Below are positions 1-64,000 of a DNA stretch of 64,000 nt, one piece after another. The notes under the pieces are model-generated. The model was not told the DNA's origin. It saw nothing but the letters and a program-made list of their open reading frames with translations, and did no database searches. The stretch covers positions 137,501 through 201,500 of the forward strand of contig NZ_CP161920.1 of NCBI RefSeq assembly GCF_040819555.1. Direction: 5' to 3'. Every line of letters begins with the position of its first letter. Position 1 is the stretch's first letter. The position numbers and the translations under genes are program-made. This DNA is from Nitratireductor sp. GISD-1A_MAKvit (GTDB lineage: Bacteria; Pseudomonadota; Alphaproteobacteria; Rhizobiales; Rhizobiaceae).

Positions 1-1160
1 GGCACATTGCCCACCTGCGCCACCACGAACAGCGCCATGCCCATGGGCGGCGTGAGGATCGAGATCATCAGGTTCAAGACCACGATGATCCCGAAATGGA
101 TCGGGTCGATGCCGTACCCCATCGCCACCGGCACCAGGATCGGCACGACGATCAGGAGAATCACCAGCGATTCGATGAAACAGCCAAGCAGGAAGATCAT
201 CAGGTTGACGGCGATGAGGAAGCTCAGCGGCCCATCCGTCAATGTCAGAAAAAGCTGCGTGATCTGCTGTGGTGCCTGTTCGCGCGCGAGGATGAAGCCA
301 AGCAGCCCCACGCCCGCAACAATCGTTGCAATGGACGCGGAGGTAGCCGTGGTTTCGTAGATCGCGTCCCAAAGGCGCTTCAGGGTCAACTCGCGATAAA
401 AGGCCAGATCGATCAGGATGGCATAGAGCACGGTCACTGCCGCCGCCTCTGTCGGCGAAAAGAGACCGCTGAATATGCCGCCCACGATAACGAAAGGTGT
501 TGCGAGCGCCGGGAACGACTTGACGAACAGGACACCGACATTGCCCGCTCCCTGCCATTCATCTCTCGGATAGTTGCGCCGTCGGGCGATCACATAGACC
601 ATCACCATCAGCGAGACGGCACAAAGAACTCCGGGGACGACACCGCCCAGAAACAGCCGCCCGATGGAGGTGTTCGACACCACGCCATAAAGCACCATGG
701 TGATGGATGGCGGCACCAGCGGGCCGATCATCGACGATGCTGCAGTCACTGCGCCGGAAAAATCGTCGTCATAGCCGGCCTCCCGCATCGATTCGATTTC
801 CATCTTTCCTAGTCCGCCCGCATCGGCCAGTGCCGAGCCGGACATGCCCGAGAAGAAAAGCGAGGCGAGCACGTTCACATGGCCAAGCCCGCCCGTGATG
901 TGCCCCACCAGCGCACGTGCAAAGCCGAAAAGATGGCGCGTGATGCCAGCCGAGTTGAGGATCGCCGCCGCGAGGATGAAGAGCGGGACGGCGAGTAGCG
1001 GAAAGCTGTTCAGCCCGTCGACCATGCGCTGCATGGCGAAGGAAATGCCCATGCCCGAGTAATAGAAATAGCCCATCGACACGAAGATCATGGCGACGCC
1101 GATCGGCACGCCAACCAACACCATGGCAAGCCAGGCCGCTCCAATGGTCGCGAGGATCAT
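1..1160 (-). CDS. TRAP transporter large permease DctM/SiaM type (3' end outside window)
   Basis: This is the large membrane subunit of a tripartite ATP-independent periplasmic transporter, which drives ion-coupled uptake of the ligand handed over by the DctP-type receptor. The minus-strand frame is open from the ATG at 1160 to the window edge, about 386 codons of the usual ~425-435. Repeated hydrophobic segments are visible, as is the family stretch SMIGPLVPPSITM. The start overlaps the stop of the small-permease gene as ATGA, so the two are translationally coupled. Family assignment is secure; the sialic acid substrate is inferred from the neighbouring SiaP-like receptor and NanA-like lyase. 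Confidence 0.93.
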   Translation of the reverse strand, partial: MILATIGAAWLAMVLVGVPIGVAMIFVSMGYFYYSGMGISFAMQRMVDGLNSFPLLAVPLFILAAAILNSAGITRHLFGFARALVGHITGGLGHVNVLASLFFSGMSGSALADAGGLGKMEIESMREAGYDDDFSGAVTAASSMIGPLVPPSITMVLYGVVSNTSIGRLFLGGVVPGVLCAVSLMVMVYVIARRRNYPRDEWQGAGNVGVLFVKSFPALATPFVIVGGIFSGLFSPTEAAAVTVLYAILIDLAFYRELTLKRLWDAIYETTATSASIATIVAGVGLLGFILAREQAPQQITQLFLTLTDGPLSFLIAVNLMIFLLGCFIESLVILLIVVPILVPVAMGYGIDPIHFGIIVVLNLMISILTPPMGMALFVVAQVGNV

Positions 1161-1636
1161 TGGCGGATCTCCCCGGCGTCTCCGCCACGAATGAGCATGG
1201 CAAGCCGCCGCGCAATGCGATGCAGGATAAGGACCGAGGCCACCAGCCCCGAGGCATAGAGAACCGCATCGCTCATGGGCAGCGTCACCGCTTCATTGTT
1301 CCAGGTGCGCAGCACGGTCCTGTAGGAGATCCAGACGAGGTGGGCGACGATCGCCAGATAGACCACGTCAATCAGAATGAAGAGCAGGCGGCGCCAGGAG
1401 AGCGGCAGGGCGTCGGCAATAAAGCCCATGCGCAGCTGGCCGTTCTGGCGCTCCACCTCGGCGATGCCGATGAAGGCCATCCACACCCAGATCCAGCGTG
1501 CCGCTTCCTCGGTCCAGACCGGCCCGGTGAAGAGTGGTGTGCGACCGAAGATCTGGATCAGCAGCACGCCGAACAACACTATGAAGAGTATGGAAGCGAC
1601 ACAGCCTTCGACGCTGTATCTGCGCAGAAACGACAT
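1157..1636 (-). CDS. TRAP transporter small permease DctQ/SiaQ type
   Basis: A 159-residue protein with four hydrophobic segments, the normal size and layout of the small TRAP membrane subunit. The WTEEAARWIWVW segment after the first membrane pair is typical of DctQ. I chose the ATG at 1636 (MSFLRRYS) because the frame upstream is Pro/Arg/Gly-rich and does not look coding. It lies 57 bp downstream of the receptor gene and overlaps the large-permease gene by 4 bp. It should form the membrane complex with the large permease. Confidence 0.9.
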   Translation of the reverse strand: MSFLRRYSVEGCVASILFIVLFGVLLIQIFGRTPLFTGPVWTEEAARWIWVWMAFIGIAEVERQNGQLRMGFIADALPLSWRRLLFILIDVVYLAIVAHLVWISYRTVLRTWNNEAVTLPMSDAVLYASGLVASVLILHRIARRLAMLIRGGDAGEIRQ

Positions 1637-1693
1637 TCGAAAACCCCAGCCATCGAGGGAAAGGCGGCGGGGGCCGGGGCCCCGCACCATGCT

Positions 1694-2656
1694 TCAGTCG
1701 CCGATCACTTCGGCAATCGACCCTTCGCCGAACTCGGCTTCAAGTTCGTCGTAGTAGGGTTTCATGGCGGCGCGGAAGGGTTCGAGATCCGGCTCCGTGA
1801 TTGTCAGGCCGCGCTCCTTGAACGTCTCCAGCAGTTCTTCCTCGGCCTTGAAGGTCAGTTCATCGGAGACATCGCCGCCAGCCTCGACAGCCGTCTGCAC
1901 CCATTCCTTTTCCTGATCGGACAGACCATCCCAGACCGATTTGGAAATCTGCACCGCCGAGGATGCCACGAAGTGATTGGTGAGCGCGATGTGGCTTTGC
2001 ACCTCGTAGAACTTCATCGCCTCGATGGTCGGCAGGGGGTTTTCTTCGGCATCCACCTGGTTGGTCTGGAGCGCGAGATAGACCTCCTGAAACGCCACCG
2101 GCGCTGGCGTCGCGCCCACATTCTCGGCATAGGCGATGAGGAACGGCACATTCGGCGTGCGCATGCGCAGGCCCTTCATGTCGTCCATGGATTCGATCGC
2201 CTTGTTCGAGGTGGTCTGGCGTGTGCCGTAATACCAGGTGTCGAGGAGCTCGATGCCCTGTGCGGCAAACTTCTCGTCCATCTTCTGGCCCCATGGCCCA
2301 GCAACGATCTTTTGCAGATGATCGAAATCGCGCACCACATAAGGCGCACCGATCAGCTTCAGCTCTGGGATCACATAGCTCATGTCCGGATAGCCCGTCA
2401 TGACCATGTCGAGCTCGCCGGCCTGTACCTGCGCCACCATGGCCTTGAAGTCGCCCAGCTGCGAGGACGGGAAGATTTTTACCGTCATTTCGCCGCCGGA
2501 AATCTCGGCAAGTTTTTCCTGAAACGCCTGCGCGCCACGATAGACATTCGACACCTCGTTGTCCTGCATGCCAAAGGTCAGTTCCTTCGCCTGCAGTGCA
2601 GCGGAGCTGAGGGCGAGCGCTGCCGCGCCGAGCATCAGTTTCGAAATCAGTTTCAT
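1694..2656 (-). CDS. TRAP solute receptor, SiaP-like
   Basis: A 320-residue periplasmic receptor with a Lys-containing signal peptide of about 23 residues ending ALQA. The core has the DctP/SiaP landmarks: an LRMRTPN segment carrying the carboxylate-binding arginine, then VGATPAPVAFQEVYLALQT, EENPL and a KFYEVQ segment. The last ~40 residues include PDLEPFRAAMKPYYDE. From memory these match the sialic acid receptor SiaP of Haemophilus closely. It is the first transporter gene after the GntR regulator (45-bp gap). Role: high-affinity capture of a sialic acid or a related acidic sugar. Substrate is an inference; the family is sure. Confidence 0.85.
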   Translation of the reverse strand: MKLISKLMLGAAALALSSAALQAKELTFGMQDNEVSNVYRGAQAFQEKLAEISGGEMTVKIFPSSQLGDFKAMVAQVQAGELDMVMTGYPDMSYVIPELKLIGAPYVVRDFDHLQKIVAGPWGQKMDEKFAAQGIELLDTWYYGTRQTTSNKAIESMDDMKGLRMRTPNVPFLIAYAENVGATPAPVAFQEVYLALQTNQVDAEENPLPTIEAMKFYEVQSHIALTNHFVASSAVQISKSVWDGLSDQEKEWVQTAVEAGGDVSDELTFKAEEELLETFKERGLTITEPDLEPFRAAMKPYYDELEAEFGEGSIAEVIGD

Positions 2657-2701
2657 GCAATCCTCCCTTGGAATGTCGAACAGGCCTCCGGGCCTGTCAT
2701 G

Positions 2702-3478
2702 TCAGTCAGTTTTGTCTTCTTCTTTCTGAAAGTAGTCCGAAACCTTCCGCGGGCTTTTCAGCCGTGCGCGGTAGGAGCGCGCCAGATGCCGGTCCATCAC
2801 ATCCGTCGCGGTGATGATGTCGCCATCGATGATGGCCTGATAGATCGCCCGGTGTTCTTCATAGGCAATCGTGTCGTATCGAGCCGGATCGTCCGTTTGC
2901 GGCCGCTGCGCGAGCATGGCGCTGACGAACATGTCGTGCAGGCTGAGAATCACCGGATTGCCGACCACCGAAACAAGAACCCTGTGAAAGGCGATATCGG
3001 TGCGGGCAAATTCAGGGGTGCCTATCGTCTCGAAATTTTCTTCCAGTGCTGCGCGCAGCTTGGCTATCTGCACATTGTCGGCCCGCTTGGTAGCCTCACG
3101 CGCAGCACCCGCCTCGATGAACTGGCGCATCTGCTCAAGATGTGCACCGCTCTCCGCGTCGCCAAAGATGTCGCGGATATGATCGCCGGCCAGTTGCAGA
3201 ACGGTCTGCAGCGAGGGGCGCGCCACACGCGGCCGGCGACCGGCACCAGCTTCCGCGTAACCGCGCGCCTGCATCTGCTGAAGCGCTGCCCGCACGGTCG
3301 GGCGCGAAGCGGAGAAGCGCTCGCAAAGTTCGCGTTCGGTCGGCAAAAAAGCCCCGGTTTCAAGCCGGCCTTCCCGCGCCTCCTCGATCAACGCCTCGGC
3401 GATCTCATCAGAGACGCTCCGCGTCTCGACCATTTCTCCCGATTGGGCAGCGGACACGTTTTTCAACTCCCATACCAC
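2702..3478 (-). CDS. GntR/FadR-family (FCD) transcriptional regulator
   Basis: A 258-residue regulator. Residues about 20-85 form the winged helix (FLPTERELCERFSASRPTVR). The helical FCD ligand domain follows, with the histidines of HRVLVSVVGNP and EHRAIYQAI in the places where this family binds a metal. The start used is GTG at 3478, preceded by AGGAA; an internal ATG at 3433 is an alternative that keeps the HTH. It heads gntR-dctPQM and is divergent from the lyase. A perfect 15-bp palindrome in the shared promoter region is the likely operator, so it probably represses both arms and is relieved by the substrate or lyase product (inference). Confidence 0.9.
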   Translation of the reverse strand: MVWELKNVSAAQSGEMVETRSVSDEIAEALIEEAREGRLETGAFLPTERELCERFSASRPTVRAALQQMQARGYAEAGAGRRPRVARPSLQTVLQLAGDHIRDIFGDAESGAHLEQMRQFIEAGAAREATKRADNVQIAKLRAALEENFETIGTPEFARTDIAFHRVLVSVVGNPVILSLHDMFVSAMLAQRPQTDDPARYDTIAYEEHRAIYQAIIDGDIITATDVMDRHLARSYRARLKSPRKVSDYFQKEEDKTD

Positions 3479-3524
3479 CCTGCTTTCCTGACAGCATCAC
3501 AGGGTTTGTTGTCCAAACTCAGTT

Positions 3525-3539
3525 TTTGGTATTACCAAA
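3525..3539. promoter_or_regulatory. Probable GntR operator between gntR and nanA
   Basis: TTTGGTATTACCAAA is a perfect 7+1+7 palindrome, 47 bp upstream of the gntR start and 113 bp upstream of the lyase start. FCD-type GntR regulators commonly bind short TTGGTnnnACCAA-like sites, and the NanR half-site of E. coli is GGTATA. Binding has not been shown; position and symmetry are the evidence. Confidence 0.65.
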
Positions 3540-3651
3540 CATTATTCTTGTCAAACAAAAATCCCCTTCTATGCTGATGCAACCTGCCAAAGCGGCGATG
3601 CCGACGCGGGCGGGACAAGAACGTCGATATTAAACTGCAAGGAACTGCCGC

Positions 3652-4548
3652 ATGACCAATCCGCTGGCGGGTATGTATGCCGCCCTCCTCACCGGCCTCA
3701 GTGACAAGGGCGATTTCGACCCGGCGCGCCAGAAGGCGATCGATGCCTATGTGCTGGGCCAGGGGCTCGACGGGCTTTATGTCGGCGGCAGCAGCGGCGA
3801 ATCGGGGCTACTGGGTGTCGACGAGCTTCTGGCGCAGCAGGCAGTGGTCGCCGAAAGTGCCCAAGGTTCCGCCGCAACGCTGATCGCCCATGTGGGTGTT
3901 CCCAATCTTCGGGATTCGATCCGGCTTGCACAGAACGCCCAGAAATTCGGCTATCACGGCCTTTCGGCCCTGCCGCCCCACGCCTACCCTTTCTCGGATC
4001 GAGAGATCTTCGCCTATTACGAAGCGCTTGCGGCAGCCACAGACCTGCCCCTCATTGTCTATGAAGTACCGATCCGCACAGGGCGTCCGTTCAGTCTTGA
4101 CCTGCTCGGGCGCATTCTCACGCTCCCCGGTGTAGGCGGCATCAAGTTCACCTCGATGGATCTTTTCAAGTTCGCCACTCTGCGGCGGCGGTTTCCGGAG
4201 AAGACGTTTTTCTTCGGTTTTGACGAAGTCTACCTCTCGGGCGCAGTCATGGGCGCACATGGCGGTATCGGCACCACCTACAATCTCCTTGGCAGGCTCT
4301 ATGCCGCGCTCAACGAGGCGGTGAAGAACGGCTCGCTGGAGCGCGCCCAGGAACTCCAGACGATCTCGCAGCGATTCGTGGAAGCTCTGCTGGAAACCGG
4401 CGTGCTTCCGGGCATGAAGGCAGCACTCCGCATGCGCGGGGTCGACTGCGGACCGACGCGCCTTCCCCTCGCACCGCTGGTCGATGATTGCGATGCGCGA
4501 ATCGGTGCCATTCTGGCCGATCCGGAGATCGCCGCCTGGGTGGGGTGA
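3652..4548 (+). CDS. nanA: N-acetylneuraminate lyase-like aldolase (DHDPS/NAL family)
   Basis: A 298-residue class I aldolase predicted to cleave N-acetylneuraminate to N-acetylmannosamine and pyruvate in the cytoplasm. The numbering coincides with E. coli NanA: GGSSGES at 45-51 (S47, S48 in place of Thr), Tyr137 in YEVP, the Schiff-base Lys165 in GIKFTS, Thr167, Gly189, Asp191, Glu192, and Thr208 where E. coli has Ser. Those sugar-binding positions separate it from DapA. It stands alone on the plus strand opposite gntR-dctPQM. No nanE or nanK is next to it, so the ManNAc branch must be encoded elsewhere or the true substrate is a related 3-deoxy-2-keto acid. An AAGGA box precedes the ATG. 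Confidence 0.82.
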   Translation: MTNPLAGMYAALLTGLSDKGDFDPARQKAIDAYVLGQGLDGLYVGGSSGESGLLGVDELLAQQAVVAESAQGSAATLIAHVGVPNLRDSIRLAQNAQKFGYHGLSALPPHAYPFSDREIFAYYEALAAATDLPLIVYEVPIRTGRPFSLDLLGRILTLPGVGGIKFTSMDLFKFATLRRRFPEKTFFFGFDEVYLSGAVMGAHGGIGTTYNLLGRLYAALNEAVKNGSLERAQELQTISQRFVEALLETGVLPGMKAALRMRGVDCGPTRLPLAPLVDDCDARIGAILADPEIAAWVG

Positions 4549-4632
4549 TCTTCACGCCCCGGTCTTCCTCATCTTGTCGTTTCCCGCCTGACGGCTAGAA
4601 CTGTCACCGCAGTTGGATTGGAGTGGGTAGTC

Positions 4633-5070
4633 ATGGGCGTGACATTCGAAATTTCCGACACACCGGATGAGGCGGCGCTCGCGCGAGTGGAAAGCGAACT
4701 CGCCGCTTTCAACGACGCCAATGTCGGGCCTTCGGAAAAGGCCACGCTTGCCATCCTCGTGCGCGATGAGACCGGAACCGTACTTGCCGGCATCTCCGGC
4801 TACACCGCATGGGGCTGGCTCTATGTTCAGAAACTCTGGGTGGACGAAAGCCTGCGTGGGCAGGGCATGGCCGGGCGCATGCTGGCTGCGGCGGAAGAAG
4901 AAGCAGAGCGGCGCGGTTGCCATGGAGCCTTCATCGACACGTTCAATCCCGGCGCTGAGAAGGTCTATACGCGCCAGGGCTATGAGGAGTTCGGCCGGCT
5001 GGAAGATTTTCCGAAAGGCCGCAGCCGCATCTTTCTTCAAAAGCGGCTGGGCCGTGTTTCCGGCGATTAG
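4633..5070 (+). CDS. GNAT-family N-acetyltransferase
   Basis: A 145-residue acetyltransferase-fold protein. The acetyl-CoA site appears as [17 protein letters not shown] (the R/Q-x-x-G-x-G/A loop), followed by the C-terminal pattern [35 protein letters not shown] typical of the RimI/Acetyltransf_1 group. The ATG at 4633 has GGAGTGGG just upstream and is preferred over a TTG at 4618. It converges on anmK and overlaps its end by 4 bp. The acceptor substrate cannot be read from the sequence. Confidence 0.85.
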
Positions 5071-6194
5071 CGGGCAATCTTTCCGCCGCGCAGCGGCTCG
5101 GGTGCGCCCGTCGTCGTCGGGAAGCTGATCGGCAGGTCACGCAGCACGCGCACCGCCAGAAAGGCGAAGCACTCGGCCTCGATGGCGTCGCCACGCCAGC
5201 CGACGGTTTCGGCGGGAGCGGCATCCACGCCGGCGCGTTCGCCCAGCATCTTCATGATGGTCGGGTTGTGCCGGCCGCCCCCGCATACGATCAGCCGCTT
5301 GGGCCGAACCGGCAGAAGATCGAGCGCCTTGCCGACCGCCGATGCGGTGAAGGCCGTCAGCGTCGCAGCGCCCGTGCTTGCGTCGAGACCGTCGGCCATG
5401 GACGCACCGAAATCGAACCGGTCGAGCGATTTCGGATAGGGCGCGGTGAGATAGGGATGCTTCAAAAGCTCCACCAGCCGCGCCTCGTCCACCGTTCCCG
5501 ATGCCGCCAGCGCCCCGTCGCGGTCCATCTCGCCAAGCCCCTGCGCCTTGACGAAATCGTTGATCGGGGCATTCGCCGGGCCGGTGTCGAACGCGATCAC
5601 GCGGTCCGCGCCATCCCACCAGGTCACATTGGCCACGCCGCCCAGATTGAGGACCGCCGTCTCGCCGCTCGTATCCACATCGCCCAAGAGAGCCGCGTGA
5701 TAGGCTGCCGAAAGCGGGGCGCCCTGCCCGCCGGCGCGCATGTCCGCCGAGCGGAAATCATAGACCACCGGACAGCCCAAAATAGAGTGCATCAACGCGC
5801 CGTCACCGAGCTGCCGCGTCTCGCCGAGCCGCCCTTCCTGCGGCGCACGGTGCAGAACCGTCTGCCCATGAAAACCGACCGCGCCGATGTCGTCCATGGT
5901 CAGACCATGGCTTTCCACCAGCGCACGCACGGCCTCTGACTGGGCGCGCGTCAAAACCTCTTCCGCCTCGGCAAAGATCGCCGGTTCATCGCCCTTAAAA
6001 TTCCAGGCCCGCGCCTGTTGCAGCGTTTCTTCCAGAAGGTCGCGTGTCGATTGCGGATAAGGCGCCAGCGTGTAGGCGCCAAACGCCTCGATGCGCTCGC
6101 CATCCGTTTTCAGAAGCGCCACGTCGATGTTTCCGTCGAGTACGGTGCCGGTCATCAGGCCAACGGCCCAGATCGGTTCGAATCCCTCAGCCAT
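5067..6194 (-). CDS. anmK: Anhydro-N-acetylmuramic acid kinase
   Basis: A 375-residue sugar kinase of the AnmK family, which opens the 1,6-anhydro ring and phosphorylates anhydro-MurNAc to MurNAc-6-phosphate, the substrate of MurQ. The phosphate-binding stretch at residues 12-24 reads [13 protein letters not shown] rather than the usual GxMSGTSxDGxD. The catalytic-aspartate region [12 protein letters not shown] is present, as are GFHGQT and the C-terminal [10 protein letters not shown]. The ATG at 6194 is chosen because the residues before it (RRIGAH and upstream) do not resemble the family. It is the last gene of the murQ-ABC-hydrolase-anmK run, 8 bp after the hydrolase, which fits a recycling role. 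Confidence 0.9.
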
Positions 6195-6202
6195 GTGCGC
6201 TC

Positions 6203-7216
6203 CTATCCTGCGTTCATGCAATCGCCGACCGCCTGTCGCAGCGCAGCGATGCCGCTGTCGAAATGCCGGGTCGGATGTATGCGGTTGGTGAGAAGGGTCC
6301 ACGCACGGCCATTGTCGAAATCGACCCACAGCCCTGTTCCCGTGAAGCCCGTATGCCCGATCGTGCCGGCGCTGGCCAGCGCCCCGCCGGGCCAGTTTTC
6401 ATATGGCCGTTCCCAGCCATGGGTGCGTTTGTCGGAAAGCGGCGTGCGCATCAGCGCCACCGTCTCATCCCCATTGGCATCACCCTCAAAAAGCCCCGCC
6501 GCGAAATCGAGCACTGCATCCGCCGTACCGAACAGCCCCGCATGCCCTGCGCCCTCAAGGGCAGAACAATTGTCGTCATGCACCTCACCGCAAAGCACCC
6601 GGTGCCGCCATGTGCAGTCCTCGGTCGCCGCCGTCTTTTCTGGATCGGCGGTAAAGGCAAAGCCGGAGCCCGGGTCGAAATCGCGTAGCCTTTTGCCTTC
6701 AAGCCGCTCCAGCGCGAAACCGAGCAGTATGAAATTGATGTCGGAATAGACCGGCGGCCCTTTTTCCCAGCGCCGCTGGAGAATGAAGGCGCGCAAAAGT
6801 TCCGCGTCGCGGCCATAGGTATAGATCGGCTCCACCGCCGGAAACGGCGTCTGGTGGCCGAGGCACTGGCGAAATGTCACCTGCCGTTCCCACGCATTCG
6901 GATCATACTGGCGCAGATCCGGCAGAAGCGTGGTGAGCGGCGCATCGAGATCGATCACGCCTTCTTTCGCCAGCTCAAGAATGCGCGTGGTGGTGAAGAT
7001 CACCTTGGTCAGCGATGCGAGGTCGAACCAGGTGTCGGTGCGCATTTCGCGCTCGTGCGGCACACGCTGCGCATAGCCGGTGGCGCGCACCATGCGCCCG
7101 CCATCCCGGTCGATCACGCCGAGCACTCCGCCGGGTATGCGCCCCGCCTCCACCGAAGCGTTCAGCAGTTCAAAGGCGCGCTCGAAGCGCGGCGCAAAAC
7201 CGGGCGTATCCGTCAT
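6203..7216 (-). CDS. Serine hydrolase, class C beta-lactamase/penicillin-binding-protein-like fold
   Basis: A 337-residue protein with the serine beta-lactamase/esterase motifs: the nucleophile motif SLTK at 68-71 (in [13 protein letters not shown]) and a YSD triad near residue 165. The late part has HTGFTG, equivalent to the KTG box. No signal peptide is seen, so it probably acts in the cytoplasm. A protein of the same fold, AmiE, sits in the Bacillus murQ-murR-murP locus. By analogy this one may trim imported muropeptides (peptide or ester cleavage) before AnmK and MurQ. The exact reaction is not readable. ATG 7216 is used; a TTG at 7222 overlapping the ATPase stop is possible. Confidence 0.8.
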
Positions 7217-7218
7217 GC

Positions 7219-8964
7219 TCAAGCCTCCGCCCGCGCCATGTGGTCGGGGCCAAAACTCTGCCAGTTAGCCGGCTCCGGCTCAAAGCCCAGCGGCCGCACG
7301 AGCGAGGGCACCTGCCGCGTGTCCACCTCGAAGGTCTCCTTGCGCCGGTCGATGCTCGGCACCGCCGAGATCAGCCGTTTCGTATAGGCGTGCTTCGGGT
7401 CGGAGAGGATTGAGGCCGCATCGCCGATCTCGACGATCTGCCCCGCATAGACCACCGCGATGCGATGCGCGATGCGCTCCACCACCGCCATGTCGTGCGA
7501 AACGAACAGATAGGCGAGGCCGAACTCGCGCTGCAGGTCCACCAGCAGCTCCAGCACCTTGGCCTGCACCGAAACGTCAAGCGCCGAAACCGCCTCGTCC
7601 AGCACCACAACAGACGGGTTCAGCATCAGCGCGCGGGCGATGCACAGGCGCTGCCGCTGGCCGCCGGAAAACTCGTGCGGATAGCGCTCCAGCGCATTCT
7701 CCGGCAGGCCAACCCGGTCGAGCAGCATGCGCATGCGCGCCTGCGTTTCACCATTCAGCCTGCCACCGGCGGCAATCACCGGCTCGGCCAGAATGCTGTC
7801 CACCCGGAGCCGCGGATTGAGCGAGGCATAGGGGTTCTGGAACACCATCTGCACCGGTTTGCCGCTCTGCCGCGCTTCGCCATTCGTGTTGGCGGAGAAC
7901 GTGCCGCGCGTCGGCTCGACCAACCCCAGAATGGCGCGCGCCGTGGTCGATTTGCCCGAGCCGCTTTCGCCAACAATGCCCAGCGTCTCGCCCGGCATCA
8001 GGTCGAAATCGACCCCGTCCACCGCATGAACCGCACCGGTCTGCCGGCGCAGGAGACCGCCGGTCACCGGAAAGCGAACCGTCAGCCCTTCCACTTTAAG
8101 CGCCGGCGCAGCGCTGGGCTCGTCGGCCCGGCGATAGTCGGTGCGCGTGGCGCGCCCGGCCTCGAAATGCGGCACGGCGCTCAGAAGATGCTTCGTATAG
8201 GAGTGCTGTGGCGCATCGAGCACCGCGTCGAGCGGTCCCTGCTCCACCGCCTCGCCGTTCTGCATCACCATCACCTTGTCCGCGATGCCAGCCACCAGGC
8301 CGATGTCATGGGTGATGAAGATCATGCCCATATCGGTCTCGCGCTTCAGCTCGGCGAGAAGCGCCATGATCTGCGCCTGCACCGTCACGTCGAGCGCCGT
8401 GGTGGGCTCATCCGCGATCAGAAGACGCGGATTGCATGAAAGGGCAGTGGCGATCATCACGCGCTGGAGCATGCCGCCGGAAAGCTGGTGCGGACAGTAT
8501 TTCAGCCGCCTTGCCGCATCGGGAATACGCACCCGGTCGAGCGCGTCCTTCGCCGCGCCCCGCGCCTGCCTTCCCGTCAGGCCACGATGCAGGCGGAACG
8601 ATTCCTCGATCTGTTCGCCGATGGTCAGGACCGGGTTGAGCGAGGTCATCGGCTCCTGGAAGATCATGCCGATCTCGCCGCCGCGGATCTTCGTCAGTTC
8701 CGGCTCGCCGGCTGCTGCCAGATCGAGCGTGCTGCCGTCCTGCCGTGTAAATTGGATGGAGCCATCGAGAATGCGCCCGCCGCCGAAATCCACCAGCCGG
8801 TTGATCGACAGCGCGGTGACGGATTTGCCCGAACCGCTTTCGCCGACAATGGCCAGAGTCTCGCCGGCTGCGAGATCGAAGCTCACGCCATGGACGATTT
8901 CATTGTCTTCAGGCTTGCGGCCGAAACCGACGCGCAGGTTTGAAACGGACAAAAGCTGCGTCAT
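7219..8964 (-). CDS. Peptide ABC transporter ATPase, fused DppD-DppF type
   Basis: A 581-residue protein made of two ABC ATPase modules in tandem. Module one has Walker A GESGSGKS at 41-48, signature LSGGM and Walker B LLIADEPT. Module two has GESGSGKS near residue 328, signature FSGGQRQR and Walker B VVVLDEA. Each module ends with an oligopeptide-transporter C-terminal extension. The ATG at 8964 overlaps the stop of the permease gene as ATGA. It energises the importer encoded by the next two genes and the binding-protein gene upstream. The context (murQ, anmK) suggests muropeptides rather than general peptides, which is an inference. Confidence 0.92.
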   Translation of the reverse strand: MTQLLSVSNLRVGFGRKPEDNEIVHGVSFDLAAGETLAIVGESGSGKSVTALSINRLVDFGGGRILDGSIQFTRQDGSTLDLAAAGEPELTKIRGGEIGMIFQEPMTSLNPVLTIGEQIEESFRLHRGLTGRQARGAAKDALDRVRIPDAARRLKYCPHQLSGGMLQRVMIATALSCNPRLLIADEPTTALDVTVQAQIMALLAELKRETDMGMIFITHDIGLVAGIADKVMVMQNGEAVEQGPLDAVLDAPQHSYTKHLLSAVPHFEAGRATRTDYRRADEPSAAPALKVEGLTVRFPVTGGLLRRQTGAVHAVDGVDFDLMPGETLGIVGESGSGKSTTARAILGLVEPTRGTFSANTNGEARQSGKPVQMVFQNPYASLNPRLRVDSILAEPVIAAGGRLNGETQARMRMLLDRVGLPENALERYPHEFSGGQRQRLCIARALMLNPSVVVLDEAVSALDVSVQAKVLELLVDLQREFGLAYLFVSHDMAVVERIAHRIAVVYAGQIVEIGDAASILSDPKHAYTKRLISAVPSIDRRKETFEVDTRQVPSLVRPLGFEPEPANWQSFGPDHMARAEA

Positions 8965-9803
8965 GCGGCCGACCTCCGCGTTTTGGGATCGAGAATGTCG
9001 CGCAGCGCATCCCCCAGAAGGTTGAAGCCGAGAATGCCGATCATGATCGCAATGCCCGGAAAGATCAGAAGCCAGGGCGCCATCTCCATCAGATTGCGGC
9101 TGTCGGCGAGCATCAGGCCGAGCGACGAGGCCGGCGGCTGTGTGCCGAGACCGAGAAAGCTCAGGCCTGCCTCCGTCAGAAGGCCCCAAGCAAGCGCCAG
9201 CGTCACCTGCACCGTCAGCGGCGCGACGAGGTTCAGCATCAGATGGCGCGTCAGAATGTAGTTGCGGCTCGAACCGAAGGTGCGCGCGGCGTCCACGAAA
9301 TCGCGCGTCTTTAAGGAGAGCGCCGGCCCGCGAACCACGCGGGTGAAGATCGGCGTGTAAACGATGGCGATGGCCATCACGCTGGTCCAGGTGCCCGGCC
9401 CCACGATTGCGATGATGAGCAGCGCCAGAAGGATCGCCGGGAAAGCCAGAAGCACGTCCATGAAACGCATGATCGTGCCGTCCCACCAGCCGCCGAACCA
9501 TGCGGCCGCAAGGCCGAGCACGATGCCCGCCCCCGCCGCCAGCGCCACCGAGGCGAATGCGACGATGAAGGACTGGCTGATGCCCAGCATCAACCGGCTC
9601 GCCACATCGCGGCCAAACAGGTCCGTCCCCATCCAGTAGGTCGCGTCGGGCGCATGCAGGCGGTCGACGCGGAACTGCATCAGCGGGTCATGCGGCGTGA
9701 TGCCGAGAAGCCCGAGAATGGCAATGATGATGTAAAGGCCAACGATGGCGCCGCCGATGCGGCCGCTCGAATGGCTGAAAATGGCGCGCAGCAACTGCAT
9801 CAC
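8961..9803 (-). CDS. Peptide ABC transporter permease, DppC/OppC type
   Basis: A 280-residue inner-membrane permease. It has the N-terminal helix, the GTDLFGRDVASRLM segment that is a hallmark of DppC/OppC, and the ATPase-contacting EAA loop around DAARTFGSSRNYILTRHL. It overlaps the ATPase gene by 4 bp and the DppB-type gene by 4 bp, so the three are translationally coupled. With that partner it forms the channel of the predicted muropeptide/peptide importer. Confidence 0.92.
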   Translation of the reverse strand: MMQLLRAIFSHSSGRIGGAIVGLYIIIAILGLLGITPHDPLMQFRVDRLHAPDATYWMGTDLFGRDVASRLMLGISQSFIVAFASVALAAGAGIVLGLAAAWFGGWWDGTIMRFMDVLLAFPAILLALLIIAIVGPGTWTSVMAIAIVYTPIFTRVVRGPALSLKTRDFVDAARTFGSSRNYILTRHLMLNLVAPLTVQVTLALAWGLLTEAGLSFLGLGTQPPASSLGLMLADSRNLMEMAPWLLIFPGIAIMIGILGFNLLGDALRDILDPKTRRSAA

Positions 9804-10759
9804 TTGCCTCCCAGCCGAATACGCGGGTCGAGCATTGCATAGGCAAGATCGACCACAAGATTCACGATCATGAAGTTGAGCGCGATAAACAGCACCGAGC
9901 CCTGCACCAGCGCATAGTCGCGCTGGAGAATGGCGTCGAGCACCATGCGACCGAGACCCGGCAGCGCAAAAATCTGCTCCACGATCACAGCGCCACCCAA
10001 TAGATAGCCGAACTCGACGCCGCTCAGCGTCACCACCGGGATCAGCGCGTTGGGCAGCGCATGCCGCCAGATCACCTTGCGCGCCGGCACGCCCTTGGCG
10101 CGCGCGGTGCGGATGTAGTCGTCGCTCAGAATGTCGAGCATGGCCGAGCGCGAAATGCGCGTAACGGCGGCGGCGAAGGCAAAGCCCAGCGTCAGCGCCG
10201 GCAGGATCATCTGCCCCAGATTGCGCAGCGGGTTTTCAAGGAAGGGCGTGAACTCGCCCATGGCCGGCAGCACGCCAAAGCCCACCGACAGCACAAAAAT
10301 CGCCAGAAGCGCGAACACGAAATTCGGCGTCGACTGGCCGATCATAGCGAAGATGCGCACGGCAAGGTCCGACGGCTTCTCATTGCGCGTGGCGGCAAAG
10401 ATGCCCGCCGGCAGACCGATGACAAGCGCGATGACCATAGAGAGAAGTGCCAGTTCGAGCGTCAGGGGAAAGCGCTCGAGGATCACGTCGAGCACCGGCT
10501 TGCCGAAGGTCACGGACACGCCGAGATCGCCCTGAACCGCGCCCGCAAGCCATCGCCAGTACTGGGTGAACCAGCCCTGATCGATGCCGAAATAGGCTTC
10601 GAGCGCTGCGCGCTGATCGGGCGTCAGAAGCCCGGCCTCTGTTCCCAGCATGGCGGTGATGGCATCGCCCGGCACCAGCCGGATCGAGACAAAGACGAGG
10701 ATGGACACCCCGAGCATGACCAATGGAAAGGTCATCAGCCTTCGGGCCAGGTAATTCAT
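9800..10759 (-). CDS. Peptide ABC transporter permease, DppB/OppB type
   Basis: A 319-residue permease with the DppB beginning MNYLARRLMTFPLVMLGVS, a periplasmic loop with VPGDAI, and an EAA loop near YIRTARAKGVPARKVIWRHALPN. The ATG has GGAG about 12 nt upstream. It is separated from the binding-protein gene by 266 bp holding a terminator and an inverted repeat pair, so it may be transcribed at a lower level than the binding protein. It is the partner of the DppC-type permease that follows. Confidence 0.92.
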   Translation of the reverse strand: MNYLARRLMTFPLVMLGVSILVFVSIRLVPGDAITAMLGTEAGLLTPDQRAALEAYFGIDQGWFTQYWRWLAGAVQGDLGVSVTFGKPVLDVILERFPLTLELALLSMVIALVIGLPAGIFAATRNEKPSDLAVRIFAMIGQSTPNFVFALLAIFVLSVGFGVLPAMGEFTPFLENPLRNLGQMILPALTLGFAFAAAVTRISRSAMLDILSDDYIRTARAKGVPARKVIWRHALPNALIPVVTLSGVEFGYLLGGAVIVEQIFALPGLGRMVLDAILQRDYALVQGSVLFIALNFMIVNLVVDLAYAMLDPRIRLGGK

Positions 10760-10844
10760 GAAGCTTTCACTCCGTGTCCTTCTTGCTGCAATCGTCTTGT
10801 GCCGTGGGGTTGAGGGCCGCGCCCTTCATGCCGCCCCCGTGGTT

Positions 10845-10972
10845 CGTGGTTCGACAAGCTCACCATGAGGGTGCAAGTTTGTCTTGCGACGACGCGCTGC
10901 TGCGCTAAGTTTGCGGCTTTTGTGTCTACGGCTCCCCATCAATAGCCCTCATGGTGAGCTTGTCGAACCACG
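10845..10972. repeat. Inverted pair of 27-bp REP-like elements
   Basis: A 27-bp element (CGTGGTTCGACAAGCTCACC plus ATGAGGG) at 10845-10871 recurs in inverse orientation at 10946-10972, enclosing 74 bp. The same element with AGG instead of AAG forms another inverted pair at 38554-38696. Such paired palindromic units resemble BIME/REP sequences of proteobacteria. This pair lies between a transporter's binding-protein gene and its permease genes. Confidence 0.8.
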
Positions 10973-10985
10973 AGGGTGCTTGGGA

Positions 10986-11016
10986 AAAACGGGGCCACAC
11001 GTGAACGTGCAGCCCC
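10986..11016 (-). terminator. Rho-independent terminator after the binding-protein gene
   Basis: Read on the minus strand, GGGGC and GCCCC arms flank a second inner CACGT/ACGTG pairing, and the stem is followed by GTTTTT. It starts 10 bp after the stop at 11026. Partial termination here would give more receptor than permease. Confidence 0.65.
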
Positions 11017-11025
11017 AGTTCACAA

Positions 11026-12549
11026 TCACTCGCCCACGCTCACCTCGGTCAGGCCAAACAGCGTACCGGTCGGCGAAGGCACGAAGCCTTCCACGTTCTT
11101 CTGCTGAGCGGTGTAGGTGTAGCCCGTGTAGAGCCAGATCCACGGCGAGACCTCGGCAAGATGCGTCTCGAATTTCGAGAAGATTTCCTTGCGCTTGGCA
11201 AAGTCGGTCTCCACGCGGCCTTCCTGCATCAGGCTGTCGAGCGTGTCGTCGATATAGTTGGCGACATGCTGGAGATTGCCGTTCTTGGTCCAGTAGCGGT
11301 TGTACATGGAATAGGGGTCGGCGCGGCCGCCATTCAGCGCCACCGCCATGTCGAAATCACCCTTCAGCCAGGTGTCCACATAGACGTTGAGCTCCATCAT
11401 CTTGATGTCGAGCTTGATGCCGATTTCGGCAAGCTGCGACTGGATGACCTGCGCCTCGGCAGCGGCTGTGGGCGGCTCGCCAGTGGCTGCGATCACCGTT
11501 GCGGAAAAGCCGTCTTCATAGCCGGCCTCGGCCATGAGCTGTTTGGCCTTTTCCACGTCGCGCTCATAGCAGAACAGCGCGCTGGCATCGGAGCGGTAAG
11601 CCGGCATGGTCAGCGGGCCGGTCACCGCCCCCTCGCCCAGAAGCGCCGTGTCGAGCACGTCCTGTCGGTCGATGGCGCAGGAGATCGCCTGACGCACGGC
11701 CAGTTCCGTCATCGGCTCGCGCGAGGGGTTCAGCTGCAGCACGTGATAGGCAAGAACCGGCGTGCGGCTCAGCTCAAGGCTCGCCTCATTCGGCACCAGC
11801 GTGGCCACGAGCGGATCGTTGATCAGCGCAAAATCCACCTGCTTGGTGCGCAGTGCCGCCAGAATCGCGGTCTCGTCCGGCAGCACGGAAATATTGATGC
11901 CGTCGACCTTCACCTCGCCGCCGGCCCAGTCCGGATTGGCGCTCAGAACCTCTTTCTGGTTCGGCTCCCAGCTGTCCAGCTTGAAGGGGCCGGAGCCGAT
12001 CGCCTTCGTGCCGATCGTGCCGGCCTCGATCTCGCTTGCCGGCACCACGGCTGCGTTGATGCCCGCCATCGCCGTCAGCATCGGAACGTCCGGCTGCGAA
12101 AGGTTGAAGACGACGGTCGCCTCATCCGGTGTGTCGATGCTTTCGATGGACGTGAAATTGGCGCGGGCTGCAGCACCCGTCGCTTCGTCCAGAACGCGCT
12201 CGAACGACGCTTTCACGTCGGCCGGCGTCACCTTCTCGCCATTCTGGAATTTTGCATCCGCGTCGAGCTTGAACGTCAGCGTCTTGCCGTCCTCGGAGAA
12301 CTCCCAGGATTCGGCAATGGCCGGCACGATCTCCAGATCGGCATTGAGACGCACCAGCGGCTCGTAGACGAGCTCCAGAAGACGCAGAGACGAGAACGCC
12401 GTCTGCTTGTGCGGATCAAGGCCGGTCGCGTCCTGCGACCATGCCATGCGCAGCGTTTGTGCCGATGCCGGCACCGCCGCCGTGGACACGCCAAGCGCTG
12501 CCGCGAGCGCCACCGAAGCGGCAAGTTTCTTCATCAAGGACTGTCCCAT
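11026..12549 (-). CDS. Peptide/muropeptide ABC transporter substrate-binding protein (DppA family)
   Basis: A 507-residue periplasmic binding protein of SBP family 5. The start at 12549 has AGGAGG 9 nt upstream. The signal peptide runs to about residue 30 (MKKLAASVALAAALG then an ASA-type cleavage site). The mature part has the family pattern GLDPHKQTAFSSLRLLELVYEPLV, FKLDADAKFQNGEKVTPADVKASFERV and IGSGPFKLDSWEPNQ. It lies 66 bp downstream of murQ and upstream of its permeases. Together with murQ and anmK this suggests it binds muropeptides or anhydro-MurNAc-peptides; plain dipeptides or other ligands cannot be excluded. Confidence 0.9.
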   Translation of the reverse strand: MGQSLMKKLAASVALAAALGVSTAAVPASAQTLRMAWSQDATGLDPHKQTAFSSLRLLELVYEPLVRLNADLEIVPAIAESWEFSEDGKTLTFKLDADAKFQNGEKVTPADVKASFERVLDEATGAAARANFTSIESIDTPDEATVVFNLSQPDVPMLTAMAGINAAVVPASEIEAGTIGTKAIGSGPFKLDSWEPNQKEVLSANPDWAGGEVKVDGINISVLPDETAILAALRTKQVDFALINDPLVATLVPNEASLELSRTPVLAYHVLQLNPSREPMTELAVRQAISCAIDRQDVLDTALLGEGAVTGPLTMPAYRSDASALFCYERDVEKAKQLMAEAGYEDGFSATVIAATGEPPTAAAEAQVIQSQLAEIGIKLDIKMMELNVYVDTWLKGDFDMAVALNGGRADPYSMYNRYWTKNGNLQHVANYIDDTLDSLMQEGRVETDFAKRKEIFSKFETHLAEVSPWIWLYTGYTYTAQQKNVEGFVPSPTGTLFGLTEVSVGE

Positions 12550-12615
12550 ATTCGTCTCCCTCCTAGAGCGTTTGTGCCATCGACCGTCAGCCGGACGGCC
12601 GCAGGCCTGGCTGCT

Positions 12616-13554
12616 TCACCGGTCTGCAGCTTGCTGCTGCCTTTCGTTTATTGCCTTGCGCAGAAACCCGCCAGCCCTGGCGAGGGCAGTGCGCGCGTCT
12701 GCCACGTCCATATCCGTCAGCGCCATGAAGATTGCGAGCTTCACATCATTGCCACTGCGCCCAAGCAGCGCCTCGGCCTCATCGGCAGAACACCCCGTTG
12801 CCTCCATGACAATGCGCGAGGCGCGCGCCATGAGCTTCTGGTTGCTGATGTTAACGTCCACCATCAGGTTCTGATAGATCTTGCCCATGCGGATCATGCT
12901 TGCCGTGGAGAGCATGTTGAGGATGAGCTTCTGCGCCGTGCCCGATTTCATCCGCGTCGAGCCGGTCAGAATTTCCGGCCCCACAACCGGCGCAATGGCG
13001 ATGTCGGCTATGGCCCCGATCGCCGAATCCGGATTGCATGAAAGCGAAACAGTCGTCGCGCCGATCTTTTTGGCGTAGTTCAGCCCGCCGATCACATAGG
13101 GCGTGCGGCCACTGACGGCGATGCCAACAACGACATCCTTTGCTGTCAGACCGCGCTCTTCGAGCGCCTGTCGACCCTGCGCCGGGTCATCCTCGGCCCC
13201 TTCAACGGCGTGACGCAGTGCATGGTCGCCGCCAGCGATCACCCCGGTCACCATGTCTTCGGGCACGCTGAAGGTGGGCGGGCATTCCGATGCGTCGAGC
13301 ACGCCGAGCCGTCCGCTTGTGCCCGCGCCCATATAGATGAGCCGTCCGCCATTCTGGAACGCCTCGACAATCCGGTCGACCGCCTCAGCGATCTGCGGGA
13401 TCACCTTTTCCACTGCCAGCGGAACTTCCCTGTCGGCGGCGTTGATGAGGTTCAGGATCTCGGTGGTCGACTGCAGGTCGATCTGCATCGTGTCCGGATT
13501 GCGGCCCTCCGACACAAGCCTCTCAAGCTCCGACATCAGTGTCTGCGCGTTCAT
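12616..13554 (-). CDS. murQ: N-acetylmuramic acid 6-phosphate etherase
   Basis: A 312-residue SIS-domain enzyme that removes lactate from MurNAc-6-phosphate to give GlcNAc-6-phosphate in peptidoglycan recycling. The signature [20 protein letters not shown] lies at residues 76-95 and includes the catalytic glutamate; [17 protein letters not shown] and the C-terminal helical region after [10 protein letters not shown] are also present. The ATG at 13554 has GGGAGA close upstream, better than a GTG at 13572. It is the first gene of the salvage operon running to 5067. A 15-bp palindrome shared with the rpiR/murA promoter region lies 107 bp upstream. Confidence 0.95.
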
Positions 13555-13660
13555 GAACTCTCCCGAAATCACCTGCCTGACGGTGGCAAATCCCCGCTTG
13601 GCCGGCTCAACACTTTACCAGAGTGTTAAAATTGATAATTCCAAGAGTCAATTACGATTG

Positions 13661-13675
13661 AGAATAATCTATTCC
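13661..13675. promoter_or_regulatory. Putative MurR/RpiR operator upstream of murQ
   Basis: AGAATAATCTATTCC matches GGAATAATATATTCC at 36275-36289 in 13 of 15 positions. The mismatches are one outer base and the centre, so the half-sites GAATA/TATTC are perfect. RpiR-type regulators bind palindromes of this kind. The rpiR gene beside the second copy makes it the natural candidate. Confidence 0.6.
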
Positions 13676-13762
13676 TTCTTGCCTGTTGAAGCACCCCCGG
13701 GCGCGCCATCGTGGCTGCTACCCGCGTTCCAGAACGTCATGAGAGAAGCGGCGTCCCGCGCC

Positions 13763-15404
13763 TCAGCTTCCGCGTAGTTCCATGATGCGCTTCACCATGC
13801 CGCCGGTTGCTGAATCACGGCTTTCGGCACTGGCCTTGCCCTCCACGACGGGCAGCAGCTCGGTCGCCAGTTCCTTGCCCAGCTCCACCCCCCATTGATC
13901 GAAGGCATTGATGCCGAAGAGCTGCGCTTCCACGAAAACACGATGTTCGTAGAGCGCGATCAGCCGGCCAAGCGCGAACGGGTCGAGCTTTCGATAGAGA
14001 AGCGTGAGCGAGGGCCGGTTGCCGGTGAACACACGGTGCGGCGCAAGGCGCTTTGCCTCGGCCTCCGGCACGCCCTTTTCCAGAAGCTGGGTCTCGGCCT
14101 CTTCCAGTGTACGGCCTTTCATCAGCGCTTCCGCCTGTGCCAGGCAATTGGCGACAAGCAGATCGTGATGATGCCCGAGTCCCGGCTCATGCCCTTCCGC
14201 CGCCAGCATGAATTCCACCGGGATAATGTCGGTGCCCTGATGCAGAAGCTGGAAGAAGGCGTGCTGCCCGTTCGTGCCCGGCTCGCCCCAGACCAGCGGG
14301 CCCGTGGGCGTGATCACCGGCGAACCGTCAAGCTGCACGCCCTTGCCGTTCGATTCCATGTCGAGTTGCTGCAGGTAGGCAGGCAGACGCTCCAGCCTCT
14401 GGTCGTAGGGGATGATGGCCCGGGCGGGATAATCACAGACCACACGGTGCCAGTATCCGATAAGGCCAAGCATCACCGGAAGATTTTCCCTGGGCGGAGC
14501 AGATCTGAAATGCTTGTCCATGGCTTCCGCACCGGCAAGCAACCGGCGGAAATCGTCAGGGGCCGACGGCGATCATGATCGGCAGGCCGATGGCCGACCA
14601 GAGCGAATAGCGCCCGCCGACCCAGTCCCAGAAACCGAACACGCGCGTTTCATCGATGCCGAACGCCGCCACCTTGTCGAGCGCGGTGGAAACCGCGGCA
14701 AAGTGATCGCCCGTCGCCGATTGGCCGAGCTTTTGCGCGATCCATTTCTGTGCGGTGCGCGCATTGGTCATCGTCTCGACGGTGGTGAAAGTTTTCGATG
14801 CGATGATGAAAAGCGTTGTTTCGGGATCGAGGCCGGCCAGCGTGTCGGCAATGTGCGCGCCATCCACGTTGGAGACATAATGAAGGCGCGGACCGTCGTG
14901 ATAGGGCGACAGAGCGCGCGTTACCATCACCGGGCCAAGGTCGGAGCCGCCAATGCCGATATTCACCACATCGGTGAACGCCTTGCCGGTCGCGCCGCGA
15001 ATCGCGCCCCTGCGAACGCCATCGGCAAAGGCATCCATCGCCTCCAGCACCTCGCGCACATCTGGCATGACATCATCACTGTCATTGTAGACGGGACCAC
15101 CGGAGAGAGCGCGCAGCGCGGTATGAAGCACCGCGCGGTCTTCGGTCACGTTGATGTGCCTGCCCGAGAACATGTTCTCACGGGCGGCGGAGAGCCCCGC
15201 CGCTTCGGACAAATCCATCAGCAGGTCGACCGTCTTTTGGTCCACAGCCGTTCGTGAATAATCGAGTGTCAGGTCTTCAAAGGAAAGCGAGAACCGGACA
15301 AACCTCTCGGGGTCGGAAGCGAAGGCCTCACGCATGTCCATGGGCGCGGTGTTCGCGCGGTGCCCGCGAAGGGCAGCGAGTGCGGATTGAAATGCCGTTT
15401 CCAA
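13763..15404 (-). CDS. pgi: Glucose-6-phosphate isomerase, frameshifted as given
   Basis: Phosphoglucose isomerase interconverts glucose-6-phosphate and fructose-6-phosphate. The N-terminal part (15404 to 14556) has the family sequence [16 protein letters not shown] and ends in TGA after IAVGP. The C-terminal part continues in another frame with [17 protein letters not shown] and has GVELGKELA near the end. Removing one base from the GGGGCC at 14559-14564 joins them exactly and gives 546 residues, the normal size. Start: TTG at 15404 with AGGAGG 5 nt upstream. It is divergent from the MocR gene. As given the gene is broken, but the damage matches six other +1 shifts at the same hexamer, so sequence error is more likely than true loss. 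Confidence 0.88.
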
Positions 15405-15566
15405 GGGGGCCTCCTGCAAAAAGAAACGCCGTTCTTTTACCAGACAAAACGCGGTGGGACAGGGGCTTGCTGGCATTCATCAATTTTCTTGTTGGAACAA
15501 TCAATTGTACCAGGGTTGACATGCATTGACCCAAGGTTAGGCTCGCCCGCCGGAGAGGAAAGCCAA

Positions 15567-17060
15567 ATGTCAGCCAGAAATGATACTGCCCTGTGGACGG
15601 GCCTGTTCAAGATCTCCCCCGAATCGGGCCAGACCCTTCAGGCGCAGATCCGTCAGGCCATCGTGTCTGCGATTCTCGATCGCCAGATCGCCCCATCCAT
15701 GCCGCTTCCATCGTGCCGAATTCTCGCAGAAAAGCTCGGTGTCGCGCGCGGTACGGTGGTTCTGGCCTTTCAGCAGCTTGTCGATCAGGGGTTTCTCATC
15801 GCCCGTGAACGCCGTGGCCACTTCGTCAATCCCGAGGTGCTGGCGGCTCCTCCGCGTCCGTCCCGAAAACAGGACGACGAGAACGGCGTCGACTGGAACA
15901 GCCGTTTCCAGGTTCTTGCCAGCGCCATGCCGGAGGCGCGCAAGAATGAAGACTGGATGAAGGCTTCCTATCCCTTCGTCTACGGCCAGTTCGACCCCTC
16001 GCTTTTTCCGACCGCCGAATGGCGTGAATGCAACCGCATGGCTCTTGCCGTACTGGAAATCCGCAACTGGGCGGCCGACATGGTCGATCGCGACGATCCG
16101 CTGCTTGTCGAGCAGATCCAGGCGCGGCTTTTGCCTCGGCGCGGCATTTTCGCCAATCCCGACGAGATCCTCGTCACGCTCGGATCGCAGCATGCGCTCT
16201 ACATGCTCGCCACCCTCCTCATGGCCCGCGGCAAGAAGGTCGCGGTGGAGAACCCCGGCTATCCGGATGCGCGTTCCATATTTCAGCTCGCTGGCGCGGA
16301 GATTGCCCCCGTCCCCGTCGACCGACAGGGCATCGATGTGGCGCAGATCCCGCAAGACGCGGATTTCGTCTTCGCCACGCCCAGCCATCACTGCCCCACC
16401 ATGGTGCCGCTCAGCCAGGCACGCCGCGAGGCGCTGCTGGAGGCGGCCGAGCGCAATGACTGGATCGTCATCGAGGACGATTATGACAGCCAGCTCGCCG
16501 ACGAGCGCCCGCAGGCAGCCCTCAAGGGGCTCGACCGCAATGGCCGTGTCGTGCATCTGGGTTCCATGTCCAAGACGCTCGCGCCCGGCCTGCGCATGGG
16601 ATACATCGTGGCGCCTGCAGACCTGATCGCCGAACTCCGCGCACTGCGTCGCTTCATGCTGCGCCATCCGCCGGCAAACAACCAGCGCGCCGTTGCGCTG
16701 TTCCTGTCGCTCGGCCATCACGACACGCTGGTGCGGCGCATCTCGGCAGCCTTCGAGGAGCGGCGCGAGAAACTCTATCAGGCAGTTGGCAACATACTTC
16801 CGGACTGGAATGCGGCCGACATTCGCGGCGGCACCTCGCTCTGGCTCGAAGGCCCGCCCGGTCTCGATTCGGCCGTGCTTGCCAAATCCGCCGCTCGCCG
16901 CAGTGTCCTGATCGAGCCAGGAGCACGCTTCTTTCACGGGAGCACCCATCCGACACGTTTCATGCGGCTTGGCATCTCGTCCATCGCGGCGCAGCAGATC
17001 GAGCCCGGTATCCGCGAGCTTGCGGCAGCAGCCTCCGAATACCGACGCGCTGCAGCATAA
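15567..17060 (+). CDS. MocR/PdxR-type GntR regulator with aminotransferase domain
   Basis: A 497-residue regulator. Residues about 15-85 are a GntR winged helix (LPSCRILAEKLGVARGTVVLAFQQL). From ~120 on it is a fold-type I aminotransferase-like domain with the PLP-lysine K336 in SMSKTLAPGLRMGYIV and a DDYDSQ segment before it. These proteins sense PLP or PLP-amine adducts and control neighbouring genes. The start at 15567 has GGAGAGG upstream. It is divergent from pgi. The intergenic region holds TTGACA at 15516-15521 and a repeated TTGAC ten bases later. What it regulates is unknown; MocR proteins control GABA, taurine, ectoine or pyridoxine genes in relatives. Confidence 0.88.
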   Translation: MSARNDTALWTGLFKISPESGQTLQAQIRQAIVSAILDRQIAPSMPLPSCRILAEKLGVARGTVVLAFQQLVDQGFLIARERRGHFVNPEVLAAPPRPSRKQDDENGVDWNSRFQVLASAMPEARKNEDWMKASYPFVYGQFDPSLFPTAEWRECNRMALAVLEIRNWAADMVDRDDPLLVEQIQARLLPRRGIFANPDEILVTLGSQHALYMLATLLMARGKKVAVENPGYPDARSIFQLAGAEIAPVPVDRQGIDVAQIPQDADFVFATPSHHCPTMVPLSQARREALLEAAERNDWIVIEDDYDSQLADERPQAALKGLDRNGRVVHLGSMSKTLAPGLRMGYIVAPADLIAELRALRRFMLRHPPANNQRAVALFLSLGHHDTLVRRISAAFEERREKLYQAVGNILPDWNAADIRGGTSLWLEGPPGLDSAVLAKSAARRSVLIEPGARFFHGSTHPTRFMRLGISSIAAQQIEPGIRELAAAASEYRRAAA

Positions 17061-17072
17061 AGGCAGACACTT

Positions 17073-18281
17073 TCAGAACACTGCCAGCCCTATGCCCGCC
17101 ACGGCACAAAGCGCCACCACCACCCATGGTGGCGCTTTCCACATGGTGAGCAGGATGAAGCCGACCGCCGCCACGGCAAAGTCAGCCGGCGCGAGAATGG
17201 CGGTCGTCCACAGCGGGTCGTAAAGGGCGGCCCCCAATATGCCGACCACGGCGGCATTGGTGCCCATCATCAGCGCCCGCGCGGCGTCGAATTGCCGGAA
17301 CCGGTCCCAGAAGGGGGCGACGCCCATCAACAGAAGAAATCCCGGCAGGAAGACAGCGATCAGCGCAATCGCAGCGCCTGCCAGCCCATTCGGCGCCGGG
17401 TCCAGAACCGCGCCGAGATAGGCCGAGAAGGTGAAAAGCGGGCCGGGCACGGCCTGCGCCGCGCCATAGCCTGCCAGAAACGCATCGCGCGTCGCCCAGC
17501 CGGGCTCGACGACACCCGCTTCAAGGAGCGGCAGCACCACATGTCCGCCCCCGAACACAAGCGCGCCGGCGCGATAAAACGTGTCGAACACCGAGAGCCC
17601 CTGCGCCATAGGCGCAACAAGCGGCAGGCCGAACAGCAGAAGTGCAAAGAGGAAAAGACAAATCATCCCGGCGCGTTTCGGCAGGCCGAACGCGACCACG
17701 GCTCCATCACCGCCTGCCTTTCCGCGACAGAGCAACCAGCCGAGCAGCGCACCGATCGCGATGGCACCGATCTGCGCAAAGGCACTCGCTGAAACTGTCA
17801 CGAGCACCAGCGCCGCAAGCGCGATACCCGCGCGTTCGCGGTCCGGGCATAGCGAGCGGGCCATGCCCCACACCGCCTGCGCCACCACCGCCACGGCCAC
17901 GATCTTCAGCCCGTGCAACAGCCCCTGACCAAGCGGATTGTCGAGTGCGGAAGCAAACAGTGCAAAAGCGAACAGCAGGAATGCGGAGGGCAGTGTAAAC
18001 GCCGTCCATGCCGCTGCCGCGCCGAGCGGCCCTGCGCGCATATAGCCCAGCGCAAAGCCCACCTGACTGCTCGCCGGCCCGGGCAGAAACTGACACAGCG
18101 CCACGAGGTCGGCATAGGCCTTTTCATCGAGCCATTTGCGCCGCAGGACAAGCGCGTCGCGGAAATAACCAAGATGGGCAACCGGGCCTCCGAAGGAGAT
18201 GACGCCGAGCTTGAGAAACGCGCCGAAAACTTCCACGGCCGTCCCCGCTCTTCCACCATTGCGCGTTTCGTTCCCCTGCAT
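17073..18281 (-). CDS. chrA: Chromate efflux transporter ChrA
   Basis: A 402-residue long-chain CHR protein with two homologous halves. The N-terminal half has FLKLGVISFGGPVAHLGYF and FLPGPASSQVGFALGYM; the C-terminal half has FGGGHVVLPLLEAG and AQAVPGPLFTFSAYLGA. These are the paired CHR signatures. There are about ten hydrophobic segments. The predicted role is proton-coupled chromate (or related oxyanion) export. The ATG at 18281 begins the family-like part; the frame upstream is not family-like. It converges with the MocR gene 12 bp away. Confidence 0.9.
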   Translation of the reverse strand: MQGNETRNGGRAGTAVEVFGAFLKLGVISFGGPVAHLGYFRDALVLRRKWLDEKAYADLVALCQFLPGPASSQVGFALGYMRAGPLGAAAAWTAFTLPSAFLLFAFALFASALDNPLGQGLLHGLKIVAVAVVAQAVWGMARSLCPDRERAGIALAALVLVTVSASAFAQIGAIAIGALLGWLLCRGKAGGDGAVVAFGLPKRAGMICLFLFALLLFGLPLVAPMAQGLSVFDTFYRAGALVFGGGHVVLPLLEAGVVEPGWATRDAFLAGYGAAQAVPGPLFTFSAYLGAVLDPAPNGLAGAAIALIAVFLPGFLLLMGVAPFWDRFRQFDAARALMMGTNAAVVGILGAALYDPLWTTAILAPADFAVAAVGFILLTMWKAPPWVVVALCAVAGIGLAVF

Positions 18282-18427
18282 AACCCGCCTCACCCTGCAA
18301 CCGATTCGTGTCGGATAAATGCGACACATGTCACGCACAAGACAACAGCGGTCGTCGCCACGTGGATGGACAAGACGCCATGGCTGGGTTAGCCAGATGG
18401 CAGACACCGTCTCAGGAGGAACGCGCC

Positions 18428-18904
18428 ATGGCCATGGTCATCGAAGGTGAGGAACGCATCGAAGCACCGGTGGAAACGGTCTGGCTGGCGCTGAACGATC
18501 CCGAGGTTCTGAAGGACTGCATTCCCGGCTGTCAGGAGCTCACCAAGACGTCCGACACCGAGTTCGAGGCCGTTGTCACGCTCAAGATCGGGCCGATCAA
18601 GGCGAAGTTCAACGGCGCCGTCGAACTGACCAATCTCAACCCGCCGCACTCCTACACGATCACGGGCGAAGGCAAGGGCGGCGTTGCCGGCTTTGCCAAG
18701 GGCGGGGCAGACGTCTCGCTGAAGGAAGACGGTCCCGACGCCACAATCTTAAGTTACAGCGCAAAGGCGGATGTTGGCGGCAAGATGGCCCAGCTCGGCA
18801 GCCGCCTCATCCAGTCCACTTCGAAGAAACTTGCCGGCCAGTTCTTCTCCGATTTCAACGCCCGCGTAACCGGTGGCGATGCCGAGGAAGCCGAAGCCTC
18901 CTGA
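18428..18904 (+). CDS. CoxG-like SRPBCC domain protein
   Basis: A 158-residue protein of the CoxG/polyketide-cyclase superfamily, beginning IEGEERIEAPVETVWLALNDPEVLKDCIPGCQELTK, which is characteristic of the CO-dehydrogenase-associated subunit G family. TCAGGAGGA precedes the ATG at 18428. In CO-dehydrogenase clusters CoxG helps anchor the enzyme at the membrane, but no cox structural genes are here. Its role may be lipid-like ligand binding or support of another molybdo-hydroxylase. It converges with the isomerase gene 2 bp away. Confidence 0.85.
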   Translation: MAMVIEGEERIEAPVETVWLALNDPEVLKDCIPGCQELTKTSDTEFEAVVTLKIGPIKAKFNGAVELTNLNPPHSYTITGEGKGGVAGFAKGGADVSLKEDGPDATILSYSAKADVGGKMAQLGSRLIQSTSKKLAGQFFSDFNARVTGGDAEEAEAS

Positions 18905-18906
18905 AC

Positions 18907-19704
18907 CTAACCCTTGAAGACCGGCTTGCGCTTTTCAAGAAACGCCGAGACACCCTCGCGGTAGTCGTCCGAGCGGCCGGCTTCGCGCTGCAACTCGCGC
19001 TCCAGCTCAAGCTGCGCATCGAGCGAGCTTCCGGGTGCGGCGTGGATCGCCTTCTTGATCAGGCCGTAGGCGTGGGTCGGTCCGCTGGCCAGTTTCTCCA
19101 CGAGCGCCTCCGCCTCGCTCATCAGCGCATCATCTTCGACCGCACGCCAGATCAGCCCCCAGTTTGCAGCATCCTCCGCCGAGAGCGGCTCGCCGGTCAG
19201 CGCCAGCGCCTTGGCGCGCGGCTCGCCCAGAATGCGCGTCAGGAACCAGGTGCCGCCAGAATCCGGCACGAGGGCAATCTTCGCAAAGGCCTGAATGAAC
19301 TTCGCCGATTTCGCGGCCAGCACGATGTCGCATGCGAGTGCAATGTTGGCGCCCGCGCCAGCGGCCACACCATTCACCGCGCAGACGATGGGCTTGTTCA
19401 TTCCACGCAGCTTGCGCACCAGCGGATTGTAAAAATTCTCGATCGTGTAGCCGAGGTCCGGCTTCTCTTCGAGCTTGGCGGGATCACGGTCACCCAGATC
19501 CTGCCCGGCACAGAAGCCGCGCCCGGCTCCTGTTAAAAGCACCGCGCGGCAGGTGCCATCGGCAGAGCACGCTTCCAGCGCCTCGCGCAGTGCCGTGTGC
19601 TGTTCCTCATTGAACGAGTTCAGCTTCTCCGGACGATTGAGCGTGATGCGGTGCCATCCGTCATGGCGTTCGTGAAGCACGGTCTGCGAAGTCGCGGTGC
19701 CCAT
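18907..19704 (-). CDS. Enoyl-CoA hydratase/isomerase, PaaG-like
   Basis: A 265-residue crotonase-fold enzyme. The oxyanion-hole strand GAGRGFCAGQDLGDRDP and the later AGAGANIALACDIVLAA/DSGGTWFLTR segments match 2-(1,2-epoxy-1,2-dihydrophenyl)acetyl-CoA isomerase (PaaG), including the aspartate of VPDSGG. In phenylacetate catabolism that enzyme forms the oxepin-CoA. Other paa genes are not in the window, so it may instead serve fatty-acid or another aromatic pathway. Size is normal and the C-terminus FLEKRKPVFKG is typical. Confidence 0.82.
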   Translation of the reverse strand: MGTATSQTVLHERHDGWHRITLNRPEKLNSFNEEQHTALREALEACSADGTCRAVLLTGAGRGFCAGQDLGDRDPAKLEEKPDLGYTIENFYNPLVRKLRGMNKPIVCAVNGVAAGAGANIALACDIVLAAKSAKFIQAFAKIALVPDSGGTWFLTRILGEPRAKALALTGEPLSAEDAANWGLIWRAVEDDALMSEAEALVEKLASGPTHAYGLIKKAIHAAPGSSLDAQLELERELQREAGRSDDYREGVSAFLEKRKPVFKG

Positions 19705-19774
19705 GGAAATCCCCTTTGATTGAATGCAGCGCTTTTTGCACGCACTGCGCGTTCAATCAATTCCAGCAAACGAT

Positions 19775-20950
19775 TTATTCGAAAACGATGGCCGGTGCTT
19801 CTTCTGCTGAACTCTGCATCGCGGCTTCGAGATGCGTCCGCACCCTTCGCGCAATCTCCTTGTAAACCATAGCCTGAACGCCATCGGGGATCGACGCTAC
19901 GACCGGCGTCCCCGCGTCGGAGGTTTCGCGCACATCCATTGTCAGAGGCACTTCGCCGAGGAAGGGCACACCCAGCCGCTCTGCCTCCGCCTTCGCGCCG
20001 CCATGGCCAAATATGTCATAGCGCTTGCCCGTGTCGGGGGCCACGAAATAGCTCATGTTCTCGACGATGCCGAGCAGTGGCACATCCACCCGCTTGAACA
20101 TGTTGAGCCCCTTGCGGGCGTCGATCAAGGCCAGATCCTGCGGCGTGGAAACGATCACCGCACCGGCCAGCGGCACCTGCTGCGCCATGGTGAGCTGCGC
20201 GTCACCCGTGCCGGGCGGCATGTCGACCACCAGGACGTCGAGTTCGCCCCAGGCAACGTCACGCAGCATCTGGCGAAGCGCCGAAACGACCATCGGTCCG
20301 CGCCAGATCATCGGCGTGTCTTCTTCAACCAGGAAGCCCATGGACATGACCTTCACGCCAAAGGCCTCCATCGGCTTTAGCGTCTTGCCATCGGCAGTCT
20401 CCGGCTTGCCTTTCAGCCCCAGAAGACGCGGCATGGAAGGTCCGTAAATGTCTGCATCCAGAATGCCGACCTTCAGATCCAGCGCCTTCAACCCCAGCGC
20501 CAGGTTGACCGCCGTGGTGGACTTGCCGACGCCACCCTTTCCGCTCGCAACGGCGATGATCGCCTTGATGCCCGGAACATCCTGCTTGGCCGGTTGCTGG
20601 CCGGCCTGCGCGGCTGGTCCGCCCGGCGCGGGACGCTGTGATGTCGGACGCTGCGGCGCAGGCTTGGGGCGTGGTGGCGGTGTCGTGCCCATGCCACCCC
20701 CCGCCTTCTCGGCCGTCAGCGCAACCATCGCCCCCTTCACGCCCGGCAGCGATTTGACGGCATTCTCAGCCGCCTGGCGCAGCGGCTCCAGTTCCTGCGC
20801 GCGTTTGGCGGGAACCGTTATCGAAAAGAAAACCTTGCCATCAGCGATGAAGATCTCGGAAACCAGTCCCCGGGAAACGATATCGCCTTCGAGGTCGGGG
20901 CCCTTCACGGACCTTAAGCGGTCGATGACGGTCTGTCTGTCGAGAGTCAT
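19775..20950 (-). CDS. apbC: Mrp/ApbC iron-sulfur cluster carrier ATPase
   Basis: A 391-residue P-loop protein that carries and transfers Fe-S clusters to apoproteins. Layout: an N-terminal MIP18 (DUF59) domain to ~80, a Pro/Gln-rich linker at ~88-122, then the ATPase with the deviant Walker A SGKGGVGKSTTAV (P-loop 137-144) and VVDMPPGTGD. The ATG at 20950 is preferred over a GTG two codons upstream. It is divergent from the LysR gene ahead of fds, whose products need many Fe-S clusters; a functional link is plausible but not shown. Confidence 0.92.
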   Translation of the reverse strand: MTLDRQTVIDRLRSVKGPDLEGDIVSRGLVSEIFIADGKVFFSITVPAKRAQELEPLRQAAENAVKSLPGVKGAMVALTAEKAGGGMGTTPPPRPKPAPQRPTSQRPAPGGPAAQAGQQPAKQDVPGIKAIIAVASGKGGVGKSTTAVNLALGLKALDLKVGILDADIYGPSMPRLLGLKGKPETADGKTLKPMEAFGVKVMSMGFLVEEDTPMIWRGPMVVSALRQMLRDVAWGELDVLVVDMPPGTGDAQLTMAQQVPLAGAVIVSTPQDLALIDARKGLNMFKRVDVPLLGIVENMSYFVAPDTGKRYDIFGHGGAKAEAERLGVPFLGEVPLTMDVRETSDAGTPVVASIPDGVQAMVYKEIARRVRTHLEAAMQSSAEEAPAIVFE

Positions 20951-21079
20951 GTGCACGTGCCTTTGCGTTTTCTCTCAGATAATGCAGATGGGCGCGCGGG
21001 CCAAGAGAGGCAAATTGGCCAACCCTTATTCTCAGCCTTGCACGTTGCCGGTCGTGCATCAGCGATGTAGCGTCACGCC

Positions 21080-21979
21080 ATGATCGACAAGCTGGAATTT
21101 TTCATCGCGCTTGCCAGGGAGCAGCATTTCGGGCGGGCTGCCGCCGAGCTCGGCATCACACAGCCCACGCTGTCTGCTGCCATCAAGCAGCTTGAGGACC
21201 AGCTTGGCGTCATGCTGGTCCAGCGCGGATCGCGCTTTCAGGGTCTGACGCCGGAAGGTCAGCGCGTTCTCGAATGGGCGCGGCGCATTGTTGGCGACAC
21301 GCGCACCATGCGTGCCGAGATGAAAGCTGCCAGAACCGGCCTCGCCGGCCATGTACGCATCGCCGCCATTCCCACAGCACTCGCCATGCTGCCCGAGCTC
21401 ACCACGCCTTTCCGGGAAAAGCACCCCGAAGTCACCTTCTCCATCATCTCGCGCACGTCGCTCGAAGTCCTGTCTCTGCTGGAAAATTTCGAGATCGATA
21501 TCGGCATCACCTATCTCGACAATGAACCGCTTGGCCATGTTGCCGCAGTGCCGCTCTATTCCGAGCGCTACCAGCTCATCACCGCGGCCGCCAACCGTCT
21601 CGCAGACCGTGATACGGTAACATGGAAGGAAGTCGCCGAGCTGCCGCTCTGCCTCCTCACACCCGACATGCAAAACCGGCGCATCATCAATAAACATCTG
21701 GAAGAGGTGGGGGCAACGGCGCACCCGACGCTCGAATCCAATTCGATGATCGTGCTCTTCTCCCATATCCGCACCGGAAAATGGGCTTCCATCATGCCGC
21801 TCAATCTGGCGGAAGTTCTGGGCTTTGCAGAGCCGATCCGCGCCATCCCCATTGTCGAACCCGACGCCAGTCATCTGGTCGGTCTCGTGGCGGCAAAACG
21901 TGAACCCCATACACCGCTGGTTTCCGCGCTGCTGTACGAAGCAGGCCATTTGGCCGAACGATATAAGGGGCGGCGATAG
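21080..21979 (+). CDS. LysR-family regulator upstream of the formate dehydrogenase operon
   Basis: A 299-residue LysR regulator with the N-terminal helix-turn-helix (REQHFGRAAAELGITQPTLSAAIKQLEDQLG) and the usual two-lobed effector domain from ~90. It lies 95 bp upstream of fdsG on the same strand, the place occupied by the fds/fdh regulator in many alphaproteobacteria. It therefore probably activates the operon in response to formate (inference). The 95-bp gap contains a TATATT-like -10 element near 22010. Confidence 0.9.
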   Translation: MIDKLEFFIALAREQHFGRAAAELGITQPTLSAAIKQLEDQLGVMLVQRGSRFQGLTPEGQRVLEWARRIVGDTRTMRAEMKAARTGLAGHVRIAAIPTALAMLPELTTPFREKHPEVTFSIISRTSLEVLSLLENFEIDIGITYLDNEPLGHVAAVPLYSERYQLITAAANRLADRDTVTWKEVAELPLCLLTPDMQNRRIINKHLEEVGATAHPTLESNSMIVLFSHIRTGKWASIMPLNLAEVLGFAEPIRAIPIVEPDASHLVGLVAAKREPHTPLVSALLYEAGHLAERYKGRR

Positions 21980-22074
21980 AAGTTTTCTATCAAGCGACGA
22001 ATATGCTATATTGATCCTTGCAACAGGATTTGTTTCTCCTCCAGAACGAGCATCGTTAGGGAGGGCGCTGCGAG

Positions 22075-22548
22075 ATGCAGCAAGCACGTACCGAAATCGC
22101 TTCTGCGGTCGAACCGATCATCGATCGCTGGAAGAATGAAGAAGGCCCGTTACTACCCATTCTCAATGGGATTCAGCGGGAGCTTGGTCATGTGCCGCGT
22201 GACAGCCTGCCCATCATTGCCGAAGCTCTGAACCTGTCCCGCGCCGAAGTTTATGGCGTTGTCTCGTTTTATCACGACTACCGCGAGAAACCGGCGGGCC
22301 GCCATGTGCTAAAACTGTGCCGGGCTGAAGCCTGCCAGTCCATGGGCGGCGATGCCATTGCCGAAAAGCTGCAGAAGCTGCTTGGCATCAAGTTTCACGA
22401 GACCTCAGCCGATGGAGCGGTGACGCTGGAGCCCGTCTATTGCCTTGGCCTGTGCGCCTGTGCGCCCTCCGCCATGCTCGACGGCGAGGTGATTGGCCGT
22501 ATCGATGAAGCGCGGGCGGAAGAAATCGCAGCAGAGGTGCGGGCATGA
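22075..22548 (+). CDS. fdsG: NAD-dependent formate dehydrogenase gamma subunit
   Basis: A 157-residue NuoE-like subunit carrying one [2Fe-2S] cluster of the soluble, cytoplasmic FdsGBA formate dehydrogenase. The cluster cysteines are visible as LCRAEACQSMGG followed by YCLGLCACAPSAM. The N-terminal part EEGPLLPILNGIQRELGHVP is typical of NuoE. GGGAGGG lies upstream of the ATG. The stop overlaps the fdsB start as ATGA. Confidence 0.95.
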   Translation: MQQARTEIASAVEPIIDRWKNEEGPLLPILNGIQRELGHVPRDSLPIIAEALNLSRAEVYGVVSFYHDYREKPAGRHVLKLCRAEACQSMGGDAIAEKLQKLLGIKFHETSADGAVTLEPVYCLGLCACAPSAMLDGEVIGRIDEARAEEIAAEVRA

Positions 22549-24101
22549 CCATCAACATCTACATTCCGCGCGATGCCGGAGCGCTGGCGCTAGGCGCCGA
22601 AAAGGTCGCTGCCGCCGCGCGCGAGGAAATCGAAAAACGCGGCCTTGATGCAAAGATCGTTCGCAACGGCTCGCGCGGCATGTTCTGGCTTGAACCGATG
22701 GTCGAAGTGGAGACCGCCGAGGGTCGCGTGGCCTATGGTCCGGTGAGGCCTGGCGACGTGGCTGGCCTGTTCGATGCCGGGTTGGTGGAAGGCGGCGCCC
22801 ATGATCTTTCTCTCGGCAAACCCGAGGAAATTCCGTTCCTTGCAAAGCAGACGCGGCTGACCTTCGCCCGTTGCGGCATCATCGATCCGGTCTCGCTTGC
22901 GGACTATGAGGCCCATGGTGGCCTGCGTGGCCTGCGCAACGCGCTGGAAAAAACACCGCTCGGCATCGTAGAGGAAGTCACCGAATCCGGCCTGCGTGGC
23001 CGTGGCGGCGCGGGCTTCCCGACCGGCATCAAGTGGAAGACGGTCCACGACACCGACGGCCCGCAGAAATACATCGTCTGCAACGCCGACGAAGGCGATT
23101 CGGGCACCTTCTCCGACCGCATGATCATGGAAGGCGATCCCTTCGTGCTCATCGAGGGCATGGTGATTGCCGGCATCGCGACGGGCGCGACCAAGGGTTA
23201 TGTCTATCTGCGGTCCGAATATCCCAATGTTCACAGGATCCTGAACGAGGCCATAGACGCCGCCCGTGCTGCCGGCATGCTCGGCAAAAGCGTTCTCGGT
23301 TCGAAATACGCTTTCGACATGGAAGTGCGCGTGGGTGCAGGTGCCTATGTCTGCGGCGAGGAAACCGCGCTCCTCGACAGTCTGGAAGGCAAGCGCGGGC
23401 AGGTGCGCGCCAAGCCGCCGCTGCCTGCCCATGAAGGCCTGTTCGGCAGGCCGACCGTCATCAACAATGTGATCTCGCTCGCCTCCGTGCCGATTATTCT
23501 CGACAAGGGCGGCGCCTATTACCGCGATTTCGGCATGGGCCGGTCGCGCGGCACCATTCCGATCCAGATCACCGGCAATGTGAAGCATGGCGGCCTGTTC
23601 GAAGCTGCCTTCGGCATGACGCTCGGCGAGCTCGTGGACGATATCGGCGGCGGCACCGCCACGGGTCGTCCCGTGCGCGCCGTGCAGGTGGGTGGCCCGC
23701 TCGGCGCCTACTGGCCGCGCGACCTGTTCGACACGCCCTTCGACTATGAGGCTTTCGCCGCCAAGGATGGTCTTATCGGCCATGCCGGCATCGTGGTCTT
23801 TGACGATACGGTCGACCTTCTAAAGCAGGCACGCTTCGCCATGGAGTTCTGTGCCGTGGAAAGCTGCGGCAAGTGCACGCCCTGCCGCATCGGCTCGACG
23901 CGCGGCGTCGAGGTGCTCGATCGGTTGAAACAGGGCATCGCGCCCGAAGAGCAGATCGAGACCGTGACCGATCTCTGCAACACGATGAAGTTCGGATCGC
24001 TGTGCGCGCTGGGTGGCTTCACGCCCTACCCCGTCATGAGCGCGCTGACCCATTTCCCGGAAGATTTCCGCCCCGCGCCCGTGCGCGAAGCAGCGGAATA
24101 G
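22545..24101 (+). CDS. fdsB: NAD-dependent formate dehydrogenase beta subunit
   Basis: A 518-residue NuoF-like subunit that binds FMN and NAD(H) and one [4Fe-4S] cluster and delivers electrons from formate to NAD+. It has an N-terminal thioredoxin-like region (~1-100), the FMN/NADH part with GLRGRGGAGFPTGIKW and NADEGDSGTFSDR, then YVCGEETALLDSLEGKRG. The cluster motif ESCGKCTPCRIGSTRG is close to the C-terminus. It is translationally coupled to fdsG and 10 bp upstream of fdsA. Confidence 0.96.
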   Translation: MTINIYIPRDAGALALGAEKVAAAAREEIEKRGLDAKIVRNGSRGMFWLEPMVEVETAEGRVAYGPVRPGDVAGLFDAGLVEGGAHDLSLGKPEEIPFLAKQTRLTFARCGIIDPVSLADYEAHGGLRGLRNALEKTPLGIVEEVTESGLRGRGGAGFPTGIKWKTVHDTDGPQKYIVCNADEGDSGTFSDRMIMEGDPFVLIEGMVIAGIATGATKGYVYLRSEYPNVHRILNEAIDAARAAGMLGKSVLGSKYAFDMEVRVGAGAYVCGEETALLDSLEGKRGQVRAKPPLPAHEGLFGRPTVINNVISLASVPIILDKGGAYYRDFGMGRSRGTIPIQITGNVKHGGLFEAAFGMTLGELVDDIGGGTATGRPVRAVQVGGPLGAYWPRDLFDTPFDYEAFAAKDGLIGHAGIVVFDDTVDLLKQARFAMEFCAVESCGKCTPCRIGSTRGVEVLDRLKQGIAPEEQIETVTDLCNTMKFGSLCALGGFTPYPVMSALTHFPEDFRPAPVREAAE

Positions 24102-24111
24102 GAGGACACCC

Positions 24112-27016
24112 ATGTGTGGAACTCAAGAACGTGGAACCGACAAGCGTTTCGTAGAAGAAATCGACTACGGCACCCCCGCTGTCCGCTCTGACAAGACGGT
24201 GACGCTAACCATCGATGGAGGAACCGTCACCGTGCCGGAAGGTACCTCGATCATGCGCGCCGCACGCGAGGCCGGCATCGCCGTGCCGAAGCTCTGCGCC
24301 AACGATATGGTCAAGAGCTTCGGCTCCTGCCGCCTCTGCCTTGTCGAGATCGAGGGCAAGGGCGGCACGCCCGCCTCCTGCACCACCCCGGCCATGGACG
24401 GCATTTCCGTCAACACAAAGACCGACCGTCTCAACACCATCCGCCGCGGCGTGATGGAACTCTACATGTCCGATCATCCCGAAGACTGCGCGGCCTGTGC
24501 TGCCGGTGACTGCGAGATGGCGAACATGGCCGAGAGCGTCGGCCTGAAGCAGAACCGCTATGGCGATGACGGGGCAAACCACCTCGAACCCTCGCCCATT
24601 GGCGAGCACGGAGTGAACTTCAAGGAATTGGATGTCTCCAATCCCTATTTTGCCTATGACCCGGCGAAGTGCATCGTCTGTTCCTTATGCGTTCGCGCCT
24701 GTGAGGAGCAGCAGGGCACTTTCGCGCTCACCGTGGAAGGCCGGGGCTTTGAAAGCCGCATCACCGCCGGCATGGACGAGCCCTTCCTGCAGTCGGAATG
24801 CGTTTCCTGCGGTGCCTGCGTGCAGGCCTGCCCCACCGGCGCGCTTCAGGAAAAGTCCATTATCGAGATGGGCATGCCGGATCACTCCGCCGTCACCACC
24901 TGCGCTTATTGCGGCGTCGGCTGTTCGTTCAAGGCAGAGATGAAGGGCGAGGAAGTCGTCCGCATGGTGCCCTACAAGGATGGCAAGGCCAATCGCGGCC
25001 ATTCCTGCGTGAAGGGCCGCTTCGCCTATGGCTACGCCAACCACGAGGAACGCATCCTCAACCCGATGATCCGCGAGAAGATCACCGACCCGTGGCGCGA
25101 AGTGTCATGGGATGAGGTCTACGCGCATATCGGCAGTGAGATCGGGCGCATTCAAGAGAAATATGGCCGGGGCTCGGTGGGCGGCATCACCTCGTCGCGC
25201 TGCACCAATGAAGAGACCTATCTCGTTCAGAAACTGGTGCGCCAGGCGTTCGGCAACAACAATGTCGACACCTGCGCCCGCGTCTGCCACTCCCCCACCG
25301 GCTATGGCCTCAAAACCACGTTCGGCACCTCCGCCGGCACGCAGGATTTCGATTCGGTCGAGCACACCGATGTCGTTCTTGTCATCGGCGCCAACCCGAC
25401 GGACGCCCATCCGGTTTTCGGCTCGCGTCTCAAGAAGCGGCTGCGCGAAGGCGCGAAGCTGATCGTCCTCGACCCGCGCCGCATCGACCTCGTGCGCACG
25501 CCGCATGTGGAGGCGAGCTATCACCTGCCCTTGAAGCCCGGCACCAATGTCGCCGTGCTGACCGCACTCGCCCATGTGATCGTTTCCGAAGGTCTGTTCG
25601 ACGAAGCCTTCATCCGCGAGCGCTGCGACTGGGACGAATTCCAGGACTGGGCGAGTTTCGTTCTCCAGCCGGAAAACAGTCCCGAAACCGTCGAAAAGAT
25701 GTCCGGCGTTTCCGCCGATCTGATCCGCGGTGCTGCACGCCTTTACGCCACCGGTGGAAACGGCGCGATCTATTACGGTCTTGGCGTCACCGAGCACAGC
25801 CAGGGCTCCACCACCGTCATGGCCATTGCCAACCTCGCCATGGCCACCGGCAATATCGGCCGTCCGGGCGTGGGCGTGAACCCGCTGCGCGGTCAGAACA
25901 ACGTGCAGGGCTCCTGCGATATGGGCTCGTTCCCGCACGAGATGCCGGGCTACCGCCACATCTCCGAGGATGCGACCCGCGCGATCTACGAGAGCCTGTG
26001 GGGCGTGAAGCTCGACAATGAGCCGGGGCCTGCGCATCCCCAACATGCTGGACGCTGCCGTAGAAGGCTCCTTCAAGGCGCTTTACGTGCAGGGCGAAGA
26101 CATTCTCCAGTCCGACCCCAACACGCATCACGTGGCTGCCGGCCTTGAGGCGATGGAATGCGTCATCGTTCACGATCTCTTCCTGAACGAGACCGCCAAT
26201 TACGCCCATGTGTTCCTGCCGGGCTCCACCTTCCTTGAGAAGGACGGCACCTTCACCAATGCCGAACGCCGCATCAACCGCGTCCGCAAGGTGATGGAAC
26301 CCAGGAACGGCTATGCCGACTGGGAGGTCACGCAGGACATGGCCCGCGCGCTGGGCCAGAACTGGAACTACACGCATCCGTCCGAGATCATGGCCGAGAT
26401 CGCGGCCACCACGCCGAGCTTTGCCGGCGTGACCTATGAGCTTCTGGAAAAAGAAGGCTCGGTGCAATGGCCGTGCAACGAGAAGGCCCCCACCGGCACG
26501 CCCGTTATGCATACGGACGGCTTCGTGCGCGGCAAGGGCAAGTTCGTGCGCACCGCCTATGTGGCGACCGATGAGAAGGTCGGCCCGCGCTTCCCACTGC
26601 TGCTCACCACCGGCCGCATCCTCTCGCAATACAATGTTGGCGCACAGACCCGCCGCACGGAGAATGTCGTCTGGCACGACGAGGATCTTCTGGAGATCCA
26701 TCCTTTCGACGCCGAGAATCGCGGCATCCGCGAGGGTGACTGGGTAAAGCTCAAGAGCCGCTCTGGCGAGACCAGCCTGCGCGCCACCATCACGGAGCGC
26801 GTTGCGCCGGGTGTCGTCTACACCACCTTCCACCACCCGGCCACGCAGGCCAATGTGGTGACGACCGAATATTCCGACTGGGCCACCAACTGCCCCGAAT
26901 ACAAGGTCACGGCGGTGCAGGTTTCGCCCTCCAACGGCCCGACCGAGTGGCAGGAGGATTATGAAGAGCACGCCCGCCAAAGCCGCCGCATCGTGCATGT
27001 GGAGGCGGCGGAGTAG
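24112..27016 (+). CDS. fdsA: NAD-dependent formate dehydrogenase alpha (molybdenum) subunit, frameshifted as given
   Basis: The catalytic subunit. It oxidises formate to CO2 at a bis-MGD molybdenum centre and passes electrons through Fe-S clusters to FdsB/G. The N-terminus has a [2Fe-2S] ferredoxin domain (C62, C73, C76, C90), further Cys clusters (CIVCSLCVRAC, CVSCGACVQAC, CAYCGVGC) and the Mo-ligand Cys392-His393 in CARVCHSPTG. The first frame runs past LDNEPG into nonsense and stops at 26148; the continuation RIPNMLDAAVEGSFKALYVQ is in another frame. Dropping one base of the GGGGCC at 26025-26030 restores 967 residues, the normal size. GGAGGACACCC precedes the ATG. Confidence 0.93.
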
Positions 27017-27068
27017 GGTGATGTGTGCTGGCGGTGGTGTGATCAGGGATGCGCCAACCTATCGGCCC

Positions 27069-27215
27069 CCTTCTCCCCGTGTGCGGGGAGAAGGTGAGGA
27101 TGAGGGGCGAGCGCCACCCGTTGATGAGATCGCCGTTTCGAAATGTGATTGTCAAACGCTGACGCCCGCCCCTCAACCCCCTGCCGGGACCTTCTCCCCG
27201 CACACGGGGAGAAGG
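27069..27215. repeat. Pair of RIME-like palindromes between fdsA and fdhD
   Basis: Two near-perfect palindromes (CCTTCTCCCC, a short loop, then GGGGAGAAGG) at 27069-27094 and 27190-27215 flank ~95 bp with related CACCC/GAGGGG stretches. This matches my recollection of rhizobial intergenic mosaic elements (RIME). It interrupts the fds operon in its 258-bp non-coding gap and could act as an RNA hairpin affecting expression of fdhD and fdsD. Confidence 0.75.
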
Positions 27216-27274
27216 GCGCCTTCGCCTCGGCTATTGCCTTATCTCCGGTCAGGCGCCGAAGGGGCCAACCGGCC

Positions 27275-28099
27275 ATGACCCATCCCCCCGCCACAGCCCG
27301 CGTTTCCAGAACGGCCCGCCGCACCGGCGGAACGAAGGTCAACCCACGCACCGTTCCCGAGGAGACGCCCATCGCGCTTTCCTATGGCGGCACCACCCAT
27401 GCTGTGATGATGGCGACACCCGCAGATCTCGAAGACTTCGCCCTCGGCTTCAGTGTGACGGAAGGCATCGTTGCGAGCGCCGAAGAGATCGAAACCTTTA
27501 CCGTTCAGGAACTCGGCCCCGGCATCGACCTGCAGATACGCCTGCGCGATGCGGCCAACACCCGCTTCGAGGCGCGTCGCAGGCGGCTGGCCGGTCCGGT
27601 CGGCTGCGGCCTTTGCGGCATCGAGAGCATTGAAGAAGCGATGCGCTCGGTGGCGGAAACGGCGTCCCGGCAGCGCTTCACCGCTGCCGAGATCACCAAT
27701 GCCGTCAGCGAACTGCACGAGTTTCAGGAACTTCACAAGGCCACCGGTGCCGTCCACGCTGCCGGTTTCTACGTTCCCGGCAAAGGCATTGTCGCAGCGC
27801 GCGAAGATGTGGGCCGGCACAATGCGCTCGACAAGCTGGCCGGTGCTCTGGTGAAGGCCGGCAGCGAGCGCCAAAACGGCGCGGTGATCGTCACCTCGCG
27901 CGTCTCGGTCGAGATGGTGCAGAAAACCGCCGCCATCGGCGCACCGCTCATTGCCGCCGTATCAGCCCCGACAGCGCTGGCCATCCGCACGGCGGAAACC
28001 GCCGGCATGACCCTCGTCGCCCTCGTGCGCGGCGAGGAGTTCGACATTTTCACCCATCCCGAACGCGTAAATATTGGAGCGGCCAGACATGTCGCATGA
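27275..28099 (+). CDS. fdhD: Formate dehydrogenase accessory sulfurtransferase FdhD/FdsC
   Basis: A 274-residue protein that passes sulfur to the molybdenum cofactor of formate dehydrogenase, needed for activity. The paired cysteines are present in GPVGCGLCGIESIEEA, along with GIVAAREDVGRHNALDKLAG and the C-terminal VALVRGEEFDIFTHPERV typical of FdhD. The ATG at 27275 is chosen because upstream codons lie in the repeat region. Its 3' end overlaps fdsD by 11 bp. Confidence 0.95.
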   Translation: MTHPPATARVSRTARRTGGTKVNPRTVPEETPIALSYGGTTHAVMMATPADLEDFALGFSVTEGIVASAEEIETFTVQELGPGIDLQIRLRDAANTRFEARRRRLAGPVGCGLCGIESIEEAMRSVAETASRQRFTAAEITNAVSELHEFQELHKATGAVHAAGFYVPGKGIVAAREDVGRHNALDKLAGALVKAGSERQNGAVIVTSRVSVEMVQKTAAIGAPLIAAVSAPTALAIRTAETAGMTLVALVRGEEFDIFTHPERVNIGAARHVA

Positions 28100-28373
28100 C
28101 GAAAAGTTCAAATCCGGCGACGAGCATCTCATCTATATGGCCAACCAGATCGCCACGTTCTTCAGTTCGCAACCGGAAGACGAGCGCGTGGCAGGCGTGG
28201 CCGATCACATCAACAAGTTCTGGGAACCGCGCATGCGCGCCCGCCTGATTGAAATCATTGATGAGGGCGGCAAGGGGCTTTCGCCTCTGGTGATTAACGC
28301 TGCTGGTGTGATCAACCGCCCGAAAGCGGCCCTGAGGCGGCGCCTGGCTCAGACGCCGCCTCGTCATTGCTAA
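28089..28373 (+). CDS. fdsD: Formate dehydrogenase delta subunit
   Basis: A 94-residue protein of the FdsD family, seen as YMANQIATFFSSQPEDE, VADHINKFWEPRMRARLIE and GLSPLVINAAG. The delta protein is found with FdsGBA and helps assemble or mature the complex. The last ~15 residues (arginine-rich, ending PRHC) are coded by a hairpin that looks like the operon terminator and are not typical of the family. The start overlaps fdhD. Confidence 0.9.
   Translation: MSHDEKFKSGDEHLIYMANQIATFFSSQPEDERVAGVADHINKFWEPRMRARLIEIIDEGGKGLSPLVINAAGVINRPKAALRRRLAQTPPRHC
28334..28362 (+). terminator. Terminator hairpin in the 3' end of fdsD
   Basis: GAGGCGGCG and CGCCGCCTC form a 9-bp G+C stem around an 11-base loop. 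The T-rich run after it is weak (GTTCTTTTGC from 28379). It separates the fds operon from the convergent autotransporter gene. Confidence 0.5.
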
Positions 28374-28426
28374 ACGATCGTTCTTTTGCACGGATGTCAG
28401 CCGTCTCCGACCGACTGCAAAATGCT

Positions 28427-30811
28427 CTAGAACTTCTTGCTTACACTGATTGCGAAGTCACCGGTGGCCGTTTCCGGAGACGCGATGAAGAAATCCGCAT
28501 TCGCGCTGAGTTTGAGGTTGAAATCGGCCTCGGTTCTGTGTGTGTACGACAGGCCCAGCCGGACCGGAATATCTCCTTCCGACAGATCCACCGCCACGGT
28601 CTCGTAATGGATGTCTCCTGCCTTGTCCCGTCCGACCGGGAGGCGGACCCGGGTCTTGCCGGACAGGGGGTTTGGCTTCATTCCCGCATAGAGTCTCGCG
28701 CTATCCCCTGCCGCGAACAGACCGCCCTTGTCCAGAACCAAGCCACCGCTGGCATAGGAGAGCGCTCCGTAGCTTACCAGAGCGCCCGGGGCCTCCCGGG
28801 CATAGGCTACACCGAGTTCACCGAAACCCGACAACGACCAGCCAAATGCAAGAGGTGCGGTGAGGGTCGCACTTGCGGCAAAGCGGCCGTTGCTATCAGC
28901 CATGGAGAACGGGCTTTCAGTCGACATTCCAAATAGCTCACCGCGACCGTGCCCACCAGAAAGAGTCAACTCGGTAGCGAACCCTTCATGATGGGAGAGC
29001 TGCGAAAGCGCAAACTGCATGGCCCCGCCCCCGCCGGTTTTCTCTGTCATTCCACCAGCAAACTGAAGATACCTGTTCTCTCCCGCGGGCATCAGACGCG
29101 AAAAGACGACGCCGTCCTGTGTTTCTGCAAACCCGTGTGAGAAAAACAGCTTTGCCGAGGCCGTGCTGTGCAGTCGCTGCAGCCGGGAAGTGGGCACCTC
29201 GGAGAATGCAAAAGCAAAACCAAGTCGCTCCTGCTCCGCCATCAGCTGCTGGGCAAAGCGCGTTCCCGGCGAACGGTGCACTCTGCTGCGCGAAACGATC
29301 TCGCTACCGTCCACGTAAAAATCGCTCCCGAGCGCATCGATCGCCATCACTCGCTTGCCCGAAAGCGCCTTGGCAACTGCATTGCCGATGATCGGGGGCG
29401 CATTTGTTGCAGCTTTGCTGACTGGTGTGCGTGGGCCATCAAACACGTTTTCACCGGTCGCTATGGAAAGCCCGCCTATCGGCTGAAGCGCAGCTTTCAT
29501 ATCCGGAACACCATGCCCGAAGAGTCGCGAATAGGCCCTGCGTACACCGGGCGCGAATTCGCTGTATCCCGAGATTGTGTCATTGAACCCCTTCCAGCCG
29601 CGCTGGGCACTGGCCAGAAGTCTTGCGGTCCATTCCGCCGGCGATAATTCGGGAAACGCCTGGGCAAGAAGCGCAATCTGTCCGGAGATCTGTGGAGCCG
29701 CAAAAGAGGCGCCCGTGCCCAGACCATAGGCCGTGTCACTCTGATCTCTGGGAACCCGGATTGTTCCGTCCGCTACCAGGCAATAGCGCGCGGCACTCCC
29801 ACATGGTGCTGATACGATGTCGGCGTCGAGAACCTTGCCGTTGCGTTTGTCTATCGAGAAGAACGCGTTGCTTACTGTGATCCAGGCTTCGGAAAGTTCC
29901 GGAACGAAGTTCGGCAGTGCCGCCCAGGCTGCCACATCGCCAAGAGAGTGTTGATTGGTGTTCGAGAACACGATCACACCCGTTTTCTGAAACGAATCAT
30001 AGGCGGCAAAGAGATCCCGCCAGTCGCCTGGCGCGTTGCCCAGTCGTCGGGGAAGATAGCGCGCATATTCGCGCAGGCCCGAGGCAGCGAAGTCCCTGGC
30101 TTCTTCATCCGCGCGTTTGAGATTTGCCCACCCCCAGGAATTGTTCTGAACGACTGCGCCATGGGCTCTGGCATCGAGTGCTGCATCCGCCATGTGGCCG
30201 AGGGCGTCGCCATCTGCTGCATTCTTCCACGAAGCCAGATGAAGTCGTGCCGAAGGAGCGACTCCGACCATCCCCTTGCCATCGATTGGGCCCGCAGCGA
30301 CGGCCGCCACCGCCGTTCCATGGTTTTCACGCCCCAGCGCCTTGCCGGGTGCCGTGTAGCGAATGATCTCCTTTCCCGCCAGTTCCTGATGAGTCAACTG
30401 GAAACCATTGTCGAAAACCGCAATGGTCTGGCCCTGCCCTCTTAGCGGCGTCCCGTCATCCAGCTTCGCTGTGTGGGCATGATGAATGTTTTGAAGCGCA
30501 TATGAACTGGCGCCACCACAATGTGGATTGATCGAATTGCTGCAGATTGGCTTGTGCCCGAGGCTGCGGCGATACTGATTTTCCTCCACATCGCTCGGAT
30601 CGGCATGATTGAACTCCGTACCTTGCCGATACCGCTCGGCCGACCGCGCGTCCAGTGTCGGATAGCCAGACCCGGTTGCCGGATCGGAAGGCCCAGAGGG
30701 CGGATGCGACGGTAGTGATTGAGCCAAATCGGCATCCCCGTCGCATCCTGGCAGTAGAAAAAGAGAGAATAAAAGAGATTTATAAGTATAGTTCTTTTTC
30801 AAATCAGACAT
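28427..30811 (-). CDS. Autotransporter subtilisin-like serine protease, probable lipoprotein
   Basis: A 794-residue secreted protease. A lysine-containing signal peptide with LLPGC suggests lipidation at Cys23. The S8 domain spans ~125-460 with Asp134 (IAVFDNGF), His164 (ENHGTAVA), oxyanion Asn284 and Ser369 in GLGTGASFAAP. A ~280-residue C-terminal beta-barrel ends in KKF, the terminal aromatic expected for outer-membrane insertion. The layout resembles NalP/AspA-type autotransporters that cleave surface proteins. Its upstream region (30760-30907) is much richer in A+T than the surroundings, which suggests acquisition by transfer. The start at 30811 is the track ATG, with no strong ribosome site. 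Confidence 0.88.
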   Translation of the reverse strand: MSDLKKNYTYKSLLFSLFLLPGCDGDADLAQSLPSHPPSGPSDPATGSGYPTLDARSAERYRQGTEFNHADPSDVEENQYRRSLGHKPICSNSINPHCGGASSYALQNIHHAHTAKLDDGTPLRGQGQTIAVFDNGFQLTHQELAGKEIIRYTAPGKALGRENHGTAVAAVAAGPIDGKGMVGVAPSARLHLASWKNAADGDALGHMADAALDARAHGAVVQNNSWGWANLKRADEEARDFAASGLREYARYLPRRLGNAPGDWRDLFAAYDSFQKTGVIVFSNTNQHSLGDVAAWAALPNFVPELSEAWITVSNAFFSIDKRNGKVLDADIVSAPCGSAARYCLVADGTIRVPRDQSDTAYGLGTGASFAAPQISGQIALLAQAFPELSPAEWTARLLASAQRGWKGFNDTISGYSEFAPGVRRAYSRLFGHGVPDMKAALQPIGGLSIATGENVFDGPRTPVSKAATNAPPIIGNAVAKALSGKRVMAIDALGSDFYVDGSEIVSRSRVHRSPGTRFAQQLMAEQERLGFAFAFSEVPTSRLQRLHSTASAKLFFSHGFAETQDGVVFSRLMPAGENRYLQFAGGMTEKTGGGGAMQFALSQLSHHEGFATELTLSGGHGRGELFGMSTESPFSMADSNGRFAASATLTAPLAFGWSLSGFGELGVAYAREAPGALVSYGALSYASGGLVLDKGGLFAAGDSARLYAGMKPNPLSGKTRVRLPVGRDKAGDIHYETVAVDLSEGDIPVRLGLSYTHRTEADFNLKLSANADFFIASPETATGDFAISVSKKF

Positions 30812-30907
30812 TCCGTTATAAAATCAATAAAGATCGATTACGGAATGTCACTTATTAGCAAAGTAGCTACCAATTATGGCAGGCCGCCCAATTTATTACG
30901 CCGGCTT

Positions 30908-31948
30908 TCATTTTTCTACAGCCCAGTGCAGGGGGAACATCGGATCAAACACGGTGATGGTCCCGTTCTCGCTATAGACAGAATCGGGAAACTCGATCGG
31001 TTCTTCATGCCGCACAAGCGTGATGGTCTCCTCATTGGCCGGCAAACCATAATAGGCAGGTCCGTTGATCGAGGCGAAGGCCTCCAGCCTGTCCAGCGCG
31101 CCATCTTCCTCAAACACATGCGCCAGGCACGACATCGTGTTGATTGAGGTAAAGATACCGGCGCAGCCGCAGGCCGACTCCTTGGCCGGGTCGAGATGTG
31201 GTGCCGAATCGGTGCCCAGGAAAAAGCGACGGTCTCCCGAGGTCGCAGCCTTGCGCAGCGCCAGCCGGTGCTCCTCGCGCTTGGCGACGGGCAGGCAATA
31301 GTAGTGCGGGCGGATGCCGCCGGCCAGAATGGCGTTGCGGTTGATGATCAGATGATGCGTGGTGAGTGACGCGGCGAGGTTTTTCTCTGCGCTTTGAACA
31401 TAGTCGACCCCGTTCTTCGTGGTCACATGCTCCATGATCACCTTCAGCTCCGGCAGGCGCTCACGCAGCGGATTGAGCACCTGCTCGATGAACACGGCTT
31501 CGCGGTCGAAAATGTCGATGGAGGCGTCCGTCACCTCGCCATGCACGCACAGCGGCAGGCCAATCTCGGCCATGCGCTCCAGGACTGGTTGCACCTTTGT
31601 GAGATCGCGCACGCCGCTCTGGGAATTGGTGGTGGCACCTGCCGGATAGAGTTTCACTGCCGTGATGTGCCCGTCGCGGTGGCCGGCGGCGACATCATCC
31701 GCATCCGTCTGCTCCGTCAGGTAGAGCGTCATCAACGGTGTGAAATCATGCCCCTCGGGCTTTGCCGCCATGATGCGGTCACGATAGGCGAGCGCGTCCT
31801 TCACCGTCACCACCGGCGGCACCAGATTTGGCATGATGATCGCACGGGCAAAATCGGTGGAGGAATGCGGCAGAACCGCCTCCAGAACCGCGCCGTCGCG
31901 CAGATGCAGATGCCAGTCGTCGGGGCGGCGGATGGTCAGGGTTTTCAC
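30908..31948 (-). CDS. pyrC: Dihydroorotase, class II
   Basis: A 346-residue zinc amidohydrolase that cyclises carbamoyl-aspartate to dihydroorotate in pyrimidine synthesis. The metal-binding HxH is His13/His15 in [43 protein letters not shown] and GTDSAPH follow, as in E. coli PyrC (348 aa). It is a single gene on the minus strand between the autotransporter promoter and the FMO gene. Confidence 0.95.
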
Positions 31949-32057
31949 GGAACGTCTACTCCGGACAGGAAAAATCGGTGCGCATGGTCTGCGCTTCCTT
32001 TTCCTTCGCCCATGCCGCCATGGATTTCAAGGGTGTGTCAAAGAGACAGACGCCGGA

Positions 32058-32083
32058 CCGCGCCGGGGAGGAGGCCGGCGCGG
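32058..32083 (-). terminator. Possible terminator after the FMO gene
   Basis: CCGCGCCGG and CCGGCGCGG form a 9-bp G+C stem 8 bp beyond the stop at 32091, followed on the minus strand by GTCTGTCTCTTTG. The T-run is imperfect, so termination is only likely. Confidence 0.4.
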
Positions 32084-32090
32084 CGCTGCC

Positions 32091-33581
32091 TCACGCCACC
32101 TGATAATCAGGTGCGGAGCGCAGATAGCGTGCATAGGCATCTGCATCCGGAGGCGACAGATTTTCCGCCAGCGGGTTGCGGCGTTTTACCCGTGCGCCCA
32201 TATCGTCGATCAGCTCGTCAAAGTGCTTGAAGTGATAGGGCGCCACGCACAGGCCACCATAGATTTTCGCGGCCGGTCGCTCATTGCGCCGCCAGTGGAG
32301 CATCATGTCCATGTTGGCGCGCATTTCCTCCGGCGTCGGCTGTTTCGCCAGTTTTCCGTCCGCATAGCGCACCAGCCATTCGGCGGCGAGATCGGCGCAC
32401 AGAACGGTACAGAAAGACGAGTTGAAACCGACAAAACCGAGATCGGGAATGTCCGGATTGGCAATCAGGCGATAGAGCCGGTACTGGCCGTCGGGCTCCA
32501 CCAGCTTTTCGCGGTATTCCGCCGGCAGGTAGGGAACGCCAAGCTTCCAGCCAACGGCGAGGATCGCCATATCCGCCTTGATGACTTCACCTCCGGTCAG
32601 TCTTATCGCGCCGGGCTCATAGCTGGCGAAGGTGCCCTGTACGGCCTTGATGCGCCCGTCTGCCACCATCTCGAAAAAGCCGGGCGTGGCGATGGGGACC
32701 GAGCAGTTGACGCCTCCCTCGATGGGTTCTTTCGGCTTCAACCCGGTCTTGTTGAGCTTGAGCTGTACGATCAGAAGCGCTTCCAGTGCGCGCCAGTGCG
32801 CCCAGATGAAGGGCCGGGCAACGACATGGTTGAAGCGGGCGAAGCCGCTGCGGCTCCAGCCCGGAAACATTTTTTCCTGCGCGCGGATATAAAGAATGCG
32901 CTTGAAGTTGATCAGCCCTCCGACGAAGTAGGGAATGCGCCAGACGGATTCCAGATAGACGATGGTGACGGAGCGAGCACCCGATTTCACCGCGCTCACG
33001 GCAATGTCGGTGGCCGATTTCGAGAAGCCGAGAACCGTGACGTTCTTTCCCTTCACCATGGCCGGATCCGTGTATTCGGAAGAATGGATCACTGTCCCTC
33101 CCGCCGCCTCGAACTCCTCTTGGCCCGGATGGGTAAGAATGTTCTTCTCGCTGAACTGACCGGTGCAGACAGCGACAAAATCAAAGGCTTCGCTGGTTTT
33201 CTCGCCATTCGCCGTTTCGAGATCGAGCTCCCAGCCAGGTTTGCCATCGTCGCGCCGGCGAATGGCCGCCACTGTGGTGTTGAACCGGATCAGCGGTCGT
33301 AAGCCGTGGTCATCTGCATAGTCCGACAGATAGGAATACACCTGCGGACCCTTCGGCCATTCGGGAAAATCCGTCGGCATCGCCTTGTCGGTGTAGCGAT
33401 AGAGATCCTTTGGGCTCTGCGTCTGTACATCAGGATAGGAGCGGGACGGCTCCCAGACGCCACCCAGCTCGTGACTGCGCTCGAGAACGGTCACACGGTG
33501 GCCACGCCTCTTGAAGGAGCGGGCTGCGGCGAGGCCGCTGACACCGGCGCCGATCACGCAGACATGCTTTCGTTTTGTCAT
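32091..33581 (-). CDS. Flavin-containing (class B) monooxygenase
   Basis: A 496-residue FAD/NADPH monooxygenase. The FAD Rossmann motif GAGVSG is at 11-16. An FMO/BVMO-like segment EEFEAAGGTVIHSSEYTD precedes the NADPH-binding GFSKSATDIA. The ATG at 33581 has GGGAGG upstream. Such enzymes oxygenate N, S or ketone groups; the substrate cannot be read. It lies 142 bp downstream of a cupin gene on the same strand, and both are divergent from an AraC regulator, suggesting a small inducible catabolic module. Confidence 0.85.
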   Translation of the reverse strand: MTKRKHVCVIGAGVSGLAAARSFKRRGHRVTVLERSHELGGVWEPSRSYPDVQTQSPKDLYRYTDKAMPTDFPEWPKGPQVYSYLSDYADDHGLRPLIRFNTTVAAIRRRDDGKPGWELDLETANGEKTSEAFDFVAVCTGQFSEKNILTHPGQEEFEAAGGTVIHSSEYTDPAMVKGKNVTVLGFSKSATDIAVSAVKSGARSVTIVYLESVWRIPYFVGGLINFKRILYIRAQEKMFPGWSRSGFARFNHVVARPFIWAHWRALEALLIVQLKLNKTGLKPKEPIEGGVNCSVPIATPGFFEMVADGRIKAVQGTFASYEPGAIRLTGGEVIKADMAILAVGWKLGVPYLPAEYREKLVEPDGQYRLYRLIANPDIPDLGFVGFNSSFCTVLCADLAAEWLVRYADGKLAKQPTPEEMRANMDMMLHWRRNERPAAKIYGGLCVAPYHFKHFDELIDDMGARVKRRNPLAENLSPPDADAYARYLRSAPDYQVA

Positions 33582-33723
33582 GTTGTCGTTCCTCCCTTCC
33601 GGCAAATTTTGGACGCGCGCCTCCCTGCGCCGCGTGTTGCCACGTCGCCAAAAATCACTTGCCGGCCTTGATTGTTATCGGGTCTGACCGGCTCCAGTGC
33701 GGAACCGGCCAAAGCGCCAGGTG

Positions 33724-34177
33724 CTAGTCGTTCGCTTCCGGCGGCAGGAAATCCACTTCGTGAAGCGCCGAAACCTTCACCACCTCTTCCGGGTCGGTCA
33801 TGTTGTGCAGTTTTTCAAAGAGCGCTTCGAGCTTGCGCGCCGGCGAAACCCAGAAGAGCGCGCGGGGCCGGCTTATCGGACTTGTTGAAATAGCCATGCG
33901 GTACGCCGCGCGGCATACGGACCAGATCGCCCGCCTTCGCCTTCATCCACTTGCCATCGAGCTTCAGATCCAGCTCGCCTTCCTGCACCAGAATGAACTC
34001 TTCCTGGGTAGGATGAACATGAACCGGCACGAACTGGCCCGGGTCGCTGTTGGTTTCAAAGGCAAAGGTGGAATCGCAGGTGGCCTTGGGAAAATAGACC
34101 TGACCGAGAATGTTCCATTCCTTGCCGGCATAGCCTTCACCGTTCGCGGTAACGCCTTTTTCGAGTTCTTTTTCCAT
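33724..34177 (-). CDS. Cupin-domain protein, frameshifted as given
   Basis: A small single-cupin protein. Motif one shows as PGQFVPVHVHPTQEEFILVQEGE and motif two as GDLVRMPRGVPHGYFN, so metal-binding histidines are present. In the given frame the end is nonsense from KPAP on. Removing one base of the GGGGCC at 33864-33869 continues as KPARALFWVSPARKLEALFE and ends with FLPPEAND at TAG 33724, giving 150 residues. GGGAGG precedes the ATG at 34177. It may be an isomerase, dioxygenase or sensor acting with the FMO. Confidence 0.82.
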
Positions 34178-34339
34178 GATTTTCCTCCCTTGATCACGGA
34201 GGTTCATGGTGCGCTGGAGCAATCCGGAAAAATATCCGGAAACTGCACCAAATATCCGAAAAACGAAAAAAACAGACCCGTTTTCGCGCGAAACCAAGAC
34301 AAATCTTGGAGAAACCGGAACAGCTGCTAAACTCCGGGA

Positions 34340-35332
34340 ATGGTGATCGCCCGGGAGGAGTGGGGCGACCGCCCGTTGTCCAGTCACGTCCTTTTTCAAA
34401 CGGACGATCTGGACTGTGCACGGGAGAAGGTCGCTCGGAAATTCTGCAACCACCGGCTGGAAGTGGTCGGCGGCGGACGGTTTCACGCGGCACATCACCA
34501 CCATGCCGGCCGGCTCATTTCCCTCAATTACATCAGCTATGGCGCCGATGTTCTGATCGACCCCGGCGCGCTCGAAACCTTCTATCTGATCCAGCTGCCG
34601 ATTTCCGGCTGCGCGACGATCAAACACAACCGGAAGGAATTCCTGAGTGACGGCGACAGGGCGGCGCTGCTCAATGCCGACCGCGAAACCTCCATGCGCT
34701 GGTGGGCCGGCTGCGAGCAGGTTCTGGTGCAGATCCCCAAGGCCTCGTTCATGGGTTTCGCCGAGCAACTGTGCGAGCGCCCGCTGCCGGGACCGGTGAT
34801 TTTCGATCCGGTAATCGACTTCACCCGGCCGGAGCTTGCTTCATGGCGCAATCTGGTCAATGCGATGTTCCGCACCGCCAACATGCAGGAAAAACAGGTG
34901 CTGAACCTTTGTGCCGCCTTCCACGAGCAGCGCATTCTCGAAGCGCTTCTGAGACTCCAGCCGCACAATCTCTCCACTTTCTTTGACACAAGGCAGGAAG
35001 CCGCGCCGCGGCAGGTGAAGCGCGCCGACGAGTTCATCAGGGAGAACGCGCACCGCCCGGTCACGCTGACCGAGATCGCGACGGCCTCGGGTGTCGGGGC
35101 ACGCGCGCTGCAACTCGCCTACAAGCGTACGCATGGCATGTCGCCCATGCACGCGCTGACGCTTGAACGCCTTCGCCGAGTGCGGTTCGATCTGGAAAAT
35201 GCCCAGGGCGAAATTTCAGTGACGGAAACGGCCCTGCGCTGGGGGTTCTCCCATCTCGGGCGCTTTGCCGCCGACTACCGCAAGACCTTCGGCGAGCGCC
35301 CGAGCGAGACAGCCCGCAGAGCCGCCTACTGA
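34340..35332 (+). CDS. AraC-family transcriptional regulator
   Basis: A 330-residue activator. The N-terminal ~190 residues are the AraC-binding-like cupin domain seen in catabolic regulators (HHHHAGRLISLNYISYG). The C-terminal ~100 carry two helix-turn-helix motifs (VTLTEIATASGVGARALQLAYKRTHG and SVTETALRWGFSHLGRFAADYRKTFGERPSE). It is divergent from the cupin-FMO pair across 162 bp, so it probably activates them in response to their substrate. Its end is 4 bp from the end of the convergent rpiR gene. Confidence 0.9.
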   Translation: MVIAREEWGDRPLSSHVLFQTDDLDCAREKVARKFCNHRLEVVGGGRFHAAHHHHAGRLISLNYISYGADVLIDPGALETFYLIQLPISGCATIKHNRKEFLSDGDRAALLNADRETSMRWWAGCEQVLVQIPKASFMGFAEQLCERPLPGPVIFDPVIDFTRPELASWRNLVNAMFRTANMQEKQVLNLCAAFHEQRILEALLRLQPHNLSTFFDTRQEAAPRQVKRADEFIRENAHRPVTLTEIATASGVGARALQLAYKRTHGMSPMHALTLERLRRVRFDLENAQGEISVTETALRWGFSHLGRFAADYRKTFGERPSETARRAAY

Positions 35333-35336
35333 GCTT

Positions 35337-36197
35337 CTATTTCGACGCCGGCATCTTCAACGCACTCACGGACGACTCGCTGTTCTGGACGTAATCATTC
35401 GCATCCGGCTGGCGTTGCAGGATGAGGATAAACAGGAAGTCCATCAAAGTGAGCTGCGCGTCGCGCGACGTGATGGCAGAGGAACGCACACGTTCCTCGT
35501 CTGCGACCGTGTGCAGGCGGATGTCGGCAACCCGCATCAACGGATTCTGCTGCAAGCCCGTGACGGAAATGACGGTCGCGCCCCTGGCACTGGCAAGCTC
35601 GGCAATGCGCACCGTCTCGATGCTGGTGCCGGAATAAGACAGCGCAAAGAGCACATCGTCTTCGCCCAGAGAGGAGACATTGGCCATCTGCACGTGACTG
35701 TCACTGTCATGAAGCGCGTTGCGACCGAGCTTCTGCAGCTTGTAGGAAAAATCGCGCGCCACCAGCGAGGAGGCTCCGACCCCGGCGATGTGAATGCGGC
35801 GCGCGCTGTCGAGTGCCTCCAGCGCCCGCGCTAGCTCCGGCTCGTGATTGGCGGCGATGGTCTGCTGCATGGAGAGAAGCTTGCTCGAGATGAGCTTCTG
35901 CGAAATCGTGGCGTGACTGTCGCCAACCTCTATGGTGGAGTGGATCATGCCCGGCGGGACCTGCCATTCCTGCGCCTTGGCCTTGCTGACCGCGAGCTTC
36001 AGATCCTGATAACCCGCGAAGCCGAGCTTTTGACTAAACTTTACCACGCTCGACTGGCTACGGCCTGTCTCCTCCGCCAGGGCAGCAGAGGAGAGTCGGA
36101 GCACCCGGTCGGGATTGTCGACGATGAACTGGCCGATCTGCCGGTCGGCCGGCGCCATGGTCTCAAGCTGCGCGTCGATGATCTTCAGGACTGACAT
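35337..36197 (-). CDS. MurR/RpiR-family transcriptional regulator
   Basis: A 286-residue regulator with an N-terminal HTH_6 domain (SSAALAEETGRSQSSVVKFSQKLGFAGYQDLK) and a C-terminal SIS sugar-phosphate-binding domain (~125-265; AGVGASSLVARDF, LFALSYSGTSIETV). MurR in E. coli responds to MurNAc-6-phosphate, and RpiR-type relatives to other amino-sugar phosphates. It is divergent from murA, and a GGAATAATATATTCC palindrome between them recurs upstream of murQ. It is therefore the best candidate regulator of both loci. AAGGAAG precedes the ATG. Confidence 0.9.
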   Translation of the reverse strand: MSVLKIIDAQLETMAPADRQIGQFIVDNPDRVLRLSSAALAEETGRSQSSVVKFSQKLGFAGYQDLKLAVSKAKAQEWQVPPGMIHSTIEVGDSHATISQKLISSKLLSMQQTIAANHEPELARALEALDSARRIHIAGVGASSLVARDFSYKLQKLGRNALHDSDSHVQMANVSSLGEDDVLFALSYSGTSIETVRIAELASARGATVISVTGLQQNPLMRVADIRLHTVADEERVRSSAITSRDAQLTLMDFLFILILQRQPDANDYVQNSESSVSALKMPASK

Positions 36198-36274
36198 GGC
36201 TTCCTTTCGGGGAACTGTCGGGCGAAAACTAAATGAGTTTCGCCGCGATGGGAATCCCGCAGGAATTGAAGGCT

Positions 36275-36289
36275 GGAATAATATATTCC
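36275..36289. promoter_or_regulatory. Putative MurR/RpiR operator between rpiR and murA
   Basis: GGAATAATATATTCC is a 6+3+6 palindrome (GGAATA/TATTCC) 78 bp upstream of rpiR and 74 bp upstream of murA. Its near-copy lies before murQ. Its position suits autoregulation plus control of murA and the kinase gene. Confidence 0.65.
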
Positions 36290-36362
36290 CGAAAGGGCTT
36301 GATCAAAGGAATTTGCCAATAGAAACTCCTCTTCCACCATTCGGTGTTCCGGAATCGCAGCC

Positions 36363-37619
36363 ATGGATCGATTGAAAATAACAGGCGGTATGCCGCTTCA
36401 GGGCGCCGTCACCATTGCCGGGGCAAAGAATGCGGCGCTACCGCAGATAGCCGCCGCGCTCTTGAGCCCGTATCCGCTGGAGCTGTCGAACCTGCCGCAG
36501 GTCTCGGATGTCGAGAACATGCTCCAGGTCGCTGAACTCTACGGCGCTTCGGCAACACGCAACGCCCATTCGGCGGTGATCGATGCCAGCACGATCGTGT
36601 CCCGTGAAGTCTCCTATGAAACCGTGCGACGGATGCGGGCAACTGTCCTGTTTCTCGGGCCATTGCTGGCACGGTTCGGCGAAGCCCGTGTTTCGCTTCC
36701 CGGGGGATGTGCCATCGGCGCCCGTCCGGTGGACATGCATCTCCGGGCCCTTGAATTGCTGGGTGCAGAAATCGGGATTGAGGGCGGGTTGATCGTAGCC
36801 CGTGCAGCCAATGGGCTCAAAGGGACGCGGGTCATCCTGAGCTCGCCCTCGGTGGGCGCGACGGAAACGGCCATGATGGCGGCCACCGCCGCAACGGGTG
36901 AAACGGAAATCCTGAACGCCGCGCGCGAGCCCGAAGTGGGGGACCTTGCAGCCTGCCTCAACGCCATGGGCGCAAAGATCGAGGGGGTGGGTACGCACCG
37001 CATCATCATCGAGGGCGGCACCCAATGGAGGAAGGCTGCGCATCACGTCATCCCCGACCGGATCGAGGCCGGCACCTATGCAGTGGCGGCGGCCATCACC
37101 GGCGGCGCGCTGGAACTGGTGAACGCGCGTATGGAAAATCTCGCTGCCGTGATCCAGGCGCTTGAGGTGATGGGCGTGAATGTATGGCCGAGCGACCGGG
37201 GGCTGGTGGTTTCAAGAAACGGGCCCCTGCGCACGACCGACCTCACCACAGAACCCTATCCGGGCTTTCCGACAGACCTTCAGGCGCAGTTCATGGCGCT
37301 CGCCTGCTGCGCCGACGGGACATCGCTTATCCGCGAGACGATCTTCGAGAACCGTTTCATGCATGTGCCGGAACTGGCGCGGCTCGGCGCCGATATCACG
37401 CTACAGGGCACGACTGCCGTGGTCCGGGGCGGCAAACCGCTCAAGGGCGCGCAGGTAATGGCGACGGATCTGCGCGCCTCGGTCTGCCTCGTGCTCGCAG
37501 CCCTTGCCGCGGAAGGCGAAACCATCATCAACCGCGTCTACCACATCGACCGTGGCTACGAGCAGCTCGACCGCAAACTGGCGCAAGGCGGCGCGACAAT
37601 CGAACGGTTGCAGAAATGA
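36363..37619 (+). CDS. murA: UDP-N-acetylglucosamine 1-carboxyvinyltransferase (MurA homologue)
   Basis: A 418-residue EPSP-synthase-fold enzyme that transfers enolpyruvate from PEP to UDP-GlcNAc, the first committed step of peptidoglycan synthesis. Catalytic features are kept: GAKNAALP with Lys22-Asn23, Cys116 in [27 protein letters not shown] and ATDLRAS. Length is normal to slightly short (usual ~420-430). It is coupled by ATGA overlap to a BadF-type kinase and divergent from rpiR, an unusual setting for murA. It may be a second, salvage-linked copy; whether another murA exists cannot be seen here. Confidence 0.92.
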
Positions 37620-38512
37620 ACGACGGGGTGAGCCATTATTATCTCGGTGTCGATGGTGGCGGCACGGGCTGTCGAGCACGCATCGAGGATGAAACCGGCG
37701 CTGTGCTCGGGCAGGGTCTTTCGGGTCCCGCCACCACAAGGCTCGGCATTGAGGCCGCCTGGGCCTCGGTCCGCCGCGCGTTCGACGCGGCGATTGAGGA
37801 AGCGGGTTTCGGCGAGACCGAGTTCGCCCGCACTCATGCCGGAATCGGCCTCGCCGGCATGCGCCGCAAGGGCGCCATCGAGGCCTTCCAGAAACTGCCG
37901 CACCCCTTCGCCAGCATCGTCTTTGCCAGCGACAGCGACACGGCCTGTCTCGGCGCTCACTCGGGCTGCGATGGCGCCATCGCCATTGCGGGTACCGGTT
38001 CGGTGGGGCTCGGTCTTGTGGGGGGCAAAGACCTGCGCATCGGTGGCTACGGTTTCCCGATTTCCGACGAGGGTAGCGGTGCCGATATCGGCCTCAATGC
38101 CGTGCGTGCAGCACTGCAGGGCCATGACGGGCGCATTCCGCAGAGCGCGCTTTTGACCGAAGTGATGCGTCGTTTCGAGGATGACCCGGCAGAGGTTGTG
38201 GCGTGGATGGACGGGGCGAGTGCCACCGATTATGCCACCTTCGCGCCCATGGTGCTGCGCCATGCCGATCAGGGTGATGCTGCCGCACGGGGCATCGTGC
38301 AGAATGCCGCAACGCAGATCGACATGCTGGTGCGTGCGCTGTTCGATCAGGGTGCGCCGCGTGTCACGCTTCTGGGAGGGCTTTCAGGCCCTCTCGAGCC
38401 CTGGCTCTCACCCGATGTGCGCCGACGCCTGAAGCCCGCCGACGGCGATGCCGTGGACGGCGCGATCATCCTCGCGCGTCGGGCGGCGGAGGGGCGGCAA
38501 CCTGGGCTTTAA
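37616..38512 (+). CDS. BadF/BadG-type N-acetylhexosamine kinase
   Basis: A 298-residue kinase of the ASKHA fold. The phosphate-1 loop YYLGVDGGGTGCRARI, phosphate-2 region IAIAGTGSVGLG, adenosine motif LLGGLSGPL and YGFPISDEGSGADIG match the GlcNAc kinase (NagK/BcrAD_BadFG) family. It would phosphorylate GlcNAc or a related amino sugar (GlcN, ManNAc). The start overlaps murA's stop. With MurA and a MurR-type regulator it fits recovery of amino sugars into cell-wall precursors; it could also supply the ManNAc kinase step missing near the sialate lyase. Confidence 0.85.
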   Translation: MNDGVSHYYLGVDGGGTGCRARIEDETGAVLGQGLSGPATTRLGIEAAWASVRRAFDAAIEEAGFGETEFARTHAGIGLAGMRRKGAIEAFQKLPHPFASIVFASDSDTACLGAHSGCDGAIAIAGTGSVGLGLVGGKDLRIGGYGFPISDEGSGADIGLNAVRAALQGHDGRIPQSALLTEVMRRFEDDPAEVVAWMDGASATDYATFAPMVLRHADQGDAAARGIVQNAATQIDMLVRALFDQGAPRVTLLGGLSGPLEPWLSPDVRRRLKPADGDAVDGAIILARRAAEGRQPGL

Positions 38513-38553
38513 ACGCTTCGCGGAAGGGACAACTGCACTGCATCAACGCTGTG

Positions 38554-38696
38554 CGTGGTTCGACAGGCTCACCATGAGGGGAGTGGCTGGTTGCACAACC
38601 CGTCCCGGAGCCTTGCTGACACCGGGCGCCAGGCGATAGCCACCCCGCCCTGCCAAGGCATTCCCATCCCTCATGGTGAGCCTGTCGAACCACGCA
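38554..38696. repeat. Second inverted pair of 27-bp REP-like elements
   Basis: CGTGGTTCGACAGGCTCACC plus ATGAGGG at 38554-38580 is repeated in inverse orientation at 38668-38694, enclosing 87 bp. It differs from the pair at 10845-10972 by one base per arm. Here it lies between convergent genes. Confidence 0.8.
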
Positions 38697-38757
38697 CGAC
38701 GCCAATGCCAGGAGGCCACCCAGAGCCGAAATCGGCGTGTGTCGTGCCCAGAAACAA

Positions 38758-38780
38758 GGCCCGCGCACCGGGCGCGGGCC
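38758..38780 (-). terminator. Terminator after fadD
   Basis: GGCCCGCGC and GCGCGGGCC make a 9-bp stem with a 5-base loop 7 bp beyond the fadD stop. On the minus strand it is followed by TTGTTTC. Confidence 0.6.
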
Positions 38781-38787
38781 ATCTTGT

Positions 38788-40668
38788 TCAGCGCAGTTCC
38801 TTGCGCAGAATCTTGCCGACATTGGATTTCGGCAGCTCATCGCGGAACTCGACATATTTAGGCCGCTTGTAGCCGGTGAGGTTCTCCTTGCAGAACTTCT
38901 TGAGTTCCTCTTCCGTGAGATGCTCGTCCCTGCGGACCACGAAGAGCTTCGGCACCTCGCCGGAATGTTCGTCTTCAACACCGACAATGGCCGCTTCCAG
39001 CACGCCCGGGTGATTGGCGATCACGTCCTCCACCTCGTTGGGGAAGACCTTGAAGCCGGAGACGACGATCATGTCCTTCTTGCGGTCGACAATGGTGACC
39101 TGGCCATCCTCGGCCATGGTTCCCATGTCACCGGAGCGGAAGAAACCGTCCTCGGTCATCACCTTGGCGGTCTCGTCCGGGCGGTTCCAGTATCCGGCCA
39201 TGACCTGCGGGCCGCGAATGCAGATCTCGCCAACCTTCCCGAAGGGCAGGTTCTTGCCCTTGTCGTCGCGGATGACGACGTCGGTGGACGAAATCGGATA
39301 GCCGATCGTGCCGGTGAACTCCTTCGCCGCAAAGCTGTTCACCGTGGCCACGGGAGAGGTCTCCGACAGTCCATAGCCCTGTGAGATCACGCAGCCCGTC
39401 AATTTGTGCCAGCGCTCGGCAACCGCGCGCTGCACCGCCATGCCGCCGCCGAAGGTGACAAGCAGGCTCTTGAATGGAAGCTTGCAGAAATCCTCATTGT
39501 TCAGGAGTGCGTTGAACAGCGTGTTGAGCCCCGGGAAAATGTGGAAATCGTATTTCTGAAGCTCTTTCACGAAGGCGGGAATGTCGCGCGGATTGGGGAT
39601 CAGCACATTGTTGCCGCCAAGCTTCATGCCCATCAGCGCGTTCACCGTGAGCGCGTAGATGTGGTAGAGCGGCAGGGCGCAGATCAAGACGGGCGCTTCG
39701 GGTTTCGGCTTTCCGATATAGGCGCTGCGGAACCACAGTTCGTTCTGGATCACATTGGCCAGAACATTGCTGTGGGTGAGCGTTGCCCCCTTGGAAACGC
39801 CGGTGGTGCCGCCCGTATATTGCAGGAAGGCATTGTCGGACAGGGCAACCTCTGCCGGTCTGAAGCCACTGGAAGCGCCCCTCCCGACCGCCTCCTTGAA
39901 GGAAACGTGGCCCGGAAGCGACCAGGCCGGTACCATTTTCTTTACGCGCCGCACGACGAAATTGACGATATGCCCCTTGAGCCCCAAAAGCTCGCCCATC
40001 GACGCAACGACCACGTGTTTGACAGAGGTTTTCGCAACGATCGCTTCCAGCGTGTTGGCGAAGTTCTCCAGAATGACAATGGCTTCCGCGCCGGCATCGT
40101 TGAGCTGGTGCTCAAGCTCGCGCGGCGTGTAGAGCGGATTGACATTGACCACCACATAGCCGGCGCGCAGAACCGCCATCATGGCGACGGGATATTGCAG
40201 CACATTAGGCATCATCAGTGCGACGCGTGCACCGCGCTCAAGCCCGAGCGTTTGCAGATAGCCCGCGAAGTGCCGCGACATCTCCTCAAGGTCGCTGTAG
40301 CTGAGCGACTTGCCCATGCAGGTGAAGGCCGGGCGGTCCCCAAAGGTCTTGCAGGCATCCACGAGCAGTTCGCCAAGCGAATTGTTCGGGAAGTCTCCCA
40401 TCTCGGCGGGGATACCCTCGGGGTAATGCTCCACCCACGGGCGGGCGATCTTGGCCTTGCGGGATGCAGTGGTTTTTTTCGGCGCACTCTTGCGGGCAGA
40501 GGCGGTGGATTTTCCGGCCGTTTTCGCGGAAGGTTCCTTCGAGGCCGCCTTTGCCGATCCGGTTGCCGACGCCGCTTTCGTGGCCGTCGATTTTCCGCGC
40601 GTTGCGCCCTTTGCGGCGCGCGCGGTCTTCTCCTCACCCTTGGCGGGCGTCCTTGCGCTTTTTGCCAA
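38788..40668 (-). CDS. fadD: Long-chain acyl-CoA ligase with Ala/Lys-rich N-terminal tail
   Basis: A 626-residue AMP-forming fatty acyl-CoA synthetase that activates fatty acids for beta-oxidation. The AMP/ATP signature YTGGTTGVSKGATLTH, the GYGLSETSP motif and the C-terminal FRSGDMGTM/VVSGFKVFPNEVED and KSNVGKILRKEL are present. Ordinary FadD starts near WVEHYP (residue ~78). Here ~73 residues precede it, almost all Ala, Lys, Ser, Thr, Arg and Gly, like histone H1, AlgP or the PhaF tail. The start chosen is TTG at 40668 with GGGAGGAG 5 nt upstream, which includes this tail. A perfect palindrome at 40704-40717 lies just upstream. Confidence 0.93.
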   Translation of the reverse strand: MAKSARTPAKGEEKTARAAKGATRGKSTATKAASATGSAKAASKEPSAKTAGKSTASARKSAPKKTTASRKAKIARPWVEHYPEGIPAEMGDFPNNSLGELLVDACKTFGDRPAFTCMGKSLSYSDLEEMSRHFAGYLQTLGLERGARVALMMPNVLQYPVAMMAVLRAGYVVVNVNPLYTPRELEHQLNDAGAEAIVILENFANTLEAIVAKTSVKHVVVASMGELLGLKGHIVNFVVRRVKKMVPAWSLPGHVSFKEAVGRGASSGFRPAEVALSDNAFLQYTGGTTGVSKGATLTHSNVLANVIQNELWFRSAYIGKPKPEAPVLICALPLYHIYALTVNALMGMKLGGNNVLIPNPRDIPAFVKELQKYDFHIFPGLNTLFNALLNNEDFCKLPFKSLLVTFGGGMAVQRAVAERWHKLTGCVISQGYGLSETSPVATVNSFAAKEFTGTIGYPISSTDVVIRDDKGKNLPFGKVGEICIRGPQVMAGYWNRPDETAKVMTEDGFFRSGDMGTMAEDGQVTIVDRKKDMIVVSGFKVFPNEVEDVIANHPGVLEAAIVGVEDEHSGEVPKLFVVRRDEHLTEEELKKFCKENLTGYKRPKYVEFRDELPKSNVGKILRKELR

Positions 40669-40703
40669 CTGCTCCTCCCAGATAGAAAAACCGAATATAA
40701 CGT

Positions 40704-40717
40704 TTACGTTCACGTAA
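40704..40717. promoter_or_regulatory. Palindromic operator candidate upstream of fadD
   Basis: TTACGTTCACGTAA is a perfect 6+2+6 palindrome 35 bp before the fadD start. Sites of the type TTACGTnnACGTAA are bound by MerR/TetR regulators of fatty-acid or branched-chain amino-acid breakdown in proteobacteria (from memory). The cognate regulator is not in the window. Confidence 0.5.
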
Positions 40718-40874
40718 TACCAGACGCAACACAATCCGTCACAAGACGATTGGGCAAGTGTGCGGCATCACAACGACCTCTCCCACAAAAAAGCGAGTGT
40801 ATGACCTCACACCGGCGGTTCACAAGTGCGTTTACGCGCCGGGACCGGTGCGATCGCACCGGTTTTCCAATTGC

Positions 40875-41426
40875 TCACTGGCCGTAGCCTTCATGTTCTT
40901 TCAGGAAGGCCAGTTCTTCTGGCCCGCTCTCGCGACCAAGCACGCGGTTGCGATGAGGGAAACGTCCGAACCGAGCCACTATATCCCGGTGTTCGATTGC
41001 AAATTTCAGCGCCTCTTCCTGGCCGAGCGACTTGAACAGCATGACGGCGCGCTCCTGATCGGCGAGCACTTCCGAATGCATATAGGGCATATAGAGGAAC
41101 TGCCGCTCGCGAATGCTCATGTCTTCGTCCAGCCCCTTTTCGATCGCTTCGCCAGCAACGCTCAGGGCCAGCTCATCGGAAGCAAAGGCGGCAGGCTTGC
41201 GACGGTGGATGTTGCGCGGAAACTGATCGAGCACGATGACGGCCGCGAGCGCTGCCCTGGCATCGGAGAACACATTCTGCGGAAGCGCCTGCAGGAAACG
41301 CTCGTGAAGAGCGCCAAAACGTTCACGGATCAGGGCATCGGTCTTCTCACTGACGGTGAACCAGTCCTTCGGCGTCAGCGTCTCGAACCAGAAGTTCAGC
41401 ACTTCCTGAACCCAGTTGTCGTTCAT
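40875..41426 (-). CDS. DUF924 family protein
   Basis: A 183-residue protein of the DUF924 (TPR-like) family, recognisable by VLNFWF near the start and VIVLDQFPRNIHR and FLYMPYMHSE later. Its function is not established. The ATG at 41426 has GGAG 7 nt upstream. It lies 206 bp upstream of fadD on the same strand, and its promoter faces the second Dpp operon. Confidence 0.88.
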   Translation of the reverse strand: MNDNWVQEVLNFWFETLTPKDWFTVSEKTDALIRERFGALHERFLQALPQNVFSDARAALAAVIVLDQFPRNIHRRKPAAFASDELALSVAGEAIEKGLDEDMSIRERQFLYMPYMHSEVLADQERAVMLFKSLGQEEALKFAIEHRDIVARFGRFPHRNRVLGRESGPEELAFLKEHEGYGQ

Positions 41427-41654
41427 ACCCAATCTCCTCGAAACAATTATGATTGCCGTTGATATGGTTCCTCAACGGATCAAACTACAAGGGTGCTGAT
41501 GGTGTTTTATTGCAGGCAAAGCACCCAACTCGACAAATAATTGCATTTGCGGCGTCAAAGTGATCGAGGGTGTTCCCACGCAATTCGATCTTTGCTTATA
41601 TGCCAGCTTCCAGGGCTTCGCGAGTAAGCCCATGCGAGAATCAGGGAGACCTCA

Positions 41655-43250
41655 ATGAAAAGCAAACTGACCTTTGCGGCAGCACTGCTGGCCGCCACGG
41701 TGCTGAGCGGTGCGGCGGGCGCCAAGACGCTTGTCTATTGCTCGGAAGGAAGCCCGGAAGGCTTCGATCCGGCGCTCTACACCGCAGGCACCACGTTCGA
41801 CGCATCGTCCAAGCCGATCTACAACCGTCTCGTCCAGTTCGAACCGGGCACCACGAAGACCGTGCCGGGCCTGGCGGAGAGCTGGGAGATCTCTGACGAT
41901 GGTCTTGAGGTTACCTTCAAGCTGCGTGAGGGCGTGAAGTTCCACACCACGGACTTTTTCACGCCGAGCCGTGACTTCAACGCAGACGACGTGTTGTTCT
42001 CCTTCAACCGTCAGCTCCAGAAAGAGCATCCTTTCCACGCTTATGTGGAAGGCGCTTCCTGGGAGTACTTCAACGGCATGTCGATGCCGGATCTCGTGAA
42101 GTCCATCGAGAAGGTGGACGATTACACGGTGAAGTTCGTGCTGAACCGTCCGGAAGCGCCGTTCATCGCCAATCTGGCCATGGACTTCGCCTCCATCTTC
42201 TCGAAGGAATATGCCGACAAGCTGGCCGAGGGCGGCAATCTCTCGGACCTGAACCAGAAGCCGGTCGGCACTGGTCCTTTCCAGTTTGTGGCTTACCAGC
42301 CTGATGCCGTGATCCGCTACAAGGCGCATCCGGACTACTGGAACGGCAAGCAGCCGATCGACGACCTGGTGTTCTCCATCACCACCGACGCCTCGGTGCG
42401 CCAGCAGAAGCTGATCGCCGGCGAATGCCACGTCATGCCGTATCCGAACCCGGCCGATATCGAGAGCCTGAAGTCCAATGAGGCTCTGAAGGTCGACGAG
42501 CAGGAAGGCCTGAATGTCGGGTACCTCGCCTACAACACCAAGGTTGCGCCCTTCGACAATGCGAAGGTTCGCAAGGCGCTGAACATGGCGATCAACAAGG
42601 AAGCCATTCTGGACGCCGTGTTCCAGGGCGCAGGCCAGGCAGCCAAGAACCCGATCCCGCCAACAATGTGGTCGTATAACGACGCGGTCGAGGATGATGC
42701 CTACGATCCGGAAGCAGCCAAGAAGGTGCTTGAGGAAGAGGGCGTTTCCGACCTCTCCATGAAGATCTGGGCGATGCCGGTTCAGCGTCCCTACAACCCG
42801 AATGCGCGCCGCATGGCCGAGCTGATCCAGGAGGATTTCTCCAATGTCGGCGTTGACGTCGAGATCGTCTCCTACGAATGGGGCGAGTATCTCGAGCGCT
42901 CCAAGGATGAAGACCGTGACGGTGCCGTGCTGCTTGGCTGGACCGGTGACAATGGCGATCCGGACAATTTCCTCGCCGTTCTGCTGGGTTGCGACGGTGT
43001 CGGTGGCTCCAACCGCGCCCAGTGGTGCAATGAGGAGTTCGACGGCCTGATCCAGAAAGCCAAGACGCTGACGTCTCAGGAAGAGCGCGCGAAGCTCTAC
43101 GAAGAGGCTCAGGTGGTGTTCAAGCGTGAAGCCCCGTGGGCAACCATCGCTCACTCGGTCGTCCACATGCCGATGCGCAAGGAAGTGACCGGCTACAAGA
43201 TGGACCCGCTTGGCGGTCACGCCTTCGAAGGCGTCGACCTCGCTGAATAG
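41655..43250 (+). CDS. dppA: Dipeptide ABC transporter substrate-binding protein (DppA)
   Basis: A 531-residue periplasmic binding protein of SBP family 5. Signal peptide ~1-23 (MKSKLTFAAALLAATVLSGAAGA). The mature part begins KTLVYCSEGSPEGFDPALYTAGTTFDA, very close to DppA, with IKSIEKVDDYTVKFVLNRPEAPF-like and GTGPFQFVAYQPDAVIRYK segments and paired cysteines near 255 and 456-462. GGGAGACC precedes the ATG. It heads dppABCDF, all on the plus strand. Role: capture of dipeptides (haem and 5-aminolevulinate are other DppA ligands in relatives). Confidence 0.93.
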   Translation: MKSKLTFAAALLAATVLSGAAGAKTLVYCSEGSPEGFDPALYTAGTTFDASSKPIYNRLVQFEPGTTKTVPGLAESWEISDDGLEVTFKLREGVKFHTTDFFTPSRDFNADDVLFSFNRQLQKEHPFHAYVEGASWEYFNGMSMPDLVKSIEKVDDYTVKFVLNRPEAPFIANLAMDFASIFSKEYADKLAEGGNLSDLNQKPVGTGPFQFVAYQPDAVIRYKAHPDYWNGKQPIDDLVFSITTDASVRQQKLIAGECHVMPYPNPADIESLKSNEALKVDEQEGLNVGYLAYNTKVAPFDNAKVRKALNMAINKEAILDAVFQGAGQAAKNPIPPTMWSYNDAVEDDAYDPEAAKKVLEEEGVSDLSMKIWAMPVQRPYNPNARRMAELIQEDFSNVGVDVEIVSYEWGEYLERSKDEDRDGAVLLGWTGDNGDPDNFLAVLLGCDGVGGSNRAQWCNEEFDGLIQKAKTLTSQEERAKLYEEAQVVFKREAPWATIAHSVVHMPMRKEVTGYKMDPLGGHAFEGVDLAE

Positions 43251-43309
43251 GCCCCTTCACCAGAAACAGGAACCGGCGGCAGCGCGAGCTGTCGCCGGTC
43301 GTGTATTAG

Positions 43310-44315
43310 ATGCTCCGTTTCTTTCTCTCCAGGCTGGCGCTGTTGATCCCCACCTTCATCGGGGTGTCCATCGTGGCCTTTTCCTTCATTCGCCTCCTGC
43401 CCGGCGATCCGATCATGCTTCTGGCCGGCGAACGCGGCATGAGCGAGGAGCGCTACCAGCAGCTCCAGGCGCTTTACGGCTTCGATCAGCCTCTGTTCGT
43501 TCAGTATTTCAACTACATGACGGACCTGCTGCAGGGTGATTTCGGCACCTCCATCGTCACCAAACGGCCCGTGCTGCAGGAGTTTCTGACCCTGTTCCCG
43601 GCGACGATCGAGCTCTCGCTGTGCGCGATCATCGTGGCGGTTGCCATTGGCGTTCCGCTCGGTGTGATCGCGGCGGTCCGGCGCGGTTCGTGGCTTGATC
43701 AAACGGTGATGGGGGCGGCCCCTTGTCGGCTATTCCATGCCGATTTTCTGGTGGGGCCTGCTTTTGATCATCTTCTTCTCCGGCATTCTTGGCTGGACAC
43801 CGGTTTCGGGCCGCATCTCGCTGCTCTATTTCTTTCCGCAGGTCACCGGCTTCATGCTGATCGACAGTCTTCTGTCGGGACAGGCGGGCGCGTTCAGATC
43901 TGCGCTGTCGCATCTCATTCTGCCGACCATCGTGCTGGCCACGATCCCGCTTGCGGTGATCGCCCGTCAGACGCGCTCGGCCATGCTGGAAGTGCTGGGC
44001 GAAGACTATGTGCGCACGGCGCGCTCGAAGGGCCTGCCGCCGCGCCGGGTGATCGGCCTGCATGCGCTGCGCAACGCGCTCATCCCCGTGGTGACCACGA
44101 TCGGTCTGCAGGTGGGTGTGCTTCTGGCCGGCGCGATCCTCACCGAAACGATCTTCTCCTGGCCGGGCATCGGCAAGTGGATGGTCGATAGCGTATTCAA
44201 ACGCGATTATGCCGTGGTGCAGGGCGGGCTTCTGCTCATTGCCGCCATCATCATGATCGTGAACCTGATCGTGGATGTTCTCTACGGTCTGATCAATCCG
44301 AGAATCAGGCACTGA
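43310..44315 (+). CDS. dppB: Dipeptide ABC transporter permease DppB, frameshifted as given
   Basis: An inner-membrane permease. The first part (MLRFFLSRLALLIPTFIGVS to DQTVMGAA) runs out of frame, while the second part resumes as LVGYSMPIFWWGLLLIIFFS in another frame and ends with DVLYGLINPRIRH. Removing one C of GGCCCC at 43717-43722 gives a continuous 334-residue DppB with the EAA loop YVRTARSKGLPPRRVIGLHALRN. It is 59 bp after dppA and 2 bp before dppC. All motifs are intact, which argues against an old pseudogene. Confidence 0.9.
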
Positions 44316-44317
44316 CC

Positions 44318-45253
44318 ATGAGCTCGACAAACACAAAAGATCCGAATGCCGCCGTCGGTCTCGAAGGCGGCACGGTCATCGCGGTCACGCGGCGCGCCCG
44401 CCTTGCGGAGTTCTGGTATTATTTCAGCCAGAACCGTGGCGCCGTTATCGGCCTTTACGTTTTCATCGCCATCGTGATCATCGCGCTTCTTGCGCCGGTG
44501 ATTGCGCCGCACAGCCCGAGCATGCAGAACCGCGGCTCCTTCCTTCTGCCCCCGGTCTGGCAGGAAGGCGGAAGCTGGTCGTTCATTCTCGGTACGGATG
44601 CCGTGGGTCGCGACCTGCTCTCACGCCTGATCTATGGCGCCCGCTTCTCGCTTTTCATCGGCCTTGTGGTGGTTTCGGTGGCCGTTTCGGTGGGCATCCT
44701 GATTGGGCTGATCGCAGGCTATTTCCGCGGTGCGATCGACACGGTCATCATGCGCGTGATGGACATCATCCTCGCCTTTCCGTCGCTGCTTCTGGCGCTG
44801 GTTCTGGTTGCCATTCTGGGGCCGGGCCTCGTCAACGCGATGATCGCCATCGCGCTGGTACAGCAACCGCACTATGTGCGTCTCACCCGCGCGGCGGTGA
44901 TGTCGGAGAAGGGGCGTGACTATGTGACGGCGGCGCGCGTTGCCGGGGCGAGCAACATCAGGCTGATGTTCAAGACCATCCTACCGAACTGCACTGCGCC
45001 ATTGATCGTGCAGGCAGCACTCTCCTTCTCGACCGCGATCCTCGATGCGGCCGCGCTCGGCTTTCTCGGCATGGGCGCACAGCCGCCCACACCCGAATGG
45101 GGGACGATGCTCGCGGAAGCACGCGAGTTCATCCTGCGTGCCTGGTGGGTCGTCACCTTCCCCGGACTTGCCATCCTGATCACCGTTCTGGCCATCAACC
45201 TGATGGGTGACGGTCTTCGTGATGCGCTCGATCCCAAGCTGAAGAGGTCGTGA
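44318..45253 (+). CDS. dppC: Dipeptide ABC transporter permease DppC
   Basis: A 311-residue permease with a ~40-residue cytoplasmic N-terminus, the first membrane segment, then FILGTDAVGRDLLSRLIYGAR, the DppC/OppC hallmark, and the EAA loop DYVTAARVAGASNIRLMFKTILPN. It follows dppB by 2 bp and precedes dppD by 1 bp, so translation is coupled. Confidence 0.94.
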   Translation: MSSTNTKDPNAAVGLEGGTVIAVTRRARLAEFWYYFSQNRGAVIGLYVFIAIVIIALLAPVIAPHSPSMQNRGSFLLPPVWQEGGSWSFILGTDAVGRDLLSRLIYGARFSLFIGLVVVSVAVSVGILIGLIAGYFRGAIDTVIMRVMDIILAFPSLLLALVLVAILGPGLVNAMIAIALVQQPHYVRLTRAAVMSEKGRDYVTAARVAGASNIRLMFKTILPNCTAPLIVQAALSFSTAILDAAALGFLGMGAQPPTPEWGTMLAEAREFILRAWWVVTFPGLAILITVLAINLMGDGLRDALDPKLKRS

Positions 45254-45254
45254 C

Positions 45255-46115
45255 ATGAGTGAAGCTCTTCTCGACATCCGCAATCTGAGCGTCGAATTCG
45301 ATACGGCGGGCGGCACTCTGCGCGCGGTGGATGGCGTTTCGCTGTCCGTCGAAGCGCGCGAAGTGCTGGCCATTGTCGGCGAATCGGGCTCGGGAAAATC
45401 CGTGTCGATGCTGGCGGTGATGGGGCTTCTGCCCTGGACCGCCAAGGTCACGGCGGACGCCATGACCTTTCAGGGCCGCGACATTCTCAACCTGTCGCCA
45501 TCGGATCGGCGCAAGATCGTGGGCAAGGACATTGCCATGATCTTCCAGGAGCCGATCGCAAGCCTCAACCCGTGTTTCACGGTCGGCTTCCAGATCGACG
45601 AGACGCTGAAGATGCACACCGATCTCTCGGCGCGCCAGAGGCGCGACCGGACGGTGGAACTTTTCGAAGCGGTGGGCCTGCCCAACGCATCCGACCGGGT
45701 GAGTGCCTACCCGCACCAGATGTCGGGTGGCCAGTGCCAGCGCGTGATGATCGCCATGGCCATTGCCTGCAACCCCAAGCTCCTGATCGCCGACGAGCCG
45801 ACCACCGCGCTCGACGTGACGATCCAGAAGCAGATTCTCGATCTTCTGGTGTCGATCCAGGCGGAGAAAAACATGGGCATGATCATGATCACTCATGACA
45901 TGGGTGTGGTGGCGGAAACGGCCGACCGTGTGATCGTGCAGTACAAGGGCAGGAAGATGGAGGAAGCCGACGTGCTTTCGCTCTTCGAAAAGCCCCAGCA
46001 CCCCTACACCAAGGCACTGCTTTCGGCCCTGCCGGAGAACGCGACGGGCGACCGCCTGCCGACCGTCTCCGACTTCGTGTTCGATGAAGCGCCACAGACG
46101 GGAGCCCGCCCATGA
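45255..46115 (+). CDS. dppD: Dipeptide ABC transporter ATPase DppD
   Basis: A 286-residue ABC ATPase. Walker A GESGSGKS at 42-49, Q-loop MIFQEP, signature [12 protein letters not shown], Walker [10 protein letters not shown]-loop MITHDMG and the oligopeptide C-terminal region [13 protein letters not shown] are all visible. The stop overlaps the dppF start as ATGA. Confidence 0.94.
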
Positions 46116-46939
46116 GCGAGATCGTCCTGGAAACGCGCGGCATCACGCGCGACTATCACATCGGCGGCGGCTTTTTCGGCAAGGGCCGCACCATCAATGC
46201 GCTGAAAGGCATCGACCTGAAGGTCGAGAAGGGCAAGACGCTGGCCATTGTCGGCGAGTCAGGCTGCGGGAAATCCACTCTTGCCCGGATCATGACGATG
46301 ATCGATGCGCCGACCTCGGGCGAGCTTCTCATCGACGGAAAGCCGGTGGAGATCAGCAAGAAAGGGGTGGGCTCCGAAATGCGCCGCAAGGTGCAGATCA
46401 TCTTCCAGAACCCCTATGGCTCGCTGAACCCGCGCCAGAAGATCGGCGATGTGCTCATGGAGCCGCTGATCATCAACGAGAACGTGCCCGTGAAGGAGCG
46501 GCGTGAACGCGCCATGGAGATGCTTTTGAAGGTTGGTCTGCAGGCCGAGCACTTCAATCGCTATCCGCACATGTTCTCCGGCGGACAGCGCCAGCGCATC
46601 GCCATCGCGCGCGCGCTGATGCTAAGACCGCGCCTGCTGGTGCTGGACGAACCGGTTTCCGCGCTCGATCTTTCCGTGCAGGCGCAGGTGTTGAACCTGC
46701 TGGCGGATCTGCAGGAGGAGTTCGGCCTAACCTATGTCTTCATCAGCCACGATCTTTCGGTGGTGCGCTATATCGCCGACGAGGTGATGGTGATGTATTT
46801 CGGTGAAGCGGTGGAGTACGGCACCCGCGATGCGGTGTTCACCAACCCGCAGCACGAGTACACACAAACACTCTTTGCAGCCACGCCGCGCGCCGATGTG
46901 GAAAGCATCAGGAAGCGGCTGGCGGAGAAGGCTGCGTAA
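46112..46939 (+). CDS. dppF: Dipeptide ABC transporter ATPase DppF
   Basis: A 275-residue ABC ATPase that pairs with DppD. Walker A GESGCGKS at 48-55, QIIFQNPYGSLNPRQ, signature [12 protein letters not shown], Walker B LLVLDEPVSALD and FISHDLSVV are present. It is the last gene of the operon; a large tandem repeat array starts 49 bp downstream. Confidence 0.94.
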   Translation: MSEIVLETRGITRDYHIGGGFFGKGRTINALKGIDLKVEKGKTLAIVGESGCGKSTLARIMTMIDAPTSGELLIDGKPVEISKKGVGSEMRRKVQIIFQNPYGSLNPRQKIGDVLMEPLIINENVPVKERRERAMEMLLKVGLQAEHFNRYPHMFSGGQRQRIAIARALMLRPRLLVLDEPVSALDLSVQAQVLNLLADLQEEFGLTYVFISHDLSVVRYIADEVMVMYFGEAVEYGTRDAVFTNPQHEYTQTLFAATPRADVESIRKRLAEKAA

Positions 46940-46988
46940 AGCCGCGATCTGGCGCGACATCCGTGCCGCGCAGAAAGTGATGCAGCAT

Positions 46989-47895
46989 CGTCATCCCGGA
47001 AGCCGCAGGCTATCCGGGACCCATTGGAAGACTATCTTGGAGCGCAACACGGTTCTGCTTCGGGCCCGTGTTGAGCCATCGGCTCCTTCTGCGGAGATCG
47101 GCCGCGCCTCTCAATAGGCCCGGCTCGCGCTACGCCTGGCCGGGATGACGAAGGCGGATAGATCGCGCCAACCCGTCATCCCGGAAGCCGCAAGCTATCC
47201 GGGACCCACTGGAAGATTGTCATGAAGCGCGGCCCGGTACTGCATCGGGCGCGGGTTGGGCCACCTGCTCCTGTTGTGGAGAGGGGCCGCGCCCCTCAAT
47301 GGGTCCCGGCTCGCGCTGCGCTCGGCCGGGATGACGAAGGCGGATAGATGCACCAACCCGTCCTCCCGGAAGCCGCAGGCTATCCGGGACCCACTGGAAG
47401 ACTATCTTGGAGCGCAACACGGTTCTGCTTCAGGCGCGGGTTGGGCCACCTGCTCCTTCTGCGGAGATCGGCCGCGCATCTCAATGGGTCCCGGCTCGCG
47501 CTTCGCCTGGCCGGGATGACGAAGGCGGATAGATCGCGCCAACCCGTCATCCCGGAAGCCGCAGGCTATCCGGGACCCATTGGAAGACTATCTTGGAGCG
47601 CAACACGGTTCTGCTTCGGGCGCGTGTTGGGCTACCGGTCTTTGCTGTGGAGAGGGGCCGCGCCTCTCAATGGGTCCCGGCTCGCGCTTCGCCTGGCCGG
47701 GATGACGAAGGCGGATAGATGCACCAACCCGTCATCCCGGAAGCCGCAAGCTATCGGGGACCCACTGGAAGATTGTCATGAAGCGCGGCCCGGTTCTGCA
47801 TCGGGCGCGTGTTGGGCCACCGGCTCCTTCTGTGGAGATCGGCCGTGCCTCTCAATGGGTCCCGGCTCGCGCTGCGCTCGGCCGGGATGACGAGT
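46989..47895. repeat. Five tandem ~185-bp palindromic units
   Basis: Units start at 46989, 47174, 47359, 47545 and 47730. Each opens with CGTCATCCCGGAAGCCGCA and CTATCCGGGACCCA, and closes with GGGTCCCGGCTCGCGC and CCGGGATGACG, so every unit can fold into a long hairpin. Centres are of two kinds: units 1, 3 and 4 carry GACTATCTTGGAGCGCAACA, units 2 and 5 GATTGTCATGAAGCGCGGCC. Linkers alternate ATCGCGCCAACC and ATGCACCAACC. No reading frame in it resembles a protein. It lies between the convergent dppF and LysR genes. Elements of this sort are common singly in alphaproteobacterial intergenic DNA. Confidence 0.88.
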
Positions 47896-47920
47896 ACGTG
47901 CCTCCCTCCCCCGTGTTCCA

Positions 47921-48841
47921 TCACCCTTCTTTCGGCAGCGCGTAACCTGCTTCTTCTGCCCAGCGCACATGTTCGGCCGCCTTCTCCAGCAGCCATGTGC
48001 GCATCGCCATTGCCGAAGGGCTGACAGGCCCACGCGATACGGAGGAGAGATAATAACTGTTGCGCCCGACAACCGACGGACCGCACGGACGCACCAGCCT
48101 TCCGTCGCGCAGCATGGCTGCAGCCGAGACATCATCGCCAAGCGCCACACCGAGCCCGCGTGCAGCCGCCTCCAGACAAAGCTGCGTGCGGTGGAAAATG
48201 AGATGGCCCGCCGCGGCGCTGAGTGTGGTGCCCTGCCGCCGCAAAAGCTCGTCCCATGTGTTCACGCCGCGATCATAGATCAGCTTGTTGGCAATCAGCC
48301 CGTGGGTGCGCACATGCTCGGCACGCGCCGGCGCGCAAACGGGGAAAATGGTGAAGTCCAGAAACGGTTCGCGCGTATAACCCGGCACGTCCAGCCGCCC
48401 CCAGGTGAGCGCCAGATCCGTGTCAGGCGCAATTGTGCGTGGGGGTTCGGGATAGGACCGCAGTTCGAGCTCGATGCCAAGCGTTTCCAGAACCTCGTCC
48501 GTGAGCAGGGGCATGAGCCACAGGGCCGCCAGATCCGAATCCGATTCCAGCACCACCCTGCCCTTGGCGTTTCGTGTGGCGCGGGTGCCCGTATCCAGCG
48601 AAATGAGCATCAAGGCATCGGCAACGATTTCCGCATAGCGGGCCCCGCCCGGCGTGAGCGCCACTTGCCGGTGCCGCCGCTCGAAAAGGGGCATGCCGAG
48701 ATCGGCTTCAAGGTTCTTTATATGACGGCTGACAGAGGCGTGGGTGACGCCAAGCTCCTTCGCAGCACGCGAGAAACTCTGGTGCCGCGCGGCCGCATCA
48801 AACGCCCGGACGGCATTGAGATTGGGCAGGCGATGTCGCAT
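47921..48841 (-). CDS. LysR-family regulator, GcvA-like
   Basis: A 306-residue regulator with the GcvA-type beginning LPNLNAVRAFDAAARHQSFSRAAKELGVTHASVSRHIKNLE and an effector-binding domain from ~95. It is divergent from the small gene at 49003. The shared 161-bp region has GTGTAACAC at 48848-48856 and an ACACAA (48863)/TTGTGT (48887) inverted pair, candidate binding sites. Its targets are unknown. Confidence 0.9.
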   Translation of the reverse strand: MRHRLPNLNAVRAFDAAARHQSFSRAAKELGVTHASVSRHIKNLEADLGMPLFERRHRQVALTPGGARYAEIVADALMLISLDTGTRATRNAKGRVVLESDSDLAALWLMPLLTDEVLETLGIELELRSYPEPPRTIAPDTDLALTWGRLDVPGYTREPFLDFTIFPVCAPARAEHVRTHGLIANKLIYDRGVNTWDELLRRQGTTLSAAAGHLIFHRTQLCLEAAARGLGVALGDDVSAAAMLRDGRLVRPCGPSVVGRNSYYLSSVSRGPVSPSAMAMRTWLLEKAAEHVRWAEEAGYALPKEG

Positions 48842-49002
48842 GGCTTAGTGTAACACAAACGCACACAACGGGAAAAATAATTTCTATTGTGTAAGGCGAC
48901 GAAAGAGACCACATAGGAAGTGTAGCGATGGGTTGATCGGCCACAATCGGCAGCACAGCGCTACAGACTCTCTACATTGCTAACCCTCTCAAGGAGGTTC
49001 TG

Positions 49003-49182
49003 ATGTCACACTACACTGTGGGCGTTGGTTCCAGCCCTGAATTGCAGCGCTATGCGCGGCAGGCGAACAAGGCCCGTTCCACGGCGCTGAAGCACGCCAT
49101 GACCGCACTTGGCACGCGGTTGGGGACTATCTGGCGCAGGCCGACAGGCACGCCGCCAATTGGTGGAGCGGACCCGGTTTGA
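49003..49182 (+). CDS. Small uncharacterised protein
   Basis: An ATG with AAGGAGG 7 nt upstream opens a 59-codon frame (MSHYTVGVGSSPELQRYARQ then ANKARSTALKHAMTALGTRLG) ending at TGA 49180-49182. A second frame takes over at GDYLAQADRHAANWWSGPG and runs to TAA 49227-49229, which overlaps the terminator hairpin. That longer reading (one base missing near 49120) looks more protein-like. I do not recognise the family. It is basic and probably a short helical protein. Divergent from a LysR gene. Confidence 0.5.
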   Translation: MSHYTVGVGSSPELQRYARQANKARSTALKHAMTALGTRLGTIWRRPTGTPPIGGADPV

Positions 49183-49227
49183 TACTTTCAGACATGAGCG
49201 CCGAAACGCCTCTCGAACACCATGAAT

Positions 49228-49259
49228 AAGGGCCGGACCCGATAGCGGATCCGGCCCTT
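49228..49259. terminator. Bidirectional terminator between small gene and usp
   Basis: AAGGGCCGGA and TCCGGCCCTT form a 10-bp stem with a 12-base loop. The arms end in A/T runs (AATAAG and CTTATTG), so it can serve both convergent genes. Confidence 0.7.
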
Positions 49260-49284
49260 ATTGCATCTCTAAGCCGGTTTCGGA

Positions 49285-49722
49285 TCACACCACCAGGACC
49301 GGGCAATTGGCGAGGCTGGTGACCTTGTGTGACACGCTGCCCAGCAAATAGCCTTCCAGATCGCCAAGCCCGCGGCTACCGAGTACGATCAGATCGACTT
49401 CGCGTTCTTTGGCGAACTTCACGATCGTGCGTGCCGGCTGACCACTTTTCACGAAGGCGCGCGGGGCTTGCGCCCCCAGCTCAATCGCTGCCTTCTTTGC
49501 CGCGTCGGCAATCTCCTTTGCGTGGTCGCGCATCGCATCGTCCAGATTCTGCGGGTCATCTGGCCGCACCATGGACATGGACGCCTCAAGCAGGCTGTGA
49601 TGCCGGAAGACGGTGAGGGTCATCAGCTCCGCGCCGGTTGTCTTCTGCATCTCAACGCCGATCTTGAGCGCCTTCAGCGCGTTTTCCGAGCCATCGACCG
49701 GGACGAGTATCCTTTTGAACAT
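49285..49722 (-). CDS. Universal stress protein, TeaD-like
   Basis: A 145-residue UspA-fold protein beginning MFKRILVPVDGSENALKALK with the ATP-binding LGSRGLGDLEGYLLGSVSHKV near the end (G-x2-G-x9-G-S). It follows the TRAP large-permease gene by 10 bp. In Halomonas the usp gene teaD has the same place after teaABC and modulates ectoine uptake. By analogy this protein should regulate the TRAP transporter activity in an ATP-dependent way. Confidence 0.88.
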   Translation of the reverse strand: MFKRILVPVDGSENALKALKIGVEMQKTTGAELMTLTVFRHHSLLEASMSMVRPDDPQNLDDAMRDHAKEIADAAKKAAIELGAQAPRAFVKSGQPARTIVKFAKEREVDLIVLGSRGLGDLEGYLLGSVSHKVTSLANCPVLVV

Positions 49723-49732
49723 CGGGTCTCTC

Positions 49733-51016
49733 CTAATCGAATGCCAGGCTGGGCAGGAACAGCGCGATCTGCGGGAAGAAGATCAGCGCAGCGGAAACGC
49801 CGAGCAGGATGAGCGTGAACGGCGGAATGCCCCGTATCACATCCATGTAGGGTCGCTTGAATATGGCTATGGCCGTGAAGATATCACACCCGAACGGTGG
49901 TGTGGCCGAGCCGATGGCCACCTGCAGCGTGATGATCGTGCCCACCAGAACCTTGTCGAGGCCGACCGAATCCACCACCGGCGCGAAGATCGGCACCAGC
50001 ACCAGGATCACCACGATCGGATCGACAAACATGCAGCCGACGAAGAAGGCGATCGAGATGACGGCGAGCACCATTTTCGGCCCCATCTCGTCGATGCCGA
50101 TGGATCCCAGAATCTGCTGTGGAATCTGGGCGAAGGAAATGACCCATGAAAAGGCCGTGCCGGCAGCGACGAGAATGAACACCACGGCGGTGATGAGGCC
50201 GGTGGATTTGGAGATCTTGTAGATGTCGGCCACGCTCAGCGAGCGGAAGATCACCAGTTCCAGAAACAGCGCATAGGCCACGCAGATGGCCGCCGCCTCG
50301 GTGGGGCTGACGATGCCGCCATAAATGCCGCCAACGATGATGACCGGAAAGAACAGTGGCCAGATGGCCGCACGCACCGCCGCCACGCGCTCGCCCCATG
50401 GTGCCTTCGGCTCGGTCGGCACGCCCTTCACGATCGCATAGATGATGCAATAGGCCGAGAACAGAACCAGGAGCAGAAGCCCGGGCCCGATGCCGGCGAT
50501 GAACAGCTCGGCGATCGAGGTCTTGGAGACGACACCATAGATGATCATGCCGATGGAAGGCGGGATCAGGAAGGCGATGTCACTGGCGTTGATGATGAGC
50601 GCCAGAACGAAGGAATCGTTGTAGCCGGCCTTCAGCATGCGCGGACGCAGCGGCGAACCCACGGCAACCACCGTGGCCTGCGTGGAGCCGGACACCGCGC
50701 CAAACAGCGTGCACGCCGTGGCGGTGGAGACGGCCAGGCCGCCCTTGATGTGGCCGATGAACTTCATGACCATGTCGATCAGACGATCGGCCGACTGGCC
50801 GCGGGTCATGATGTCGGCGGCGAGGATGAACATGGGCACGGCAATCAGCGACGCCGGGCGAATGCCGGCCAGCATCTGCTGAACCATGAAGTCCATGCGG
50901 TCGAAACCGCCGAACAGGCCATAGAAGCCGTAGCCCGCGCCAAGAATGAGCGGAATCATCATCGGGAAGCCGAAGAGCAGCAACACGATCATGATGGTGG
51001 AGATTTTGAGTGTCAT
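49733..51016 (-). CDS. TRAP transporter large permease, TeaC-like
   Basis: A 427-residue large membrane subunit with about 12 hydrophobic segments. DctM features include MFILAADIMTRGQSADRLIDM, FGAVSGSTQATVVAVG, SDIAFLIPPSIGMIIYGVV and SPTEAAAICVAYALF. It lies 15 bp after the small permease gene and 10 bp before the usp gene. It transports the solute captured by the TeaA-like receptor, probably ectoine or hydroxyectoine (inference). Confidence 0.93.
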   Translation of the reverse strand: MTLKISTIMIVLLLFGFPMMIPLILGAGYGFYGLFGGFDRMDFMVQQMLAGIRPASLIAVPMFILAADIMTRGQSADRLIDMVMKFIGHIKGGLAVSTATACTLFGAVSGSTQATVVAVGSPLRPRMLKAGYNDSFVLALIINASDIAFLIPPSIGMIIYGVVSKTSIAELFIAGIGPGLLLLVLFSAYCIIYAIVKGVPTEPKAPWGERVAAVRAAIWPLFFPVIIVGGIYGGIVSPTEAAAICVAYALFLELVIFRSLSVADIYKISKSTGLITAVVFILVAAGTAFSWVISFAQIPQQILGSIGIDEMGPKMVLAVISIAFFVGCMFVDPIVVILVLVPIFAPVVDSVGLDKVLVGTIITLQVAIGSATPPFGCDIFTAIAIFKRPYMDVIRGIPPFTLILLGVSAALIFFPQIALFLPSLAFD

Positions 51017-51031
51017 GGTCGCTGGCCCCGG

Positions 51032-51622
51032 TCAGATCTCGATTTCGTCTTCTTCGTATCCCTCCAGGACATGCGTGGAGAGATAAATGTCCTTCTGGAC
51101 GACGTTCTTCAGCGCGGTGAGCGCATATTGGACACCGGTGATGAAGAACCCGACGGGGACCCAGAGATAGATCCAGTAGACGGGGATCTGCATGGCCGAA
51201 AGAACACGGCCGGACTTGGCCACCTTGGCGATATAGCCGATGGCGAAATAGCAGAGCGCGAACATGGTCAGCGCGGTGATCACCGTAATGACAATCATCA
51301 GCACCTTGCGCGTTTTGCCGGGCAGCGCATCGTAGAGCGCCGACATGCGGATGTGACGGCCGTGGCGGGCGGCATAGCCGATGCCGGCAAAGGTGATCAG
51401 GATGATGAGGATGCGGTTGAGTTCCTCGGAAAAGAAGATCGTGCTGCCGATCGCGCGGCTGACCACATTGGCGATCGTGTTGACCGCCATGAGCATCACG
51501 CCGAGCGCAAGCATAATCGATTCTATGCGACTGATGGCATTGTCGAACATGCCGATCACGCCGGGCAGTGTGGATTCGTATTTTTCGCTGTGCGGGTCAG
51601 ATTTTTCGTCTTCACTGCCCAT
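51032..51622 (-). CDS. TRAP transporter small permease, TeaB-like
   Basis: A 196-residue small TRAP membrane protein with four membrane segments. It has a charged N-terminus ([17 protein letters not shown]) and a [25 protein letters not shown] segment in the middle. This is longer than average DctQ, as in the Tea/Ueh group. It lies between the receptor gene (83-bp gap) and the large permease. Confidence 0.9.
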
Positions 51623-51705
51623 CTACATTCCCCTCAATGAGATGACGGAACCCCGCGACCGGAAGAGGCCGCAGGGTCCAGCTTATTATTGCTCAAGGCA
51701 GCGGA

Positions 51706-52726
51706 TTATTGCGTCGCCGCCTTCAGGTCTTCCTTCATCTGGTCAAGGATCTTCTTGCCGCTGTCGCCCGTCATCTCGATGAACTTCGCTTCCACCTGGG
51801 CGGCCGCTTCCTTGAAGGGAGCGCGCTGCTCTTCGGTGAGGTCGCTGATGGTCATCTCGGGCTTGGCTTCCTTGATCTTGGCAAGCGACTCTTCGCTCAG
51901 GCCCTTCTGGTATTCGAGGATGTGCTCGAACGCCGCATCGGCAGCATCCTGAACGACCTTTTTGTCCTCGTCGCTCAGGCCATCATAGAAGTCTTTGTTG
52001 GCCATCACGGCGGTGGTGAAGTTGTTATGGCCGGTGAGTGTGATCGCGCCGGTCACCTCATACATCTTCGTGGACTCGACCCAGAAGAGCGGGTTTTCCT
52101 GTCCCTGAATGATGTTGGTCTGGAGACCGCCATAGACCTCGCCCCAGGGAAGCGGCGTCGGTGTCGCACCGAATGCCTTGTAGCTTTCCACCAGAAGCGG
52201 GTTGGTCATGACGCGGAATTTCACCTCGTTGAGGTCCTCGGGCTTCTCCACCGGGTCCTTGGTGTTCATCACCACTTCGCCCTCGGGGAACATCTTGAGA
52301 AGCTCGAGGCCCTGCTCTGCATAAAGCTCGGGGAACATCTCGTTGATGGCCTTGGAATTGCGGAAGAACTCACCCAGCTCTTCCGACTTGGCCGGAAGCA
52401 GGTAGGGAACGAAGAAGACCTGTGCCTCCGGGATAAGCGCGCCGGTAAAGCCGGGCGACTGGTCGACGAACTGCAGGATGCCGGCCTGGGGCCTGCTCCA
52501 TGATGTCAGCGGATTCACCCAGCGTACCGAACGGGAAGAGCTGAATCTCGTGGTCGGAATTGGCCTCGACCTCTTCCTTGAACTTCTGGGCGTAGACGCC
52601 CTGAACGTCCGTCATCGCTTCTTCGAAAGCGTATTTCCAGGTATCCGCCTGAGCTGCAACGGCGCCTGCGAGCACGATCGCGGTGCTGGCAAGACCTGCC
52701 ATTAAGCGGGATTTGATGGAACGCAT
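51706..52726 (-). CDS. TRAP receptor, TeaA-like (ectoine type), frameshifted as given
   Basis: A periplasmic receptor with a signal peptide to ~27 (AQA). The first frame reads WKYAFEEAMTDVQGVYAQKF and ESADIMEQA, then turns to nonsense. The rest continues in another frame as QAGILQFVDQSPGFTGALIP. Removing one base of GGGGCC at 52488-52493 gives 339 residues. The segments GILQFVDQSPGFTG, AINEMFPELYAE, GLELLKMFPEGE, MTNPLLVESYKAFGATPTPL, PWGEVYGGLQT and GQENPLFWVES match, from memory, the Halomonas ectoine receptor TeaA. High-affinity ectoine/hydroxyectoine uptake is the likely role. Confidence 0.87.
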
Positions 52727-53263
52727 TCTGTTCTCCTCTGGTCATTTAACAAACTGATTTCGGCAATAACAACAAAGCCCCATTCCGTTTCTGGCGGCGG
52801 GCCAACAAATTCAAGCGAGCGCCATCAACTGGCAGGAAACCAGCCCGGTACGGTCGCTATGCCGCGCAAACGCGCTTTTGCCGGAAATCTACGGCGGCGC
52901 TTCTTGCTGCGCCCGAGAAGCAGGGGAAAGGATGCGGCACTCATGATCGTGGCGGCAAATGCCTGCTGCCAGCAGAACGAACGCAGACTGCCACGCCGCG
53001 CGGGCATGGCTTCTCCGTTCGTACCGATCATGTCGGGTGCGCTCAAACGCCCCTCCTTGCTCCCTGTCGTCATACGACCCGGCCAGCGTAAACAGACGGG
53101 CCGTAGAGTCAATCGATTGTCCAATCGATTGTTTCCATGTTGAAAACGATCGGGGCCGAATAAAGTTCCACGGGGCACGGAACCATTTGTTTTCGGCAGC
53201 AAAGTTTCGTGAAGGGAAGGGCGCCGAACCGCCCGCATTCGCGCGGGCGGGCCGGTCTGAATA
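52727..53263. other. Gene-free stretch between teaA-like gene and oppDF
   Basis: No frame here resembles a known protein. A 137-codon minus-strand frame (52825-53238) and a 94-codon plus-strand frame are Arg-rich shadows. It should hold the promoter of the TeaABCD-type operon and the end of the opp transcript. The only clear structure is the doubled palindrome at 53110-53131. Confidence 0.6.
53110..53131. promoter_or_regulatory. Doubled CAATCGATTG palindrome
   Basis: CAATCGATTG occurs at 53110-53119 and again at 53122-53131, 12 bp apart, so the whole 22 bp is nearly symmetric about GTCC. One helical turn between copies suits a dimeric regulator such as GntR. It is 384 bp upstream of the teaA-like start, a little far but in the only long non-coding gap of the region. 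Confidence 0.45.
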
Positions 53264-54905
53264 CTAGGCGCGAGCCTGTGCCTGACGCTGCAGCACTTCG
53301 CGAAGATTAAAGGCTGCTTCCATCAGATCCTTCGTGTAATCGCTCTGTGGATTGTCAAAAACCTCACTGGTCGGCCCCTCTTCCACCACCTGGCCGGACC
53401 GCATCACGATCGCATAATCGGAAAGCGCCTTCACAACCGACAGATCGTGGCTGATGAAAATGAACGATAGATTGTGGCTCGCCTGGATACGGCGCAGCAG
53501 GGTGATGATCTGCTTTTGCACCGAGCGGTCCAGGGCCGAGGTCGGCTCGTCGAGCACGATCACCGTGGGTTTTAGGATCACGGCACGGGCGATGGCGATG
53601 CGCTGCCGCTGTCCGCCTGAGAATTCGTGCGGGAAACGGTTTCGCATGGACGGATCGAGCCCGACCTCCTCCAATGCCTGGATGGCACGCCTGTCGCGCT
53701 CGCGGGCGGACAGGCCCCGGCTCATGCACCAGAAGCCCCTCGGTGATGATCTCGCCCACCGTCATGCGCGGGCTGAGCGACCCGTATGGGTCCTGAAAAA
53801 CCATCTGCAGATTGCGCCGGTAGGGCCGCATGGCCGCGCGGTCGAACCCCTGGATCGGCGTGCCCTGATAGACAACCCGCCCTTCGGACGGCAGCAGTTG
53901 CAGAAGCGCGCGACCCAGCGTTGATTTGCCCGATCCCGATTCGCCGACAATGCCGATTGTCTGCCCGGCGCGCAGTGTCAGGCCCACATTCTGCACTGCC
54001 TTCAGCTCATAGCCCGGCCCGGACAGAAAGCCCCCCTTGACCGCGAAGGTCACGCAAACATCGCGCGCATCGAGCAGGATCGGCTGATCGTCACCCACCG
54101 GCGGCTTGTGACCCTCCGGCTCCGCGCCCAGGAGCATTTTCGTGTAGTCCTTCTGCGGGCGCTGGAAGATATCATCCGTCGCGCCCGTCTCCACCACGAG
54201 CCCCTTCTGCATCACATAAACCCGGTCGGCAAAGGCTTCCACGATGCCGAGGTCGTGGGTGATGAACAGAATTGCCATGCCCAGCTTCTTCTGAAGCTCG
54301 GCCAGGAGACCGAGGATCTCCGCCTGGATGGTGACATCCAGCGCCGTTGTCGGCTCGTCGGCGATCAGCAGGTCAGGATCATTGGCGAGCGCCATGGCGA
54401 TCATCACACGCTGGCGCTGACCGCCGGACATTTCGTGCGGATAGGATTTCAGCCGTCGCTCGGGATCGGGTATGTGGACGAGCTTCAGAAGCTCCAGCGC
54501 ACGTTTACGCGCCTCCGAGGCGGAAAGACCGCCATGCACCCGGATCGGCTCGCAGATCTGTCGCTCGATCGTGTAGAGCGGATCGAGCGAGGTCATCGGC
54601 TCCTGAAAGATCATGGTGATCCTGGCGCCGCGGATCCTGTTGAGCTTCGCCCGCGGCAGGCCGATAAGCTCCTGCCCGCGATAGGTCACGGAGCCGGAAG
54701 CGGAGCCATTGTTGGCCAGAAGCCCCATGGCCGCCATCATGATCTGGCTCTTGCCAGACCCCGATTCGCCCACCACGGCGACGGTTTCACCGGCGTTCAC
54801 ATGCATGTTGACGCCGCGCACCGCCTCGACCGCACCGTCGGGCGTGTCGAAGGTGACGCGAATATCGCTTATGTCGAAGATGCGTTCTTCGTTCTGCTTC
54901 GTCAT
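53264..54905 (-). CDS. Oligopeptide ABC transporter ATPase, fused OppD-OppF type, frameshifted as given
   Basis: A double ABC ATPase. Module one has Walker A GESGSGKS at 46-53, [12 protein letters not shown] and LLIADEPT. Module two has [20 protein letters not shown] and [12 protein letters not shown]. The frame breaks after EGLLVHEPG and resumes as [20 protein letters not shown]. Removing one base of GGCCCC at 53713-53718 gives 546 residues, the normal fused length. The ATG at 54905 begins 2 bp before the permease stop codon. It is the last gene of oppABC(DF). Confidence 0.9.
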
Positions 54906-54906
54906 G

Positions 54907-56049
54907 TCAGCGGTCCTTCGGATCGAGCGCGTCGCGCAGGCCATCGCCGAGGAAGTTGAGCGCAAAGAGGAGCGCGGTCAGCGCCAGAGAAGGATAGAGC
55001 AGCATATAGGCGGCGCCACGCATGTTGCGCGCGCCTTCCGATATCAGCACGCCAAGGCTGGTGAGCGGCTCCTGCACGCCAAGGCCGAGGAAGGAGAGGA
55101 AGCTCTCCAGAAGGATCACCTTGGGCACAAGCAGCGTCATATAGATGATCACCGGGCCGAGCGTGTTGGGAATGATGTGCCGCTTGAGTATCCCGCTTGA
55201 GCCGACGCCCAGCGCCTCTGCCGCCTGGACGAACTCGCGCCTTCTCAGCGCGATGGTCTGGCCGCGCACGATGCGCGCCATGTCCAGCCACTCGACGGCA
55301 CCGACCGCAATGAACATCAGAACCACGTTTCGCCCGAAAAACACCACCAGCAGAATGGCGAAGAAGGTGAACGGCAGCGAGTACAGAATATCGACGATAC
55401 GCATCATGAGGTTGTCGATGCGCCCGCCGAGAAAACCGGCAGTGGCTCCATAGATCACGCCGATCAACAGCGCCACACCGGTGGCGAGAGCCCCGATCAT
55501 CAGCGATATGCGGATCGAGATCAGCACGCGCGCAAACAGATCCCGCCCATTTGCATCCGTACCGAATATGAAGCGCAGACGCTGCACGTCCGCCTCCATC
55601 ACGATCGATTTCTTGTCCTCGGCCTGATCCACGATCCTTGCATTGGAGAACAGGTCGGAGCGGTCGAGATAGCGCGTCACGCGCGGATCGATCTCGCGGC
55701 GTGACGTTGCCTCAATGCGCACCGTGTTTCCATCGAGCTCGATGGAGCCTGTCTCCAGCCGCGCCCGTGAAAGCGCGGATTCGGCCAGCGGCACGATCTC
55801 TGTCTGACGCGGATAGGCTTCCAGGCTGGCCGGCACTTTCACGAAATCCGAATAGACGCGTGCATAGGGATGCGGCGCCAGCATCGGGCCGAAAATGCCT
55901 GCGAAGATAAATAGGATCAGGATGAACAGGCTGGCCATGGCGGCGCGGTTTCTGCGCAGCCGCATGAAGGCCGTCTCCCAGAGCGAGCGGCTCTTCGTGG
56001 ACGGCAGCTCGCCCTCAGGGGGTATTTGGCCGGTTGCGATGTCAGTCAT
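54907..56049 (-). CDS. Oligopeptide ABC transporter permease OppC with enlarged periplasmic loop
   Basis: A 380-residue permease, ~75 longer than E. coli OppC. The first membrane segment is ~38-56; residues ~60-162 form a hydrophilic periplasmic region rich in charged residues. Then IFGTDANGRDLFARVL (the normal OppC landmark) and the EAA loop EFVQAAEALGVGSSGILKRHIIPN follow. The ATG at 56049 lies inside the oppB stop region (8-bp overlap). The large loop probably contacts the binding protein or shapes substrate choice. Confidence 0.9.
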   Translation of the reverse strand: MTDIATGQIPPEGELPSTKSRSLWETAFMRLRRNRAAMASLFILILFIFAGIFGPMLAPHPYARVYSDFVKVPASLEAYPRQTEIVPLAESALSRARLETGSIELDGNTVRIEATSRREIDPRVTRYLDRSDLFSNARIVDQAEDKKSIVMEADVQRLRFIFGTDANGRDLFARVLISIRISLMIGALATGVALLIGVIYGATAGFLGGRIDNLMMRIVDILYSLPFTFFAILLVVFFGRNVVLMFIAVGAVEWLDMARIVRGQTIALRRREFVQAAEALGVGSSGILKRHIIPNTLGPVIIYMTLLVPKVILLESFLSFLGLGVQEPLTSLGVLISEGARNMRGAAYMLLYPSLALTALLFALNFLGDGLRDALDPKDR

Positions 56050-56959
56050 AACGCACTCTCGGGTCCAGCGCCGCATAGAGGAGATCGACGATCAGATTGA
56101 AGATCACCACGAAGACGGCGATGATGATGACGGTGCCCATAACCAGCGTGTAATCGCGGTTGAGCGCACCCTGAACGAAATAACGGCCAATGCCCGGCAG
56201 ACCGAAGATGGTTTCCACCACCACCGAGCCGGTCAGCAGAGCTGCCGCGGCAGGTCCCAGATAGGAGATCACCGGCAGGCAGGCTGCCCGGAGTGCATGC
56301 ACGATGACGATCATGCGCTGCGGCAGGCCATAGGCGCGCGCGGTGCGCACATGATCGGATCGCAACGCCTCGATCATTGAGCCGCGGATAAGGCGGGCAA
56401 TGATGGCCACCTGCGGCAGGGCAAGCGTGATGACGGGAAGCACCATGGATTCCGGACTGTTCCAGCCGCCGGCCGGCAGCAGGCTGAGCCAGACGCCGAA
56501 AATGAGCGACAGAAGCGGGGCGACCACGAAGTTCGGCACGGTGATGCCGAATGTGGCCACCGCGATGACCGAGTAATCGACCCATGAATTCTGCCGCAAC
56601 GCGGCAATGCTGCCAAGCACGCAGCCGATCAGCAGCGCAACAAGAAGCGCCATGCCACCAAGCTGAATGGACACGGGCAGACCGTTGCCGATCAGTTGCT
56701 GAACGGAGAAATCGCGATAAATGAAACTCGGACCGAGATCGCCGCGAAGGAGATTGCCGAGATAATAGAAATACTGTTCCCACAGAGGCTTATCGAGGTG
56801 GAAAACGCGATTGAGGTTTTCCAGGACCTTGGCTTCCAGCGTGCGCTCGCGGTCGAAGGGACCACCCGGCGCAACGCGCATCAGGAAGAAGGCGAATGTG
56901 ATGATCAGGAACAGGGTCGGGATAGCGCCCAGAAGACGGCGCACGGCATAACCGAGCAT
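56042..56959 (-). CDS. Oligopeptide ABC transporter permease OppB
   Basis: A 305-residue permease beginning MLGYAVRRLLGAIPTLFLIITFAFFLMRVAPGGPFD, characteristic of OppB, with EAA loop HVRTARAYGLPQRMIVIVHALR and the C-terminal LLYAALDPRVRYD. It is 72 bp downstream of the binding-protein gene. The ATG at 56959 is used; an upstream TTG adds three residues. Confidence 0.92.
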   Translation of the reverse strand: MLGYAVRRLLGAIPTLFLIITFAFFLMRVAPGGPFDRERTLEAKVLENLNRVFHLDKPLWEQYFYYLGNLLRGDLGPSFIYRDFSVQQLIGNGLPVSIQLGGMALLVALLIGCVLGSIAALRQNSWVDYSVIAVATFGITVPNFVVAPLLSLIFGVWLSLLPAGGWNSPESMVLPVITLALPQVAIIARLIRGSMIEALRSDHVRTARAYGLPQRMIVIVHALRAACLPVISYLGPAAAALLTGSVVVETIFGLPGIGRYFVQGALNRDYTLVMGTVIIIAVFVVIFNLIVDLLYAALDPRVRYD

Positions 56960-57031
56960 CGCTACCAACTCTCATGCTGGTTCGATACCGCCCGGCCTCT
57001 CTGAAGGTCCGGGCGGTACGGAACACTGTTG

Positions 57032-58618
57032 TTACTCGCTGATGCTCATGAAGCGCGTCCCATGAACATTCTGGATGTTGTCTTCCCAACCATTGAGTTT
57101 GGACGACACCAGCGAAAGGGACGAATAGAAGAGAAGCGGAATGTAGGGCATGTCTGCCAGGAACATCGCTTCTGCTTCACGCAGGATCTCGGCGCGCTTG
57201 ACCAGATCGGTCTCGGCAGCGGCCTTGTCCATCAGTGCGTCATATTCCGGGTTCTCATACTGGGCGTAGTTGAAACCGGTGTTGTCGCTCTCGACCAGGA
57301 ACAGGAAGTTCTGCGGGTCGGAGTAATCGCCGATCCAGCCGGCGCGCGCCACGTCGAAATCCTTCTGATCGCGCAGGTTCGCATAGTGTGCGGACAGGTC
57401 GCGAACATTGAATTTGACATCGACGCCGAGCGGCTTCCACATGTCGGCAATCGCGGTCGCCGTGTTCTTGTGGTTCTCGGAGTTGTTGTAGGCCAGCTCG
57501 ATGGTCAGCGGATTGTCTTCACCGTAACCGGCCTCCTTCATCAGCTCGATCGCCTTGTCCTCGCGGTCGAGCGGGGACATATCGGCCCAGTCGGCCTGCG
57601 CGCCGCCGCCTTCATAGTTGCCGATGCCGGGCGGAACCAGCGAATAGGCCGGAAGCATGGAGCCGGCCCAGATCTCATCGCCCAGGAATTCGCGGTCGAT
57701 GGCCATGGCCAGCGCCTGACGCACGTTTGAATCGGCCAGCGCCTCGCGCTTCATATTGAGCGCGTAGTAGTAAGTACCGAGATAGGGCGTGATGCGAACC
57801 TGATCGCCAAGACGCTCCTTGAGCGACTTGATCTGTTCGGTTGGCAGGTCGGAGCAGCTATGCACTTCACCAGCCTCGAAACGGCGCACGCAGGTGGCAC
57901 GGTCCTCGATCGGCAGATACTCGATCCGGTCGATCTGTACGCTGTCGGCGTCATGGAAGTTCTCGTTCTTCTCCATGACGATCTTGTCGCCCGGCTGGAA
58001 GGATACGAGCGTGTAGGCGCCGTTGGTGACGATGTTTTCAGGCGCGACGAAATCGGTGCCATGCGCTTCCACCGCCTTGGGGTTCACCGGCAGGCCGGTC
58101 TGGTGGGTCAGGAGCTCAAGGAAGTAGGGGGTCGGCTGTTCGAGCGTGATTTCGAGCGTGCGCTCATCCACCGCCTTGACGCCAAGCTGATCGGCTTCCG
58201 CCTCACCCTTGTTGATCGCTTCTGCATTCTTGATCGGGTAGAGAATGTTGGCGTATTTCGCCCCCGTATCCGGCATCATGATGCGACGCAGAGAGAAAAC
58301 AAAATCCTCGGCCACGACCGGGTCGCCATTCGACCATTTGGCATCTTCACGCAGATTGAAGGTGTAGACGGTGCCATCGTCGGAGATGGTCCATTCTTCC
58401 GCCACGCCGGGGATGATCTTGGCGCTTGCATCATAGACGACGAGACCTTCATAGAGATCGCGCAGAAGATGCGCCTCAACGACAGTGGACGTCTTGTGCT
58501 GATCGAGCGTCTCCGGATCGCCATCATTGGCGCGCACATAGGTGACAGCCGACGCTGCCATGGCCGAAGAGAGAAGAATCGTGCCCGCGAGCAGCGGCCG
58601 TATCAGGGATTTCAACAT
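57032..58618 (-). CDS. Oligopeptide ABC transporter substrate-binding protein (OppA)
   Basis: A 528-residue periplasmic peptide-binding protein. Signal peptide ~1-26 (MLKSLIRPLLAGTILLSSAM then AASA). The mature part begins VTYVRANDGDPETLDQHKTS; the OppA-type YEGLVVYDASAKIIPGVAEEW, LGVKAVDERTLEITLEQPTPYF and a Cys pair (in DRATCVRRF and HSCSD) are present. The ATG at 58618 is chosen for its signal peptide; upstream ATGs lack a better ribosome site. It heads the oppABC(DF) operon on the minus strand. Relatives bind oligopeptides, and MppA-type ones bind murein tripeptide. Confidence 0.92.
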   Translation of the reverse strand: MLKSLIRPLLAGTILLSSAMAASAVTYVRANDGDPETLDQHKTSTVVEAHLLRDLYEGLVVYDASAKIIPGVAEEWTISDDGTVYTFNLREDAKWSNGDPVVAEDFVFSLRRIMMPDTGAKYANILYPIKNAEAINKGEAEADQLGVKAVDERTLEITLEQPTPYFLELLTHQTGLPVNPKAVEAHGTDFVAPENIVTNGAYTLVSFQPGDKIVMEKNENFHDADSVQIDRIEYLPIEDRATCVRRFEAGEVHSCSDLPTEQIKSLKERLGDQVRITPYLGTYYYALNMKREALADSNVRQALAMAIDREFLGDEIWAGSMLPAYSLVPPGIGNYEGGGAQADWADMSPLDREDKAIELMKEAGYGEDNPLTIELAYNNSENHKNTATAIADMWKPLGVDVKFNVRDLSAHYANLRDQKDFDVARAGWIGDYSDPQNFLFLVESDNTGFNYAQYENPEYDALMDKAAAETDLVKRAEILREAEAMFLADMPYIPLLFYSSLSLVSSKLNGWEDNIQNVHGTRFMSISE

Positions 58619-58931
58619 TTCCCGCACTCCCATTTTTTGCTTGCCTGTCATCCATTCGATGGATGAGAGAAGCGGCATTTGGCAATGAAATGCCGTATAC
58701 GTCAAACGCTTTCGGGACACTTTTCCCAAGGTTGCAAGAATTGCGCAACAATCCCCGTCAGGATGCACTGTCCTTAGAAACATAATTGCTTTCCGACCAA
58801 TGGGTTGAGCCCGGCGGCCGGGGTCGGTTGAAAAGCGAGGGAATGTATTCATTGCCTGCACCGCGCATGACGACTGCCATGCGCGATGCCTTAATTGAAG
58901 GCCGACGGGATCAGGCCTTCAGCGACTGTAG
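58619..58931. other. Gene-free stretch upstream of oppA
   Basis: A 313-bp gap between the oppA start and the stop of the DUF411 gene, both on the minus strand. It must contain the oppA promoter. I see no convincing gene, hairpin or repeat in it. Confidence 0.5.
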
Positions 58932-59414
58932 TCAGTCAACGCCGGCTTCGAAAAACACCGACGGTTTTTCTTGCGCCGCGTTGCCGATTGAATAGACGGT
59001 GTAGCGTGCTGCCGGGTCGTCCCCCATCCCGAGGGATCCGACAGGCATTCCCGGAACGGCGATCCCCCTGATGTCGGGCCGCTCGGTAAGAAGCTTTTCT
59101 AGCGCCTCAAGCGGCACATGCCCCTCCAGCACATATTTCCGGTCGCCGTCGATGACTGCGGTGTGACAGGATTCCATTTCTGCCGAGACGCCTGCCTGTT
59201 TCTTGATGGTGGAAAGGTCTTCCAGATCCACCGTCTTGATGTGGAATCCGGCCCGCTCCATGGCGTCTGCCCAGAGCTCGCAGCAGCCGCAATAAGGCGT
59301 CTTGAAAACCGTCATGGACCTGTCGTCGCCTGCCGCCGCATGTGCTGTTGCAAGCGTCGCAAGGAGTGCAATGGCTGCGCCGGCGGCCCGGCTGAATTTG
59401 TGTTTGAATGTCAT
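58932..59414 (-). CDS. DUF411 metal-binding protein
   Basis: A 160-residue secreted protein. Signal peptide ~1-27 (AHA), then a thioredoxin-like domain with TPYCGCCELWADAMERAGF, ESCHTAVIDG and YVLEGHVPLEALEKLL, the DUF411 hallmarks. The three clustered cysteines plus the later Cys-His suggest periplasmic copper binding, as for DUF411 proteins of copper-resistance clusters. The Cys-rich protein just upstream supports this. Confidence 0.9.
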   Translation of the reverse strand: MTFKHKFSRAAGAAIALLATLATAHAAAGDDRSMTVFKTPYCGCCELWADAMERAGFHIKTVDLEDLSTIKKQAGVSAEMESCHTAVIDGDRKYVLEGHVPLEALEKLLTERPDIRGIAVPGMPVGSLGMGDDPAARYTVYSIGNAAQEKPSVFFEAGVD

Positions 59415-59468
59415 GTTTCACCCTGTGTGATTTGTGATCAGTGTCTGGAAAGGTTGGAGAAACCTGCC

Positions 59469-59802
59469 TCAAAGTCTGATCGGTGGGCGAAACAGGCCAG
59501 CCATGACCGGATCGTGGGGTGAACTGCGTGGGCCCGGCGCATACGGCGAGACCGACGACGGGAAACAGGCGATGTGGATCGAGGGCAGGTAGTGGCAGTC
59601 TGTCACACAGCTCGACGCCCTGTCCGGGAGGCCGTCATCATGGGTGACACAGCACTGCATGACCTTGTGTTGCCCCATCGCATCCACAGCCGCCGGCGGG
59701 GCCGGCCACGGCCGCGCCCTGCAACGCCCTGCCTTCCACTGCCGGGAGCGCCCCGGCAATGAACAGGATGATGACCAAGATGAGCCTTTGCGCCATTCGC
59801 AT
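59469..59802 (-). CDS. Small Cys-rich secreted protein, frameshifted as given
   Basis: From ATG 59802 (AAGGA 6 nt upstream) a signal peptide MRMAQRLILVIILFIAGALP is read, but the frame stops early at CHP. After removal of one base from GGGGCC at 59698-59703 it continues into a frame with QCCVTHD, SSCVTDCHYLPSIHIAC and a C-terminal FRPPIRL, ending at 59469: 110 residues. Small exported proteins with CC...CxxxC and a terminal RPP(I/R) are common beside copper-resistance genes. I know no function for them; metal sensing or binding is a guess. It lies 54 bp upstream of the DUF411 gene. Confidence 0.65.
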
Positions 59803-59852
59803 GGATATTCCTTAGACCGCTTCGGGCAGAATATCCATCGAGACCGCCCGCC

Positions 59853-61166
59853 TCAGAAGCCGACTATCCTGTCGGGCAGCCATGTTGCCAGCGCGGGAAA
59901 CGTCACGACCAGCAGAAGTGTAAGGACCTGCAGCAGGATGAAGGGCAACACGCCGCGGCACATCTGGCCATAGGTCATGTTCGGCGGGGCGATCGATTTC
60001 AGATAGAAGATTGACGAGGCCATGGGCGGCGTCAGATAGCCTGTCTGAATAACAATGAGCACCAGCGTTGCAAACCACACCGGATCAATGCCAGCGGCAC
60101 GGATGAAGGGGGTGAACAGCGGCACGCAGATGAGCACGTTTGCCGTCCAGTCGAGCACGAAGCCCAGTACGAACACGACCGCAAGAAAAAACACGATCAT
60201 GCCCGTGGGACCAAGCCCCGCACCGTCGATCACCTCACGGATAAGCCGCGCCCCACCATTGGCAGCAAAGGCTCCCATGAACATGGTGCCGGCTGCAACG
60301 ATGAGCAGGATCATTGCGGAAATCCGCACCGTGATCGACAACGTTTCCCGCAGCATCGCCATCGAGAAACGCTGGTTGACAATGCAGAGCACAAGCGCGC
60401 CGGCAGCACCCACGGCGGCTGCCTCCGTCGGTGAAGCGATGCCGGCCAGGATCGACCCGAGGACGGCAACGATCAGAAGCACGACCGGCAGAAGAACGGT
60501 GGCCGTGAGGCGCAATTTCTCGGCCAGTTCCACCGGCTCCTCGGCCGGATCGTTGTCATCGGGTTTTGCCGGGTAGAGCAGGCCGTGGATGAAGATGTAG
60601 GCCAGAAACAGCACAACCATCAGCAGGCCAGGCAGCATCATGCCGGCGAGCAGCTTGCCCACCGACATCTGGGCAAGCGAGGCATACATCACGGCAATGA
60701 CGGAGGGCGGGATCATCGTGCCCAGCGATCCACCGGCGCAGATCGTGCCGGCAATCAGCGTGTTGCCGTAGCGCGCCTTCTGCATTGCCGGGATGGCCAT
60801 CATGCCGATCATCACTTCCACCGCGCCGACCACACCCGCGGCGGCGGCGAAGATCGCGCCCATGGCGATGGTCGCCAGCGCAAGCCCGCCGGGCAGGCGC
60901 GAAAGCCACAGGTTCATCACCCGGAAAAGCCGCTCGGCAATGCCGGAGCGTTCGAGCAGCGCGCCCATCAGGATGAACATCGGAATCGCCGAGAGAATGA
61001 AGTTCGTCGATGCCGAATAGAAGGAGCCGTAGAGCTGGTTGAACGCGACGGAGCCAAAGGCTGCGAGCCCTGCACCAACCGCGACGATGGTGAGTGAAAA
61101 CGCGATCGGCAATCCCAGAAGGATCAGCGCGAACAGCGCCGGAAACATCAATCCTGCAATGAGCAT
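59853..61166 (-). CDS. TRAP transporter large permease (DctM)
   Basis: A 437-residue large TRAP membrane subunit with about 12 hydrophobic segments. Landmarks: IPMFILMGALLERSGIAERLF, AGVVGAVEVMIGMMAIPAM, GGSLGTMIPPSVIAVMYASLAQ and SPTEAAAVGAAGALV. The ATG at 61166 is chosen because residues before it are not family-like; it lies 2 bp before the dctQ stop. It is the third TRAP system of the window, of the FcbT/TakP-like subgroup by its receptor. Confidence 0.92.
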   Translation of the reverse strand: MLIAGLMFPALFALILLGLPIAFSLTIVAVGAGLAAFGSVAFNQLYGSFYSASTNFILSAIPMFILMGALLERSGIAERLFRVMNLWLSRLPGGLALATIAMGAIFAAAAGVVGAVEVMIGMMAIPAMQKARYGNTLIAGTICAGGSLGTMIPPSVIAVMYASLAQMSVGKLLAGMMLPGLLMVVLFLAYIFIHGLLYPAKPDDNDPAEEPVELAEKLRLTATVLLPVVLLIVAVLGSILAGIASPTEAAAVGAAGALVLCIVNQRFSMAMLRETLSITVRISAMILLIVAAGTMFMGAFAANGGARLIREVIDGAGLGPTGMIVFFLAVVFVLGFVLDWTANVLICVPLFTPFIRAAGIDPVWFATLVLIVIQTGYLTPPMASSIFYLKSIAPPNMTYGQMCRGVLPFILLQVLTLLLVVTFPALATWLPDRIVGF

Positions 61167-61167
61167 G

Positions 61168-61689
61168 TCAGGTCTCGATCCTGAAGGTGTCGTCGTCGCG
61201 CGGTTCGGTGAGAGCGCGCAGCCCTTCGGCAAGCAGCTGGAGAGCCAGCGCCGAAAGGCCAATTGCCAGCGCACTGTAGAAGGGCCACATCAGGGGCGCC
61301 CATGGGCTGACATGCTCCACCTCCCCGGTCATCCAGGCACGCCAGGCGCGTTGGCCGGCAATGGATGCAAGCCACACGAAGACCGGAAAGAGGACGACGA
61401 GAAAGGCCAGACCGTCGATCGCACCGCGCACCCGTTTGGGCATCCGAGACGAGAGGAAGTCGATCCGTACGTGAGCGTCTTCGCGCAGGGCCTGCGCCGC
61501 GCCTAGAACGAAGAGCACACCGGTGCTCATATAAGCGATGTCGAAGGCCCAGAGTGTCGGCGCGCCGAAGATGTAGCGCGCCACCACTTCATAGAGCATG
61601 GAGGCGATCAGGATCAGCACCATCGCCTGCGCGACGATGTTCAGACCTGCTGAAATTCGATCCGCGACCGCGAGGAGAGCATGTTTCAA
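61168..61689 (-). CDS. TRAP transporter small permease (DctQ)
   Basis: A 173-residue small TRAP subunit with four membrane segments, including VARYIFGAPTLWAFDIAYMSTGVLFVLGAAQALREDAHVRIDFL, the signature region of this subgroup. It is 17 bp downstream of the receptor gene. Confidence 0.9.
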   Translation of the reverse strand: MKHALLAVADRISAGLNIVAQAMVLILIASMLYEVVARYIFGAPTLWAFDIAYMSTGVLFVLGAAQALREDAHVRIDFLSSRMPKRVRGAIDGLAFLVVLFPVFVWLASIAGQRAWRAWMTGEVEHVSPWAPLMWPFYSALAIGLSALALQLLAEGLRALTEPRDDDTFRIET

Positions 61690-61706
61690 GATCGCCTCCC
61701 GCCGGC

Positions 61707-62768
61707 TTACTTTTCGTTGCGGATGAGATAACCGCTCTGCTCGACCCAGCGATCCTCATAGGCAAGATAGCCCTCAAGGATTTCGGCCATGCGGGGCTTG
61801 CCCTCGGCCTTCTGGGCCTCGGCCGTTTTCTTGATCCAGTCGCGGCCCGCATCGGACAGCTCTTTCTGGAAGGCAGCATCGAGCTCGATCACCTCGGCCT
61901 TGCTGGCGCGCAGCGTCTCCATCGCCTTCATGTCCTGATCGTAGAAGTGGATCAGCGACTGAAGCGTGGTCAGCTCGGCGGCTGCCTCGATCTTCGCCCT
62001 GAGTGCCTCGTCTAGTGCCTCCCAGGTTTCCTGCTTGACCACGACTTCCCACAGGAAGGTGGGCTGATGAACGCCCGGCACGACGATATAGGGGGCCGCC
62101 TCGTGGAAGCCTTCCGGCAGATTGCCTGAGGGCGGGCCCCATTCAATCGCATCGACGCCCTTGCGCTCCAGCAGTGTGTAGATTTCGCCCGGGGGCACAA
62201 CGGTCGGCACCGCTTCGAAATAGTCGCGCATTACCTCGGCCCAGGGGCCGGATGTGCGGTATTTCAGCCCCTTGAGGTCGGCTGCGCTTTTAATCGGCTT
62301 GTTGGCGTGCGCCATGATCTCGGATGAGCCGATGCCCACAACGAGCGACTTCAGGCCTTCTTCGGCACGGATCTCGGCGAGCTTTTCCTTGCCACCCTCT
62401 TCAAAGATCCACGTGGAATAGGCCTCGGGCCCCATACCGCCCGGGAATCCGGCAAAGATCGCGTTCACCGGATCCTGATTGACCAGGTAGCTCGGGGTCG
62501 AATGACCGGCCTCGACAATGCCGTCCTTGACGCCGTCATAGACCTGCAGCGCCGGTACAAGGATACCCGCGCCAAAGGGCTGGATCTCGACAGCACCATC
62601 GGTCAGGAGATCCACATTGTCAGCAAAGCGCTCAAGGAAATTGACGTAAAACGGAGACCCCTCCGGCACGGATGTCGGAACACGCCAGGTCACTTCCTGC
62701 GCCTGCGCACCAAACGCTGCAAACGCCACGGCCCCGACCAGGGCCAATCGTTTCAGGCTGAGAAACAT
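61707..62768 (-). CDS. TRAP receptor, TakP/FcbT-like
   Basis: A 353-residue receptor. Signal peptide ~1-24 (AQAQ), then EVTWRVPTSVPEGSPFYVNFLERF. The segments LKGLKYRTSGPWAEVMRDYF, AIEWGPPSGNLPEGFHEAA and VVPGVHQPTFLWEVVV mark the DctP group that includes the alpha-keto-acid receptor TakP. The ATG at 62768 has GGAGGAG upstream. A 2-oxo or hydroxy acid is the likely ligand. The promoter lies in the A+T-rich 220 bp before it. Confidence 0.88.
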   Translation of the reverse strand: MFLSLKRLALVGAVAFAAFGAQAQEVTWRVPTSVPEGSPFYVNFLERFADNVDLLTDGAVEIQPFGAGILVPALQVYDGVKDGIVEAGHSTPSYLVNQDPVNAIFAGFPGGMGPEAYSTWIFEEGGKEKLAEIRAEEGLKSLVVGIGSSEIMAHANKPIKSAADLKGLKYRTSGPWAEVMRDYFEAVPTVVPPGEIYTLLERKGVDAIEWGPPSGNLPEGFHEAAPYIVVPGVHQPTFLWEVVVKQETWEALDEALRAKIEAAAELTTLQSLIHFYDQDMKAMETLRASKAEVIELDAAFQKELSDAGRDWIKKTAEAQKAEGKPRMAEILEGYLAYEDRWVEQSGYLIRNEK

Positions 62769-62989
62769 CTCAACTCCTCCAATTATATTTTTAATTACCC
62801 GGTGAACCCGTCCGGGATGCACTCAAAATTTATACATCGCTCATTCTTCATGTCGACAAAAAAAATAATTAAATCTTTTAAGCGGCTTTGCGCCTTTTTC
62901 GCGGTCGGACCGCCCGCCCAAAAGGAAAGGCGCGGCGCGCCTCACCGCGTGCCACGCCTGACCACTGTTTCAGAGTCGGTGCCGTAGGA

Positions 62990-64000
62990 TCAGTCTCGCG
63001 CATCCTCCGGCAGAAGCGCCGCTGGCATGTTCTGGTAGCAGACCGGACGCAGGAAACGCCTGATCGACAGCGTCCCGACGCTGGTGGCGCCAAAATTCGT
63101 GCTTGCCGGATAAGGCCCTCCGTGAACCATGGAATCGACCACCTCGACCCCCGTCGGGAAGCCGTTCACGAGCAGCCTGCCCGCCTTGCGCTCCAGAACG
63201 GGCCGCAGGGCCTGGGCCACGGCAATGTCGGCATCGTCCATCTGAAGCGTCACGGTAAGCTGCCCTTCAAGCGCGCGGGCGATGGCCTCAATCTCTTTCG
63301 CGGAAGCGGCACGGACCAACAGCCCGAGCGGTCCGAAGACCTCATGATGCAATTGCGGATTTTCCAGGAAGTTCGCCGCTGAGGTCTCGAAAAGCGCGGG
63401 GGAAGCCTGGCGCCCCTCCGCCTCGGCCACCATGACGGGGCGCACTGCATCGCTTTGCGCGATCATTTCGCGTCCGGCATTGAAAGACCTTGCGATGCCA
63501 TCGGTCAGCATGACCTGTGCATCTACCTGCTTCAGCGCTTCAGCAGCCGCCTGAACAAATCGATCGGTCGCCTCGCCATCAATCGCTACCGCGATGCCGG
63601 GATTGGTGCAGAACTGCCCCGCTCCCATGGTGAGCGAGGCAGCCCAGCCGCGCCCGATTTCCTCGCCTCGCGCTTCGAGTGCCCTGGGAAGAACCAACAT
63701 TGGATTGACGGATCCCAGCTCGCCGAAAAACGGGATCGGCTCTGGCCGTGCAGCACAGAGATCGAACAGAGCGCGGCCACCTGCAAGGCTACCGGTAAAG
63801 CCGACCGCCTTGATCAGCGGGTGCTGAACGAGTGCCTGTCCCACGCTGCGGTCACCGCCCTGAACAAGCGAGAACACGCCGACCGGCATGTCGCATTTCT
63901 CGATGGCCGCCCTGATCGCCTCCGCGACGATCTCACCGGTTCCCGGATGCGCTTCGTGGCCCTTGACCACCACCGGGCAGCCAGCCGCCAGAGCGGCAGC
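62990..64000 (-). CDS. Aldehyde dehydrogenase, 2,5-dioxovalerate dehydrogenase type (5' end outside window)
   Basis: The C-terminal ~336 residues of an NAD(P)-dependent aldehyde dehydrogenase; the frame is open to the window edge. The glutamate region PFFELGSVNPMLVLP, the nucleophile cysteine in MGAGQFCTNPG and the ending CYQNMPAALLPEDARD resemble alpha-ketoglutarate semialdehyde (2,5-dioxovalerate) dehydrogenases, which end the oxidative pentose, hydroxyproline and glucarate routes. It lies directly upstream of the TRAP operon on the same strand, so both may serve one sugar-acid pathway. Confidence 0.85.
   Translation of the reverse strand, partial: AAALAAGCPVVVKGHEAHPGTGEIVAEAIRAAIEKCDMPVGVFSLVQGGDRSVGQALVQHPLIKAVGFTGSLAGGRALFDLCAARPEPIPFFGELGSVNPMLVLPRALEARGEEIGRGWAASLTMGAGQFCTNPGIAVAIDGEATDRFVQAAAEALKQVDAQVMLTDGIARSFNAGREMIAQSDAVRPVMVAEAEGRQASPALFETSAANFLENPQLHHEVFGPLGLLVRAASAKEIEAIARALEGQLTVTLQMDDADIAVAQALRPVLERKAGRLLVNGFPTGVEVVDSMVHGGPYPASTNFGATSVGTLSIRRFLRPVCYQNMPAALLPEDARD

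Follow-up and report, generated by a model that had tools for sequence, protein, structure and literature searches.

Extra bases at GGCC in a Nitratireductor assembly as probable consensus errors at predicted phosphorothioate sites

In the deposited assembly of Nitratireductor sp. GISD-1A_MAKvit (G000), reading frames are interrupted again and again by an extra C or G at GGCC, and the best explanation, to which we give a probability of about 0.78, is that these are dnd-dependent consensus base-calling errors at predicted phosphorothioated GGCC sites. The gains are specific to GGCC, depend on the flanking bases, occur on a plasmid as well as on the chromosome and have no counterpart in a control relative, and the genome carries a dnd locus whose DndC has a GGCC-type loop. 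From these observations we infer that the DNA of the strain is phosphorothioated, that it was sequenced natively with long reads and that the modification caused the miscalls. The seven genes that appear broken in the window (the whole 64,000-nucleotide stretch analysed, contig NZ_CP161920.1, positions 137,501 to 201,500) are almost certainly undamaged in the organism itself.

Results

The initial annotation of the window listed seven frameshifts, each placed at a GGCCCC or GGGGCC hexamer holding one base too many, and a sequence check found the hexamer at all seven coordinates. Comparison with close relatives, one of the checks it had proposed, confirmed the extra base at six of the seven (14559, 26025, 33864, 43717, 52488 and 53713), where each of the four same-genus relatives that aligned (G001, G002, G006 and G008) has a run one base shorter. 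These six sites lie in pgi, encoding glucose-6-phosphate isomerase (14559..14564, minus strand; ortholog L110:15927-17567:-, named by PRK00179); in an fdsA-like formate dehydrogenase alpha gene (26025..26030, plus strand), where two ORFs, 24112-26148 and 26018-27016, cover complementary stretches of the TIGR01591 profile (positions 1-375 and 367-672); in a gene that had been termed a cupin (33864..33869, minus strand), a name that went unconfirmed, as the 124-aa ORF found there in G001 matches no Pfam or NCBIfam family; in a dppB-like peptide ABC permease gene (43717..43722, plus strand; ortholog L112:2830-3834:+); in a DctP/TeaA-like TRAP solute-binding protein gene (52488..52493, minus strand; ortholog L112:10672-11691:-); and in an oppDF-like fused peptide ABC ATPase gene (53713..53718, minus strand; ortholog L112:12234-13913:-). 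At the seventh, in a putative secreted Cys-rich gene (59698..59703, minus strand), the flanks fit the affected class CGGCCCG; none of nine genus genomes matches window positions 59400-59852, and the break there is therefore indicated by frame reading alone.

Two further sites were absent from that list: a compound GG/CC run (1669..1683) is one base longer than in all three covering relatives, and a GGCC run (51024..51029, plus strand), intergenic between the minus-strand ORFs 49733-51016 and 51032-51622, is one base longer than in three of four. The GGCCCC hexamer is not over-represented in the window (45 observed, 65.3 expected). Among its 44 GG/CC runs with an arm of at least 4, 28 have the same length as in every covering relative, 8 are longer than in all of them (the run at 1669-1683 supplying two of these rows), 3 are mixed (51024 being one) and 5 have fewer than two covering relatives.

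Counting frameshifts by motif beyond the window, which had likewise been proposed, revealed gains enriched at GGCC runs. In the 360 kb of coding sequence that could be aligned, G000 shows 52 in-gene frame-changing gains relative to G001, of which 42 are at GGCC runs, as is 1 of 15 losses, leaving 10 gains and 14 losses outside GG/CC runs; three of the 42 are two-base gains. Against G002, a two-contig relative without dndC, the figures at GG/CC runs are 26 of 33 gains and 0 of 8 losses. In the control comparison of G002 with G001, 2 of 15 gains are at GGCC runs (Fisher p = 3e-6 against 42/52), with the caveat that the platform or polishing of G002 may differ from that of G000; a further Fisher p = 2.5e-7 was obtained for in-gene counts. 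The contrast with the control supports the single systematic cause put forward in the initial annotation. The gain rate at GGCC is about 1 per 8.6 kb of coding sequence, with 36 of 2,024 GG/CC runs affected. On plasmid C1, 7 of 10 in-gene gains are at GG/CC runs within 54.7 kb of coding sequence, a rate of 0.13 per kb compared with 0.12 for the chromosome stretch. Coding regions were defined as the longest non-overlapping ORFs in G001, so that distinct ORFs do not equate to annotated genes and at least one (a 1,464-aa ORF over fdsA) is antisense to a real gene, gain positions being unaffected. These in-gene counts replaced an earlier count by tetramer that took in every aligned position (GGCC 28/2,507, AAAA 13/1,513) and was diluted by intergenic A/T runs.

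The placement of every break at GGCCCC holds within the window but not further along the contig, where GGCC with one extra base is equally frequent: of the 36 gains at GG/CC runs, half (18) are GGCC sites read as five bases. GGCCCC is thus too narrow a motif, and the core is the palindrome GGCC. Gains affect 29 of 2,697 C runs preceded by GG. Among C runs without GG before them the figure is 20 of 34,151, and for those of at least three C it is 3 of 6,149; because C runs lacking a 5' GG are nearly spared, homopolymer-length error was rejected. Immediate flanks matter strongly, with 0 of 815 GGCC sites affected where T lies just 5' or A just 3', compared with 18 of the remaining 622, the permissive flanks being mostly a C or an A on the 5' side of GGCC and, on its 3' side, T or CG. 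Identical 8-mers are nevertheless misread at some places only (TCGGCCTG, for example, at 4 of 56), and since this variability comes with a small affected share of runs, modification plus local context is an incomplete predictor. Partial occupancy would explain the variable outcome at the same 8-mer.

G000 carries a chromosomal dndABCDE island. Its dndC scores 690 bits against TIGR03183 (cut-off 290), and NCBIfam matches were also obtained for dndA (510.6 bits, cut-off 480), dndE (129 bits, cut-off 71.85) and dndB (384.6 bits, cut-off 328), the last ending at profile position 250 of 355, while dndD was recovered as three frame-shifted pieces by tblastn with homologues over the cut-off. The dndB gene has its break at a GGCC run, and dndD has two, located at GGCC runs or beside them; each is a +1 frame step relative to intact homologues. 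In plasmid records carrying DndD homologues, the match was a single piece in nine of nine. A truly broken DndD should mean no modification. The island also encodes a putative methyltransferase (TIGR04096). Among ten genus genomes, an over-cut-off dndC is found in G000 only; the nearest plasmid-borne DndCs found share 67% identity (Agrobacterium larrymoorei, Arthrobacter) or about 59-62% (Streptomyces). Strong DndC matches occur in 5 of 397 genomes of the order and 6 of 398 of the phylum, G000 being counted in both, and these order and phylum searches returned drafts of 20 to 200 contigs and no second genome combining an RPK-type DndC with few contigs.

The specificity loop of the G000 DndC, GYPAPRPKFRW, carries Arg-Pro-Lys, and according to section 2.6 of PMC12193691 Arg-x-Lys/Arg in this loop defines the GGCC type; the dnd system is therefore predicted to mark GGCC. 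G000 shares the dndABCDE set and this loop type with the GpsGCC Dnd systems that PMC12193691 covers, those of Streptomyces lividans 1326 and Pseudomonas fluorescens Pf0-1, and its Arg-Pro-Lys is identical to that of S. lividans, the modification of G000 being a predicted one, unlike that of those two strains.

Discussion

As the genome encodes a DNA-sulfur system predicted to mark GGCC, the errors probably show where its DNA is chemically modified. The initial annotation had suggested that the breaks are perhaps tied to a modified base near GGCCC; modification is indirectly supported by dndABCDE with its GGCC-type DndC loop, but a base is not the favoured target, the likely modification being a phosphorothioate on the sugar-phosphate backbone. 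DndA-E would place sulfur in the backbone of both strands at GGCC, giving GpsGCC, only some sites receiving it. If native DNA was sequenced by long reads with a base caller untrained on phosphorothioate, well-modified GGCC in permissive flanks would be misread as holding one C or G too many, occasionally two, and misreads would be frequent enough to enter the consensus. With gains this frequent (about one in every 8.6 kb of coding sequence), the assembly makes dozens of genes appear broken, dndB and dndD included. As in modification-mediated consensus error, the errors centre on a short motif and are absent in relatives.

If the base caller or polisher simply failed in GGCC contexts, with no modification involved, an explanation that we regard as unlikely, this would account for the strong dependence on immediate flanks, since base-caller errors show the same, and for the small share of GG/CC runs affected (36/2,024). 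It is harder to reconcile with the near absence of gains from C runs elsewhere, CCC and CCCC included, or with the same 8-mer being right in one place and wrong in another, an outcome hardly expected if sequence alone drove the consensus error; G002 lacks the excess, though its platform may differ, and the coincidence with a GGCC-type DndC would be left unexplained. Another modification of GGCC, whether an unrecognised enzyme methylates its cytosines or the dnd-linked TIGR04096 methyltransferase acts on it, is quite improbable in our estimation, even with that putative enzyme encoded within the dnd island and HaeIII-type GGCC methylation common in bacteria. HaeIII-type cytosine-C5 methylation was rejected on the finding of no PF00145 match in G000, the control search being positive in 10 of 14 genomes. 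The two PF01555 enzymes of G000 carry the DPPY motif of adenine-type methylases, which counts against methylation at GGCC because GGCC contains no adenine. One of them (L184 9739-10509) has mostly adenine methylases (CcrM, MboIIA, RsrI) as its best solved relatives, together with two weaker cytosine-N4 matches, and, given its motif and these relatives, is an unlikely source of a GGCC mark. A conventional methylase would, moreover, mark nearly all GGCC, yet even the worst-hit contexts are mostly read correctly, with 14 of 402 AGGCCG sites affected.

The deposited sequence, taken as it reads, would imply real frameshift mutations arising from a slippage hotspot or mutator at GGCC, which we consider very improbable. 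The 42 in-gene gains in 360 kb strike polA, atpD, serC, aroA, aroB, dnaJ, rpoH and pgi, as well as prfC, genes that we take to be essential; these hits, found among the 20 of the 42 ORFs that were scanned, are not the non-essential or decaying genes that real pseudogenes would lead one to expect. Given the genes hit, real mutation is not credible, and nor is the true slippage hotspot that the initial annotation had named as its less likely option. Slippage should also give losses, of which 1 of 15 lies at a GG/CC run, and should strike longer C runs, which are nearly spared. Programmed ribosomal frameshifting, by which the genes would truly be out of frame and recoded at GGCC, would fit one motif being common to many shifted genes, but all six testable window orthologs are single-frame without the extra base in four relatives, and two-base gains (3 of 42) and the longer intergenic run at 51024 also speak against it, making it the most remote of the explanations considered.

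Consensus error at phosphorothioated GGCC has partial parallels in published work. Wadley et al. 2022 (PMC9069010) describe phosphorothioate sites as disturbing nanopore current and raising base-calling errors, about 4% of GAAC/GTTC sites being flagged in the wild type and nearly none without dndC; those are read-level statistics for Salmonella against an amplified control, whereas the error in G000 sits in a finished assembly and at GGCC. The Listeria nanopore consensus errors treated by Chiou et al. 2023 (PMC10687267) are, like those of G000, lineage-specific, motif-centred and seen by comparison with relatives, and are attributed to a base caller untrained on the modification, as we propose for G000. 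They differ in lying at GCAGC and GCTGG, the gains in G000 being +1 (rarely +2) at GGCC, and in cause, phosphorothioation being the candidate in G000 and the word 'phosphorothioate' being absent from the main text of PMC10687267 that was searched. The Listeria errors are modification-mediated and mostly mismatches, not indels, an observation that counts against a phosphorothioate-indel reading of G000. No earlier report of assembly errors caused by phosphorothioation was found in the literature searched, in which subscription journals were thinly represented.

More tentatively, the extra bases might serve as a site-level map of heavily phosphorothioated GGCC that records Dnd flank preferences and can be generalised to databases, a possibility that we hold with less than even confidence. 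Were it true, the Dnd system would avoid GGCC that is immediately preceded by T or followed by A (0/815) and favour C or A before the motif and T, or CG, after it, and a genus in which we had not previously encountered measured phosphorothioation would gain a phosphorothioate map. In long-read assemblies left unpolished, a frameshift excess at the motif predicted from DndC would then reveal phosphorothioation together with its site preferences, dnd genes would often be mis-annotated as broken and, provided that the link to phosphorothioation is real, a free record of backbone-modification positions would already exist in deposited assemblies. Extrapolation from 42 gains in 360 kb indicates that several hundred intact genes of the deposited genome would pass for pseudogenes, by which annotation, pangenome and gene-loss studies using this assembly would be misled. 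Even dndB and dndD, which would account for the errors, appear broken in it.

Extra bases at GG/CC runs

The window (G000:C2:137501–201500, in a 4.12-Mb genome of two contigs, G000) has its nearest relatives in Nitratireductor, an environmental genus of the Phyllobacteriaceae, and is in near-complete synteny with four genomes of that genus (G001, G002, G006 and G008; ~91% identity to G001 over window positions 22545–28000). All seven GGCCCC/GGGGCC sites at which the initial annotation had placed an extra base are present, and at six of them each of the four relatives is one base shorter; none of nine genus genomes matches the sequence around the seventh (59698), where the reading frames step at a GGCC run, a step that is not independent evidence. 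Family models named the orthologues of pgi, the dppB-like, DctP/TeaA-like and fused peptide ABC ATPase genes, and two ORFs match complementary halves of TIGR01591 (fdsA), while a family-model search gave no confirmation of the name 'cupin'. Among 44 long-armed GG/CC runs (an arm of four or more bases) in the window, 8 exceed every covering relative in length and 28 do not; 3 give mixed results, and fewer than two relatives cover the other 5. The window also carries a copy of a short dispersed intergenic repeat (27057–27227; dozens of matches across nine same-genus genomes) and local repeats at ~47000–47900, with similar words at ~47002, 47565 and 47750 and with TGGAGAGGGGCCGCGCC at 47277 and 47648, ~371 bases apart.

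Beyond the window, the comparison of G000 (664 kb) and G001 (640 kb) covered 424.6 kb of alignment, of which 359.7 kb is coding, and gave 67 in-gene frame-changing length differences, 52 gains and 15 losses in G000. Counting these by motif, as the initial annotation had proposed, placed 42 of the 52 gains (39 one-base, 3 two-base) and 1 of the 15 losses at GG/CC runs (Fisher p = 2.5e-7, gains vs losses), with ~6.8% of aligned positions (577/8,515 sampled) equally near a GGCC. Against G002, the control genome, G000 showed 26/33 gains and 0/8 losses at such runs, whereas the corresponding values were 2/15 (one a 19-base misalignment) and 2/11 for G002 vs G001, and 3/15 and 1/10 for G001 vs G002 (Fisher p = 3e-6 for G000 vs control, 42/52 vs 2/15 gains). 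The excess therefore belongs to G000. It extends to the plasmid, where GG/CC runs hold 7/10 in-gene gains and 0/2 losses relative to 100 of the 262 kb of a N. kimnyeongensis plasmid, at 0.128 gains per kb (0.117 in the chromosome stretch).

Motif and flanking bases

Across 2,024 comparable GG/CC runs, 36 were longer in G000 and 1 shorter. The longer runs comprised 18/1,437 true GGCC, 13/464 true GGCCC/GGGCC and 5/123 longer runs, so that the systematic motif proposed initially holds when centred on GGCC but not with GGCCCC as its core. A homopolymer core was ruled out: coding C runs preceded by GG gained a base at 29/2,697 places, and those without GG at 20/34,151 (3/6,149 when they are at least three C long), which makes the palindrome GGCC the core. 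Flanking bases also mattered, with AGGCCG (the same site as CGGCCT) affected at 14/402, AGGCCT at 3/59, CGGCCG at 1/161 and GGCC directly preceded by T or directly followed by A at 0/815. For true GGCCC, the values were 4/49 (AGGCCCG), 6/141 (CGGCCCG), 2/51 (CGGCCCT), 1/17 (AGGCCCA) and 0/116 (TGGCCC). The same 8-mer was affected at only some places, e.g. TCGGCCTG at 4/56.

Origin of the extra bases

True frameshift mutation was rejected, as the affected genes (20 scanned of 42 ORFs) include polA, atpD, prfC, aroA, aroB, serC, dnaJ, rpoH and pgi, whose joint loss a cell could hardly survive. Regarding enzymes that might mark GGCC, no PF00145 cytosine-C5 methylase was found in G000 by a search positive in 10/14 control genomes, and its two PF01555 enzymes both carry DPPY, which we take to be an adenine-type motif; GGCC contains no adenine.

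G000 does carry a dnd (DNA phosphorothioation) island at G000:C2 ~2,743–2,758 kb, with dndA on the minus strand and dndB, dndC, dndD and dndE on the plus strand, followed by a TIGR04096 putative methyltransferase and a phage-type integrase, and with PbeA, a PbeC-like (SMC-type) protein and a GmrSD/Orf5 protein on the other side. Of ten genus genomes, G000 alone has a DndC (690 bits) that passes the family cut-off; the specificity loop of this protein is GYPAPRPKFRW. DndC loops of GGCC systems are described as Arg-x-Lys/Arg (Arg-Pro-Lys in Streptomyces lividans), compared with Thr-Arg-Ser for GAAC/GTTC and Thr-Gln-Asn or Asn-Gln-Thr for GATC (PMC12193691). The GGCC specificity predicted by this rule, derived by others blind to G000, agrees with the error motif. 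Nanopore base-calling errors are reported to increase around phosphorothioates, with ~4% of motif sites flagged in wild-type Salmonella and almost none without dndC (PMC9069010), and modifications on which a base caller was not trained are known to leave motif-centred errors in consensus sequences, chiefly mismatches (PMC10687267); no description of assembly frameshifts due to phosphorothioates turned up in the literature searched. Phosphorothioation is the best-supported proposed cause of the extra bases at GGCC in G000.

Two of the dnd genes are themselves broken in the assembly, always by +1 steps (positions in the 40-kb dnd stretch): dndB at 17015–17023, coinciding with the GGCC at 17017; dndD at ~19244–19269, next to CGGCCCT, and again before ~20390, where AGGGCCG is the sole GGCC within 20320–20400. 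Their homologues in two other genomes (G184 and G235) are single intact frames. A truly broken dndD would be expected to abolish phosphorothioation, so an artefactual break is the only reading that fits the pattern seen across the genome.

The closest DndC found (G184:C7:7348–8892, 80% identity) has one TGA within the matched stretch as the search reads it, although an ORF of the annotated size is open there. A partial DndC-like match in G001 (G001:C1:1137839–1138660; 234 bits, below the family cut-off) is perhaps another PAPS-reductase-type defence protein. The island region (G000:C2:2735001–2775000) also holds a PDC-S01 defence candidate and a ParB-like protein, and the GC content of the island is below that of its left flank.
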